A DNA stretch of 64,000 nucleotides, from positions 616,295 through 680,294 of the forward strand of contig NW_026570296.1 of NCBI RefSeq assembly GCF_019649055.1, in the 5' to 3' direction. The notes under the pieces are model-generated. The model worked only from the letters and a program-made list of their open reading frames with translations, did no database searches and was not told the DNA's origin. The position numbers and the translations under genes were made by a program. Shown in pieces: positions 1-64,000 of this stretch (its first letter is position 1; every line of letters starts with the position of its first letter). Source of the stretch: Paramacrobiotus metropolitanus (Eukaryota; Tardigrada; Eutardigrada; Parachela; Macrobiotidae).

Positions 1-769
1 ACTTGCTGCTCCTTCTCCGCATTGAGCTCCTCAGAAGCAATCAGCTGCTTCAACTGTAATGTTAACGAACAGGAAGCAATACTTGCAGCTTGATCCCATG
101 TACGGTAAAACCACAGAACACACCTCAGCGACATCCAGCTCCAGAAAATCCTGCGACTGGGCGATGCTGACGAAATGCTCTAGGGCGAAGGCCTGACACG
201 CTTCCTTCAAGGTCGTACTTGACATCTGCTGCGCTTCACGGTAGAGGCTTAACCAGTTGGCTAGGTTTAAATTCTTCCGGAGAAAGAGCTGGCAGATGTC
301 CGCGATCTGCCGCATCTCCAGCAGATCCGCTGCCTGCAGAAGCAGGAGCGCGTTACTGCTGCTGCTAACGGAGACCTCGCAGGAATACATATAGTCAATC
401 AACCTGCAACGCACCATTCAGTGCGGTATATGGCTATTGAAATGCCAGCATCTCCACTCACTGTTGCAGGATGTCGTGGGGAACATTATGCAGCTGGATA
501 GTGTTCTGTTGGGACTCCTTCGACTGGGAGCGCAGCATGCGTCGGAACCAGCCGCTGCGTGCCATCAGCACGTTGCGGTGACAAGGAATCGCCTCTGCCG
601 GCTTCTCTGGATCCACCGCACCTCGAACCGCTACATCACAAAAATCGTGACGCGCATCTTGCAGTCCCAGCAAAAACTCGGTTCCGTCGAGTTTCGGCAG
701 AGTCGAATTGTCGGACAATCGCAGCCGTTTGCGGGTAGATCCTGAAGTACATGGCGCGATTCCCGCCAT
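1..769 (-). CDS. Kelch-like BTB-BACK protein, 5' part (3' end outside window)
   Basis: Three exons on the minus strand can be read: 462-769 (ATG at 769), 124-403 and 1-53, with introns 404-461 and 54-123 that start GTGAGT and GTGTGT and end TTGCAG and TTACAG. Splicing keeps one frame across all three. The first exon has a BTB core (FCDVAV, then IPCHRNVLMARS), the second completes BTB and enters BACK (LIDYMYSCEVSVSS, ADLLEM, CQLFLRKNL), and the third gives a typical BACK motif (LIASEELNAEKEQQV). Family knowledge: such proteins are usually substrate adaptors for cullin-3 ubiquitin ligases, with kelch repeats following BACK; those would lie left of the window. It differs from the BTBD-like cluster to the right in exon plan and sequence. 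The exact paralogue cannot be named. Confidence 0.75.
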
Positions 770-1809
770 ATTCCCGATGCAGCCTTATGGAGCACTCGGT
801 TTTTAAGGTTGTTTGTTTAGAAAAAACTGATTAATTTGGTTGAACGACCTGCAACGAGCTGTCATGTCTACCGCAAATATGATGCCATATCTGATGTGTG
901 ACTTACCTATGTAATTAATCCAGCCAGTCAATATGTCCAACAAAATTCCCAGCACAGAGCTCTATAAAAAAATGAGCGCAGTTCCCACCTTCCCAGATAA
1001 TAACCAACTTGCTCAGCGCAAATTCCAGTTTTTCAGATGACAAACATCACTATGAAATACCTGAATAAAAATCAGAGTCAAACTGGGCACAGTGGGTCTG
1101 CAAGTTTTTATTTCATGAAACGGCCCTTGAGCGGTTGTTATTTACCAGCCGAAACTGCCACCATGGTTCCGCCAGTGGCAGCTACGTGAATAACTCAAAT
1201 TCCAGAATGCGCTTCGGATCCTAACTCTTTGGTTCGATTCTAAGTTTGTGCCATAAGTGGTTTAGCCTCTCTTCGTGTTTCCCGGTGAACGATTGCATTA
1301 TGTACACTGATTACAAATCAATGCAATCTGATAATCTAGTATGAAGTGAAATGCCGCAACCGTTTTGGGCACTTTGTCAGGAAAGAGCAAACTTGTTACC
1401 GACGAAAGATTTTGATTGTCTTTTATAGCCCTAAAATGGCAATGTGTGAAGTCGTATTGTTGACATACCTTCGGTGTATGAATTTATGTAATTTATTTAA
1501 TTTTATTTAATAAACAAAACTATTTGATAGTCAGTTGCATGAAGGCCGTATGTATCATGGCACAACAAGCAAGATTTGGCCAGCGACTCAGTTCACCTGA
1601 GTAGCGGTAGTGCTTGTGCACTATTGTTACATCACGCAGTAGTCGTATTAATAGAATTTAATAAGATTCTGAAGCTCGCCAAACACGCGACTGATACTTT
1701 GCCATGGTCAATGCAGTGACCAGTTCCCAGGTAAGCCACAATCATAGGCATAACCGCCATAACCAAAACGTAAACAACAACTATGTGACCTTTAGAAATA
1801 CACGCGAGA
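770..1809. other. Intergenic stretch, nothing recognised
   Basis: About 1 kb of AT-rich sequence between the start of the kelch-like gene and the stop of the next BTB-BACK gene. No open frame with family character, RNA gene or repeat was recognised. One isolated TGACCTTT occurs near 1786, unlike its dense occurrence inside the retroelement. Confidence 0.5.
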
Positions 1810-4800
1810 TCATTCTAAGCCTTTACACTTTGCATGCTTTGTTTTCCATGCCTCCAGATGTAAATCATGAAGTTTGAGATCAGCAAATTCAACATTCCGA
1901 CCTCCGTTCAAGCTAATCCGATGCAGTCCACCCTCCAAAGCAGTGTCGTAATATCCAAAGTTTCCCAACGAGGTGATTAACACCAGCTGGTCCTTCTGCA
2001 AGATATGCTCCGCCAGAATCACTGTGTCTATCGGAGCGACAGCTTCCGAGCCGCCTTTACACCAACTAAAAACCGCTTCCTGTTCGTGGGCCTTGGTTAT
2101 TCGGGCTGGCTTCCAAAACCCGGAGCCAGGCACCAGCACAAACACCTGGGCTCCCGCACGTAACCCATGCTGTCCTTTTCGACGCTGCGCGGGGAACGGA
2201 AGCACCGGCTTTACTTTGGCACTGTGGTAAACGAACAAGTTCAACAACTCCGGTACAGTCAGCAGGCCGCTCTACAAAATGAGCCATCACATGACAGACA
2301 AAATTACACTTCTACCGCGTTAACGCCCATGTACCTTACTGGGACCTTCAGCCAGTTCGGTATTTGTCAGCAGCGGAAATCGTACAAGGAATAACGCGGC
2401 GCCCAACATCTGGCGACGGTTAGCGCCGGAGTCATTCAGGCCGTTACGAATGCAAGCGGCCGTTGCCCACCTACAACAATACTAAAGCGATGAATGTTGT
2501 CTAAGCGGTTCACCATGTGTGGCTACCAGTTCTGACCAGCTGACCATGCGCGTAGCTTGACTAGACACATTATCGGAAGCTGCTCATTCTATTTCTAAAC
2601 CTCATTTTAGTTTTGTTTTTTCTTCCGTTCTTACGGGACGTCGTGCGGCCGGCAGGGGATAAAAGGTGGCAGTGACAGCTGCCACTGGCAACTGCCACCG
2701 GCAGTGGCATTTGCCACTACGCATTCTGGCAAGCGATAAAACGTGGCAACTGCCAAAAATTGAAAATTCAAAATCAGCGAAAGACGATTCTGTCAAACAA
2801 CGATAAGTTCCATGTATAGGGAGAATCTTGTATTCTCCCAGATCGACTCTATAGAATTTATCCATGGACCCCTCAACCGGAGTCGTGTGCCCGCGCCTTC
2901 CAATGCAGCAAGCGCAGCTATCACAGAATACAGTCATAACACCCAGAATCAGTTCCGCTCAAGACCGAAACACGGTCGGTGCGACACTGCGACGGTATTC
3001 TAAAAGCGTCCTTTCACATAAGATCAGCCAGTTCCGGCAAACCTTGGATAACACATGACACATCCTGAACGTCTATTGAATAAACTGACTGTTCTATCGC
3101 CTGTAGATAAACGCGGTTTAAAACAAGCATGTTTTACGACGGTGATGTGTCATAAAAAACCAAACGAAAAGTTAACAAAGTCGTTGTGTATCGTTCAAAA
3201 TTTTGGTTCGCTGCTGTACTTAAACTGATACGAGCGCTTAAAGCTGCTGGTACATACAATTATATAAAAATACCTAATATCCGTTCAACACGAACGCTGT
3301 AGTCGAGTGTGCAAATCTCTATAAATACTTCGTAGTGAATAAATTCTGAAAATCATTCGAAGGCACAATCAGAGCCACTGCCGCAGTGGACGCGTTGCAA
3401 ACCGAAGCGCCTTTGTTAACTGGTGAATGGGGCACTTGTGACGGTGGCCGCATTGGCGTACAAGGGACACACGACTCCGGGTGAAGTGTTCATGGATAAG
3501 TTCTATAGCGTCGATCTAGGAAAATGCAAAGATTCTCCCTATAGACCTTATCCTTGGATGGCAGAATCGTCTCTAGCTGATTCTGAATTATTGGCAGTTG
3601 CCATGTTCTATCGCTTGCCAGAACGCATAGTGGCAAATGCCACTGCCGGTGGCATTTGCCAGTGGCAGGTGCCACTGCCACCTTTTATCCCCTGCCCGTG
3701 CGGCCTGCGATCTAGCCGCAGAGTTAACTGGTGTTTCTCGATTCTGCTGATCGTAATCATAGCTGCGTCGTGACCTCGCATCCTTTTCCAACCTGAACAG
3801 TCGTTTGCTCTTTGGAAGCGCTGTATAAGCAATTCCAGTTGAGATGCTTTAAGAGCATCGCTTTAATATTTTGCATGTTACGAACCTGTATTTCCGAGGT
3901 TTAGTTTCCGAAATCTCTGACGCTTTCCGAAATTTAGAATTCAGCCAGGCTGTTTTATGTAACCGATACCATTTCGTAGACGCAATATTACAATAATAAA
4001 CGCTTGACAACAAGAACTAATTATACAAAAAGGCGAAGATTCAGCCGCCTAGGCGCCTAGAAGGTCTCACATTCTGTCAACGCTTAGGTTACCTTTCAAC
4101 AGCCAAATAAATAACGTGCTCCTCCGCCGACAGCGTATCGCGCTGCAAAATCTTTGTCAGCGCATCCAGAGAGATCTCCGGGAATTCATTCGACTGCAGG
4201 ATGAAAGTAGTTTTCGCATCCACGATAGCCATACATTGCTCCACGATGCTGGCAGCATGCCAACCACAAGCCTACCAACAGAACCCATTTTCGCTATTCT
4301 GCACAGTGCCCACAGGGATGCTTTATAAAACGACAGTCGTGCCTGTTTTAAAGTGGCCACACAGTTGTCAGCGTTTAAATGGCTCGTGATGAAGGTAGAG
4401 CAAATAACTGCCATCTGCGACAGATCGTATTTGATGGCACACCCCATGGTCGCAAAAGCGTTGTCAGTGGTGAGTTGATCAACCGCGTCCGTGTATATGA
4501 ACCTGCAAGATGGTGAAAATAGGTCACAGTAAAACAGATGATATAATGTTAAAGTTTTTCGGATTCAGGAACAAAAGTTACGTATAGAACGCCAAGAAGT
4601 AGGTCAAAAGGTAGCGCCCGGTATAATACGAGTAGGTAAAAAAAACGATGGAGACCAACGCACCTGAGCATATTGGCAAAGGCGTCTGGATGAATATCGG
4701 GAATTTCGATGATGGCATCTCTACATTTTTTTGGCAGCCTTCCGTAGAACATCGCGCGGAACACGGTGCTGCGCAGGCTCAAGACTAGTCTAAAAATTGT

Positions 4801-5050
4801 ACAACATCAGTAATCATGACGACCCATAATTAGCAACTGCGAACGACCGACTACGTCTGAGCTTATCTGCTAGTGGGGTGTCTTACTTGTGGGCGGGGAA
4901 ACTTTCCGTATTCCCAAAGTCATGTCCCACTGCGAAGCGCACATCGCTCAGTTCTCCACTGGCGAAAGTTTGCTTCCACAGTTTCATGAAGCCACATGTT
5001 CGATCAGGGACACACTGTTGGCTCTCTGGTGTAGCTGGTTTCGTAGACAT
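1810..5050 (-). CDS. BTB-BACK protein with novel C-terminal module, 408 aa, six exons
   Basis: Exons 4887-5050, 4664-4789, 4343-4502, 4093-4271, 2335-2470 and 1810-2271 splice into one 408-codon frame. The start MSTKPATPE is chosen because paralogues begin with MST; an in-frame ATG five codons upstream (5065) is possible. Order: BTB (LSDVRFAVGHDFG, VFRAMFYGRLP, IPDIHPDAFANMLR, YTDAVDQL), BACK (SIVEQCMAIVDA, then ANRRQMLGAALFLVRFPLL), then a module with AQVFVLVPGSGFW, PARITKAHEQEAVFSW and GGLHRISLNGG. By family this resembles BTBD1/2/3/6 cullin-3 adaptors, but the C-terminus is not an obvious PHR domain. Intron 4 (2471-4092) is about 1.6 kb instead of under 200 bp because an inverted-repeat element sits in it. 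Intron 3 begins with GC rather than GT. Confidence 0.85.
2641..3711. repeat. Inverted-repeat (foldback, MITE-like) element in a BTB gene intron
   Basis: The arms 2641-2908 and 3446-3711 are imperfect inverted copies: both contain the GGGGATAAAAGGTGGCAG end (in opposite orientation), a run of short TGGCA/TGCCA palindromes, a CATGGATAA.TTCTATAG block and a CACACGACTCCGG inner end. About 540 bp of unique sequence separates them. No transposase-like frame is present, so it looks non-autonomous. It lies wholly within intron 4 of the 1810-5050 gene. A clear target duplication was not identified. Confidence 0.75.
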
Positions 5051-7030
5051 GGCTGGGTATTTCAACGACCGGCTTATTAATGAAAAGTGAAGAAAAAGAT
5101 TCGAAAATCAAAAATTAGATGGACGTACGTCTTACATACAGATATGAGAAAAAAGTCATTTACTGTGTTGGAATTCACACAAGGATTAAGAAAAATGAGA
5201 TCCTTACTGAAACGTTCAATGCATACTCGCAATTATTGCCAATGTGTTTCCTGCTCCTAACGTAACCAAACTACAAACCGATCAAATCGTGGGGAAATAG
5301 TTCATTCATCCCATGGGCAGTGGTGCTACTCACCATACACAACGGACAGAACTCAAGCGGACGCTGGGCAGTCTGACCTAAAACCTACAATACACCTATT
5401 TGACCCAGAACCTGCTTCTATGTGACCTGTGTCCGGAATACTGACATTGTTAGGTCACGATCCGGCTGTCAACTATACGCACAGTCGTATCGTTTAAACG
5501 CCATTTGTTTTTTGTGCATAATCCGCAGTAGACAGCGGCTGCCAGACTGGTAACGTGTGTCATCACAATGGAGGCGACTTCCTATGTTTAGGCAGCACCC
5601 ATAGGCGGCGGAATTATCGAGCGAGCGACGGTAGCATAAGCTGGACTGCTCTGTTTACTTTTCAACTGTTTCTCTTTCAGGCCATGCTGAGGTATAGAAA
5701 ATCCGGACATAAAAATGGCATTCGGAGCGACGGTGGCAATTTATCTGTGTTGTTTTAACTGTAAGCCCATTTGTTTTTGAAAACGTGATTTGCATCAGAC
5801 GCTTTGCAGATATCGTACATCGGCGATGTCAGCAAGCGTAAAGTTGTTGATGGTTTATGCCTTTATGGTCGCCTAAGACTAAAAGGAAAAATCTTGTAAT
5901 CGTAACAGATAGACTGACCGCTTCCGGTCAATCTATCTATTACACAACTTTACAACTTTCAAGACTGCTCACATTGTCGACTTAACAACGGACCCTACGG
6001 GAACCACAACAGAACTGTCTATTGGTACATAAACTATTTACAACACAAGCCAGTTCTCATAAGCACAGACGAACTTATATCAAGAACTAGTCGATTGCTT
6101 TTGAGTGCTGAAACTCTTAACATTAGGTGAACTAACAACACTTAAAACCTAACGCCATTCGTTAACACTCCAATTAGGCAGCTGTTCCTTGATAATTCAT
6201 TACTGGAATTACGTAGTAATTGGACATCTAGGATGTGCTTATAACGAACAGACCTGCCAGTGACACTGTGACAGCGAGTACAGCTGGAAGATAAAAATCA
6301 GTGTACGCTGTGGCTGTTTGAGCAGTCATCTTGCGCCAGTGCTCAGAACAAGGAATCGAGTCGCTGGTCACGGTAGGAACCGTTTTCGCCGCAGTTTCGG
6401 TGCTGTGCTGTGGTGCAGCGGCACATCGCCTGGAAGAACATGAAACTGTCCATTGCCGGCGCCCGAGGATAATCATCGTCTACCAGATCGCCGTATCGTG
6501 ATTCTTTTGCTCTTATCATTCTTTTTGACGATCCTATAGTCCGTGGTTTGCGTTTAGGCTAGAATAAGTTGGAACACCTCCGTTGCACACTGGTCGATAA
6601 ATATAACGATAACGCCGCGAGGCAACTCGCGAGCCTTGCCGAATAATATCCCATTTTGCTCAAAACTGACCAAAAGCTACCCATATGCATAAAGTAATAA
6701 TAATAGCACAATTTGAATGGCGCATACAATATGAACTACTGCTGCGAACTTACGCGACTACCATGGTTACTTTTAGTGATAACATTACACCGTGATTGCA
6801 CTGAACTTTATTCCATTATCAAGTACGAAACTAATGGACAGTTGAACCACAAAGCCATTATTTCAATACGGAAAACAATAACATTCCAAGCAAGGCTGAA
6901 AAAACAGACATGCTCGCGCCAAATAAAAGAACTAGAAGCTGTCCCAAGCGAAATAAATAAACGAGAGAAATAAAAAAACGTGCCTTGAAGATAGGACAAT
7001 ACCAAGGAAGCTTACTCGCAACTTCTCAGT
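5051..7030. other. Intergenic region, no gene recognised
   Basis: Nearly 2 kb between the start of one BTB-BACK gene and the stop of the next, both on the minus strand. Only short, characterless frames occur. The one structure seen is the hairpin at 5903-5942. Confidence 0.5.
5903..5942. repeat. 18-bp-stem hairpin with CTTC loop
   Basis: Arms 5903-5920 and 5925-5942 pair over 18 positions with two mismatches around a 4-nt loop (core GACTGACCG CTTC CGGTCAATC). On a minus-strand RNA both mismatches would be G-U pairs. It is too short for an ordinary pre-miRNA; function unknown. Confidence 0.6.
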
Positions 7031-8117
7031 TTATTTTCCATTGCGCGCCTTCCATAACGCCACATCAGCTCCGGGCAGCATTAAATCCGCTAGTTTGACA
7101 ATTCGCCATCCATTCTGTCCAGAAATGTGATGCTGCCCATCCAGCGATGCGTGCTGGTACTGTACGTACCCGTTCGAAAACGCATAAACCGCTTGGTCTT
7201 TTTTCAGGATGTCTTTTATGGGGATCATCTTGTCTGGCGTGGCAGCTCCTTTCATTCCGGTTCGACACCACGTAAACGAAACACGTTCCCGCTCGACCGC
7301 GCATATGGTCGCTGGCTCCCACCAAGATCCTGCATAGCCTGAAGATTCCACAAATACTTCATCTCCCTTGGTGAACCCTATGCACACTCCCGTCCGGCAC
7401 GCTGTGGGAAAAGCCAGATTTTGTGGCTTCACTGTAGCGTTCTGGTACAAAAGCACGCTAAGCAGCTCCCCTTCGCTCAGCAGACCGCTCTATAACCAGG
7501 ATTCAGGATGCACGAAAAACTGTCAAACAGGCCAAGAAATCGCAGATTCAGGTTCGTCCGTACCTTGCCGGGACCATCAGCCAGTTGCGTGCCAGTCAAG
7601 AGCGGAAAGCGCACAAGGCACAAAGCGTCACCCAACATCTGGCGCCGATTAGCGCCAGATGCATCCAAGGCGTTGCGAGCGCAGGCCGCCTCTGCCCACC
7701 TGCAACAACAACCTTCATGCTGCCGAATAACAGATTTACCGTATTTTGTAGGCGTCTGTTTCTTGTCATGGCTGGAATACTTTATATAATACCGGTCACG
7801 AGATTCACGGCAGTTTACGGACGCAATTTATGTGTCTAAACCGCCCGATACCTTTCCGCAGCCAAATAGATCTCGTTTTCCTCGGCCGATAGCGTATCAC
7901 GCTTCAGAATTTTCTGCAGTGTATCCTGTGAGATGTCGGTGAATTCTGTCGACTGCAGAATCGCAGCACTATTCAGGTCCACCAGAACCAGGCACTTCTC
8001 CACAATGCTGTCAACATGCCAGTATTTTGCCTGTGAAGAAGCTATTTGTGAAATTGTGGTCATTAATTGTATTACGCAGTCCCTGCTAGAGAAGCACGCA
8101 CCTCTTTCAAAACAGTC
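7031..8117 (-). pseudogene. BTB-BACK gene, 3' half (exons 3b-6), split by retroelement 1
   Basis: Exons: last bases of exon 3 (8102-8117, including one TSD copy), exon 4 (7852-8030), exon 5 (7564-7699) and exon 6 (7031-7489). With the 5' half at 32588-33562 and one TSD copy removed, exon lengths are 170/123/160/179/136/459, a 408-codon frame with no other lesion. This half encodes BACK (YWHVDSIVEKCLVLVDLNS; ANRRQMLGDALCLVRFPLL; SGLLSEGELLSVLLYQNA) and the C-terminal module (GDEVFVESSGYAGSWWEPA, ISGQNGWRIVKLADL). The gene was evidently intact until the insertion. The element lies in the same transcriptional sense, so a chimeric transcript is conceivable, but a normal BTB domain cannot be made. 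Confidence 0.85.
8114..8117. repeat. Target-site duplication, left copy (AGTC)
   Basis: AGTC directly precedes the element end TCTAATGC; the matching AGTC is at 32588-32591 right after the other LTR. Removing the element and one copy restores an exon 3 of exactly 160 bp, as in paralogues. Confidence 0.9.
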
Positions 8118-8461
8118 TCTAATGCTAGATCCAACTGTGATCCAGATACGGAGACCTAAACGGAATAGATCCCGTGGAGTGAGCTATGCGATTAGTATAG
8201 CGAACTACGCGTAATCACGAAACGTCGCACCGCTAATAGCTGACTTTTAATTAATTGAAAATTCCGACAACAGAAAATCAATAATGATCGGCGCAGCTCG
8301 ATCGTAAAGCGTGGAGCCCATTCAACAGTGTGTAACACTGTGCAGCACGTGCTATGCCGCGCCCACTAACACAACTCAAGCCAATCAGAAGAGACACAAC
8401 ACAGACACGTAATCCAGTGGCGTAGCGTTGCGGACGTGAACGCTAGTGAACCCCGCTCACA
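8118..8461 (-). repeat. 3' LTR of element 1 (344 bp)
   Basis: In element sense it begins TGTGAGCG and ends GCATTAGA. It matches the 5' LTR at 32243-32587 except for four instead of five C's near the U3 end. It contains a palindromic E-box (CACGTG), an inverted CCAAT box (ATTGG) and a CAGTGTGTAACACTG hairpin. The sequence just upstream in sense is not clearly purine-rich, so the polypurine tract is uncertain. Confidence 0.95.
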
Positions 8462-9901
8462 TGCCTCTGGGGGGATGCCGAGCTCCTGTGAGGCTGGACA
8501 CACTCCCAAATCCACGAAAACGACGGTCGCCGGTGTCTGTGCGTGCTCAAGAACATCAAATTCTCTTAGTCCATGTTATCACATCAATTCCGTAAAGGCA
8601 CAATTCTGTTTAATACAATGTGAAATAAAGAGATCCAATTATAAAAATACTATCAAATCATTAGGAACAGATCAACAATAACAGATCAACAAAAGTATTA
8701 ATCAAATTGTAGACTAGGATCCTCCATTTCTGACTCGCAAAGGTCACAGGTCCTGTCCACCGTTTTCTGCACTTTGGCCCATTCCGCTCTGTTGAGCAAG
8801 TCCGCGCATCCGTAGTGCGACTTTTCATCACAATCCGCTTGAGAATCAGGTGCGTATCAAGTACGACTTAGGAGTACTGCTTCAATCTTTGGAATATGGT
8901 GCGTATCATTCGTACGACTTCAAAATGAGATCCAATAAAGGTCATGGAGGGACGTCAATGAAGACAAGCGTAGTTCGCTTCCTCCCTGGTAAAGGTCATC
9001 CTTTGTTGAGATGATCCGTTGAGATGTGCGACTCGTTTTGGGTTAATGGTCCCAAAGGTCATGCGACTTGAATTCCGATACGGTGACTCTATTGGGCAAT
9101 TGATGATCCCAAAGGTCATCCCACTCGTCAAAACTTCTGTTAAAGGTCATGGAGGGACTTAGCCGATTTTCTGCGGCTTCAAGCACTTCTTTGCTTGCCT
9201 TCCTGGTAAAATTTGCAGTTTGACCTTTCCGTCGCACATCCAACTTCAATATGCCTCGAGCGGCCAGAGTGCCGGCAAGTTTACCGTAGCATCTCTGATG
9301 GGGCCGGCTAGTTACCGCATTAAGTTTACCCCATGAAATTTCCATCTTAAATCTTTTACTCTTGTTCGCCGCTTGTGGCTTACGTTAGTACGAGAAATCC
9401 GGCTTGATTACCGTAGTTTTTCTCGTTTTAATTATAACACTGAATCGCTTGAAAAGAGTGCCGGCATAGTTTACCGTAACAACTCTAATGAGGCCGGCTA
9501 ATTGCCGCATTAAGTTAACCTCATCAATATTCCACCTGTTGTCTTTCTCTTTTTCGCCGCTTGTGGCCCCGTTTCGTATTCAAGAGATCCGGCTTGATTA
9601 CCGTAGTTTCTCTTGTGCATTTATAACACTGAGTCGCTTAGAGAGGAGGGCCGGCTAACTGCCGTAGCAACTCCCTTGGGGCCGGCTTTATAGACCGAAT
9701 CAATTTCAACCCCAATAGATATTCCACATGATTTCTTTTAGGCAATTCTGTGCTATAAACGCTGCAAACAACAAATACACGAATGCAATTAATGTTAATA
9801 TGTCATATGTCACGGCCTTTATACAACACCATTTTCATCTTTGTGACGTACCGACAAATGCCGTAGACGTCCTTTCAATAGTGTGATCCTAAAGGTCAAC
9901 A
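8462..9901 (-). other. 3' untranslated region of element 1
   Basis: No convincing coding frame. Counting from the LTR inward it holds several plus-oriented AAAGGTCA octamers (near 8739, 8939, 8992, 9054, 9112, 9145, 9891), a repeated GGTGCGTATCA...GTACGACTT phrase near 8850 and 8910, and the hairpin array 9265-9715. The array lies in an imperfect tandem repeat of roughly 190 bp that also repeats TTCGCCGCTTGTGGC. Confidence 0.7.
9265..9715. repeat. Array of eight related stem-loops (CCGG...CCG core)
   Basis: Hairpins at 9265-9297, 9298-9334, 9390-9426, 9455-9486, 9488-9524, 9591-9615, about 9654-9674, and 9676-9715. Each has an internal CCGG-N7-10-CCG core, usually followed by TA or CA. The outer stems differ but pair: CAGAG/CTCTG, ATGGGG/CCCCAT, ACGAGAAA/TTTCTCGT, AGAGT/ACTCT, ATGAGG/CCTCAT, CAAGAGA/TCTCTTG, a weaker GGAG/CTCC, and TTGGGG/CCCCAA. 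Changing stem sequence with pairing kept is what selection for structure would give. The array is also present in element 2 (49108-49560) and one copy of the motif is in the 5' leader (31806-31839). Confidence 0.8.
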
Positions 9902-12558
9902 CTATTCCATTTCATTTGAATCGCCCTCGCCATCTCTCGGCGGGCGTTTCTTAGCGCTTTCCGGTTGGTTTCGATCGGAAGTTCGGTCAACTGGTTCCGT
10001 CGAGTCAACTTCCATGACCTTTGTCGGATCAACTTCGCGCTGGCCACGACCCTTCCCTTGGCGACTGCGCTTAACCGCCTCTAGTCGATGGCGCGCATCA
10101 TTTTCTTCCAGTCGCAGCCTTCGATTATCAGGGTCATCTGCCAATCGACGCTGCACGTCGGCGAGATTATCCCGCAGCTGTTGGTTTCGTATGCCGCGTC
10201 GTCCCATCTGGTTAGGCGCACGGTCTGGGCGACGGTCACTTTTCTTCACCAAGAATTCATCAATGTAAGTTTCGATTCCGTCCACCGGTTCGACGTATTC
10301 ACTTCCCAGAGAATCTTTGATCTTATTAATCCTTTCTTCAACTTGGGATGCGTGGCGCTGTGTCAAGTTGCCCTTTTCCATTCGTGTCTTGCACTTTTTC
10401 AGCGCCTTGCGAGCCGTATGCGCTATGCTGATATGTTCCATCGGTTGTCCCAATTTAGCGACATGAGCTCGGAAGAACGGTGGAATGTCATCTTTCATGG
10501 TATTAGACACCAATTGATTTTGTGTCTTGTAATGTGCCAGTCTCGCAGCAAAGACCTTTTGCCCCATCCTTTTTGCGGCATAGTCCTTAGGATCCACCTG
10601 TAGTCCTATCGATGCCCTTGCTGCAAGCAACTTGAAAGCTGGATTCACATGTCGTAGAACAAACTGAGCCACGTATTCTTGGCGTTCGGGATAGTCTCTG
10701 TAGTAGAACTGTGTCATCCCGATTGGGTCAGTTGTGTCCAGCGGTACATCCAATAAACTTAAATCCACCAAACTGTGTAGCCCATTCCGTCTGATAGGGA
10801 GATAACAGTCCCGTACTGAATCGCGGTGGATGAATAAACGACGGAAAAGTCCTTGTTCGACTCCTTGTTTAATCTCTCTCGCGTATCCCGAATCAAGTAA
10901 GAATTGGCTCAACTGTCTCAGAATTGTGCCAATTTTGTTGGCTTCAACCGAATCCGGCTCAAGTCCAAAGTATCGACAAATTTCGACCGTTTGCTCATCA
11001 ATATCAGTCGTCTTGTATTCCATGTCGATACTTTCAGGACGTCGGTTGTCAAATCTGGAGTTCTGTCGCTGATCAGCCCGGCGATGATTATCCGGTTCTC
11101 GTTGACCTTCTGGTTCCCGTCGCTCTCCCGACTCAGGCTGCGACGGTTCGTTACTCGCCGGTTGTTCCGGTTGGAGGTCACTATCCAGAATTACATTTCG
11201 TCGATGGGTCACGTTCTCTTGAGACGTTTCCGCAATCGAGCTGGTCCCTTCCATTTCCACAACGTGAACCACTGACTCCACCCGCTGATACTTTGGGGGT
11301 GAATCTTCTCGTTCAGTGCTTGATGACCTTTTACTTGCGCCCGAGTCAAAGGTCGCATAAAATGCGGCTCTCTGTTGCCATCTCTTATCCTGTGGGTCAG
11401 GCGTTCGATTTCGCGTATGTTCACGTCTTTTATCCCATGACCTTTCGGGTGTTGACATCCTGACATTGCGGTTCCGGAATGCAACTCCCATCGGCACCTG
11501 ATGCCCTTGTTTTTCAGGCTCTGCACGGAACGTCTCCGCACGCCGTTTTTGAATACTCATTTCCGTAACTTCGTCTCCATGGCGCACCCATCCTCTTCCG
11601 CCACGGTAATCTCTATCATGAGAACGTTCGCGTGACCTTTCGTTGCGGTAGTCACGTGTCCTTTCACGAGAGTGTTCGCGTGACCTTTCTCTCTGTCGTT
11701 CAGAAGTTCGCTCATATTCTCGTGAATGTCCGCGTGACCTTTCTCTATGCGGGGGCGAACGTGGTCGTATAAAGCCTTCGTCCCGTTTAACATTTCTTAA
11801 TGCCTGCAGCACATCGCTTTCGGTTCGGCGAGATTTACGTAGGTCATCCATACGTCTTTCGACTTCCTTCTTTATGTAGGGTGCCGGCGCGAACCCGTCT
11901 TGAAGTCGTTTCTTCTCCCGCAACAGCATTTGAATACCTCGTCTGACATGGCAGCTGGATCTTTCGTTATCGTTTCAATTTGTATGATAAGTGATTGTCG
12001 TACAAGTTGCATTTCGTCTTCGTTAAGGCTGGCCATGCCCGTAGGTGCAACTAAACTCGATGTGCTGGGCAGCCCCTCTCGTGCAGCCTGTTCACTTGCT
12101 CTCTTATTTTCCGCATTAATTTTCGCGCGGATTTCGTCTTCCATCTGCTGAGCTCGCATCTTCGCTTGGTCTTCTTCAAATTTCTTCCGATACGCGTCTG
12201 TCTGTGGACACTTCAACGGCTCCAAGGTGTCATCCCAGCCAGGTTCGTTGTTTCGGATCGCTTCTCGGTAACGATCTTCGAATAGCATTCGCTCTTCTAC
12301 TGGGATGCTGCCGTAATTTCTTGCGCTTATGAGATTTCGAAAAACGTCCAAGTTCCCACGTTTGGCTTCCATGATCCCAACAAGCGTGACGGTATGTGGG
12401 TCTTCCAGCTTGTGAATACAAGTGTAGCAAGGGAATTTCTTGTCAACCTTTTTGTTGTTCCTTAAGCAGTCCGGACACTTTGGATTATAGCCCGTAAACT
12501 GATCGATGTCTGCCGCCATTCCCGAACGTTTAGAAGGGGCTTGACCTTTTTGTGCCAT
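9902..12558 (-). CDS. Retroelement accessory ORF C: zinc-ribbon-like, RS-rich protein
   Basis: Start taken at the ATG at 12558 (MAQKGQAPSKR), 13 bases after a strong splice acceptor. Near the N-terminus there is C-x2-C-x12-C-x2-C (CPDC ... CYTC), a possible zinc ribbon. A charged helical stretch follows (FEEDQAKMRAQQMEDEIRAK), then a long Arg/Ser/Glu domain (RERSRGHSREYERTSERQRE), and a conserved-looking C-terminal region (TVEICRYFGLEPDSVEAN; HRDSVRDCYLPIRRNGLHS) ending in a basic tail. In element 1 the frame is broken near 11929 by a three-T run where element 2 has four; in element 2 that junction is open. No transmembrane segment or signal peptide is visible, so it is not env-like. I do not recognise the family; RNA binding is suggested only by composition. 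Confidence 0.7.
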
Positions 12559-12570
12559 CTTTCTCTTCAA

Positions 12571-12585
12571 TCTGCAATTATAAAA
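12571..12585 (-). promoter_or_regulatory. Candidate 3' splice site ahead of ORF C
   Basis: In sense the sequence TTTTATAATTGCAG ends just before ATTGAAG and the ORF C start codon, a good match to an intron end. It suggests ORF C is expressed from a spliced subgenomic RNA. The same sequence is present in element 2 near 52450. The matching donor was not identified. Confidence 0.5.
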
Positions 12586-12588
12586 CAA

Positions 12589-12886
12589 TCCATCATAGTA
12601 ACCTTTTCGACGTTAATCCTTTCCATGTTAAGGCTTTCTATCATTTTTACGCCTATTCCGTTACTGAGCTGAGACTTTCCTAGCTCCTGCTGCCTTTTCT
12701 ATCACTGTAACGTGGTGACCTTTCTCACGTTATCAGCACTTTCTGACTACTGTGACCTTTTCTATTAGTCCTAGTACTGCTTTCAGTTGACCTTTCGTAA
12801 CACTTTTCGCTTTCGTTTTAAACTGTTTTATGCTTTTTCTGTAATATGCAGGGTTCATTACTCGCTGCATATCACACTATATTAGT
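12589..12886 (-). other. Spacer between ORF B and ORF C
   Basis: About 300 bp without a sustained frame, rich in TGACCTTT octamers in plus orientation (near 12718, 12747, 12789). It would be the polypyrimidine-rich intron tail if the acceptor at 12572 is used. Confidence 0.5.
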
Positions 12887-15800
12887 TCACTCGGATTCTT
12901 TCGTCGATGGTTTATACGGCTTAAAATCGATTCGGCCATCTGGCTTAATATGAAGCACTTCGTCCGAGATCAAGGCTTCAACGGCATTCTTAATCCACTC
13001 CTTATCGCTTTCAATATTCAATTCTCCCAATTCATAATTGACGGCCATGAAGTTCGAAAGGTCATTCCATGACACGCCATTGGTACCACCAATGGCGTCC
13101 AGAGCCACATCTGTGATGGCTATCTTCCAGGCCTCCAGTTCCATTTTCAGTCTGGGCGTTCGTTCCGTGCCCTGTTTCGGAAGGTAGTAGACGACTTTGT
13201 TGTCTTTGTTGTATTTACATCCCAACTTTCCTTCCTTATATGCTCGTTTGAGAGCTCGTTCAGTCATGTTAAGTGACGACCTTCCGTTCGTATTTATTGC
13301 CACTTGTCTTTTCAGGTCTGTCCCAAGCATTTCTTTTTCCCGAATAATCTGGAGTGCAGCTTGGACTTCGTTCCATGTGCGATTATTCACGTCCAATGCC
13401 GGCCCTAACGTGTAATCTGTAGCCTCCTTTGCCGGTGTGCCGCTACTTTTCTGGGAGGATGTCGAGTCCGTTGGGTCGGCTGTCACTGTTTCGTCGATCC
13501 TCAGCTTTGCCAATGATCCTGATGATGACCCCGCCGATTTTGGTTCGGCTGTCTTCTTCTCCTCTTGCGGCAAAGTCTCTTGACCTTTTAGATCGCCGAC
13601 CGATTTCGATCGTTCCTTCTCAAAGACCTCCTTTAATGGTATGAACAGTGATTTGTGAAACACCTGTCGCGCCGAATCCGCTTCAGCTTCTGCCGCTGCC
13701 TTATCCATCGGGAGCATGACCTTTTCTTTCTCCCGTTTGTCTGAAGCCTCATGACCTTTCGGTTGAACTTCTGCGGTAGTTTCAGATGTCTTCGGACCTT
13801 TCGACTGTTCATCTTTTTCTGTCGTAAGTCCAGAAGGAGCCGTTATAGTAGCGTCGTCGTCGCTTTCCGATTCAGAATCCATTGGGCCTTTTGTCTTCGA
13901 TGAAACTGTGACCTTTTCCATATCCTGACTGTCGGACATATTACAGTGGATCTGTCTTTCCGGTGGTATTAGACCAACTCTCGTGTATCGGATCGGGTGT
14001 CCTTTATGTGCGTTTGTCGTGGCAAGGACGTTCTGTTTAATCAACTTTGGCAATACGCGCTCGGTTGCCGTGTCGATCTCCTTTATCATTCCATTTCCGT
14101 CGTTCCAAACTGCGTTGATGTATTGGCTAATCCGGTGACTCGTTGACCCTAATGGGCTTGTCATTCCCGCGATTGCCCTTTCTACTCGCATTGGGACCGC
14201 TTCATTCGGAGTTGTCAGCGCTTTATCCGAACTGGCTGGTCTGAACAACTTGGCCTCATACGAGAAACTCGGGTGCTTCTGTATAAGTTTTCCTGCGTTC
14301 CGCGCGAATTCCAATACGACGTCGAACTTTTGTTTAGTGAAGCTACGATGTTGTTTCTTCAAATACGTCTTCAGGCCTGCTTTAAATTTGGATGTCACCG
14401 ATGCCGTTCTTATTCGTGTGAAATTCTTTTCAGCTCCGTTATACGCTCTGATTACTTCATCGACCGTGTTCAAATTATCATCATCGGGACCATCAAATTC
14501 TTCGTCTGAGGTGAAGTCCAGTTCACTCTCCCCATCTGGTTCAGTGTAATTAACCGTCGCTAATGCGTCGATTTTCGTGACTGTCTTGCCCTTTCCTTTG
14601 GTTTTAACGGGTTCGCTCTTTGCTTTTTTCCCTTTATCCAGAGCTTCCGCTAAGCTTCTTGGTTCAGTGGTTCTTGATCGTGTCGTTTTCGAGTCCGTGT
14701 GTGACCTCGCACTAACCGTCGAAGTGCTTGGAAGGCTCACTTCCGATGCCTCCGATTCACGCGACGTCTCCCGTTTCGCTTTTTCGCGAATCTGTTTGTC
14801 CTTGCGCTCCTTTGGCGTGGATGCGGAAATGACAATGGGGACAGCTTGTTTCACCGCTATGACCTTTCCTTTGGGCTTTAACGGTTCTGACGTAGCCGAA
14901 TTAATAACTTTCTTTGAAGTCGTAGGTGTTGATGACCTTTCCTCAACTTCGCCGACTGACTCGTCCAATATCTCGACGTCATGCGACGCTGGTTCATCTC
15001 TTTTCTTCTTCCCGGTGCTTGTGCTATCGCTTTCGTCACCGCTCTTCTTCTTCTTATCTTCTTCCTCCTGTCGTTTCTTCTTATCTTCTTCCTCCCGTCG
15101 TTTCTTGAGAAAATCGCCTTTCTTAACCTTGTCACGGTTCATGGCCTCTTCCAATCTGGGCGCTTTTCTCGGTTTGACTTTTGAGGGCTTGACCTTTAAG
15201 GGCTTTTTATGCTTGTCGGCCGTTTCTTCGTCTGAGCCTTCTTCCTCAGGTGGGTCCTCGTCTTCCGACTCTGGTTCGTCGTCACCAGGTGGATTACAAT
15301 GGGCACAGTTTGGTTCATCACACTGAAGGTGCTCATGACTTCCTTGGGCAATCTCAAGTACTCTTTGTAGCGAGCGTCTGGCCCCTCCTGTTTCAGTTAC
15401 ATTTGCCGACGTGCCCTGCGCCTCTTCCGTCTCTCCGGCTCCGCCTTCTTGTGCCGGGGGATGAATTTCCAAGTGTCTTGTCTCTTTCGGAGATCCCTGT
15501 GAGGCGACCTCCCACAAAGGGTTCTTCTTAGCGTCGTAAAATACCGTTTTGTACGTTCCATCTTCCATTCGTCTTGTGAGTCGGAAATGTGCTCCATCGA
15601 TCTCCGCTCGATGCCGCATCATGCTGATGAGTGTGCTCGCTTGAACCACGGCATCTTTTCGGTCGCTTTCAGGTATCAGATCCCATAGCTGGTCAATAGC
15701 TGCCTGATTCGCATTTCGGGCGCTCTCTTCTGATACATCCCATGGGGCATATGGGACCGGGTCTCCTGTTATTGGGTCAACTATCACCGCAGTTATGGTT

Positions 15801-16468
15801 TCCGTAGCTTCTCCATTGTCAGCGAAAAGTCTGAGGGTGACCTTTCTGCTTGTCGCCTCTGTATACCTCGGGACCGACTCATAATCATCTGACGATCGTT
15901 TCTTCGGATCTGGATCCGCCGTCGGTTTTGAGCGAGTTCTCTCTTTGATCAACAGTTTGCCGTCCGTTGTGTATGTATATGCCAAGTGGTCATCATCTGT
16001 GCCCACTTTGATACGGATCCATGCATCTTCTTCGGTTGCAACTTTAGATACCACGTGCTTCATCATCTGAACGATAACTCTTGGGTTATGACGTTCTTCT
16101 GGAGGAATAAACTGTAGCGCCTCATTGACTATCGTTTTTGACTCTTTCCCAATGGCATCCTTGACTGACCTATCCGCGAGGGGATTATACGAGTCGATCT
16201 CTTTGTTCGTTTTCTTATCGACTATTCGTGCAGTGACCTTTCGTTCTTTATGATCTTCCCCAGTGTATTTGGCCGTGAAACTTCTACACTTCGGGAATCG
16301 AATCTGACCTTCTGTTCCTTTCGGCGTGGGTGGTACACTCTTTCTACCCACTGGAATCGGGGCCTGTGGCTTTGCCGGCTCAGCTGGTGTTGCTTTGCTT
16401 TCTGTGGGCTTCTTTGTTCGCTGCCCTTTCTTATCAGTTTCTTTTGGGCTTGTCGTCGGTGATCTCAC
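12887..16468 (-). CDS. Retroelement accessory ORF B, about 1190 aa, duplicated domain plus winged-helix-like C-terminus
   Basis: A single unbroken frame of about 1190 codons, open from after a TAG near 16517. The first in-frame candidate start is a GTG at 16468 that overlaps the stop of ORF A by four bases, so translation may need reinitiation, a -1 shift from ORF A, or splicing. Residues ~55-180 and ~200-325 look like two copies of one domain: each has (I/V)VD..T....Y.P, then a helix with IP...R and M.H, then a polar strand region (GKLLIKE / KNPLWE). A long acidic and basic disordered middle follows, then a helical region (YLKKQHRSFTKQKFDVVLE). The last ~90 residues (ITDVALDAIGGTNGVSWNDL, NAVEALISDEVLHIK) have the pattern of a winged helix and recall the linker-histone H15 fold; that is inference. 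No similarity to env or enzymes was recognised. Confidence 0.75.
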   Translation of the reverse strand: MRSPTTSPKETDKKGQRTKKPTESKATPAEPAKPQAPIPVGRKSVPPTPKGTEGQIRFPKCRSFTAKYTGEDHKERKVTARIVDKKTNKEIDSYNPLADRSVKDAIGKESKTIVNEALQFIPPEERHNPRVIVQMMKHVVSKVATEEDAWIRIKVGTDDDHLAYTYTTDGKLLIKERTRSKPTADPDPKKRSSDDYESVPRYTEATSRKVTLRLFADNGEATETITAVIVDPITGDPVPYAPWDVSEESARNANQAAIDQLWDLIPESDRKDAVVQASTLISMMRHRAEIDGAHFRLTRRMEDGTYKTVFYDAKKNPLWEVASQGSPKETRHLEIHPPAQEGGAGETEEAQGTSANVTETGGARRSLQRVLEIAQGSHEHLQCDEPNCAHCNPPGDDEPESEDEDPPEEEGSDEETADKHKKPLKVKPSKVKPRKAPRLEEAMNRDKVKKGDFLKKRREEEDKKKRQEEEDKKKKSGDESDSTSTGKKKRDEPASHDVEILDESVGEVEERSSTPTTSKKVINSATSEPLKPKGKVIAVKQAVPIVISASTPKERKDKQIREKAKRETSRESEASEVSLPSTSTVSARSHTDSKTTRSRTTEPRSLAEALDKGKKAKSEPVKTKGKGKTVTKIDALATVNYTEPDGESELDFTSDEEFDGPDDDNLNTVDEVIRAYNGAEKNFTRIRTASVTSKFKAGLKTYLKKQHRSFTKQKFDVVLEFARNAGKLIQKHPSFSYEAKLFRPASSDKALTTPNEAVPMRVERAIAGMTSPLGSTSHRISQYINAVWNDGNGMIKEIDTATERVLPKLIKQNVLATTNAHKGHPIRYTRVGLIPPERQIHCNMSDSQDMEKVTVSSKTKGPMDSESESDDDATITAPSGLTTEKDEQSKGPKTSETTAEVQPKGHEASDKREKEKVMLPMDKAAAEAEADSARQVFHKSLFIPLKEVFEKERSKSVGDLKGQETLPQEEKKTAEPKSAGSSSGSLAKLRIDETVTADPTDSTSSQKSSGTPAKEATDYTLGPALDVNNRTWNEVQAALQIIREKEMLGTDLKRQVAINTNGRSSLNMTERALKRAYKEGKLGCKYNKDNKVVYYLPKQGTERTPRLKMELEAWKIAITDVALDAIGGTNGVSWNDLSNFMAVNYELGELNIESDKEWIKNAVEALISDEVLHIKPDGRIDFKPYKPSTKESE

Positions 16469-17784
16469 TCTTTTCCACTCTTCGTGGTGCCACTGGATGG
16501 TTCTGTGACCGAACTAGTACGTCCACGTCCTGATCCTGCAACCGAGCTGGCCCGTGACCTTTCTGCTCGTTCCGTTAATACGGCATCAATCTTCTGCTTT
16601 GTGGCCAAAAGGTCCTCGTCCGTCATTTCATCAACCGGGGCATCTTTTTCAGCTCTGGGTTTAGATGGTCCCGCGACGCTGGTAGGATGCATCTGTCTTG
16701 TTTCCGGGAACACTTTAAGATACCTAAGGATCTTTTCGACGATCGAAGGCCATGGCCTACCATTTAGCGACGGGTGGTATTGCCACATCGACGCAACTTT
16801 TATCGCGTATTCCCTGCGCTCTTTTTCAATCAGTTTTGTCTTTTCCTTCAGGGCGATATGACATGGTTTAATAACGGCTTCCAGGCTGATCAACTTTCCG
16901 TACCATGCGTGCTCGTCTTCAACTCGCATGTGAATTCTATAAAGTTCGCGGCATTTTCGATTAAATTCTCGGATAGCTTCCAAATCGTTTTCCGTCAGTT
17001 TGTCCTCCTTATTCGGAATCATATTTAAGCTTGCGTCGTCTTCTCTCAAATCCAAAGGAAGCTTCGGTGCGTATGCGTGTATTGAAGGTTCACCTGGAGG
17101 CGTAAGCCGTAAACCATCTGGTCCAGTCTCGTCCAAGTTTGGACCCAATGACGGTAGAATGCCTCTCGGTCGCCTTCCTCCTCTGTGTGGCGAATTACGA
17201 TGAGGGCGCTGCGCTCCAAGTTGCTGCGGTGTTCTCATGCGAGGCGCTCCGATGTCCGACAGTGACAAGCCTCCCGTCTCCGGAAAAGGCGGTAATATCG
17301 GAGATGACCTTTGTGACTGTACTGGGGTCACTAACATTCCGCTGAATCCTCCATGTCCCGTAAATCGATTCGGTGGAGTCTGTTGTGGTGGCGGCATCAA
17401 CATTCTTGCCGGTCCCATTATCATCTGCGATGGTCCCGCCGGTGGGGTATACGATCCTGGATACGGTTGATAAGGGGCGCTCGTTGCTTGTCCCGAATAC
17501 TGGGTTCCGGCAGGTGAGCCGTGGTGCACCCAGTTAACCGTGTCCTGATAATTCGTCTGCTGTCCTGGATCGTGGTACACGTAATATCCCTGTCCTCCGT
17601 AGTAACCTCCTTGGGTTGTTCCAGGTTCGTTCTGAGCCGTTCCCACTGACGACGTCGATCCTTCACCATATGACGTGTCATAGCCGTATTCACCTTCCAT
17701 TCTTATAGGTGTTGATGCTTTTAGTGGGTTTCCAATACTTTCCGAGTCTGAATTATCCGAGTTTTGTCGTTCCAATCTGTCCAT
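16465..17784 (-). CDS. Retroelement accessory ORF A, 439 aa, prion-like N-terminus
   Basis: Starts at the ATG at 17784 (MDRLERQNSDNSDSESIGN). The first ~240 residues are rich in Gly, Tyr, Pro, Gln and Ser (GGYYGGQGYYVYHDPGQQ), a low-complexity composition typical of condensate-forming proteins. Residues ~255-365 look folded and helical (NRKCRELYRIHMRVEDEHAW; PCHIALKEKTKLIEKE; NGRPWPSIVEKILRYLKVF). The tail is Ser/Arg/Gly-rich. Upstream in sense, CTATAG, AAG/GTAAGC and CACAG follow one another within 20 bases, so splice sites here are plausible. It is the first ORF after integrase, where env lies in errantiviruses, but has no signal peptide or membrane span. Family unknown. Confidence 0.75.
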   Translation of the reverse strand: MDRLERQNSDNSDSESIGNPLKASTPIRMEGEYGYDTSYGEGSTSSVGTAQNEPGTTQGGYYGGQGYYVYHDPGQQTNYQDTVNWVHHGSPAGTQYSGQATSAPYQPYPGSYTPPAGPSQMIMGPARMLMPPPQQTPPNRFTGHGGFSGMLVTPVQSQRSSPILPPFPETGGLSLSDIGAPRMRTPQQLGAQRPHRNSPHRGGRRPRGILPSLGPNLDETGPDGLRLTPPGEPSIHAYAPKLPLDLREDDASLNMIPNKEDKLTENDLEAIREFNRKCRELYRIHMRVEDEHAWYGKLISLEAVIKPCHIALKEKTKLIEKERREYAIKVASMWQYHPSLNGRPWPSIVEKILRYLKVFPETRQMHPTSVAGPSKPRAEKDAPVDEMTDEDLLATKQKIDAVLTERAERSRASSVAGSGRGRTSSVTEPSSGTTKSGKE

Positions 17785-17909
17785 TAACTGTGCTTACCTT
17801 CTATAGAAACGAAACAAGAAAGGTTAACTTTTGCACAGTGGTGACCTTTCTTTTGCCTTCCCAACTCCTATCTTTAATTTAATGTGACCCCTTATTTATG
17901 TCTATGTGG

Positions 17910-20073
17910 TTATTTGTTCTCTCGTCCTTTAGTTATCCGATCAAGGAGTTCTTTCTCGGCTGCATCCTCAGGTTCGCCTTTTCGGGTCAATAAGTCCGTA
18001 GGGGTTGGTTTCTTTTTCTTCTGTTTGACTTTCCGATCGTTAATTGCTTTCGCTATATCACGGCCCAGTTGTTCGGCTTTTGATTTGACCGCTTCTATCT
18101 CCTCTTCTCTCTTTTTTATGAGGTCATTCTCATAACCGGTAACAGTGCGTGGTTCGAAAAATTCGGGTCACGCTCTGACATCTCAGCGTCCGTACGCTGT
18201 TTCGAAAGGTCATCCTTATCTTCGGTAGCAGTGCGTGGTTCGAAAAAGGATTGTTGCAAGTCCTTTTTGGAGGTACGCTCTGGTACTTTGGAGGTCGGTT
18301 CGTTGTCTTGTTCCAGTGACCTTTCTGCCAAATTACCAGCCTCCGCGTTCAACTTAATTGTGACTGCAGTTTCAAAGTCTCTGTCCTCTTTCCTTTTCCT
18401 TCCTCGCTTCTGTTTCGGTTTATCTCCGTTTAACCCATTCGTTTGACCTTCTCCCATTTCGGGTAGCAGAGGTGGTTCGAAAAATGGCTTCTGTTGTGTG
18501 ACTGAGTCATTTTTCGGACTCCGCTCCGATTCGTCTTCTTTTCCGTTAGCTCTATCCGTTTCGGGTAGCAGAGGTGGTTCGAAAAAAGGTTTTTCCGAAT
18601 CTTTTTGAGTACGCTCTGATGCCTTTTCCTCATCTGGTAATGGAGGGTGCCATGGTTTCAACCGGTCGATCGAAACCACCTTCAAGTCTGCTTCCTTCTT
18701 CGGGTTCTGCTCGATGACCTCCGGCTTCGTTTGTTCGCGGGAAGCTGAGAATTTTCCACACTTTATCGTATTTCGACTTAAAGTCCGATTGGTTTTCTTT
18801 TTCCCTTGTTTCGTATCTTTGGTAATCGTATCAATACGAAATCTCCCACTTTGAAATTCGGCTCCGATTTCTTCTTATTATAAATTTCCGCATTTTTCTC
18901 ATATGCGTCTTTGATGTTACATCTCGCCACTTCTTCGGCAAAGGTCAAGTTCTTTTTCATGGTCTCCACCCATTCGTCTGGAGTTCCGTAATCATCGGGT
19001 ATATTCGTTTTTGTAACCACATCTTCCGGCATTGTCATTTCTCTGCCGTGTAGCATATAGTATGCTGAATATCCCGTTGTGGCGTGTACGACTCTGTTCA
19101 TCGCCGAAATAACATATGGGAGATACTTGTTAAACTTTCGCTCATTTCCCGCTTTTAGGTATTGCGCCAAGCCATCAGCAATCGTCTGCATCTGTCTCTC
19201 CACTTGGCCTTGACCTTCTGGGTGATACGCCGTTCCAAATGTGTGTTTAATTTTAAACACATTGGTGACCTTTGCCAATACTTCAGCTGTAAAGTGTCGT
19301 CCGCGATCCGTATGCAGGATGTGCGGTGCTCCGTGTACCAATATCACGTGCTTCACGAACACTTTAGCGAATTCTTTGGCCGTTGCCGTTTTCATTGGTA
19401 CCGCAATCACATATTTCGTCAGTTGATCAATAAACACCGCTATGTACTTATATCCCCGTTTCTTGGTCGGTAACAAAGGTCCTTTCAAGTCAGCATATAC
19501 TCGGAAGAACGGATGTCCCACTTTAATCTCTTGCAATTTTCCAGGTGGACATTTCCTCGGTGTTTTACGGAACTGACATCCTTGACAGGCGAGTATGTAA
19601 TTCTTCACGTCTGTACTCATCCTGTCCCAGTAATATCGGAGTCTTATTGCTGACAATGTTTTCTCGAATCCCAAATGTCCCGCTGCTTTCTCGTCGTGCA
19701 ATGCGTGGATTATTGCTCTTCGCATTGACAACGGTACAACATATGACCTTTCAAGTTTTCCATTTTTATCCTTTACTCGGTATAATATACCATTCCATAA
19801 CTGGTAATGCACTTCAAATTTCGATCTTGTTTCCGCGTCTGGTAGGTGTTCCAGTTCGTCTATGATCATTGCCAGATGGGGATCTTTCAACTGTTTATTC
19901 CGCAATTGCAAGTTTGAGTCATCCTCCTCTTCTTCGTCACCTTGCAGGTTAACGATGCGAACTGTCGCTGTACTGAGTTCATTCCAATCCTGATGACCTT
20001 GCATCGTGGTAACGGTTTGTATCTTTTTCGCCTGTTTTGGGAATCTCAGCAACTTGATTGGACACTCGTTCAA
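17910..20073 (-). CDS. pol: Integrase region of Pol with repeat-bearing C-terminal tail
   Basis: Ty3/gypsy integrase inserts the DNA copy into host chromosomes. Visible are the zinc-binding H-H-C-C domain (ALHDEKAAGHLGFEKT ... CQGCQFRKTP), the catalytic core with its three acidic residues in the expected contexts (YADLKGPL, HTDRGRHF, GQGQVERQ), and a chromatin-side C-terminal domain cut by a frame change near 18780. Element 2 reads through this point (VGDLVLIRLPK ... DRLKPWHPP). The tail (to the TAA at 17910-17912, with one more shift near 18130) repeats FFEPPLLPE or FFEPR variants about four times, separated by charged linkers. Breaks near 18780 and 18130 look like one-base length differences. 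The DDE residues are intact. Confidence 0.85.
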
Positions 20074-20189
20074 CGCTTGTGCTTAACTTTGTCCGTTTCC
20101 CAAAGGTCATCTCCTATTCTCCGCTGCTTTATCAAGTCCCGTGACCTTTCCATTATGAACTTCGGCCTCCACTTCAAGTCCGGTGACCT

Positions 20190-21986
20190 TTAAGTCACTA
20201 ACGGCGGGCAACCAACTTTTACCCGATTCATTTGCTTCGTTTCAGCCGACTCGTTCGCCGTAGCTGAAGTGACCTTTAATCGTTTCTCCCTCTGTTCCAC
20301 CATCTGCAGGAACAGCTGTCCAACTTCAATTGCCGGTTCCTTCGTATCAAACTCCTTCTTGTAATCCTCGAAGTTCGGAATCTCGTCAAATTCCTCTTCG
20401 TGACACGTCGGACCTTCAATTGGCGCTCTTGATAACGCGTCCGCGTTGTCACAATATTTTCCCGGTTTGTATTCGATTTTAAATTGGTGACCTTGTAATG
20501 CCATTGCCCATCTTGTCAGGCGGGTTCATTCCGACTTTATTCGTCTCTGACCTTAACAGAGTTGGTGAGCGCCTGATGATCCGTCCTTACGGTGAATTCA
20601 TGCATAATCGATGTACGGCTTAAATTTTCTGACAGCAAACACGACTGCCAGGCATTCCCATTCTGTTACGCCGTAATTTTTCTCCGCTCCATGTAGGACA
20701 CGACTGGCGTACGCGATCGGGTGTCCATCTTGTGACAGCACGGCTCCGATTCCTTCTTTGCTCGCGTCGCATTCAATAACGGTCGGTTTTGCGGGGTCAA
20801 ACTTTGCCAATACTGGACCTTCACACAACAACTGTTTCAAACTATTGAACTCTTCTTCATGTACTGCTGTCCAGTCTTTTTTGACATGTTTATCTTGTCG
20901 CAGCAGTTCATATAAGTGGGAAGTCTTCTGTGCGTATCCCATTATGAACTTGCGGTAATAATTCGCCAGTCCAAGGAATGACCTTAACTGCCTTTCTGTT
21001 TGAGGCCGTTTGAACTCTGAGACCGCGGTGACCTTTTCCGGGTCCATACGAATTCCGTCCTCGCTGAGTATATGACCCAGAAATCCCATTTGTCTCATTC
21101 CAAATTCGCATTTCGTTGGCTTAATCGTGAATCCCGCTTCCACCAGACTCATTAAAACATTTCGCAGATTCTGCATGAAAATTTCCCAAGTTTTTCCGGC
21201 GAAGATCACGTCGTCGATATACCCGAAAACGCAACCCTTTCTTTTCGCTTTCGAAAGTACTTTATCCATACACAATTGAAACGTTGCTGGTCCGTTGCAT
21301 ACGCCAAATGGCATTCTTTTAAATCGGTACATTCCATCTTGTGTTACAAAGGTCGTCTTGTTGATTGACGCTGGATCCATTGGGATCTGCCAGAATCCAC
21401 TTTGTAAGTCCATTTTTCCGTAATATTTGTTGCCTGCGCACGCGTCGAGCAACTCATCCGGATTTGGTAACGGGTAATTATTCTTTCTCGTTAGCTTGTT
21501 AAGCATGATGTAATTGACGCAAAATCTTGTTCCCATTGTTCCGTCGCCATTTTTCTTTACTGCCAATACGACTGGGAAACTCCACTCGGCGTCTGACGGT
21601 TCAATTACATCTTGTGCCAACATCTCTTCGATATGCTTTGTTATAAACTCGCGGCCTGTCCAACTCGTTCTGGCCGGGTTACATTTTACTGGTTTCGCAT
21701 CTCCCGTATCAATTACGTGGGTGACCCCTTTCACATCTCCATACGGTTTCCTTGATGTGGGTAAGACTTTCCAGAATTCCCAAAACGCGTTGTACACGTC
21801 GTTTTTCTGCTCTTGGGTAAGGTCAGGTCCCAATTTCAGGTTTTCGATTATCTTTTTAAGTTCAGCTTTCGTTGTCTCATCCACCTCAGGGTCTTCGAGT
21901 ACGTTCTTTACTGTCCCTGCGTTGACCTTTACATTCTCCATATGTTCATACGGCTCAACGTAGCCGAGAAGCTGATTTTTCTTCAC
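20190..21986 (-). CDS. pol: Reverse transcriptase and RNase H of Pol
   Basis: The RT copies element RNA to DNA; RNase H removes the RNA strand. In order: RT fingers (EFITKHIEEMLAQDVIEPSD, FPVVLAVKKNGDGTMGTRFC), palm (YYGKMDLQSGFWQIPMD, RMPFGVCNGPATFQLCMD, the catalytic YIDD at 21210-21221), thumb (GFLGHILSEDGI, LRSFLGLANYYRKF), then RNase H ([58 protein letters not shown]). The pattern is Ty3/gypsy, not copia or Bel. The frame is interrupted near 20598 by one extra base relative to element 2. The start at 21986 is only the point where the frame opens; in element 2 the protease frame runs straight into RT, so this is one polyprotein. Confidence 0.9.
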
Positions 21987-24900
21987 GATTCGGTATTTGC
22001 TACTGTGATTTGCGATAACGATTTCGAAGTATTTTCCCTGTGGTCCGTCACTCCTGCCAACGGTTGCACTTCAGTTTCCACTTGTGGGACCGGTGTAAAC
22101 ATCAGCTTGTTTTGAGCCGGTGCATATTTTCCCATCTTGACCTTTACACGTGTGCAGTTTGACGGTTTCAATTTGATTCGCTGATCGCTGTAAACTTTGA
22201 TCACGTCCTTCGACATTCTAGCTTTTTCCACTTTCAATCTTCTGACTTTAATATCCTTTTCTTTTTCCTCATCTACTTCGTCATCTTCATCCAAGTCCAT
22301 TAAATCCTCTTGCTCCGAAAGGTCACTTACACCTGAATCTTCCGAAGTTGTTGAGTTATCGCTTGAACTCGTCCACTCGGAGTCGGAGTTACTGCTCTCA
22401 TATTCTTGTGCAGTGGCTTGACCTTTGTTTGCCTTTTCGAGTGGACGCTCATCAACTCCTTCATCTTCTGATGAAAGGTCACTTTCGTTTTCTCGCGACT
22501 CGCTAAGTTTTTTCGCTTTCGAATTTTTGAGCAGGGGTTTGTCCCCTTCTTTTGCCTTTCGCCCAGTTCGTGCAGCGACTCTCGGGTGACTCCTTGCTAC
22601 TCGAATTCTAGTTGGTGACCTTTCTAATTGGTCGGAGTTTGACCTTTCTTCGTCCGATTTTGACTTTTCCAGTTCATTTATTTCTTCGCGACTCGTTAAT
22701 GGCTTTTCGGTCAACTCGACCGGCGGGCATTCCTCACCGTTATCGAGTGACCTTTCTGCGTTTTTTGCCTCAGTTGCTGGGTTTTGCTGCTCGTTCGATA
22801 TCCTTTCAACTTCCTCTTTGAACCTTTTCCACATTTCACCTCTATCCGTTAACATCTGCGCAATATCGAAAGCTGACTTTGAACTTTCTTCTGTTTCATT
22901 CGATTGTCCTTCGGCTATCTCTTTAATTGGTTCCTCTTTCTCTGCTTCTTTGGGAGTCCCTTTATCGGCTTCATCCTGTTGAACTGTTTCGTAACCTTTA
23001 GGTCGTTTAGGACCAACAAAGATGCAGTTTGCCATCAGCTCTTCAGTGACCCATTCATCATTCGGAATCGTTTCGTACATGCACCACGTATCACCACCTC
23101 GTTCTGGGTAGTCCACTCCATCTGGATCTGGTGCAAAGGTCACCTTTTTCTTTTGCATCAAACCCGGTAACCTTCTTTTCCGAGTTACCTGTAGTTCTCG
23201 CATTTCTTTTACGTCAAATTTGGGGATCTCTTCCTCGAATTTCTTCCAGTATTTCTCGAATGCTTTTTCGTTTCCCTCTTTTAACGCGTTGTAGTACACT
23301 TCAAGTGATTCGTAGACAGGTGTACCAAGTCCTGCCGGGAAGATGATCGTTCTCCCTTCACCTTTATACATGTGGTTCACACGGAAGTCCCAGAAAAGAT
23401 CAACTCTCGCTTCTTCCCACATTTCTCCTTCCTCGGTCATTTCTTCTATCTCTCGTTCAAATCTCTTTTCCGTTGCTACCGGATCGAGAGGATCTTGGAT
23501 TCCTTTCTCGACACGTTGCAACCAATGGTTTAGCCATCTGCCTCTTCCAATTATAAAACTTTCTACACATGACAACCACGTTCGATATCTATTCCAGTGA
23601 TACCGTTCGATGTGTGGTTTCCACATTTCGTTTGTCCGCATGATGCTTTTCGCTTTCTTTTGGGCATGACCTTTAAGGTCTGCTAATGCGGCATTACATC
23701 TTAGCCATTCTGAAGGGTCATCTTGAGAGGCATTTTCACAACATTCCGCGCATTCCCATTGTGGTTGCACTCTGCACGGATCCTCAAAGTAACCGTGGTG
23801 ACAGCTCCCGGCTCGTTCTTCTGGAGTTAATGTCCTTTGACTCGCTTCAGGTTTAACCTGTTCCTGTACTGTGGTATCTTCCTCACATTCGATTGGAGTC
23901 ACGCTTTTATCCTCAGAGGATATTTCAATGACCTCTGGTTCTTTTTCTGTTCGGTGACCTTTCAATTGTTCGAGTGCCTTGTCGCGGATTTCGCTTGTAA
24001 ACATCTGTTCCTCTTCAACTATTCGTTTCAAAACTCGTAACCTTTCGCTCTTTTTATCCTTCCCCACTTTAGCCGTCTTTATTTCCAGTGCCTCTGGTAC
24101 TGGGATAGCTTTTTCAACACCTTTTTCTGTGTCTCCTTGCTTACATTCATCTGCGATCATACTTCTCCCGTCCGGGAGAAATATGATCGCCTCATCGGTA
24201 TCTGGCGCAAGCGGTTCCTTTTTCTTTTCGTTAACTTCTTTGACCTTTCCACTTTCACTTTTCTTCTCCGGTGCCTCTGGTACCGGGATTATCCGTTGGC
24301 TAATCTCGTTCGGCTGCACTCTCGTCATTCCCGGTGCCTCTGGTACTGGGATGACCTTTTCTCTTCCCTTTTGTGTCGGCATTGTCCGATTTAATGTGTT
24401 TTCGATCTCCTGCTGAATCATTTGCAACTGCTCAAATGGTGACAAATCTTTTCGCGTCATCTTTTTCTTTTCGTTTCCCGGTGCCTCTGGTACTGGGATT
24501 AGCGTTTTATTAACCGTTTGAGAATTTCCCGTCTGTTTTACAAGTTCGGTGACCTTTCCGACTTGAACTTTGGCGACTGGTTTGGGGTCATCTTCTTTCT
24601 CTTCTTCGCCTTCATTATCCATCAGTACGAACTTCTTCTCTAAGAAGTCGAATCCCAGTAGCACTTGTACGTCGTCGCACTTCGGTCGGACGTAGAAGGA
24701 ATGTTCGCTTGTCTTCTTTCGTAAGGTCACTGGTGCTACGCAGTAATGCGTCACCAGGAATCCTGACGTTCCGCTAATTCCGTTTATTTTCACCAGTCTA
24801 TCTGGTGGCAATGGGAGCATATGAAGTCCATTCTTCTCGCAAAACGGTTTGCTGATCAGCGACGTCTCAGCGCCGGTGTCCAGCATTGCGTTGACCTTTA

Positions 24901-25477
24901 TATCTCCCACTTTCACTTCATGTGTGTATGCTTCAATTCTCTTGGGCAATTTTCCGTTTTGAATCTTCAAGGTGTGAATCTTACATTTCACAGGGATAAG
25001 CGATACTGGTCCCGGATCCATATCGGGAAGCACTTGTCCTTTTGCTGGAGTGCTGTGACCTTTCAGTATCTCGCTCAGCTTATCAATCCTATGTGGAACG
25101 TTAGTCCGAACATCGTAATATTTTCGCGGCTTTTCTTTATTTGTTCGCTTCTCTGTAGCCATTTTATCACCGGTGACCTTTTCCACGTTCTGCACTTGCT
25201 CATTTGCTTTTGTGCTATCCATGTGACCTTTAGTCACTTCATTTATCGTTTGATGGATCAGTTCCTCTTTGCGATTTTCATTTCGTTTATCTCTCAACTT
25301 CTCAATGACTTCACTTGTTATTTGGTCCGCTCGCTTCAGTTCGTCTTCTTCGCTATCTTTCTTCTCATCTGGTGACCTTTCATATGTAACCATGTCATAT
25401 CCCTTTTCGGTCATCCATTGCATCACTTTTGCAGATACTTCATTGTTCGTTTTCGTTGGGTCAATTTGCGAAGACAT
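21983..25477 (-). CDS. pol: Protease-containing ORF of Pol, about 1160 aa with long disordered linkers
   Basis: A retropepsin domain lies at residues ~165-300: the active site LDTGAETSLIS (codons for DTG at 24872-24880), and the late hydrophobic motif VLLGFDFLEKKF. Retropepsins act as dimers and cleave the polyproteins. The remaining ~850 residues are mostly charged and disordered, with four copies of an IPVPEAP/IPVPEAL motif (plus-strand positions near 24090, 24272, 24332, 24481), a Cys-rich patch (CHHGYFEDPCRVQPQWECAE) and a folded-looking segment with many Trp (WNRYRTWLSCVESFIIGRGR). The linker between protease and RT is far longer than usual. The frame shift into RT at 21983-21986 coincides with a C run of three here and four in element 2. 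Confidence 0.85.
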   Translation of the reverse strand: MSSQIDPTKTNNEVSAKVMQWMTEKGYDMVTYERSPDEKKDSEEDELKRADQITSEVIEKLRDKRNENRKEELIHQTINEVTKGHMDSTKANEQVQNVEKVTGDKMATEKRTNKEKPRKYYDVRTNVPHRIDKLSEILKGHSTPAKGQVLPDMDPGPVSLIPVKCKIHTLKIQNGKLPKRIEAYTHEVKVGDIKVNAMLDTGAETSLISKPFCEKNGLHMLPLPPDRLVKINGISGTSGFLVTHYCVAPVTLRKKTSEHSFYVRPKCDDVQVLLGFDFLEKKFVLMDNEGEEEKEDDPKPVAKVQVGKVTELVKQTGNSQTVNKTLIPVPEAPGNEKKKMTRKDLSPFEQLQMIQQEIENTLNRTMPTQKGREKVIPVPEAPGMTRVQPNEISQRIIPVPEAPEKKSESGKVKEVNEKKKEPLAPDTDEAIIFLPDGRSMIADECKQGDTEKGVEKAIPVPEALEIKTAKVGKDKKSERLRVLKRIVEEEQMFTSEIRDKALEQLKGHRTEKEPEVIEISSEDKSVTPIECEEDTTVQEQVKPEASQRTLTPEERAGSCHHGYFEDPCRVQPQWECAECCENASQDDPSEWLRCNAALADLKGHAQKKAKSIMRTNEMWKPHIERYHWNRYRTWLSCVESFIIGRGRWLNHWLQRVEKGIQDPLDPVATEKRFEREIEEMTEEGEMWEEARVDLFWDFRVNHMYKGEGRTIIFPAGLGTPVYESLEVYYNALKEGNEKAFEKYWKKFEEEIPKFDVKEMRELQVTRKRRLPGLMQKKKVTFAPDPDGVDYPERGGDTWCMYETIPNDEWVTEELMANCIFVGPKRPKGYETVQQDEADKGTPKEAEKEEPIKEIAEGQSNETEESSKSAFDIAQMLTDRGEMWKRFKEEVERISNEQQNPATEAKNAERSLDNGEECPPVELTEKPLTSREEINELEKSKSDEERSNSDQLERSPTRIRVARSHPRVAARTGRKAKEGDKPLLKNSKAKKLSESRENESDLSSEDEGVDERPLEKANKGQATAQEYESSNSDSEWTSSSDNSTTSEDSGVSDLSEQEDLMDLDEDDEVDEEKEKDIKVRRLKVEKARMSKDVIKVYSDQRIKLKPSNCTRVKVKMGKYAPAQNKLMFTPVPQVETEVQPLAGVTDHRENTSKSLSQITVANTES

Positions 25478-25580
25478 CCCGTCTGTTCGGGCTGGTGACT
25501 TGTCATTGGCATCCTTTTGCAGTGCTTGTGATAAGTCCCGTGACCTTTCAACTGCGCTACTCTGTTGCGTTTGCGCTATC

Positions 25581-26864
25581 TCATTTGTCCTGTGACCTTT
25601 GGGCTAAGTCCTGTGACCTTTCGTTGCGCTTCATGACAAATCCGCCACCTGTCAGCTTTTGTATGGGGACTTTTTCTCCATAATTCGGCGGTTTATCCTG
25701 TGGTGGAGCATTGCGTGAATGATTCCAGTCAGCGAATGTCTTCTTATATTCCTCTGGATTGAATACTGGGATTGGGTTCGGTGACCCTTGCGCTGGTTTC
25801 CCGGTAACCAACTCTTCTAGTCGCTTTCTTTCACATTGCGTTCGCAACTGTTGCATGTCCCAGTAGTCCTCTTGTGACATTTTCGCTTTCTGCTTTGCCT
25901 TCGGCGTTACGGGTATCCACATCCCGTGATTGCCATTCGGTCTGTAGGCCACTTTTTGCCACTTTTCCTTCTGTTGCAGCGTTATTGCATCTACAAGTGA
26001 GTCATCGGAGTTCTGTTGTGCCAATTCGCCATTCTTTTGCTGCGCTGTTCGCAGTGTCAAGTCTGTTTCTTGACCTTTTAACACGACGCTGTCGCCGTGA
26101 CCTTTTGCATTCGCACTCGCTCCTTGACCTTTAACTTGGACTTTTCCAACAGAAGGTGACCTTTCATCTTTACTAATGACGGTGATATTCTGCTTAATCC
26201 ATTCTTGCCTTATTCGCTTCTCTTCTTCGTCTTCTGAACAATTCCAAAACTTTGGCTTTGGTTCCCCGTAACAATCGCACCTTGGCTCATTCGCCTTGTC
26301 GTTTTCTGCCAAAAATTTCCGGAATTTCGCGTGTTGCTCATTTTCCTCTTGCGCAGTATCGTTCTGCGGTGGTGATTTTTGGTCGTTCGACTTGCCATTT
26401 ATCTGTTTCCGGAACCATTCGTGGTGCATTTCCACTTCTTCTGCGGTATCAGTTTGCGGTTTCTTTTGGTTTAACAGCGCTTGTCGAATCTTGGCATTAC
26501 GTAATGCACGACGTTCAGCTAACACTTTCTCGCTGCAATACGGTGACCTTTCATTTTGCTGCACTTTTTGCAGTGTCGCGCTACCGTCACGACAATTCCC
26601 ACTCGCAGTACCATTCTGCGGTGACCTTTGGTCCCGTTGCACGTTTCCACTCGCAGTACCATTCTGCGGTGACTTTTGATTCTGTGACGGTATCCCCATA
26701 ACCGTTCCATTTCCTTTTTGTGATGACGGCATCCATATAGCCGTCTCTCTTTGCTGTGGCGGCATCCATCTAGCCGTTTCTTGTGGTTGCGGCATCCATA
26801 TAGCCGGTCCATTTTGCTTTTTCGCTAACGGCATCCATATAGCCGTTGCAGTGGTCATATTCAC
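25581..26864 (-). CDS. Repeat-rich linker ORF between nucleocapsid and protease, about 430 aa
   Basis: The frame opens within the end of the Gag frame (shifted by -1 relative to it, near 26945) and stays open to 25581; the first candidate start at 26864 is GTG, so it is probably translated by frameshift or is one frame with Gag before an indel. It is built of short tandem peptides: AIWMP-type units (four or more copies, plus-strand CGGCATCCATATAGCCG near 26733-26850), QNGTASGN units, and DQKSPPQNDTA / ERSP units. Composition is Gln, Asn, Lys, Pro-rich and disordered. Many units are encoded by the AAAGGTCA octamer (ERS, KGQ, KGH). No enzyme motif seen. Confidence 0.6.
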   Translation of the reverse strand: MNMTTATAIWMPLAKKQNGPAIWMPQPQETARWMPPQQRETAIWMPSSQKGNGTVMGIPSQNQKSPQNGTASGNVQRDQRSPQNGTASGNCRDGSATLQKVQQNERSPYCSEKVLAERRALRNAKIRQALLNQKKPQTDTAEEVEMHHEWFRKQINGKSNDQKSPPQNDTAQEENEQHAKFRKFLAENDKANEPRCDCYGEPKPKFWNCSEDEEEKRIRQEWIKQNITVISKDERSPSVGKVQVKGQGASANAKGHGDSVVLKGQETDLTLRTAQQKNGELAQQNSDDSLVDAITLQQKEKWQKVAYRPNGNHGMWIPVTPKAKQKAKMSQEDYWDMQQLRTQCERKRLEELVTGKPAQGSPNPIPVFNPEEYKKTFADWNHSRNAPPQDKPPNYGEKVPIQKLTGGGFVMKRNERSQDLAQRSQDK

Positions 26865-26944
26865 TGCAGTACCATTCTGCAGTGGTGACCTTTCCCTTTT
26901 ATCCGGTGGTTTAGGGTCGGGTCGATCAGTAGGCTCACCGGTGC

Positions 26945-28932
26945 CTACTGATCTTGCCCGTTTCCCTGAACCGGCGCTCCACCTTGTTGTACGCCTTGCA
27001 CATTTGCTTGTTGTTGTCCGATATCATTTGCCGGGTTAGGATTCTGTCCGCCACCGTTATTATATTGGCCGCCACCCTGTTGGTAGTTCCCTTGGCCGCC
27101 GCCATTGTTTTGGCCTCCTCTGAAGTTTCCGCGGCCGAAGCCTCTGTTTCTTCCTCTGAAGCCGCCGCGGCCGAAGCCACCGCCGCGATAGCCGCCGCCT
27201 TGGCCGCCCCCATTTCCATTTCCATAGTTCCCGTTACCTTGCTGATTCTGAAAGTTCGCTTTCGCCTGGTACCATTGCGTGATCAGGTCATATCCATTTG
27301 CGACCGCTTGGCGCCAACCACCGAGCCCGCGCAGTCGTTGCCACTCGTTGAAGGCAAACAGGTTTGGGTTCTGTTCCGGTGGTGTGTTGGCGAATTTGCA
27401 TCCCTGGGTCTGGTGGTTGCCATACATACAGTACTGGCACATCTGCACATTGTTCGCCACCCATCCGTCAATCATCTGGAACTTAAACTCAGTTCGTGAC
27501 CCTTGGTTTTGCTGTTGATTCCCTCTGAAGTTCCCTTGACCTTGACCTTGTCCCTGGTTCTGGAAGTTCCCCTGACCTCCATTCCAATTTCCATTTCCGT
27601 ATCCATTTCCGCCAAAGTTACCGTTACCCCCTCCTTGTTGTGGTAACCCGACATTCATAGGGACCATATTCTGTGGTGCAGGTGGGGCCACATTTTGGGG
27701 AGCCACATTCTGGGCTACTGGTCTCACTTGAGCTGCTGCCTGTATCGCCGCCACCATTGCATATGTTATCGGTTGTCCCGTCTGACTGTCGATAAAGGTC
27801 ACCTTTTCGGTGACCTCTCTGACCGGAGTCTCCACACGGTACTCAACCGGCTGCTGGTGCAGCTGCCATTCTCTGTTGCGGCACATTTTCGACTTGGCCT
27901 TGGCGGATGGTCACGTATTCCTGATTACGTTGACCTTTTGGTGCCTTGTATTTTTCTTCGCCCGTTGCCCAATGTCGGAAGAAGTCCTTCACATCCGTTG
28001 GCGTCTTGCACTTTTGTATCCGCAATGCCTTGTAGAGTTCATTGTCTCCTCTACATCCTTCAATTAAGAATCCGACTGCTTGTTTCTCCGTGATGATTCT
28101 TTTTGCTTTGAATCGCATCATCGCCTGATAATACTGGTCCAGCGATTCCTTTCCGAGTTCGAATTTTCTTGCATAGGCTTCACGTAAGCCTAAGACTTCT
28201 TCATCTCGATCACCATATTCATCTTTGAATTTGTCCATCCACTCTGTTATTGAGTATTCAATTCCATCTTCGGCTGCGATGTCCTTTTCTCCCCTTCGAA
28301 CCAAGTTTTGCAGGACCTTTCACCGCACTTGCTATCTCAATCATAATTTGGTCGTCCGTTAGCTGGTAGGTTCTTTGGGTTTCTTTTACTAGTCGTGTCC
28401 ACCCACTCACTGTGTCACGACTGCCGTCAAAGGTCATGAGTGGTGTTTTCCTGGCCATCGAGTTGAGTGCTTTTGTCAATTGCACCGCTGTATTTTCTGC
28501 CCTCTGGTCATCGTCTTCTTCGCTACTTCCATCATCACTTTGATTTCGTTTCGCCTTTCCATACCGGGATTTCCTTAGGACGCTCCTGCCGGCTGGAGGG
28601 TCTGTCCCGTCGCCCTTCATCGATGAACACATTTGTTTCCAAAGTGTGCGGGGAAATTGTGAAGGGTCACCTCGACTCATATGCGGGTAACTTTCCGATG
28701 GTGGCTCTTTGTCATCTTTGCCTTTTCCCCGTCCTTTCGTTTTTGACACTTCCCTTACCGGTACCAGTTCGTAGCGGCATATCGAAGTGGAAGCTTTTAC
28801 CCGTGCCCGTTTCATGCGCCTTGCTGTAACTGGGCGGGGGCGATTCCACCGTTGATGTTCTAACTCCGTGTTGTAGGAGCTGTTCATCTTTGTGTTTGTT
28901 GGACATTTGAAGAGCTTTATTCTCATCTTCAA
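26945..28932 (-). CDS. gag: Gag: capsid and nucleocapsid region
   Basis: Three overlapping frames (28258-28932, 27843-28304, 26945-27886) read as one protein interrupted by one-base shifts near 28290 and 27850. The capsid-like part has PLMTFDGSRDTVSGWTRLV, SITEWMDKFKDEYGD, YARKFELGKESLDQYYQAM and KAVGFLIEGC-like helices as in Ty3/gypsy Gag. The nucleocapsid has one CCHC zinc knuckle (C-x2-C-x4-H-x4-C, codons 27398-27439) between a Gln/Pro/Val-rich stretch and a Gly/Arg/Asn-rich tail (RGGGFGRGGFRGRNRGFGRG), which should bind element RNA. Gag assembles the cytoplasmic particle in which reverse transcription occurs. Confidence 0.8.
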
Positions 28933-30738
28933 GGCGCTTAATCCTTAAATCGAATTGTTCTTTCTCATTCTTCAGGTTCTGATTCTCTTGGTTGACCTTC
29001 GACATCTGCTGATGCAGTTGAAGCGTTTTGTCTTGAATGACCTTTTCAGTATCATTTTCCACTTTCCTGATGTGTTCCGCCAACTGGGTCACATCCCTTT
29101 CCAGCGTCATGTATTCTTCGGCTGCTGCTTTCAGCTGATTTTTCGTCACGGTGACCTCATCTTCTCTTGTCATCGCCGTTTGTGTCATATCAATCAGCTC
29201 CGTATTCAGTCTGATAATCTCCTGTGTCTTCTGATGGACCGTTTGTTGCCACTCTTTATCTTTCAATTCAAGTACCGTGACCTTTTCATCCAGGAGGTGT
29301 GCCTCGTGTTCCCACCTCATGCCTTGCTCGGCAATTGTCTTAGCGGTATTTCTCAACTCGGTATTCTCTTCGGTGACCTTTCGAACATCTTCTTTCAACG
29401 ACTTGTTCTCTTCCATCACCTGCTTAATTTCGTTCTTCAACCGCACACCTTCAGTGGCTGTGAGCTCCCTCAGGTCCTTAGCCACTTTGACAGCGTCATC
29501 GGCTCTCTTCTGATGATCTTGTGATTCTTTCTGAAGGGTTCCAATGTTCTCGTCCCGTAACTTCAATTCATTTCTCAGCTTAAACACTTCGTTGGTGTTT
29601 GTCAACAATCGTTGGGTCGCGTCGACGAGTTTGGTTGCGTATTCATCTCGTTTCGTTTCCGCTTCGGTGACCTTTAGTTTAAGTAAGTCACATTCATCCT
29701 TCAATTCGGCTAAGTGTCGTGACCTTTCCGCTGTTTCTTCGGACATACTCTCGTTAAGGTCACTGACTGCAAGATGACCTTCCATTTCTCTGTCATCTGC
29801 CATTTTCAAATATTCGTCGGCCAATTCCTTTTGTCTTTCGTATTTCACTTTCCAACCGTCTGCGGCACTTTGAAGGTCACCCTGTTGTTGTTCCAGATCA
29901 AACAGGCGGGTTTCAAGTGTGGTCAGTCTTTCTCGGTATTCCTGTTTCCGCTTGTCCGCCTGTCGTTCGTTAACTTCCAGTTCGTTTTCCAATTCGCTGA
30001 CGCGTCTCCTCAAGAGTTGACGTGGGGCTGTTCGGTGACGGCGGTCTGTACATTGATGACCTTTCCAGTTTGTGTCCGTTCAATGAGGTGCTCGGGTATG
30101 TCCTTGAATCGGTGTCATACCTTCAGCACGGTCAGCTTCTTTCATCGCAGTCTGGAAGGACATGTTCATCGTCGCTTCATCATCCGTGAAGTAGGACTCG
30201 TTCGATTCATCTGAGACCATTGGAGTTGACCAAAGGTCATCGCCTGCGGTCTTATCATTCAGTGAAAGGTCATCCAATCCCAGTTCAGTCAGTTCCTCTT
30301 CGGTGACCTTTGTGTTTCTCTCATCCACTTGAGCCAGGTTCACATTTTTATCCTGCTCATTCGTTCCACTGGTGGTAGCATCCGACTGTGATGCTCCAAC
30401 TGATTCCGCTCCTCTTGCTGTGGGTTTATCCTCCCCGGTGACCTTTGTCTGGTTCATCGGATCGCTTCCCGCCGTAGACGCGGGAGTGTGCTTCTGGTCG
30501 TCGCTTGAACTTTCCTGATTGGCGACCGCCTCGAGCGCCTTCTGATAAGTGCTATCAGAGCCTCGTGAATCCTTCTTCTCGAATGCCTTGGGCGCTCGAG
30601 TGTTCCGCTCATGTCCAACTGGACGTGAGTACGGGTACAGATCCTTTTGTATGGATTTGGTGCGCTTTGCTGTGAGCTGCGGGAGCTTTTGCTTCCCTGA
30701 CTGCTGTTAGATGTCGGTTCCTCTTGTTCTTTGTCCAT
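28712..30738 (-). CDS. gag: Gag N-terminal region: disordered head, long coiled coil, PPxY motif
   Basis: An ATG at 30738 (MDKEQEEPTSNSSQG) opens the frame. Shifts near 30620, 30110 and 30015 separate segments 30454-30738, 30080-30457 and 28712-30013. After an acidic disordered head, ~350 residues form an uninterrupted coiled coil (ENELEVNERQADKRKQEYRE; LRNELKLRDENIGTLQKE). Near its end is PPPSYSKA, a PPxY motif of the type that recruits Nedd4-family ligases for budding in enveloped retroviruses. The region then overlaps the capsid frame with a shift between 28712 and 28760. Such a long coiled-coil N-terminus is unusual for Gag and could set particle geometry. That it belongs to Gag is inferred from position. 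Confidence 0.65.
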
Positions 30739-30813
30739 GTTGATCGGATAACTTGGACGCTCCTGTCAATTGTTCTCACACACACGTTATTGTATGGTTT
30801 ATTCAATTGTCCT

Positions 30814-31365
30814 AAAGGTCACTTTGTACCTCCGAAATTTTTCTAAGTCCTTATTAAAGGTCACTTTTCGACTGAAAAATTTCGACCAAGTCCCGTTTAA
30901 AGGTCACTTTTTCGGTAAAAAGTTCGAGAGGTTTGCCCTAAAAGGTCACTTTCGGACAAAACTTCGAAACCGCTTTTACAGTTCGAAATACGTTAGCGAA
31001 TGAAATCCTACAGCTGCTGATATCGCTGTATCACTATTCACTTCAATTTCACTTCGATAAAGGTCACCTTTCGTCAGTTTCAGATCACAAAGGTCACTTA
31101 AATAAGTCAATTAGGACAATTCCAACTTTTTAGTAAAGGTCACTTTTCAGGTCAAAAGTCCTGTTCTGGTCTCAAAGGTCACTTTCCGACTCAGTTCAAC
31201 TCAAAAGGTTGCTTTCTGACTCAATTTCTGTTAAAAGGTCGCTTTCTCGCTCAATTCAAGTTAAAGGTCACTTTTAAGCTCAATTCGATCAAAGGTCACT
31301 TTTCCTTTGTCTCAACTCAAAAGGTCACTTCTCAACTCAATTCAAGTCTAAAGGTCACTTTCCGC
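30814..31365. repeat. AAAGGTCACTTT array in the 5' leader
   Basis: About 14 copies of AAAGGTCAC(TTT), all in plus orientation, in 550 bp. The first four begin at 30814, 30856, 30899 and 30941, spacings of 42, 43 and 42 bp with weakly similar spacers; later copies (near 31063, 31088, 31134, 31174, 31262, 31292, 31322, 31352) are 25-45 bp apart, with two degenerate copies near 31204 and 31236. AAAGGTCA is the published monomer site of NR4A-type nuclear receptors (NBRE); whether any receptor binds here is unknown. Confidence 0.85.
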
Positions 31366-31805
31366 TCAGTTATCTTATCTCAGATCAAATTTCCCATTAC
31401 GACTCAGAGTTCAGCGGAAAATCCCCATTCGGGTTGTTTACTTCGTTCTGATTGGTCCGCTAGCTCAAAATATTCAGTTCAAATTTCGGCCAATCACAGC
31501 TCAGATAACTGACCAATCCCGTTTCACCATTTAAAAATTTTATCTGAGCCTGACGTCACGGTCAACGGCCAGACATGCGCGCCGCGTGCAAAACTCCGCC
31601 TACATCTACGCTCAGCTCAGTACGGACCAATGAAATTGACAATTTTACCATCTAACCAATCCCGTAATTAATAACGGTTTTCTACTCGTTAAACCGTCCG
31701 TTTCCACGAGAAAGTGATCCAGATGATCCAGATTCTTTTTCCACTGTCCGTTCCCGCGCTGCCGCCGGTTTTTCCGTAGCGGTTGTGCCGCCCGCTTTTC
31801 AAATG

Positions 31806-31839
31806 CTACTGTGCCGGCTGACTGCCGTAGCAACAGTAG
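31806..31839. repeat. 5' leader copy of the CCGG...CCG hairpin
   Basis: A perfect 7-bp outer stem CTACTGT/ACAGTAG encloses GCCGGCTGACTGCCGTAGCA, which differs by one base from the core of hairpin 7 in the 3' array (GCCGGCTAACTGCCGTAGCA). The outer stem sequences are unrelated, so the core and the pairing are what is kept. Confidence 0.8.
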
Positions 31840-31925
31840 TGGTGCTCTACTCCAGTTTGGAGGAGTCTGATCTGTCTTTTCCCGTGCGCCCCTTTTAGCG
31901 CTTCGCCGCTTGTGGCCCACGGCTT

Positions 31926-32066
31926 AGGATTCGCTGAATCCTTGCCGAGTATCATGACACCAGTGTAGGTCTTCGCTGAAGACTCTACACCGAGGAACAC
32001 TGACGACTGAACTCTTGCACTCTTGCACAGCAGTGGAACAGCACAGGTCTTCGCTGAAGACACTGT
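31926..32066. repeat. Three GCT-loop hairpins in the 5' leader
   Basis: AGGATTC-GCT-GAATCCT (31926-31942), GTGTAG-GTCTTC-GCT-GAAGAC-T-CTACAC (31963-31990, one bulged base) and ACAG-GTCTTC-GCT-GAAGAC-A-CTGT (32043-32066, one bulged base). The TTC-GCT-GAA centre is constant, the outer stems change but pair, and the bulge is in the same place in the last two. Confidence 0.75.
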
Positions 32067-32231
32067 ACCGAAAACCAAAGCTGGAAAATCCACGTCAGAT
32101 GAGGCCGTTCACCGCTTGTGGTGTGCGCTTTGCTTTTCGAAGGACCTGTGCTTTACTGGTCGGAAATCGCATCAAATAACAGGCCAACTTTGCCTGACAC
32201 AAATCAAATCAAATCAGAGAACCGCTGTCGG

Positions 32232-32242
32232 CTCTGCTACCA
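32232..32242 (-). promoter_or_regulatory. Primer binding site (initiator tRNA-Met type)
   Basis: Directly inside the 5' LTR the sense strand reads TGGTAGCAGAG, complementary to the 3' end of animal initiator tRNA-Met (...CTCTGCTACCA) over 11 bases. It primes minus-strand DNA synthesis. Eleven bases is short but within the range known for LTR elements. Confidence 0.8.
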
Positions 32243-32587
32243 TCTAATGCTAGATCCAACTGTGATCCAGATACGGAGACCTAAACGGAATAGATCCCGT
32301 GGAGTGAGCTATGCGATTAGTATAGCGAACTACGCGTAATCACGAAACGTCGCACCGCTAATAGCTGACTTTTAATTAATTGAAAATTCCGACAACAGAA
32401 AATCAATAATGATCGGCGCAGCTCGATCGTAAAGCGTGGAGCCCATTCAACAGTGTGTAACACTGTGCAGCACGTGCTATGCCGCGCCCACTAACACAAC
32501 TCAAGCCAATCAGAAGAGACACAACACAGACACGTAATCCAGTGGCGTAGCGTTGCGGACGTGAACGCTAGTGAACCCCCGCTCACA
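32243..32587 (-). repeat. 5' LTR of element 1 (345 bp)
   Basis: Matches the left LTR except for five rather than four C's near the outer end. In sense it begins TGTGAGCG (U3) and ends GCATTAGA at the primer site. Promoter-like pieces seen: inverted CCAAT box (plus GCCAATCAG near 32504), E-box CACGTG near 32472, and an AT-rich TTAATTAAAAG that could serve as TATA region. Confidence 0.95.
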
Positions 32588-33562
32588 AGTCAAACAATTC
32601 CCGGAATTCAGCTGGCGATCAAGGAAATCCGAACAGATCTGCACCAGCTGCGGAACGTCGTATTTGTCAGCGCACACCATGGTTTCGATGACGTTGTCGG
32701 TACTGAGACTGTCCACGGCATCGGTATACAGGAAACTGCAAGGCACAGATTTAAATTTGGCTTAACCGAGCAGTTACACAGCAAACAAAGGTAACTCGAA
32801 AAGGCCCCAATGGAAAGCCTCCATGACAGTTCCTGAGATAGGTTTGCAATTATACGAAACCTTCTACGAATAGAATGATTATTTAGTTAATCAAATCAGT
32901 TATGAAAAAGTTTTTTTCAAAATTTGATCAACGGAACGGCATTAAATGGAAAACTTCAGACACTAAATATATAGAAAGCAATCAGTAATGATAAACTATT
33001 TTCGTGCACCATCTCTGCGATAAGAGGAAGAACTCTTCTACAAACATGGCAAAATGTTTAGTTTTCCCGTTTCTTTCAATTTGCATTCTCATCAAACAAC
33101 CTGGCCCCACTGAAAACTAAAGGATTTCTACCATATAAGTACCTGAGCATATTGGCAAATGCATCTGGATGAATGTCCGCAATGTTGATGGCACCTTCAC
33201 ATTTTTCTGGCAGACTCCCATAGAACATCGTATGGAACACAGCGCTGCGAATGCACAAGACGAACCTACAATCAGCCTTCACGCTCAAAAAGTCCTGACG
33301 AAATGGTGAAATGCAGGAAGATGGCAAATAAGCAAAAATCGTTCGAAGGTTCAAAACATTGCCCAAGTGATTCGAATCTGCTTTCCACTTACTTGTGTGC
33401 GGGAAAGATCTTCACTGTGCCAAAGTCACGTCCCACTGCGAAGCTAACATCACTGAGTTTTCCAGTGAGAAATGCCTGCTTCACGAAATCCGCAATTTGG
33501 CCAGTGTTCGGATCTGGCACTCCGTTTCCAGGAACCGTCGATGATGTTGCTTTCAGGGACAT
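32588..33562 (-). pseudogene. BTB-BACK gene, 5' half (exons 1-3a), split by retroelement 1
   Basis: Exon 1 33393-33562 (ATG at 33562, MSLKATSSTVPG), exon 2 33143-33265, exon 3a 32588-32735, which starts with SFLYTDAVDSL across the junction and runs into the right TSD copy at 32588-32591. It encodes most of the BTB domain (LSDVSFAVGRDFGTVKIF, VFHTMFYGSLPEKC, CADKYDVPQLVQICSDFL). The rest of the gene is at 7031-8117, 24.5 kb away. Splice sites in this half are normal. Reading into the LTR adds a short unrelated tail before a stop, so a truncated BTB-only product is conceivable. Confidence 0.85.
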
Positions 33563-34495
33563 GGCTGCGTATTATAATCAGCAGGTTACGGATCACTCAA
33601 ACGTGGGAAATTGTGGAGAATACAGAGTAAAATACAAAGCTACGGTTCTACAAAGCAAATTATAGGAAAACCAAAAGACCATCGAGTGACGGTCGAAGTG
33701 AGAAACGTTTGAATAGTTCGTGTAACTTGTATTCTCGTTGAACGACGTAGATCCAATTGTTCAAGAAGCACCACCCGTGGGTGGAAGGTACGGCTGATGA
33801 GCCACCCATCCGGAGGCCACATATGTAGGAACAGATTTGAAGATTTAAAATTGTTTCGCTGTTAGCTGGTTACTACACTCGTTTTCTAAAAATTTAAGAC
33901 TCCATTGACATTTTTAGTTGGTGTCACCAACTAAAAATTGGTTGCCCTTGTATCGATTGGTTGCCCTTGTTGACGGTCGGCTCCCTTGCCTCCCCGCCCG
34001 ACACTCCCGCTGGTCAACCCCTTCAGCGAGCGGTCTTTTCTGTAGCCGATTCCACACGACAACTCCGCAACTCTTACCGTTAGTAACGGTGCTGGGTGCA
34101 TGCCATAACTACGTGTAGATTCAGTGGCTGGGATACATTCAGGACTCTGCCGACTGCGGAGTCTCGGGTAGTCTGGACAAAAGCCGTTGGTACGCGGTAG
34201 AAGTCAAAACGTCAGACCTGCAGAAATAAATTTGAAGGTCGGTTTCACAGGTATTACATTTTTCTTACGTTTCCTTGAACGGTCCTATGCAGACGTAAGC
34301 GACCGCCTGTTCCGGTCAAGAGCAATGCAAACACTGCATTTTTACAGCGATTCCATTGGCGTTTTCAGTTGGTCCGATAAGAAAACGATGTGCTGTTAAA
34401 CGTCTCTTAACTATTATTAATTGGGAAAGCTTGAAATCCCTTGTTACAGTGTTGCATGAAGAGTTAAATGTATTATTTTGCTGTGAACTGCAGAA
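33563..34495. other. Divergent intergenic region, no gene recognised
   Basis: Lies between the start of the split BTB gene (minus) and the kelch-like fragment. Only short frames without family character. It contains a perfect palindrome at 33911-33937, followed by a direct repeat of TTGGTTGCCCTTGT (near 33938 and 33957). Confidence 0.5.
33911..33937. repeat. Perfect 13-bp-arm palindrome
   Basis: TTTTTAGTTGGTG and CACCAACTAAAAA are exact inverse complements around one central T. It could be a residual transposon end or an operator; nothing around it decides this. Confidence 0.7.
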
Positions 34496-34498
34496 TCT

Positions 34499-35022
34499 GT
34501 GATCATTTTTATGTGGGGCTACAACACGCCGACAAAAACAGCGGAGAACATGAATGTGGCCGACTTGTACTGTTTCGATCCGCTGACATCCAGCATTTAT
34601 AGCGTGCCGGGCGCCGTTCCGCCACATTTGGGGTGGTCCTATCCTGTATATGGTGAAAGACGGTCAACTGCGAGTCTAGGTGTTGGCGGATGCGGTTGGT
34701 CAAGACTCAAGAGGACCCCTGCCGTCTGTACAGGTAAAATGCCGGCGTGGATCAGTGGACGAATGTGGGTAAATTTCCTGCCCGAGAAGCCAGAATGGCC
34801 GGAATTGACGATCGTATCTTCGTACTGGAAGCCGACCGGGAGGTGTATGCTTTCGGCGAAGAACATCGCCATTTAATCGCGAAAGCCAAGATGCCGACTC
34901 AACTGCATGGCAGTGCAACCGTTGCGTATCACGGCCGGTTGTATTTGTTTGTGGGAAGAGCTGGCCTTCCCGCAATGGAAGCTACCGGAAAAAAAGCCCA
35001 CTGGATTCTTGAAAGATTTTGA
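34499..35022 (+). pseudogene. Kelch-repeat fragment, frame-broken
   Basis: Two plus-strand frames read like kelch blades: MWGYNTPTKTAENMNVADLY, CFDPLTSSIYSVPGAVPPH in one, and DQWTNVGKFPAREARMAGID, ADREVYAFGEEHRHLIAKAK, HGSATVAYHGRLYLFVGRAG in another from about 34747. The frames change between 34640 and 34745 and a stop lies just before the second part. No BTB part is attached. It is probably a remnant of a kelch-like gene such as the one at 1-769, or part of a gene with an unrecognised intron. Confidence 0.45.
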
Positions 35023-35478
35023 AAGAAAGAATCTGCAAAAAATGTGGTGCAGAGAATAACAGAATCTGCATGTCTGAAAGCCGGGACGTTCAAATACTGT
35101 ACGTACAACTGTACAAGCGGTATCGACTTACACGCTATCAGCCAATCAGAGACGGTGCTATACAGTAGTGATTTCCAAAGCAGCTGTGACGCTTTGAGCG
35201 CCAAAGTTTGGAGTTTTGCGAGCAGTATCTAAAAGTTCCAGATTTTACACATGGTAAATTTTACTATTAATACACCGTCCCCTTTTTGATTTTCGAACTT
35301 TTCCAAAATTTCCGTTTAAAGTTGTTGTCTTCCGAGTCCTGAAACAGCACTCGGTGTGTTTTTTCAGCTGCGATTTCCGAAGGCTAACCTTATCCAGACT
35401 GCAACGCCGTCGCCTACTCGGACCGTCGGACGGAGACTATCAAGCCCACCCACTGTTGTCTTTCCCGCCTGCACCGCA

Positions 35479-37186
35479 ATGGCCTCCACAAATGTAACAT
35501 CATCGACCGCTTCCCAACAAGACGGACGGACGGGCGGCAGCGTCGCCACCTGCATGCAGCAAGCATTGACCAGCGGCGATTTCAGCGATGTGCAGTTTGC
35601 CGTGGGGGGCAACTTTGGCCCAGCGAAGATCTTCAATGCTCACAAGTAATGCTCCACTCATCCATCGCTTGCTTGAGTATTTTTCAAGATTTTGATTCTG
35701 TTTCTGTTGATTCTGTTTCTGTTGTATTTGTAGGAATTTTTTTAGTATGCGCAGCCCTGTGTTTCGCACCATGTTCTATGGAAGCATGCCCGAAACTCGC
35801 CAAGCTCCCATCGAGATTCCGGATTTTATTCCCGAAGCGTTCGCTAACTTGCTCAGGTACTTAGTAGCTAGCATTTATTTCGGACTATTCGGTGTTGTAT
35901 TGCTGTTGTATTGTACGTGCGCGCTTTTCAGCTTTATGTACACGGATAAAGTGGAGAACCTGAACACCGACAACGTCATCCTCACGATGAACTGCGCTGA
36001 CAAGTATGATTTTGCGCCGTTGGTCCGGGTTTGTCTGGAGATGATCCACAGCCAGCTGAGCGCCGCCAACTGTTTGCCCGTCCTGGAACAGGTGCGTACT
36101 TGTAAGTTCCTGTAACACAACAGTAGATAGAGAAAAGATGAGCGTCTTGCATGACAACCAGGAAGTTGCAGGCACTCCATTGGCATGCGGGCGCTGTCGC
36201 GGAGAAGTGCTTTAGTTTGTTGGATAAGGAAAGCAGCGCGGTCCTGAAGTCGAAAGAGTTCACGGCGATCAGTCAGGGTACGCTGCAGGTTATTCTGCAG
36301 CGTAATACGCTGTCTGTTGTGGAACATGCCATTTACTTGGCTGTTGAACGGTAAGTATATACATACTGTACTAAGTATGTACATGGATATCTCTTGCCCT
36401 TGAAACTTCCAACTTTGATAGCGTGCCAATTTGCTGGTTTTGTTGTGCGGCTGGGGAACTTGTGCCGATACCTGAAGGAGTTTAGTGGGAGGTGTGCTTG
36501 GTCTGAGTTTTTATCATTAAGCATGGTTGCAGATGGGCTACCGAAGCCTGCCGTCGCAACGACTTGGAGCCGTCCGCTGTCCATCGTCGCCAAATGCTGG
36601 GAGATGCCTTGTACCTGGTTCGGTTTCCGTTGCTGAGTGGTGCGGAGCTGGCTGACGGTCCGGCCAAGGTTAGGTTCAATTATATTTAATTTCTCCCGAC
36701 GTCTTGTACAGTAATCTACGTGCAGCGCAAAGCTTGTGCATACTTGTGTTCTTCTCCTGGCAGAGCGGCCTGCTGACCGAGTCCGAGCTTCTGAACATCT
36801 TCCTGTACCAGAATGCCGCGGTGAAACCCTCACTGCCATTTCCCACGGAATGTCGTGAAAATCAAAATGGCCTGGTATCAACCGATTTTCAAGTGGGCGA
36901 TGAAGTGTTCGTTAAGCGCGTAATTTCCCGAACCTGTTATGGTAACGGTGAAATTCTGTCCACGGCGTACGGCTGGAAGTCAGCCGTCATTACTGGCATG
37001 CGTCAATCGAAATTGGCATTTACGTGGCGCAAAAGTGGCCGGGAAGGCATCGCAGCGCCAAAAGATGTCATCCGCGTCGAGGATGTTACGATCAGCGATG
37101 AGTCTTTGCAAGAAAACAAACGGTTCAAAGGATACAAACCTGGCAAAGGGATGTATTTCTACGTCTATAATGAAGATAATGATTAG
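35479..37186 (+). CDS. BTB-BACK protein, 395 aa, six exons, intact
   Basis: Exons 35479-35645, 35734-35856, 35932-36091, 36172-36350, 36533-36668 and 36764-37186, all with GT-AG borders, give a single frame. Start MASTNVTSSTASQQDG, as in the other plus-strand paralogues. BTB: DFSDVQFAVGGNFGPAKIF, VFRTMFYGSMPETRQAP, FMYTDKVENLNTDNVI, CADKYDFAPLVRVCLEMI. BACK: WHAGAVAEKCFSLLDKESS, HRRQMLGDALYLVRFPLL, ESELLNIFLYQNAAVKP. The C-terminal module (FQVGDEVFVKRVISRTCYG, SAVITGMRQSKLAFTWRKSG) keeps the first, Tudor-like half and lacks the GGxHRI half seen in minus-strand paralogues. Role by family: cullin-3 adaptor; substrate unknown. It is divergent to the gene at 33562 and convergent with the pseudogene at 38040-38687. 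Confidence 0.88.
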
Positions 37187-38039
37187 TCAACACTGTATTT
37201 TCTGGGCTTGATGTCTGACTTATCGGGCGTAATTTGCAGAAGCAGGTGTGATGTTTACTGTTTTTTTTGAAACGACAATTATTGTACTAATACGGTATTC
37301 CTGAAATTTTCTTATAAAGTTTGAAGTGCCTTTATTATTGAAAGAGAGTTTGTTGATATGTGGATTGCAACTGTTAAGTGAGCAGCAACCAATGCCAACC
37401 ATAGCCGCTGAAAATCGCCATAACACAGAAATTTCCGGATGGTATTGTGATGTTCGCACACGACGGTGTTTGGTATATAAAGGCCGAGCGTGGCGCATTG
37501 GTAGTGTCGCGAAGTGGAGCAGCTCTCGCGGCGTTTGCCTGAAGAAAACGTTTCGACCGCGATCGCAGCTGATGTATCTTCGGCACAGGAAGCGCTTTCT
37601 GGCTTCCTGTGATTCGCGACTTTACTTTACGTAATTCTTTACTAGTCAAAGGAGATTTTTCCCCCGAAACTTTGTTCCGAGTTCCATTTCCGTGACACAA
37701 GCTTCTAATAAACAGAAAAGAACGTATTTTGCACGATTTGTTAATATGACAAGCTAGCACATACAGTGCAGCACGCACATCGGATGGCGGAGGATGACAG
37801 TTAAAAAAAGGTCAAAAGAAAGTCAATACGGATGCAACGGTTGTGTTATCATAGCAGGCTCTTGACTTGATTTCGCATACTCGCTGGAATTATTTATTGA
37901 AACCTCGACATGTAAAACGAAAACAATTCGGGCAGTGCATCAAACAAAGGCATCGGTGCATCATCAAACAAAGCGTAGTGCATCAAACAAAGGCATCAGA
38001 CTTCATCAACAAGAGAAAAGCTTGGCCATCGACTCGGTT
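37187..38039. other. Convergent intergenic region, duplicated elsewhere
   Basis: No gene. Blocks here recur in the same order at 43428-44346: GGGCTTGATNTCTGACT after the stop, TACGGTATTNCTGAA..., CAGATGGCGGAGGA-like and GGATGCAACGGTTG blocks. It shows that the duplicated unit includes the 3' flank. AATAAA occurs near 37707 on the plus strand. Confidence 0.6.
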
Positions 38040-38687
38040 CCAAGGTTTCCCTTCCATTACCCTATATATCGTGATGTATGCACTTTCAGATCAGCGAATC
38101 CGGCAGTCTTATATTCCCGTTCACAATTATCCGATCCAGTCCGCCCATTTCAGCTCTATCGTATTCCGCATACTCGCCCGGGGATATAATACGCACGCTT
38201 CGATCCTTTGTCAGGACTTCCTGAGAACCGCACACGTACTCTTTCGGAGTAGTGTCCTCCTAGCGGAATGCCTCGTTGTTGTACCAAGTGAAGACCACGT
38301 GTTACTGATGCAACCCGGTTGTTCTGGCTGGTCGAAAGTAATCGGACCGAAGCACGAATACGTCCGCTCCCGGAAACAAGACCCTCCGCTGTCCCGTTCG
38401 TGGCTGCGTGGGAAACAGACACTCTGGCTTCGCAGTGGAATTCTGGTACATAAACAAGGTGTATTACTCCGACTCCGTCTGCAGACCGCTTTATGAAAAA
38501 GCATTACAAAGCAACAATCCATTAAATACAGCAATATGGCGTCCCAATTACCTTGCCGCGACCATCAGCAAGTTCGGCGTTGACCAGCAGCGGAAATTGC
38601 ACGAGAAATAGCGCATTGCTCAATATTTGAAGCCGGTTAGCGCCGGAAGTGTCCATAGCGTGACGAGCGCAGGCAGCCGCTGTCCGT
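38040..38687 (-). pseudogene. BTB-BACK pseudogene, exons 5-6 only
   Basis: Exon 5 (38552-38687) is open (SGANRLQILSNALFLVQFPL) but its conserved first Trp codon is changed to CGG. Exon 6 (from 38490) has lost the acceptor AG (TAA precedes it), carries in-frame stops at 38302-38304 and 38260-38262, and a later one-base deletion. Upstream BTB exons are absent. It is the counterpart of exons 5-6 of the gene at 44347-46069, sharing the phrase FPTQPRTGQRR and the 3' flank. Confidence 0.85.
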
Positions 38688-38840
38688 CTACTATGACAAC
38701 TTTCTTGGAATGTGCAAATAATTCGACAGCCTGTAGATTTCTGCCGTTAATCAGGTCATATTTAACGCGAGGCTCCCAATGGTTTCGATTTTGGAACGTT
38801 TTTCAACGTAATAGTGTAAGAAGAGCATTTTTTTAACATA

Positions 38841-38967
38841 CTACGCATTCGCATACTTTGGCTGTAGACTGTAGACTACTGTTGAAGCATGCGTTCTTTG
38901 ACTGTAGACTACGCATTCGCATACTTTGGCTGTAGACTGTAGACTACTGTTGAAGCATGCGTTCTTT
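38841..38967. repeat. 68-bp tandem duplication
   Basis: The block starting CTACGCATTCGCATACTTTG at 38841 is repeated exactly from 38909 for 59 bp; CTGTAGACTGTAGACT inside it is itself a short repeat. It lies between the 38040 pseudogene and the gene ending at 39219. Two identical copies imply a recent slip or an assembly duplication. Confidence 0.85.
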
Positions 38968-39218
38968 CGTCGATCCTATAACGACAGGATAAACGAATGA
39001 GGACATGTGATGTCAAACAACGCACTAACCGAAGCATACAAAGAATCCAGATTAACCATTCGATAAAAAGTCGTAAAAAGATCACATTTAAGTTCATCAG
39101 CGTGATAAGGATGCTTATAGTGCAAACCGAAAAACTAACAGTCCAGTCCGTTCCCTAGAACGTGTCTCATACAAGCGAAGAAATATTTGATCTGTTAATC
39201 AGTTCATTTTCCATCTTT

Positions 39219-41084
39219 TCATTTTAAGGATGGCATACACTCGTCTTCGATACTCAAATCAGCGAACTTAACAGTCCGATTGCTTCCGTTAATACTCACC
39301 CGATGCCGGCCGCCCTTCTCGGCGCCCTCGTACTGCCAATAGGGGCCCCAAGAGTTGACATACACTTCCTGTCCCTTTTTCAGGACGTGCTGCGCACCAA
39401 CTACTTTGTTTTCCGAAGCAGCAGCAACAGCTTCCAGGCCGCTCCTGTACCAAGTGAACACCACGTGCCGCTGGTGCGCCGCAGTCAATCTGGCTGGCTC
39501 CCACCAACTGCCTTCTAGCACAAACACGTCAGCTCCCGTAATCAGTTCTCCTCATTGTCCCGTTCGAGGCTCCGTGCCGAATTGGGTTCCCTCCGGCTTT
39601 GTTGTGGCGTTCTGGTACAAGAACAAGCGACATAACTCACATTCCGTCAGCAGGCCGCTCTGTCATTAGGAGACAAAAAACACAGTTAGCCAAAAACGCG
39701 AACACTGCGATTTCACTGTGCCCGAGGTTCACTTGCCTTGCCGGGGCCGTCAGCCAATTGGGTACTAGCCAGGAGAGGAAACCGTACGAGCAATAACACG
39801 CCGCCCAACATCTTCCGCTTGTTGGCGCCCGTAGCATCCAGGGCGTTCCGTGTGCAGGCCGCCGCTGCCCACCTATAACAGATACCTTAGGTAGTAGTGA
39901 CAAACTCGAACTGGCGACACTGTTGTCCTCTTTGTTCAAGCGCTAAGTAGACTCAGCAATTGATTCTTTATAATAGTATAGGATATCTACTATGTTATAC
40001 CAAAAGCCTGGTTTAGAGTTCTATCTGCACCCTAGAGACTGGAGTACGCATGACGCACCGTTCAACAGCCATGTAGATTACGTGTTCCTCCGCTGACAGC
40101 GTATCGCGCTGCAGAATGGCTTGCAGCGTTTCCTGGGAAATGTCAGTAAATCCAGCGGACAGAAGAACTGCAGCAGTGTTCGCATCCAGAAAAGTCACGC
40201 ACAACTCCACGACGCTGTCGGCATGCCAACCCACAGCCTGCTGGCAAAGAAACCCATCTTTCACATCTGTAACTGAGGCATTACATATTACATAGTCACT
40301 GCGAAAGAAGACAACCGTGCCTGTTTCCAAGTGGCCAGACAATTCTCGGCATTCAAATGGCTCCCGAAGAAGTTACAGCAAATCTGCACCAGCTGCGGCA
40401 AATCGTATTTGTCCGCGCAGTTGATGGTCGCGAATGCGTTGTCAGCATTCAGATCGTCAACCGCGTCCGTGTACATATAACTGCAAATCGAAAAGGATTG
40501 AGTCAACCAGTGCAGAAACAAAACAACTCAACTAATAATTTTAAAGTGTTGTTGCGTATAAATTAGCTCAGCCGTACTTCGCCGGAAATATTACTGCAGT
40601 CACGCAGTGTACTTCAGAACAAATTACAATGCGGTAAACAATGCCCTCCACAACGCACCTGAGCATGTTGGCAAATGCATCTGGATGAATATCGGGAATG
40701 TCGATGGCATCATCGCACTTTTCAGGCAGGCTTCCGTAGAACATTGTCTGGAAGACGTCGCTGCGACCGCTTAAAACGAGTCTACAAACAAGGCATTCAC
40801 ATTTTAGTCGCATGGCATTCGGTTATCGTATCGTAATCAGGTTGTATCGTAATCAAAACAACAACGGGATAAACAGTTAGAGAACTCCGAAGATCTTTCG
40901 AAGCAAAGCGGTCATCTTACTTGTGCGCGGGAAAGTTCCTCGGGTTGCCAAAGTCACGTCCTACTGCGAAGCGTACATCGCTGAGATTTCCACTTGCAAG
41001 GGTCCGTTTCATCATGCCAGCAATTCCGCCATTGTCCAGTTTCTGCCTCTTAAGACCCTTTGAAGAAACTGAACTCGTGGACAT
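39219..41084 (-). pseudogene. BTB-BACK gene with one in-frame TGA in the last exon
   Basis: Exons 40921-41084 (MSTSSVSSKGLKRQKLD), 40659-40781, 40321-40480, 40059-40237, 39737-39872 and 39219-39659 have exactly the family lengths. Everything is open except a TGA at 39552-39554 in exon 6, where paralogues have an Arg codon after RTGQ. The product would end after BACK and lose the C-terminal module (VFVLEGSWWEPARLTAAHQR, GGRHRVSINGSNRTVKFADL), which is still well conserved beyond the stop. So it is a very young pseudogene, a truncated functional gene, or a read-through case. Introns 3 and 5 start with GC; the latter is a consensus GCAAGT donor. It is divergent to the gene at 41669. Confidence 0.8.
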
Positions 41085-41668
41085 GGTTGGCTATTTCGTC
41101 CTTGGCTGCTCAATGCTCACTCCAACTGCGGCAGGAAAAACACGTGGAAACAAAATTTGCAGTTACAGTCAAAAGCCCGTTAAGCAGAATAAACCAACTA
41201 ATTCAATATGATTCTCGAAAGTCGAAAGCAGGAATCAGCACGTCCGAAAGCCCGGGCGTTTAAGTACATGTATGAGAACTGTACGTACAAGCCGCACCAC
41301 GGTAGCCCCATGACACCACGGTATCACTTGTAGAAGTTTATCTGGCAACGACGGTAATATGCAGCATACAGTAGTCATTTCCAGCGCATGTGACGTTTTG
41401 CCACTTAATTTTCTGTTATTTCCAGATTTTACAAGTCATATTTTACTATTATTTTTTTACCATTTCTCGATTAATGCGCCGGCACGTTTTTGGTTTTTGA
41501 ACTTTTCCTAAATTCCGTTAAAACTTGGTGTCTGCCGACACAGTACGGACTACTACGGGGTGCGCGTTTTCAGTTGCGAACTGTGTAGGATAGCCATTTT
41601 CCGACTGCTGCGAGGGCGTCTAACGGAGACTACCGGGTCCTCAATTGTTGTTCACCGTCGGCATCGGG

Positions 41669-43427
41669 ATGGCATCCACAAATCCTTCTTCGTCGACAGT
41701 ATCCCAAGGCGAGCCTGAACCCAGCGTCGCCAGCTGCCTGCAACAGGCATTGGCAAGCGGCGATTTCAGCGATGTCCAGTTTGCCGTTGGGGGTAACTTT
41801 GGCCCAGTGAAGATCTTTAAAGCTCACAAGTAACAGTCCCCTCAATGGCATCGATTGATGAAGCGTTCGAGATTTTCATCCTGTTTCTGATGCGTTTGTA
41901 GCCATTGTAGGCATTTTCTGAGTATGCGCAGCTCCGTGTTCCGCACCATGTTCTATGGAAACCTGCCCGAAACCTGTCAAGCTCCCATTGAGATTCCGGA
42001 TTTTTTTCCGACGCGTTTGCCAACCTGCTCAGGTGACATATCTTTCCTTAAAAAGATACATGGCTTCATCGTTCTGCTACAGATATTCAAGCAGAGAAAT
42101 ATTTAATATTGCATTACTGTTGCACGTTCGCGTTGTCCAGTTTCATGTACACTGACAAAGTGGAGAATCTAAATGCGGACAACGTCTTCCACACGATGAA
42201 CTGCGCTGACAAGTATGATTTTGCGCCGCTAGTCCGCGTCTGCTTGGAGATGATTCACAGTAATCTGACCCCCGGGAATTGTCTGTCCGCTTTGGAGCAG
42301 GTGCGTACTGTGCCTAAAAATTTAATGCGAACTTCAAAATGATGAACCGATGGATCGACTGATCAAAAGGACAACGAACGAATTACAGGCCCTGTATTGG
42401 CATGCTGATGGTATCGCGGAGAAGTGCTTCCGTTTGGTGGATGAGCAGAGCAGCGCCGTTCTGAAGTCGGAGGAGTTCTTGGCGATCAGCCAGAGTACCC
42501 TGCTGATTATTCTGCAGCGTAATGCGCTGGCTGTTGTGGAACATGACATTTACTTGGCTGTGGAACGGTAAGTGTATGGACTACGCCTTTCGATTACAAT
42601 ATAACTACTAACTCATTTGGCTGCAGAAAGTTTTGGTTTTCGAAGTTTGATCGCATACGATGTTGTGGTTTTTGTTGTGGCGATGCTTGAAAGTTTACAG
42701 TATCAAGTGCGCAAGTCGCAGCTTTATCATTATTTTAGCATTGTCGATTGCAGATGGGCTACTGAAGCCTGCTGTCGCCACGACCTGGAGCCGTCCGCTG
42801 TCCATCGTCGTCAAATGCTGGGAGACGCCTTGTACCTGGTCCGCTTTTCGTTGCTGAGTTACGCGCAGCTTGCTGAGGGCCCCGCCAAGGTGAGATTTGG
42901 TGTTTTTCATCTGTCTGATTACCAATGTTTGTGAGATATTTTTGATTTCTTCGGATACCTTGTCTCTGTACTGGATCACAGCGTAAAGCGTGTACACACT
43001 CGTTGTGTTTTTCTCGGTGCAGAGTGGTTTGCTGACGGAATCCGAGCTGGTGAACATCTTCCTCTACCGCAATGCCGCAGTGAAACCACCTTTGCTATTT
43101 CCACCGGAATGTCGGCAAAATGGGCTCATGCCAACCGGGTTCCAAGTGGGAGATGAAGTGTTCGTCAAGTCCGCAGCTTTCCGGCGTACTGCTTCCGGCA
43201 AAAAGACACCCACGGTGTGTATGTGGCAACCAGCCCTGATTACCGGCATGCGCCAGTCAGAATTGGTATTTATTCGGCGGAAGGATGGCCAGGAAGGCAG
43301 CGCAGCGTCACAGGATGTCATCCGCGTCGAGGATGTTTCGATCAGTACTGACTCAATAAAAGATTACAAAAAATATAAACCTGGCAATGCAGTGCTTGTC
43401 CGGCAGCATTATAATGACGATTATTAG
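41669..43427 (+). pseudogene. BTB-BACK gene, paralogue of 35479-37186, with a one-base deletion
   Basis: Exons 41669-41829, 41911-42032, 42141-42300, 42389-42567, 42754-42889 and 43023-43427. Exon 2 is 122 bp instead of 123: after IPDF a T run followed by CCG lacks one C relative to paralogues, shifting the frame. All other exons are open and conserved (DFSDVQFAVGGNFGPVKIF; YWHADGIAEKCFRLVDEQSS; HRRQMLGDALYLVRFSLL; ESELVNIFLYRNAAVKPP; FQVGDEVFVKSAAF). The single lesion sits next to a homopolymer, so a sequencing error is a serious alternative; if so the gene is a normal 387-aa family member lacking the second half of the C-terminal module. Confidence 0.82.
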
Positions 43428-44346
43428 TCAAAACATCGTTGTTTGGGCTTGATATCTGACTCAGCCTTGAGGAGGCCTAATTTAAAAAGGATCAGATTAG
43501 ATGTTTACTGCTGCTTTTTTTGTAGATTGTATGTTTGGTACAACTTGTATTTACATACGGTATTTCTGAAGTTTGTTCATAAAGTCCCTTTATTACTGAA
43601 TATTGAAAAAGGAAGTTTTTGTGCATAGTTGGACTGCAGCTGATAAGTAAGTAGAAATCGTAGCCACTGGAAACCGTAATAACTCAAAAACTTCTGAAGG
43701 TATTGTAATGCATGCATGGAGTTCGTGATATGCAGCCACCAAGAGGCGATAGTATCAAGCAATCGCGGAAAGGTGCGCATTGATGTAGTGGCGGAGTGGA
43801 CTAGCTCTAACGGCAGGCAACTTCGATTGACGGCGGCGTTTGCATGAAGTAAACGTTTCAACCGCGATCGCATCTGACATATCTCCAACCCTGCAAGCAC
43901 CTTCTAGGATTTACGTAATTACGCGACCTACGTAATTCTTTCTATCAGAGAAGGTTTGCTTTCGAGTTTCATCCCCTTGACAAAAGTTTTTAATAAACAT
44001 AAAAAAAACGCTTTTGCCTCGGTTTCTTATTGTGACAGGGTTACAAATACAGTGCAGGACGGACATCAGATGGCGGAGGACAAAAGTAAAAACAAGTTCT
44101 AAAGAAAAACAATATGGATGCAACGGTTGCGTAAATCTTGCTGGCTCTTGACCTGATGTTGCATTCGAGCTGGAATCATGTTACTGAAACCTCGTAACGT
44201 AACATGAAAAATGGAAACGAAGCTGAGAAATTACGAATGTCCATAAAAAGAATACAAATGACGTCCCCGTTGCAATAACCAAAACATCGGGCAGTTTATC
44301 AACCAGATGCACATATTATCCGTTCAAGAAAAGTTTGGCCATCGAC
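43428..44346. other. Convergent intergenic region, copy of 37187-38039
   Basis: Non-coding. Shares ordered blocks with 37187-38039 (see there), with scattered substitutions and indels, so the duplication is not very recent. Confidence 0.6.
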
Positions 44347-46069
44347 TCAATCCAAGGTATTCCTTGTTCTACCCTCTCTGTAAAGCACCTTCAAATCAGT
44401 GAATCCGACAGTCTTGTATTCCCCGCGCACCTTTATCCGGTGCAGTCCACCCATTAGGGCCCTTTCGTATTCGGCATTTTCTCCCGATGAAAGGATGCGC
44501 ACGCTCCGACCTCTTTTCAAGACTTGCTGAGGACGAAACACGAGTTTCGTCGGAGTAGTGCCCTCCTTGCGAAATGCGTCGTTGCTGTACCAAGTGAAGA
44601 CAACGTGTTGCTGATGCACTCCGGTTATTCTAGCTGGCTGAAGGTAATAGGACCGAAGCACGAATATGTCCGCACCCGGAAACACGATTCTCCGCTGTCC
44701 CGTGCGTGGCTGCGTGGGAAACCGTCCCTCTAGCTTCGTGTTAGAATTCTGGTACATGAACAAGGAGTATAACTCCGACTCCATCAGCAGACCGCTCTAA
44801 AACAATACAACATGAAACAACAATCCAATAAATTCAGCAACATGGCGTTCCAGTTACCTTTCCGGGACCATCAGCGAGTTCGGTGTTGGTCAGCAGCGGA
44901 AATCGGACGAGAAATAGCGCCGTGCCCAACATCTGACGCCGGTTAGCGCCGGAAGCGTCCATAGCGTGACGAGCGCAGGCAGCCGTTGCCCACCTACCAT
45001 GACAGCTGTCATGGAATGTGCAGATTTTTGCCATTAATCAGGTCATATTTATTTATTTGTTACTATTGAAGCATGGGTTCTTTCGTTGAGCCACTAATGA
45101 CATGACAGACGGATGCTGTTGGAGATGTGCTTACTTCCAAGTTTAACATTCGGTCTGTGCTTCGCTTACCGTTCAACAGTCAAGTATACATCGTGCTCTT
45201 CTGCCGACAGCGTGTCGCGCTGCAGGTACTGTGCAGTGTATCCAATGAGATATCAGGGAACTCTCCCGATTCCACAATCTTCGCAGTGTTAGCATCCAGG
45301 AAAGCCATGCATTTCTCCACGATGCTGTCGGCTTGCGAAGAAACAGCCTGCAGACAGGCAAGTCGTTTTTGAATATTAATTTTGTAATAGACTAGGATTC
45401 GTACGTAGTGATTAAAGAAGAAATCCGTGCCTCTTTCCACGTGGATAAAAAATTGTCAGCATTCAACCGGCGTTCGATGAAGTTAGAGCAAATTTGCACC
45501 AGCTGCGGCATGTACTTGTCGGCGCAGCTCATCGTCGCGAAGACATTGTCAGCACTGAGCTGATCAAATGAATCCGTGTACAAGAAACTGTAATACCAAA
45601 AAAACGAGGCATAGTAGGTTTTCATGCAGCTTTGAAAAAATTTTCAAAAAGAAAATTAGAATCGTTCAGGGTACCTGAGCATATTGGCAAATGCTTCCGG
45701 ATGGACATCGGGAATGCCGATAGCTGCATCACACTTTTCAGGCAAGCTTCCATAGAACATCGCTCGAAACACTGCACTGCGGCTCAAGACGAGTCTGTAC
45801 ACAGTGAACATCATCTCGGTACAGCCGACCATTTATGTATTTACATACAAAGTGAAATGAGAACAGCTGTTCCCAGAAGAACTCGGATAAGCCCTCGAAA
45901 CTTACTTGTGCGCGGAAAAGTTCTGCACTTCGCCAAAATCACGTCCCACTGTGAAACACACATCAGTGAATTCTCCCTGCGCCAGTGTTCGTTCCATGTA
46001 GTCAGTGATTCGGCCGCTGCCCAGCTGCTTCCCAGGAGCAGTTTTCGGTGAAGTTGAATTCGTGGACAT
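44347..46069 (-). pseudogene. BTB-BACK gene with a one-base deletion in exon 4
   Basis: Exons 45906-46069 (start MSTNS), 45675-45794, 45431-45587, 45170-45347, 44858-44993 and 44347-44796. Exons 2 and 3 are each one codon shorter than the norm, but exon 4 is 178 instead of 179 bp: after ISLDTLHS one base is missing and the frame is lost until the next exon. BACK (SGANRRQMLGTALFLVRFPL) and the C-terminal module (GADIFVLRSYYLQPARITGV, HVVFTWYSNDAFRKEG, GGLHRIKVRGEYKTVGFTDL) are otherwise well preserved. Intron 3 begins with GC. Either a young pseudogene or an indel error. Divergent to the gene at 47543. Confidence 0.8.
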
Positions 46070-46699
46070 GGTGGGTTATCCTGAAGACAAATTATCTTCA
46101 TCAGTTTGCAAGAAGGATTCGAGAGGATTCAGAGCAAGCAAAATTACATCATTTTATAACGATACACCGTAATGCTTAAATTTTATACACGAAAAATGAA
46201 TATTGTCGAATGACCGTGCTGTGTCCTGTACGTAACTCTGAAAAGGGCGAATGCCGCGAATCATAAAGGCAAAGCGAAAGGGCGGTACCGCGGCAGGCCA
46301 AAGGTAGAGTAGGTCGACCCTAAATGGGGTCACTTAACTCGAGTTGAGAGCACGTACGTGTCCTACGAGTAGTCATTGAGTCGACTGAATCAGGACGGTG
46401 GAGTCGACTGAATGACTCTGTTCCATTGCACGACTGCACGCTACTGTCAAAACGCTTGCCTGATTGGGCAGTTTGAGCTGCAACATGCGCATTACAGAAT
46501 GCACTTTACACTCTTCCCGTGCGGTTCGATAACTTCGGTTTCTGCTGGTTACTGCTGCTTTTTCGACTGCTCCATTTATTTGGTATCGCCAAATGACCAA
46601 AGTTGTCGACTACCACTTGCTAAAACGACCGTGAGCGTACGGGGCGCTGTATAATGCACTGTTTTGTTTCTGAGATGTGTTGATAACTGTCCACCGCGG

Positions 46700-46917
46700 T
46701 CCGCGAAGCCCTTTTTCATACAGCTCGATGAATACCTAGCTAAGTGTAATTGGAGCGGAAACTGTATGACGTATAACGAGGCGTCCAGAATTTGAAGCCG
46801 GTTAGCGCCACGAGAATCCACGGCGCTGCGGCAGCTGCCCAGCTCTTGCTTCTTTGGACCGTTCGAAGGAGCTGTATTGGTGGACCCGCAGTCGGGCGTC
46901 ACCGTCACAGGTGGACA
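46700..46917 (-). pseudogene. Chimeric relic: exon 1 start joined to a BACK exon
   Basis: Starting at 46917 the minus strand reads ATGTCCACC, as in exon 1 of the family, then within about 60 bases passes into SCRSAVDSRGANRLQIL and SLYVIQFPL, a degenerate copy of exon 5. Exons 2-4 are missing. It lies between the divergent genes at 46069 and 47543 and looks like the product of a deletion in a former gene. Confidence 0.6.
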
Positions 46918-47542
46918 TGGCTGGACCGTTTCATCGGTAGCTTCTCACTCGGATAGTAGCAGGAAAGACAGGAAAAGAAATGAAAATTTATAGTTAATTA
47001 CTAATTAGGCATAATAGAACCATCACAATTGTATTCGAAAGCAGGAATAATTTCTGAAAGCCTGGGAGTATGTACACGCTGTAATACTTTCTCAAGTTTG
47101 CTCTGAAAACTGTTGATCTGTCTAAATAACCTCTTCTGTAATTTTTTGCTGCATTTTTTACCGACCAGATATTGAAGTCCTGTTAAACGGGTTGTCTGCT
47201 CCTGATACATGAATGAATGAATATCAACTCAGGCCAATCAGCGATGGTGCCAGAGTCAGCCAGATAGGCAGACACAGTAATAACTACTAACGCTGCTGTG
47301 GCGTTCAGAACCGCTTTTTTTGCTTTGTATAAAAATTAATAAGACTTGCACAAGTCACATTCTACATGTTTAATTTGCTTTCCTGTTTGTGCGTTTTAAA
47401 CTATTCCTCAATTTCCATTTACACTTATCTTTTAAAACTGTGTATCTTTTGTGTTGTCCATATTCCGACTCCAGCGCCGTCGGCTAATCGGGGACTCTCA
47501 AGTCTCGAGGCTCAAACTGTTGCATTCACCGTTGGCATCGGA
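46918..47542. other. Upstream region of the BTB gene at 47543
   Basis: No gene recognised. It holds an AGGCCAATCAGCGATGG block near 47232 that matches the upstream regions of the 35479 gene (near 35140), so part of the promoter region was duplicated with the genes. Confidence 0.5.
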
Positions 47543-47902
47543 ATGGCCTCCACAAATACTACTTCATCGGCCATTCCCCAACCGGACGGAATGAAGTCCA
47601 CCGTCGTCAGCTGCATGCAGCAGGCATTAACAAGCGGCGATTTCAGTGATGTGCAGTTTGCCGTTGGGGGCAACTTTGGCCCTGTGAAGATCTTCAGAGC
47701 CCACAAGTAACGCTCCACCCGGCCGTCCATTGTCGGAAGAGTTTTCAAGATTTTAATTCTGTTATTGGTGCATTTGTAGCCATTTCCTGAGTATCCGCAA
47801 CTCCGTGTTCCGCACCATGTTCTATGGCAGTCTGCCCGAAATTCGCCATGCTCCCATCGAGATTCCCGATTTCATTCCCGACGCGTTCGCCAATCTACTC
47901 AG
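47543..47902 (+). CDS. BTB-BACK gene, exons 1-2, interrupted in intron 2 by retroelement 2
   Basis: Exon 1 47543-47706 (MASTNTTSSAIPQPDGMK, DFSDVQFAVGGNFGPVKIF) and exon 2 47780-47902 (VFRTMFYGSLPEIRHAP, IPDFIPDAFANLL) are open and splice in frame with GT donors. Fifty bases into intron 2 the second retroelement begins, in the opposite orientation. Exons 3-6 should lie beyond the element, outside the window. Because the insert is intronic, a functional gene cannot be excluded. Confidence 0.8.
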
Positions 47903-47952
47903 GTACAAAAAATTGTAGTTTGCCTCAGGTAGTTTGCCTGGATTCAACGTCC

Positions 47953-48312
47953 TCTAATGCTAGATCCAGCAGTGATCCAGATACGGAGACCTAAACGGAA
48001 TAGATCCCGTGGAGTGAGCTATGCGATAAGTATAGCGAACTACGCGGAATCGCGAAACGTCGCACCGCTAATAGCTGACTTTTAATAATATTGAAAATTC
48101 CGACAACAGAAAATCAATAATGATCGGCGCAGCTCGATCGTAAAGCGTGGAGCCCATTCAACAGTGTGTAACACTGTGCAGCACGCGCTATGCCGCGCCC
48201 ACTAACACAACTCAAGCCAATCAGAAGAGACACAACACAGACACGTAATCCTAAGGCGTAGCGCCACAGGCGTAGCGCCACTCACGAGAACGCTAGTGAT
48301 CCCGGTCTCACA
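47953..48312 (-). repeat. 3' LTR of element 2 (360 bp)
   Basis: Clearly related to the LTRs of element 1 but with scattered substitutions, an E-box changed from CACGTG to CACGCG, and a short duplication of GGCGTAGCGCCAC near 48255. It is therefore from a different sub-lineage or an older copy. Confidence 0.93.
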
Positions 48313-49746
48313 TGCCTCTGGGGGGATGCCGAGCTCCTGTGAGGCTGGACACACTCCCGAATCCACGAGAAGACGACGGTCGCCGGTGTCTGTGTGTGCT
48401 CAAAAACATCAAATTCTCATAATCCATTTTATCACATCAATTACATAAAGGCACAATTTCATTTAATACGATGTGAATAAAGAGATCCAATTATAAAAAT
48501 ACTATCATAAAACAGATCAACAGTTAAACAGATCAACAAAAGTATGAACCAAATGTAGACTAGGATCCTCCATTTCTGACTCGTAAAGGTCACAGGTCCT
48601 GTCCACCGTTTTCCGCACATTGGCCCATTCCGCCCGTTGAGCAATTTCGCGCATCCGTAATGCGACTTTCATCACAATCCGCTTGAGAATCAGGTGCGTA
48701 TCAAGTACGACTTAGGAATACTGCTTCACTCTTTGGAATATGGTGCGTATCATTCGTACGACTTCAAAATGAGATCCAATAAAGGTCATGGAGGGACGTC
48801 AATGAAGACAAGCGTAGTTCGCTTCCTCCCTAATAAAGGTCATCCTTTGTTGAGATGATCCGTTGAGATGTGCGACTCGTTTTGGGTTAATAGTCCCAAA
48901 GGTCATGCGACTTGAATTCCGATACGGTGACTCTGTTGGGCAATTGATGATCCCAAAGGTCATCCCACTCGTCAAAACTTCTGTTAAAGGTCATGGAGGA
49001 ACTTAGCCGATTTTCTGCGGCTTCAAGCACTTCCTTGCTTGCCTCCCTGGTAAAATTTACAGTTTGACCTTTCCGTCGCACATCCAACTTCAATATGCCT
49101 CGAGCGGCCAGAGTGCCGGCAAGTTTACCGTAGCATCTCTGATGGGGCCGGCTAATTACCGGATTGAGTTTACCCCATGAAATTTCCACCTTAAATCTTT
49201 GACTCTTGTTCGCCGCTTGTGGCTTACGTTAGTACGAGAAATCCGGCTTGATTACCGTAGTTTTTCTCGTTTTAATTTTAACACTGAATCGCTTGAAAAG
49301 AGTGCCGGCATAGTTTACCGTAACAACTCTAATGAGGCCGGCTAATTGCCGCATTAAGTTAACCTCATCAATATTCCACCTGTTGTCTTTCTCTTTTTCG
49401 CCGCTTGTGGCCCCGTTTCGTATTCAAGAGATCCGGCTTGATTACCGTAGTTTTCTCTTGTGCATTTATAACACTGAGTCGCTTTTAGAGGAGGGCCGGC
49501 TAACTGCCGTAGCAACTCCCTTGGGGCCGGCTTTATAGACCGAATCAATTTCAACCCCAATAGATATTCCACATGATTTCTTTTAGGCAATTCTGTGCTA
49601 TAAACGCTGCAAACAGCAAATACACAAATACAGTTAATGTTAACATGTCACGTGTCGCGCCCTTTATACAACACCATTTTAATCTTTGTGACGTACCGAC
49701 AAATGCCGTAGACGTCCTTTTAATAGTGTGATCCTAACGATCAGCA
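48313..49746 (-). other. 3' untranslated region of element 2
   Basis: Matches 8462-9901 closely, including the AAAGGTCA octamers (near 48586, 48782, 48835, 48898, 48954, 48986) and the hairpin array. Non-coding. Confidence 0.7.
49108..49560. repeat. Hairpin array of element 2
   Basis: Same eight CCGG...CCG hairpins as in 9265-9715. Stems are kept; the few changes seen (for example TTACCGC to TTACCGG in hairpin 2, a longer T run before hairpin 7) fall mostly outside the outer stems. Confidence 0.75.
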
Positions 49747-52434
49747 CTATTCCATTTCATTTGAATCGCCCTCGCCATCTCTCGGCGGGCGTTTCTTAGC
49801 GCTTTCCGGTTGGTTTCGATCGGAAGTTCGGTCAACTGGTTCCGTCGAGTCAACTTCCATGACCTTTGTCGGGTCAACTTCGCGCTGGCCACGACCTTTA
49901 CCTTGGCGACTTCGCTTAACCGCCTCAAGTCGATGGCGTGCGTCATTCTCTTCGAGTCGCAGTCTGCGGTTATCAGGGTCTTCCGCCAATCGACGCTGCA
50001 CGTCGGCGAGATTATCCCGCAGCTGTTGGTTTCGGATGCCGCGTCGTCCCATCTGGTTAGGCGCACGGTCTGGACGACGGTCACTTTTCTTCACTAAGAA
50101 TTCATCAATGTAAGTTTCGATTCCGTCCACCGGTTCGACGTAGTCGCTTCCCAGAGAATCTTTGATCTTATTAATCCTTTCTTCAACTTGGGATGCGTGG
50201 CGCTGTGTCAAGTTGCCCTTTTCCATTCGTGTCTTACACTTTTTCAGCGCCTTGCGAGCTGTATGCGCTATGCTGATATGTTCCATTGGTTGTCCCAATT
50301 TAGCGACATGAGCTCGGAAGAACGGTGGAATGTCGTCCTTCATGGTATTAGACACCAGTTGATTTTGTGTCTTGTAATGTGCCAGTCTCGCAGCAAAGAC
50401 CTTTTGCCCCATCCTTTTTGCGGCATAGTCCTTAGGATCCACCTGTAATCCTATCGATGCCCTTGCTGCAAGCAACTTAAAAGCTGGATTCACATGTCGT
50501 AAAACAAACTGAGCCACGTATTCTTGTCGTTCGGGATAGTCTCTGTAATAGAACTGTGTCATCCCGATTGGGTCAGTTGTATCCAGCGGTACATCCAATA
50601 AACTTAAATCCACCAAACTGTGTAGCCCATTCCGTCGGATAGGGAGATAACAGTCCCGTACTGAATCGCGGTGGATGAATAATCGACGAAAAGTTCCTTG
50701 TTCCACTCCCTGTTTAATCTCTCTCGCGTAACCTGAGTCAAGTAGGAATTGGCTCAACTGTCTCAAAATTGTGAGGATCTTGTTAGCTTCAACCGAATCC
50801 GGCTCAAGTCCAAAGTATCGACAAATTTCGACCGTTTGCTCATCAATATCAGTCGTCTTGTATTCCATGTCGATACTTTCAGGACGTCGGTTGTCAAATC
50901 TGGAGTTCTGTCGCTGATCAGCCTGGCGATGATTATCCGGTTCTCGTTGACCTTCCAGTTCACGTTGTTCTCCTGACTCAGGCTGCAACGGTTCGTTACT
51001 CGCCGGTTGTTCCGGTTGGAGGTCACTATCCAGAATTACATTTCGTCGATGGGTCACGTTCTCTTGAGACGTTTCCGCAATCGAGCTGGTTCCTTCCATC
51101 GCATCGTCTTCTTGTACGACACTCGCAATTGGATCCACGACGTGAACCATTGACTCTACCCGCTGATACTTTGGAGGTGAATCTTCCCGTTCAGTGCTTG
51201 ATGACCTTTTGCTTGCGCCCGAGTCAAAGGTCGCGTAAAATGCGGCTCTCTGTTGCCATCTTTTATCCTGTGGGTCAGGCGTTCGATTTCGCGTATGTTC
51301 ACGTCTTTTATCCCATGACCTTTCGGGTGTTGACATCCTGACGTTACGATTCCGGAATGCGACTCCCATCGGCACCTGATGCCCTTGCTTTTCAGGCTCT
51401 GTACGGAATGTCTCCGCACGCCGTTTTTGAATACTCATTTCCGTAACTTCGTCTCCATGGCGCACCCATCCTCTTCCGCCACGGTAATCTCTATCATGAG
51501 AACGTTCGCGTGACCTTTCGTTGCGGTAGTCACGTGTCCTTTCACGAGAGTGTTCGCGTGACCTTTCTCTCTGTCGTTCAGAAGTTCGCTCATATTCTCG
51601 TGAATGTCCGCGTGACCTTTCTCTATGCGGGGGCGAACGTGGTCGTATAAAGCCTTCGTCCCGTTTAAAATTCCTGAATGCTTGCAGCACATCACTTTCG
51701 GTTCGGCGAGATTTACGTAAGTCATCCATACGTCTTTCGACTTCCTTCTTTATGTAGGGTGCCGGCGCGAACCCGTCTTGAAGTCGTTTCTTCTCCCGCA
51801 ACAGCATTTTGAATACCTCGTCTGACATGGCAGCTGGATCTTTCGTTATCGTTTCAATTTGTATGATAAGTGATTGTCGTACAAGTTGCATTTCGTCTTC
51901 GTTAAGGCTGGCCATGCCCGTAGGTGCAACTAAACTCGATGTGCTGGGCAGCCCCTCTCGTGCAGCCTGTTCACTTGCTCTCTTATTTTCCGCATTAATT
52001 TTCGCGCGGATTTCGTCTTCCATCCGCTGAACTCGCATCTTCGCTTGGTCTTCTTCAAATTTCTTCCGATACGCGTCTGTCTGTGGACACTTCAACGGCT
52101 CCAAGGTGTCATCCCAGCCAGGTTCGTTGTTTCGGATCGCTTCTCGGTAACGATCTTCGAATAGCATTCGCTCTTCTACTGGGATGCTGCCGTAATTTCT
52201 TGCGCTTATGAGATTTCGAAAAACGTCCAAGTTCCCACGTTTGGCTTCCATGATCCCAACAAGCGTGACGGTATGTGGGTCTTCCAGCTTGTGAATACAA
52301 GTGTAGCAGGGAATTTCTTGTCAACCTTTTGTTGTTCCTTAAGCAGTCCGGACACTTTGGATTATAGCCCGTAAACTGATCGATGTCTGCCGCCATTCCC
52401 GAACGTTTAGAAGGGGCTTGACCTTTTGTGCCAT
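49747..52434 (-). CDS. ORF C of element 2
   Basis: Open without interruption from 52251 (MEAKRGNLDVFRNLI) to 49747, 834 codons, through the point where element 1 is broken, so it shows the native continuity of ORF C. The N-terminal ~60 codons from the ATG at 52434, with the zinc-ribbon cysteines, are shifted by one-base losses near 52427 and 52328. It carries a short insert relative to element 1 (DPIASVVQEDDAMEGTSS) after the RS region. Otherwise as described for ORF C of element 1. Confidence 0.75.
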
Positions 52435-52760
52435 CTTTCTTCAATCTGCAATTATAAAACAATCCATCATAGTAACCTTTTCGACGTTAATCCTTTCCAT
52501 GTTAAGGCTTTCTATCATTTTTACGCCTATTCCGTTACTGAGCTGAGACTTTCCTAGCTCCTGCTGCCTTTTCTATCACTGTAACGTGGTGACCTTTCTT
52601 ACGTTATCAGCACTTTCTGACTACTGTGACCTTTTCTATTAGTCCTGGTACTGCTTTCAGTTGACCTTTCGTAACACTTTTCGCTTTCGTTTTAAACTGT
52701 TTTATGCTTTTTCTGTAATATGCAGGGTTCATTACTCGCTGCATATCACACTATATTAGT

Positions 52761-55700
52761 TCACTCGGATTCTTTCGTCGATGGTTTATACGGCTTAAAA
52801 TCGATTCGGCCATCTGGCTTAATATGAAGCACTTCGTCCGAGATCAAGGCTTCAACGGCATTCTTAATCCACTCCTTATCGCTTTCAATATTCAATTCTC
52901 CCAATTCATAATTGACGGCCATGAAGTTCGAAAGGTCATTCCATGACACGCCATTGGTACCACCAATGGCGTCCAGAGCCACATCTGTGATGGCTATCTT
53001 CCAGGCCTCCAGTTCCATTTTCAGTCTGGGCGTTCGTTCCGTGCCCTGTTTCGGAAGGTAGTAGACGACTTTGTTGTCTTGTTGTATTTACATCCCAACT
53101 TTCCTTCCTTATATGCTCGTTTGAGAGCTCGTTCAGTCATGTTAAGTGACGACCTTCCGTTCGTATTTATTGCCACTTGTCTTTCAGGTCTGTCCCAAGC
53201 ATTTCTTTTCCCGAATAATCTGGAGTGCAGCTTGGACTTCGTTCCATGTGCGATTATTCACGTCCAATGCCGGCCCTAACGTAATCTGTAGCCTCCTTGC
53301 CGGTGTGCCGCTACTTTCTGGGAGGATGTCGAGTCCGTTGGGTCGGCTGTCACTGTTTCGTCGATCCTCAGCTTTGCCAATGATCCTGATGATGACCCCG
53401 CCGATTTTGGTTCGGCTGTCTTCTTCTCCTCTTGCGGCAAAGTCTCTTGACCTTTAGATCGCCGACCGATTTCGATCGTTCCTTCTCAAAGACCTCCTTT
53501 AATGGTATGAACAGTGATTTGTGAAACACCTGTCGCGCCGAATCCGCTTCAGCTTCTGCCGCTGCCTTATCCATCGGGAGCATGACCTTTTCTTTCTCCC
53601 GTTTGTCTGAAGCCTCATGACCTTTCGGTTGAACTTCTGCGGTAGTTTCAGATGTCTTCGGACCTTTCGACTGTTCATCTTTTTCTGTCGTAAGTCCAGA
53701 AGGAGCCGTTATAGTAGCGTCGTCGTCGCTTTCCGATTCAGAATCCATTGGGCCTTTTGTCTTCGATGAAACTGTGACCTTTTCCATATCCTGACTGTTT
53801 GACATATTACAGTGGATCTGTCTTTCCGGTGGTATTAGACCAACTCTCGTGTATCGGATCGGGTGTCCTTTATGTGCGTTTGTCGTGGCAAGGACGTTCT
53901 GTTTAATCAACTTTGGCAATACGCGCTCGGTTGCCGTGTCGATCTCCTTTAGCATTCCATTTCCGTCGTTCCAAACTGCGTTGATGTATTGGCTAATCCG
54001 GTGACTCGTTGACCCTAATGGGCTTGTCATTCCCGCGATTGCCCTTTCTACTCGCATTGGGACCGCTTCATTCGGAGTTGTCAGCGCTTTATCCGAACTG
54101 GCTGGTCTGAACAACTAGGCCTCATACGAGAAACTCGGGTGCTTCTGTATAAGTTTTCCTGCGTTCCGCGCGAATTCCAATACGACGTCGAACTTTTGTT
54201 TAGTGAAGCTACGATGTTGTTTCTTCAAATACGTCTTCAGGCCTGCTTTAAATTTGGATGTCACCGATGCCGTTCTTATTCGTGTGAAATTCTTTTCAGC
54301 TCCGTTATACGCTCTGATTACTTCATCGACCGTGTTCAAATTATCATCATCGACCATCAAATTCTTCGTCTGAGGTGAAGTCCAGTTCACTCTCCCATCT
54401 GGTTCAGTGTAATTAACCGTCGCTAATGCGTCGATTTTCGTGACTGTCTTGCCCTTTCCTTTGGTTTTAACGGGTTCGCTCTTTGCTTTTTCCCTTTATC
54501 CAGAGCTTCCGCTAAGCTTCTTGGTTCAGTGGTTCTTGATCGTGTCGTTTTCGAGTCCGTGTGTGACCTCGCACTAACCGTCGAAGTGCTTGGAAGGCTC
54601 ACTTCCGATGCCTCCGATTCACGCGACGTCTCCCGTTTCGAATCTGTTTGTCCTTGCGCTCTTTGGCGTGGATGCGGAAATGACAATGGGGACAACTTGT
54701 TTCACCGCTATGACCTTTCCTTTGGGCTTTAACGGTTCTGACGTAGCCGAATTAATAACTTTCTTTGAAGTCGTAGGTGTCGATGACCTTTCTCAACTTC
54801 GCCGACTGACTCGTCCAATATCTCAACATCGACGCTGGTTCATCTCTTTTCTTCTTCCCGGTGCTTGTGCTATCGCTTTCGTCACCGCTCTTCTTCTTCT
54901 TATCTTCTTCCTCCTGTCGTTTCTTCTTATCTTCTTCCTCCGTCGTTTCTTGAGAAAATCGCCTTTCTTAACCTTGTCACGGTTCATGGCCTCTTCCAAT
55001 CTAGGCGCTTTCTCGATTTGACTTTGAGGGCTTCGCTTTGAGGGCTTTTTTTATTTTCTTCTGTCTGATCCTTCTTCCTCAGGTGGGTTATCGTCTTCCG
55101 TCTCTGGTTCGTCGTCACCAGGTGGATTACAATAAGCACAGTTTGGTTCATCACACTGAAGGTGCTCGTGACTTCCTGGGCAATCTGAGTACTCTTGTAG
55201 CGACGTCTGGCCCTCCTGTTTCAGTTACGTTTGCCGACGTGCCCTGCACCTCTTCCGTCTCTCCGGCTCCGCCTTCTTGTGCCGGGGGATGAATTTCCAA
55301 GTGTCTTGTCTCTTTCGGAGATCCCTGTGAGGCGACCTCCCACAAAGGGTTCTTCTTAGCGTCGTAAAATACCGTTTTGTACGACCCGTCTTCCATTCGT
55401 CTTGTCAGTCGGAAATGTGCTCCATCGATCTCCGCTCGATGCCGCATCATGCTGATGAGTGTGCTCGCTTGAACCACGGCATCTTTTCGGTCGCTTTCAG
55501 GTATCAGATCCCATAGCTGGTCAATAGCTGCCTGATTCGCGTTTCGGGCGCTCTCTTCTGATACATCCCATGGGGCATATGGGACCGGGTCTCCTGTTAT
55601 TGGGTCAACTATCACCGCAGTTATGGTTTCCGTAGCTTCTCCATTGTCAGCGAAAAGTCTGAGGGTGACCTTTCTGCTTGTCGCCTCTGTATACCTCGGG

Positions 55701-56320
55701 ACCGACTCATAATCATCTGACGATCGTTTCTTCGGATCTGGATCCGCCGTCGGTTTTGAGCGAGTTCTCTTTGATCAACAGTTTGCCGTCCGTTGTGTAT
55801 GTGTATGCCAAGTGGTCATCATCTGTGCCCACTTTGATACGGATCCATGCATCTTCTTCGGTTGCAACTTTAGATACCATGCTTCATCATCTGAACGATA
55901 ACTCTTGGGTTATGACGTTCTTCTGGAGGAATAAACTGTAGCGCCTCATTGACTATCGTTTTTGACTCTTTCCCAATGGCATCCTTGACTGACCTTCATG
56001 AGGGATTATACGAGTCAATCTCTTTGTTCGTTTTCTTATCGACTATTCGTGCAGTGACCTTTCGTTCTTTATGATCTTCCCCGTGTACTTGGCCGTGAAA
56101 CTTCTACACTTCGGGAATCGAATCTGACCTTCTGTTCCTTTCGGCGTGGGTGGTACACTCTTTCTACCCACTGAATCGGGGCCTGTGGCTTTGCCGGCTC
56201 AGCTGGTGTTGCTTTGCTTTCTGTGGGCTTTGTTCGCTGCCCTTTCTTATCAGTTTCTTTTGGGCTTGTCGTCGGTGATCTCACTCTTTTCCACTCTTCG
56301 TGGTGCCACTGGATGGTTCT
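52761..56320 (-). pseudogene. ORF B of element 2, multiply frameshifted
   Basis: Segments 52761-53018, 53368-54114, 54115-54390, 55151-55615 and 56069-56284 match ORF B of element 1, but one-base deletions (for example near 53080, 53213, 53450, 54352) and a TAG near 54115 break it. The duplicated domain and the winged-helix-like C-terminus are both recognisable. Confidence 0.8.
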
Positions 56321-57594
56321 GTGACCGAACTAGTACGTCCACGTCCTGATCCTGCAACCGAGCTGGCCCGTGACCTTTCTGCTCGTTCCGTTAATACGGC
56401 ATCAATCTTCTGCTTTGTGGCCAAAAGGTCCTCGTCCGTCATTTCATCAACCGGGGCATCTTTTCAGCTCTGGATTTAGATGGTCCCGCGACGCTGGTAG
56501 GATGCATCTGTCTTGTTTCCGGGAACACTTTAAGATACCAAGGATCTTTTCGACGATCGAAGGCCATGGCCTACCATTTAACGACGGTGGTATTGCCACA
56601 TCGACGCAACTTTTATCGCGTATTCCTGCGCTCTTTTCAATCAGTTTTGTCTTTTCCTTCAGGGCGATATGACATGGTTTAATAACGGCTTCCAGGCTGA
56701 TCAACTTTCCGTACCATGCGTGCTCGTCTTCAACTCGCATGTGAATTCTATAAAGTTCGCGGCATTTTCGATTAAATTCTCGGATAGCTTCCAACCGTTT
56801 TCCGTCAGTTTGTCCTCCTTATTCGGAATCATATTTAAGCTTGCGTCGTCTTCTCTCAAATCCAAAGGAAGCTTCGGTGCGTATGCGTGTATTGAAGGTT
56901 CACCTGGAGGCGTAAGCCGTGAACCATCTGGTCCAGTCTCGTCCAAGTTTGGACCCAGTGACGGTAGAATGCCTCTCGGTCGCCTTCCTCCTCTGTGTGG
57001 CGAATTACGATGGGGACGCTGCGCTCCCAGTTGCTGCGGTGTTCTCATGCGAGGCGCTCCGATATCCGACAGTGACAAGCCTCCCGTCTCCGGAAAAGGC
57101 GGTAATATCGGAGATGACCTTTGTGAACGCGCTGGAGTTACCATCATTCCGCCGAATCCCCCATGTCCCGTAAATCGATTCGGTGGAGTCTGTTGTGGTG
57201 GCGGCATCAGCATTCTTGCCGGTGTCATTATCACCTGCGATGGTCCCGCCGGTGGGGTATACGATCCTGGATACGGTTGATAAGGGGCGCCCGTTGCTTG
57301 TCCCGAATACTGGGTTCCGGCAGGTGAGCCGTGGTGCACCCAGTTAACCGTGTCCTGATAACTCGTCTGCTGTCCTGGATCGTGATACACGTAATATCCC
57401 TGGCCGCCATAGTAATCTCCTTGACTTGTTCCAGGTTCATTCTGAGCCGTTCCCACTGACGACGTCGATCCTTCACCATATGAGGTGTCATAACCGTATT
57501 CACCTTCCATTCTTATAGGTGTTGATGCTTTTAGTGGGTTCCCGATACTTTCAGAGTCTGAATTATCCGAGTTTTGTCGTTCCAATCTGTCCAT
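56321..57594 (-). pseudogene. ORF A of element 2, frameshifted in its C-terminal half
   Basis: From MDRLERQNSDNSDSESIGN at 57594 the frame is open to about 56800, covering the low-complexity half; then a lost base changes frame and the helical part is read at 56447-56794, with further losses near 56540 and 56640. Confidence 0.75.
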
Positions 57595-57909
57595 TAACTG
57601 TGCTTACCTTCTATAAAACGAAACAATAAAGGTTAGATTTTTGCACAGTGGTGACCTTTTCTTTGCCTTCCAACTCCTATTTTAATTAAGTGTGACCCTT
57701 ATTTATGTCTATGTGGTTATTTGTTCTCTCGTCCTTTAGTTATCCGATCAAGAAGTTCTTTCTCGGCTGCATCCTCAGGTTCGCCTTTTGGGTCAATAAG
57801 TCCGTAGGGTCGGTTTCTTTTTCTTCTGTTTGGCTTTCCGCTCGTTAATTGCTTTCGCTATATCACGGCCCAATTGTTCAGCTTTTGATTTGACCGCTTC
57901 TATCTCTCT

Positions 57910-59935
57910 TCTCTTTTATGAGGTCATTCTCATTACCGGTAACAGTGCGTGGTTCGAAAAATTCGGGTCACGCTCTGACATCTCAGCGTCCGTACGCTGT
58001 TTCGAAAGGTCATCCTTATCTTCGGTAGCAGTGCGTGGTTCGAAAAAGGATTGTTGCAGGTCCTTTTGAGGTACGCTCTGGTACTTTAGAGGTCGGTTCG
58101 TTGTCTTGTTCCAGTGACCTTTCTGCCAAATTACCAGCCTCCGCGTTCAACTTGATTGTGACTGCTGTTTCGAAATCCTTATCCTCTTTCTTCTTTCTTC
58201 CTCTTTTCTTTGTAGATTTGTTTTCTTTTCCATTTCAGGTAGCGGAGGTGGTTCGAAAAAAGGTTCTTTTGAGGAGTATGCTCTGCGCCCTTATCCACTT
58301 TTTTCCCTTTCAGGTAGCAGAGGTGGTCTGAAAATTGATTGGTACCATTTTTCGAAGCAAGCTCGGCTTCTTCCGTTTCTTTTTCGTTCAACGTTCGTTG
58401 CGAATCTTTCTCGTCGGGTAATGGCGGATGCCACGGCTTTAACCGATCAATGGAAACCACTTTTAGATCCGCTTCCTTCTTCGGATTCTGCTCGATGACC
58501 TCCGCTTCGTTTGTTCGCGGGAAGCTAAGAATTTTCCACACTTTATCGTACTTCGACTTGAAATCCGACTGATTTTCTTTTTTTCCTTGTTTAGTATCTT
58601 TTGGAAGTCGTATAAGTACCAAATCGCCCACCTTGAAATTCGGCTCCGATTTCTTCTTATTATAAATTTCCGCATTTTTCTCATATGCGTCTTTGATGTT
58701 ACATCTCGCCACTTCTTCGGCAAAGGTCAAGTTCTTTTCATGGTCTCCACCCATTCGTCTGGAGTTCCGTAATCATCGGGTATATTCGTTTTTGTAACCA
58801 CATCTTCCGGCATTGTCATTTCTCTGCCGTGTAGCATATAGTATGCTGAATATCCCGTTGTGGCGTGCACGACTCTGTTCATCGCCGAAATAACATATGG
58901 GAGATACTTGTTAAACTTTCGCTCATTTCCCGCTTTTAGGTATTGCGCCAAGCCATCAGCAATCGTCTGCATCTGTCTCTCCACTTGGCCTTGACCTTCT
59001 GGGTGATACGCCGTTCCAAATGTGTGTTTAATTTTAAACACATTGGTGACCTTTGCCAATACTTCAGCTGTAAAGTGTCGTCCGCGATCCGTATGCAGGA
59101 TGTGCGGTGCTCCGTGTACCAATATCACGTGCTTCACGAACACTTTAGCGAATTCTTTAGCCGTTGCTGTTTTCATCGGTACCGCGATCACGTATTTCGT
59201 CAGTTGGTCGATAAATACCGCTATGTACTTGTATCCACGTTTCTTCGTCGGTAACAAAGGTCCTTTCAAGTCAGCATATACTCGGAAGAACGGATGTCCC
59301 ACTTTAATCTCTTGCAATTTTCCAGGTGGACATTTCCTCGGTGTTTTACGGAACTGACATCCTTGACAGGCGAGTATGTAATTCTTCACGTCTGTACTCA
59401 TCCTGTCCCAGTAATATCGGAGTCTTATTGCTGACAATGTTTTCTCAAATCCCAGATGTCCTGCTTTCTCGTCGTGCAATGCGTGGATTATTGCTCTTCG
59501 CATTGACAACGGTACAACATATGACCTTTCAAGTTTTCCATTTTTATCCTTTACTCGGTATAATATACCATTCCATAACTGGTAATGCACTTCAAATTTC
59601 GATCTTGTTTCCGCGTCTGGTAGGTGTTCCAATTCGTCTATGATCATTGCCAGATGGGGATCTTTCAACTGTTTATTCCGCAATTGCAAGTTTGAGTCAT
59701 CAACCTCTTCTTCGTCACCTTGCAGGTTGACAATGCGAACTGTCGCTGTACTGAGTTCATTCCAACTTGATGACCTTGCATCGTGGTAACGGTTTATACC
59801 GCTTTTCGCCTGTTTTGGGAATCTCAACAGTTTGATTGGGCATTCGTTCAACGCTTGTGCCACTTTGTCCGTTTCCCAAAGGTCATCTCTATTCTCCGCT
59901 CTATCATCAAGTCCCGTGACCTTTCCATTCTGCAT
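57910..59935 (-). pseudogene. Integrase region of element 2
   Basis: The catalytic core is open from 59935 to 58727 with all key residues (CQGCQFRKTP, YADLKGPL, TDRGRHF, GQVERQ). A one-base loss near 58736 shifts into the frame 58179-58754, which carries the full C-terminal domain (VGDLVLIRLPKDTKQGKK, KYDKVWKILSFPR, SIDRLKPWHPPLP) and FFEP-type repeats different in number from element 1. Confidence 0.8.
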
Positions 59936-60189
59936 TTGAGATTCCTCGCAAGTCCGGTGACCTTTAAGTCACTAACGGCGGCAACCAGCTTCTCACTCGG
60001 TTCACTTTGCTTCGTTTTCAGCCGACTCGTTCGCCGTAGCTGAAGTGACCTTTAATCGTTTCTCCTCTGTTCCACCATCTGCAGGAACAGCTGTCCAACT
60101 TCAATTGCCGGCTCCTTCGCATCAAACTCCTTCTTGTAATCCTCGAAATTCGGAATCTCGTCAAATTCTTCTTCGTGACACGTCGGACC

Positions 60190-61597
60190 TTCAATTATGT
60201 TTTGATAACGCGTCCGCGTTGTCACAATATTTTCCCGGTTTGTATTCGATTTTAAATTGGTGACCTTGTAATGCCATTGCCCATCTTGTCAGGCGCGGGT
60301 TCATTCCGACTTTATTCGTCTCTGACCTTACAAATTGGTGAGCGCCTGATGATCCGTCCTTACGGTGAATTCAGCATAATCAATGTACGGCTTGAATTTT
60401 CTGACAGCAAACACGACTGCCAGACATTCCCATTCTGTTACACCGTAATTTTCTCCGCTCCATGTAGACACGACTGGCGTACGCGATCGGATGTCCATCT
60501 TGTGACAGTACGGCTCCGATTCCTCTTGCTCGCGTCGCATTCAATAACGGTCGGTTTCGCGGGGTCAAACTTTGCCAGTACTGGACCTTCACACAACAAC
60601 TTCTTCAAACTATTGAACTCTTCTTCATGTACTGCAGTCCAGTCCTTTTCACGTGTTTATCTTGTCTCAGCAACTCATACAAGTGGCAAGTCTTCTGTGC
60701 GTATCCCATTATGAACTTGCGATAATAATTCGCCAGTCCAAGGAATGACCTTAACTGCCTTTCTGTTTGAGGCCGTTTGAACTCTGAGACCGCGGTGACC
60801 TTTTCCGGGTCCATACGAATTCCGTCCTCGCTGAGTATATGACCCAGAAATCCCATTTGTCTCATTCCAAATTCGCATTTCGTTGGCTTAATCGTGAATC
60901 CCGCTTCCACCAGACTCATTAAAACATTTCGCAGATTCTGCATGAAAATTTCCCAAGTTTTTCCGGCGAAGATCACGTCGTCGATATACCCGAAAACGCA
61001 ACCCTTTCTTTTCGCTTTCGAGAGAACTTTATCCATACACAATTGAAATGTTGCTGGTCCGTTGCAAACTCCAAATGGCATTCTTTTAAACCGATACATT
61101 CCATCTTGTGTTACAAAGGTCGTCTTATTGATTGACGCTGGGTCCATTGGTATCTGCCAGAATCCACTTTGTAAATCCATTTTTCCGTAATATTTGTTGC
61201 CTGCGCATGCGTCGAGCAACTCATCCGGATTTGGTAACGGGTAATTATTCTTTCTCGTTAACTTGTTAAGCATGATGTAATTGACGCAAAATCTTGTTCC
61301 CATTGTTCCGTCGCCGTTTTTCTTTACTGCCAATACGACTGGGAAACTCCACTCGGCGTCTGACGGTTCAATTACATCTTGTGCCAACATCTCTTCGATA
61401 TGCTTTGTTATAAACTCGCGGCCTGTCCAACTCGTTCTGGCCGGGTTACATTTTACTGGTTTCGCATCTCCCGTATCAATTACGTGGTGACCCCTTTCAC
61501 ATCTCCATACGGTTTCTTTGATGTGGGTAAGACTTTCCAGAATTCCCAAACGCGTTGTACACGTCGTTTTTCTGCTCTGGGTAAGGTCAGGTCCCAA
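60190..61597 (-). pseudogene. RT-RNase H of element 2, frameshifted
   Basis: RT is open at 60605-61597 (KYYGKMDLQSGFWQIPMD, MPFGVCNGPATFQLCMD, YIDD), then several one-base losses split RNase H (60328-60592). Across the RNase H point where element 1 has an extra base, this copy is in frame. Confidence 0.8.
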
Positions 61598-64000
61598 TTT
61601 CAGGTTTTCGATTATCTTTAAGTTCAGCTGTGTCCATCCACCTCAGGGTCTTCGAGTACGTTCTTTACTGTCCCTGCGTTGACCTTTACATTCTCCATAT
61701 GTTCATACGGCTCAACGTAGCCGAGAAGCTGATTTTTCTTCACGATTCGGTATTTGCTACTATGATTTGCGATGACGATTTCGAAGTATTTTCCCCTGTG
61801 GTCCGTCACTCCTGCCAGCGGTTGCACTTCAGTTTCCACTTGTGGGACCGGTGTAAACATCAGCTTGTTTTGAGCCGGTGCATATTTTCCCATCTTGACC
61901 TTTACGCGTGTGCAATTTGACGGTTTCAACTTGATTCGTTGGTCACTGTAGACTTTGATCACGTCTTTGGACATTCTGGCTTTTTCCACTTTCAATCTTC
62001 TGACTTTAATATCCTTTTCTTTTTCTTCATCCACTTCGTCATCCTCATCCAAGTCCATTAAATCCTCTTGGTTCGAAAGGTCGCTTGACACCTGAATCTT
62101 CCGAAGTTGTTGAGTTATCACTTGAACTCGTCCACTCTGAATCCGAATTACTGCTCATATTCTGTGCAGTGGCTTGACCTTTGTCAGCCTTTTCAAGGGC
62201 GCTCATCAACTCCTTCGTCTTCCGATGAAAGGTCACTTTCATTTTCCCGCGAATCGCTAAGTTTTTCGCTTTCGAATTTTTGAGCAGAGGTTTGTCCCCT
62301 TCTTTTGCCTTTCGCCCGTTTCGTGCGGCGACTTGGGTGACTCCCTTGCTACCTGAATTCTCGTTGGTGACCTTTCTGATTGGTCGGAGTTTGACCTTTC
62401 TTCGTCCGATTTTGACTTTTCCAGTTCATTTATTTCTTCGCGGTCTTATTTGCTTTCGGTCAACTCGACCGGCGGACATTCCTCACCGTTATCGAGTGAC
62501 CTTTCCCCGTTTTTGCCTCAGTTACTGGGTTTTGTTGTTCGTTCGATATCCTTTCAACTCTCTTTGAACCTTTTCCACATTTCACCTCTGTCCGTTAACA
62601 TTTGCAATATCGAAAGCCGACTTTGAACTTTCTTCTGTTTCATTCGATTGTCCTTCGGCTATCTCTTTAACTGGTTCTCTTTCTCGCTTTGACCTCCCTT
62701 TACTGGTTTCACCCTGCTGAACTGTTTCGTAACCTTTAGGTCGTTTAGGACCAACGAAAATGCAGTTTGCCATCAGTTCTTCGGTGACCCATTCATCATT
62801 CGAATCGTTTCATACATGCACCATGTATCGCCACCTCGTTCTGGGTAGTCCACTCCATCTGGATCTGGTGCAAAGGTCACCTTTTCTTTTGCACATCCCG
62901 GTAACCTTCTTCGGGTTACCTGTAGTTCTCGCATTTCTTTACGTCAAATTTGGGATTTCTCTCGAATTTCTTCCAGTATTTCTCGAATGCTTTTTCGTTT
63001 CCTCTTTAACGCGTTGTAGTACACTTCAAGTGATTCGTAGACAGGTACCGAGTCCTGCTGGGAAGATGATCGTTCTCCTTCACCTTTATACATGTGGTTC
63101 ACGGAAGTCCCAGAAAAGGTCAACTCGCTTCTTCCCACATTTCTCCTTCCTCGGTCATTCTTCTATCTCTCGTTCAAATCTCTTTCGTTGCTACCGGATC
63201 GAGAGGATCTGGATTCCTTTCTCGACACGTTGCAACCAATGGTTTAGCCATCTGCCTCTTCCAATTATAAAACTTACACATGACAACCACGTTCGATATC
63301 TATTCCAATGATACCGTTCGATGTGTGGTTTCCACATTTCGTTTGTCCGCATGATGCTTTTCGCTTTCTTTTGGGCATGACCTTTAAGGTCTGCTAATGC
63401 GGCATCTTCATTCTGAAGGGTCATCTTGAGAGGCATTTTCACAACATTCCGCGCATTCCCATTGTGGTTGCACTCTGCACGGATCCTCAAAGTAACCGTG
63501 GTGACAACTCCGGCTCGTTCTTCTGAGTTAATGTCCTTGACTCCGCTTCAGGCTTAACCTGTTCCTGTACTGTGGTATCTTCCTCACATTCGATTGGAGT
63601 CACGCTTATCCTCAGAGGATATTTCAATGACCTCTGGTTCTTTTCTGTTCGGTGACCTTTCAATTGTTCGAGTGCCTTGTCGCGGATTTCGCTTGTAAAC
63701 ATCTGTTCCTCTTCAACTATTCGTTTCAAAACTCGTAACCTTTCACTCTTTTATCCTTCCCACTTTAGCCGTCTTTATTTCCAGTGCCTCTGGTACTGGG
63801 ATAGGCTTGCCCACTCCATGTCTGGCACAAGAGATTGTTTCGCTGCAACTGCCGCTTCTTTCTGTGGCAATTATCTCTTCAAGCGTTGGTGACCTTTCGG
63901 TAGCAGGTCGTGGTTCGAAAAGGGTCTTTTGAGTCACGTTCTGTTACTTCCTCTTGGCTTTATCTGGTAGCCTTTCATTTTGGGTAGATCGTGGTTCGAA
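61598..64000 (-). pseudogene. Protease-RT linker and part of protease ORF of element 2, heavily broken
   Basis: Segments at 61624-62121, 62582-62773, 62944-63138, 63191-63490 and 63487-63729 match the C-terminal half of the protease ORF of element 1. The 61624-62121 segment runs through the Pro/RT junction without the break seen in element 1. From about 63805 the two copies differ: element 2 has LFEPRPATERSPTLEE-type units where element 1 has an EKGVEKAIPVPEA stretch. The protease active site itself lies beyond the window. Confidence 0.75.

Follow-up and report, generated by a model that had tools for sequence, protein, structure and literature searches.

A short DNA word is kept by selection along the internal region of giant Ty3/Gypsy retroelements in Paramacrobiotus metropolitanus and may serve as a family-specific address

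The internal region of a giant retroelement in the tardigrade Paramacrobiotus metropolitanus is saturated with one short DNA word, AAAGGTCA followed by A, C or T, which purifying selection acting on the nucleotide sequence keeps in both orientations. The window, i.e. the whole stretch of DNA analysed, was 64 kb long and held two such elements, both sense on the minus strand: element 1 (8118..32587, 24.5 kb) and element 2, which runs past the window end and whose alignable part (47952..63804, minus strand) was 94.8% identical to element 1. Exact AAAGGTCA sites numbered 148 in the window (44 on the plus and 104 on the minus strand), with 95 in element 1, 51 from 47952 to the window end in element 2, and the remaining 2 at positions 1786 and 37807. 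A preliminary description of this DNA had estimated about a hundred octamers in the element and nearly motif-free host flanks, and both estimates were borne out by these counts. Dinucleotide composition predicted 1.15 sites in element 1. The octamer ranked top among all octamers there, and the next five (59, 40, 27, 26, and 22 occurrences) all overlapped it.

Element 1 is a Ty3/Gypsy-type LTR retrotransposon (Metaviridae), with direct LTRs, an AGTC target-site duplication at its flanks, and the domain order gag-asp protease, RVT_1, RT_RNaseH, H2C2, and rve (PR-RT-RNase H-IN) on the minus strand in a domain scan. All of its parts described below lie on that strand. The 5’ LTR (32243..32587) and 3’ LTR (8118..8461) were 99.7% identical. 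By exact count, no site was present in either LTR or in the adjoining LTR-proximal leader of about 0.9 kb (31358..32242), which starts with TGGTAGCAGAGC, presumably a primer-binding-site-like sequence. The leader array (30814..31357) contained 12 sites, part of them in tandem units of about 30 bp, and all 12 were antisense, the sense strand reading TGACCTTT. The presumed Gag region (26945..30706) consisted of several frames, and a CCHC knuckle (C-X2-C-X4-H-X4-C) was recognised by eye in 26945-27910; a Pfam scan of three Gag-region frames returned nothing above cut-off. Site density was highest, among ORFs longer than 130 aa, in a linker ORF (25581..26864; 8 sites, 6.2/kb), and the protease and linker ORF (21983..25477) carried 18 sites (5.2/kb), compared with 2 sites in reverse transcriptase/RNase H (20598..21986; 1.4/kb in RT) and 3 in integrase (18778..20073; 2.3/kb in IN), so that the contrast between dense linkers and sparse RT and integrase noted earlier held. 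The accessory ORFs encode 439 aa (16465..17784, 2 sites), 1193 aa (12887..16468, 10 sites), 238 aa (11872..12588, 1 site), and 675 aa (9902..11929, 6 sites). Past the last long ORF, 7 antisense sites and 1 sense site were located at 8739..9898, a region that includes a stop-to-stop frame of 113 aa (9043-9384). The whole window was scanned against Rfam at the gathering threshold and for tRNA genes, with no matches.

Codon usage and protein sequence did not account for these numbers. The 12 ORFs of element 1 contained 61 sites, where 100 codon-preserving shuffles averaged 4.3 ± 2.0, and no other 8-mer reached its z of 28; in 400 such shuffles neither the 52 sense sites (5.0 expected) nor the 9 antisense sites (0.5 expected) were reached. 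Even RT (2 versus 0.1) and IN (3 versus 0.1) exceeded all 200 shuffles despite their low density. Sites in the ORFs were read as K-G-(H/Q) (11), R-S (19), and K-V (22); with three frames in use and conservation at the nucleotide level, a peptide repeat was ruled out, in line with the earlier observation. The ratio of sense to antisense sites was 64:11 in the ORF span (9902-30706), 0:12 in the leader, and 1:7 in the 3’ region (8462-9901), which agreed with the sense bias in coding parts and the opposite bias at the ends described previously. The base after the octamer was G in 0/95 sites of element 1 and in 0/480 sites across 30 clade A copies, and the word is therefore the nonamer AAAGGTCA[A/C/T]. 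Neither even spacing (CV 0.97 versus 0.98 for random placement) nor helical phasing (10.5-bp vector strength 0.10) was found in the body of element 1.

Comparison between copies showed that the word outlasts its surroundings. Across the 30 clade A copies (including element 1), divergence was 0.0096 in motif columns versus 0.057 in 30-bp flanks, a 6-fold difference, and between elements 1 and 2 substitutions were found at 4/412 motif positions versus 107/2767 flanking positions. Against a relative 66% identical (L041), 18/28 ungapped sites of element 1 were retained, where phase-matched flanks predicted 1.7, and 4 of the 6 antisense sites of element 1 were among those retained. Five majority antisense sites were present in 22-29 of the 30 clade A copies, and twelve majority sense sites in 26-30. 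Purifying selection at the nucleotide level thus keeps AAAGGTCA[ACT] through the clade A internal region in both orientations; clade B was sampled too. The preliminary description had proposed a nucleotide-level signal kept wherever the protein tolerates it, together with two checks, and both the excess over codon-preserving shuffles and the persistence of motifs beyond neighbouring sites spoke for that proposal. Sites private to element 1 or L041 faced non-motif letters in ungapped columns in 28/41 cases, and the other 13/41 fell in gapped columns, where insertion is possible. New sites come mostly by point substitution; outside the leader array, insertion or tandem duplication was rejected as the principal origin of sites in the body.

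The word belongs to element lineages and not to the host genome as a whole. In RT and the 1.5-1.6 kb upstream of it, AAAGGTCA sites numbered 7-12 in 32 clade A copies and 14-16 in 3 clade B copies, versus 0-3 in 15 copies of clade X (one with just 187 bp upstream). One clade B copy contained 60 sites versus 6.65 in codon-preserving shuffles (z 21.5), with sense 52 versus 6.4 and antisense 8 versus 0.3 in coding sequence, and 0:6 sense to antisense in the stretch past the last long ORF. Clade X is the sister of A by RT; the protein tree supported A+X at 99/98, and support in the DNA tree was moderate (89/86, bootstrap not settled). Clade X has probably lost the word. At the 27 ungapped sites of element 1, the X copy L042 had no exact octamer, against an expectation of 2.1, and no AAAGGTCA site was common to the two X subclades in the three pairs compared; within one X subclade two AAAGGTCA octamers were shared (7/13 and 8/13 rows). 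The one X copy read further had retained the downstream accessory ORFs although no word was retained between X subclades. An element can thus carry those genes without the word, a point against the address reading given below. Between A and X, accessory proteins were 40-49% identical over alignable parts versus 90-91% for RT/IN, and windowed identity singled out no domain common to A and B against X. Two replacement words were considered for X and rejected. GAGATCA was enriched (18 versus 4.9), yet its 3 majority sites diverged by 0.128 versus 0.117 in flanks, and the degenerate GAGMTSA was retained between subclades at 30%, whereas 101 permuted patterns averaged 39%. Since neither was retained between subclades, we term X wordless. 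The best words in motif-poor X still reached z of about 7, so z-values of that size are weak evidence alone.

Related families appear to have words of their own, although this is shown with less force. In three members of family C, the 6-mer GGTCGG ranked first, second, and tied for first; 19/30 sites were retained between L040 and L063 versus 9.0 expected, but between the closest members, L063 and L064, retention was barely above the flanks (22/26 versus 17.9), and the enrichment of the word was just about 3-fold. On the sense strand of C it was CCGACC that was enriched, 3- to 4-fold, while GGTCGG gave only 6 versus 2.9, 3 versus 2.0, and 1 versus 1.7. In family D, AGCCAG reached z 8-12 and 12/21 sites were retained versus 2.1 expected. 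One D copy had, from its first AGCCAG onward, 65 AGCCAG and 0 CTGGCT, including 11:0 in an ORF-free leader stretch, and the other had 28:1. ATCGA was enriched in family E, tentatively, as this was seen in one copy only, and one tested ORF of a further family (L039, the P0002 family) gave no convincing word.

The reading we favour, tentatively and at slightly less than even probability, is that the octamer is a family-specific address word read by a sequence-specific factor, similar to VANDAL/VANC. A trans-acting factor, most likely encoded by one of the element’s fast-evolving accessory genes, would bind the word; in A and B, where both orientations are enriched and retained, this points to duplex DNA, either integrated copies or cDNA, and in the strand-biased C and D possibly to RNA. 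Binding would single out the element’s own copies to be treated favourably, most likely by freeing them from host silencing. Because such a factor would be common to all copies in the cell, site-rich copies would take a larger share, and this competition would explain saturation instead of a few sites. The wider proposal is more doubtful: that across the giant-retroelement clade each family has its own word through genes and leader, read for self/non-self by a co-evolving, fast-changing accessory protein, with copy competition driving saturation and X having lost its word or standing between dialects. If the address reading is true, an accessory or Gag protein of A elements should prefer AAAGGTCAC over AAAGGTCAG. 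The candidate reader is the 1193-aa accessory protein, which gave a linker-histone match below cut-off and a low-confidence model with a winged-helix-like order of helices and strands. No accessory ORF had a Pfam domain above cut-off; against PDB sequences the 1193-aa profile found nothing significant (one match at E 0.34) and the 675-aa ORF had no match. Confidence was low in both AlphaFold models, whose mean pLDDT was 37 and 44.

An RNA-level address, in which a dispersed sense-RNA signal for Gag packaging, nuclear export or protection is recognised by a family-specific RNA-binding protein, is unlikely but the strongest of the alternatives. The strand bias of C and D, which in D extends to the ORF-free leader stretch, is compatible with RNA reading and speaks against a single duplex-DNA mechanism shared by all families, and packaging selectivity would likewise yield family-specific words. 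Enrichment on one strand only, as dispersed RNA packaging would require, holds in D and roughly in C but fails in A and B, where antisense sites are enriched in coding sequence and, in A, retained almost like sense sites, and where orientation is reversed at the ends; a single-stranded RNA word alone is therefore insufficient in A and B. That same reversal would suit long-range pairing of AAAGGUCA in coding sense with UGACCUUU in the leader and 3’ region, which would compact the genomic RNA or close it into a circle. We consider this very improbable, as leader and coding sites of family D share one orientation, leaving no partner in sight, and pairing offers no reason for the ban on G.

Recruitment of a host factor, i.e. 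the gathering of NR4A-type nuclear-receptor half-sites for germline expression or insulation, is rather improbable as well. AAAGGTCA exactly matches the published NBRE, the NR4A-type half-site, and there is a precedent in the Drosophila gypsy element, which has about a dozen Su(Hw) sites in a single leader region. Element 1 resembles gypsy in carrying clustered sites of the DNA-binding protein type, but differs in having 95 of them along the internal region and a word that varies between families. Its sites run all through the coding sequence, and none lies in the LTRs and LTR-proximal leader, where promoter function would be expected; the strict exclusion of a following G fits no half-site rule known to us. 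The nuclear-receptor binding suggested in the preliminary description is conceivable in A and B but thus unsupported as a general cause, given that sister clade X is nearly motif-free and that NR4A leaves the words of C, D, and E unexplained; we know of no receptor half-site matching GGTCGG, AGCCAG or ATCGA. Least probable of all is neutral spread by tandem duplication, insertion or mutation bias. The octamer does lie within the tandem unit of the leader, and some private sites fall in gaps, but most private sites replaced non-motif letters without gaps, motif columns diverged 4- to 6-fold less than flanks, spacing in the body was random, and the ungapped sites of element 1 were never exact in L042.

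The address reading has its closest parallel in the VANDAL DNA transposons of Arabidopsis, which are saturated by a short exact word, YAGTATTAY for VANC21 and AGTTGTCC/AGTTGTAC for VANC6 (PMC5735166). In the available text of that source, words differ between related families, occur also in tandem repeats, and are read by an evolving, element-coded anti-silencing protein, VANC; they lie in non-coding regions, and motif-free coding probes were bound poorly (PMC5735166). The elements studied here are alike in the enrichment of a family-specific short word (family E in one copy, X without a retained word), and they differ from these plant DNA transposons, as there described, in being animal LTR retroelements with words in coding sequence in all frames and a reader protein that is so far a candidate. 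With 61 sites in its ORFs, element 1 was not filed as a VANDAL/VANC-type member. By size it is comparable to the giant Burro and Ogre LTR retrotransposons, which are Gypsy-like, 16 to over 30 kb long, and contain extra ORFs or domains (PMC6431247). Element 1 is likewise Gypsy-like and giant with extra ORFs, and differs from what that source describes in that its LTRs are short, at 345 bp, and its accessory genes form separate ORFs that follow IN. The available text on Burro and Ogre contains no mention found of a saturating short DNA word (PMC6431247). Within the terms searched, no earlier report of such a word in these elements was found among the matches listed, and the main text of a tardigrade TE paper, in its available part, does not mention Paramacrobiotus. 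The uptake sequences (DUS/USS) of Neisseria and Pasteurellaceae are words of about 10 bp found about once per kb on either strand, tolerant coding regions included, with clade-specific dialects, accumulation by preferential recognition, and a known reader, ComP. Our word is similar in scale, in strand use, in its place in tolerant coding sequence, and in its clade-specific dialects, and differs in that it marks one mobile element instead of whole bacterial genomes and has only a candidate reader.

If the address reading is true, animal selfish elements hold a sequence-coded self-recognition that limits codon choice along whole genes, which to our knowledge was previously known only from plant DNA transposons, and there outside coding sequence. 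The case is tractable, since copies number in the dozens, closely related sister clades either have or lack the word, and the candidate readers evolve fast. It can serve to test how a parasite labels its DNA within that of the host, and what the large accessory genes of some giant retroelements are for. Protein alignments of such elements should be read with caution, as they bear nucleotide-level constraint.

The octamer AAAGGTCA, counted in both orientations, occurred 95 times in E1, a Ty3/Gypsy-type LTR retroelement on the minus strand (window 8118-32587), against 1.15 occurrences predicted from the dinucleotides of E1. The visible part of element 2, a second copy (alignable over window 47952-63804), held 51 from 47952 to the window end, and the rest of the window 2. 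The saturation claimed in the preliminary description was real: the twelve ORFs of E1 held 61 sites compared to 4.3 ± 2.0 in codon-preserving shuffles. Few one-mismatch variants were found, and G never directly followed the octamer, either in E1 (0/95) or at the 480 sites of 30 copies. Genome-wide, AAAGGTCAC occurred 19,414 times versus 3,461 for the reversed control, and AAAGGTCAG 4,042 times versus 2,427 for its control. E1 itself has LTRs of 344 and 345 bp (99.7% identical) and is flanked on either side by a duplicated AGTC. Its protease, RT/RNase H and integrase follow the Ty3/Gypsy arrangement, with four more long ORFs downstream of integrase. A protein search with the integrase ORF as query matched Paramacrobiotus metropolitanus, a tardigrade, at 100% identity across 60% of its length. 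Element 2 was 94.8% identical to E1 over the alignable part and extends past the window end. The 3' region of both elements contained about two tandem copies of a ~190-bp unit (window 9266-9655 and 49110-49484), and a 1193-aa ORF of E1 contained a 27-bp tandem repeat (window 15048-15106) whose counterpart in element 2 (54894-54951) carried indels.

Comparison between copies indicates that the octamer is under selection. Between E1 and element 2, substitutions were present at 4 of 412 motif positions and 107 of 2,767 flanking positions, and 96 of 102 sites were kept when both directions were counted. Among thirty copies compared around RT, E1 included, the mean column divergence was 0.0096 in 17 majority sites and 0.057 in their 30-bp flanks. 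The preliminary description had proposed that the motif is kept wherever protein constraint allows, and its persistence held over a greater distance: E1 and L041, a clade B copy, were 65.7% identical over the aligned stretch, yet 18 of 28 ungapped sites were kept compared to 1.7 expected from flanks of the same codon phase. Of 41 sites private to one of these two copies, 13 fell in gapped columns and 28 aligned ungapped to non-motif letters in the other copy, so that point substitutions made or unmade those 28 sites.

A search of the genome (170 Mb, 533 contigs) returned at least 92 RT matches at 86-100% amino-acid identity, 50 of which, E1 included, were read for word counts (one, L058, with only 187 bp upstream). 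Sites in RT and the 1.5-1.6 kb upstream numbered 7-12 in clade A (32 copies, including E1), 14-16 in clade B (3 copies) and 0-3 in clade X (15 copies), and these counts indicate that the octamer is a lineage trait. The exclusion of G after the octamer was weaker in clade B (8/106), and G followed 3 of the 21 octamers left over in clade X. The RT DNA tree, built from 28 of these 50 rows with a distant row serving as root, placed X as sister to A, with B as the outgroup; A+X support was 89/86 from a bootstrap that had not settled. The RT protein tree (14 rows) gave the same topology (A+X, 99/98). L043 was basal in X by DNA, its placement being left open by protein, and its X-type part retained 9 sites, with 6 of the 8 ungapped ones common to E1. 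Given this topology and these shared sites, the common ancestor probably already carried the octamer, with later loss in X other than L043. One X subclade still had two octamers in common, and one X copy (L042, L061) had none in 18 kb, while its RT/IN was 90-91% identical to that of E1 and its downstream accessory ORFs were still present, two pairs being fused. No replacement word retained within clade X was found. L043 (1-8001) is a composite or nested insertion: pol sequence of family D breaks off inside integrase and adjoins a clade X stretch starting near the RT start.

More distant relatives in the same genome appear to carry other words. In family C (L040, L063, L064; RT 62-64% identical to E1), AAAGGTCA was absent, and GGTCGG was in turn the top-ranked, second-ranked and joint top-ranked 6-mer (38 vs 13.3, 24 vs 8.8, 28 vs 8.7). 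It was retained at 19 of 30 sites between L040 and L063 (9.0 expected), and in the close pair L063/L064 at only 22 of 26 (17.9 expected). In family D (part of L043, L065, L067; RT about 53% identical to E1), AGCCAG was enriched (29 vs 10.2, 30 vs 8.6) and retained at 12 of 21 sites versus 2.1 expected. ATCGA (50 vs 18.7) is tentatively the word of family E, represented by one copy (L066). Since the best z-values of motif-poor clade X were near 7 in the same enrichment test, the enrichment in family E would be insufficient by itself, as would that in family C if it were not replicated and retained.

The most likely reading is that a sequence-specific factor acting in trans, probably element-encoded, recognises its own family by the word, and competition among copies for the shared factor would have led to saturation with sites. 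Both orientations were enriched and kept in clades A and B, and their end sites had the reverse orientation to most coding sites. In E1 coding sequence, sense sites numbered 52 vs 5.0 in codon-preserving shuffles and antisense sites 9 vs 0.5, so that the 52:9 bias ran in the direction imposed by codons (5.0:0.5). Duplex DNA would thus be the simplest substrate in A and B. Our first guess for these clades is anti-silencing, because the sites are spread through the internal region, leave the LTRs free and are consistent with duplex DNA. The chief alternative, packaging or export, would be a better fit for family D, in which one copy had 65 AGCCAG and 0 CTGGCT (counted from the first AGCCAG onwards) and the other a strand ratio of 28:1. 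The 65:0 count takes in part of the leader (L067, 2868-4231) with no plus-strand ORF of at least 100 aa, where the ratio was 11:0. Family C was clearly enriched only for sense-strand CCGACC. This strand bias in C and D is at odds with a single mechanism for all families; either the use of DNA or RNA varies by family, or some process in D and C is directional. Upstream of the family D leader, L067 (1-1500) contained CTACGCGCG-type short repeats, possibly a family D LTR or a host satellite.

As to the reader, accessory proteins of A and X were 40-49% identical over alignable parts, compared to 90-91% for RT/IN. Such very fast evolution is what an arms race would produce in reader proteins, but it is also expected of disordered proteins. 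The accessory genes (L061, L062, window 9902-17784) evolved much faster than RT/IN, and pairs split in E1 were fused in the X copy. The 1193-aa ORF had a sub-cutoff match to linker histone and, near its end, a helix-helix-helix-strand-strand order in a low-confidence model, which makes it a candidate reader as a lead and no more. NR4A binding, raised in the preliminary description on the basis of the NBRE half-site, would account for the sequence of the A/B word, but for neither its loss in X nor the words of other families.

The closest known system is VANDAL/VANC of Arabidopsis, where short family-specific words differ between related families and are bound by an element-encoded protein, leading to methylation loss (PMC5735166). 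It involves another host and another element class, and its words sit in non-coding DNA, whereas E1 ORFs carry 61. Confinement to non-coding DNA, a defining feature of that system, was thus not seen in E1, and the tardigrade elements are therefore not filed as members. Statistically, bacterial DNA-uptake dialects are nearer to the tardigrade words than VANDAL/VANC is.

The window also contained other repeats. Two ~3.6-kb stretches between the elements (35258-38764 and 41462-45051) were about 70% identical, ~150-bp dispersed repeats lay outside both elements near 2331, 7560, 38549, 39736 and 44855, and a perfect 68-bp tandem repeat of 1.9 copies occupied 38840-38967.
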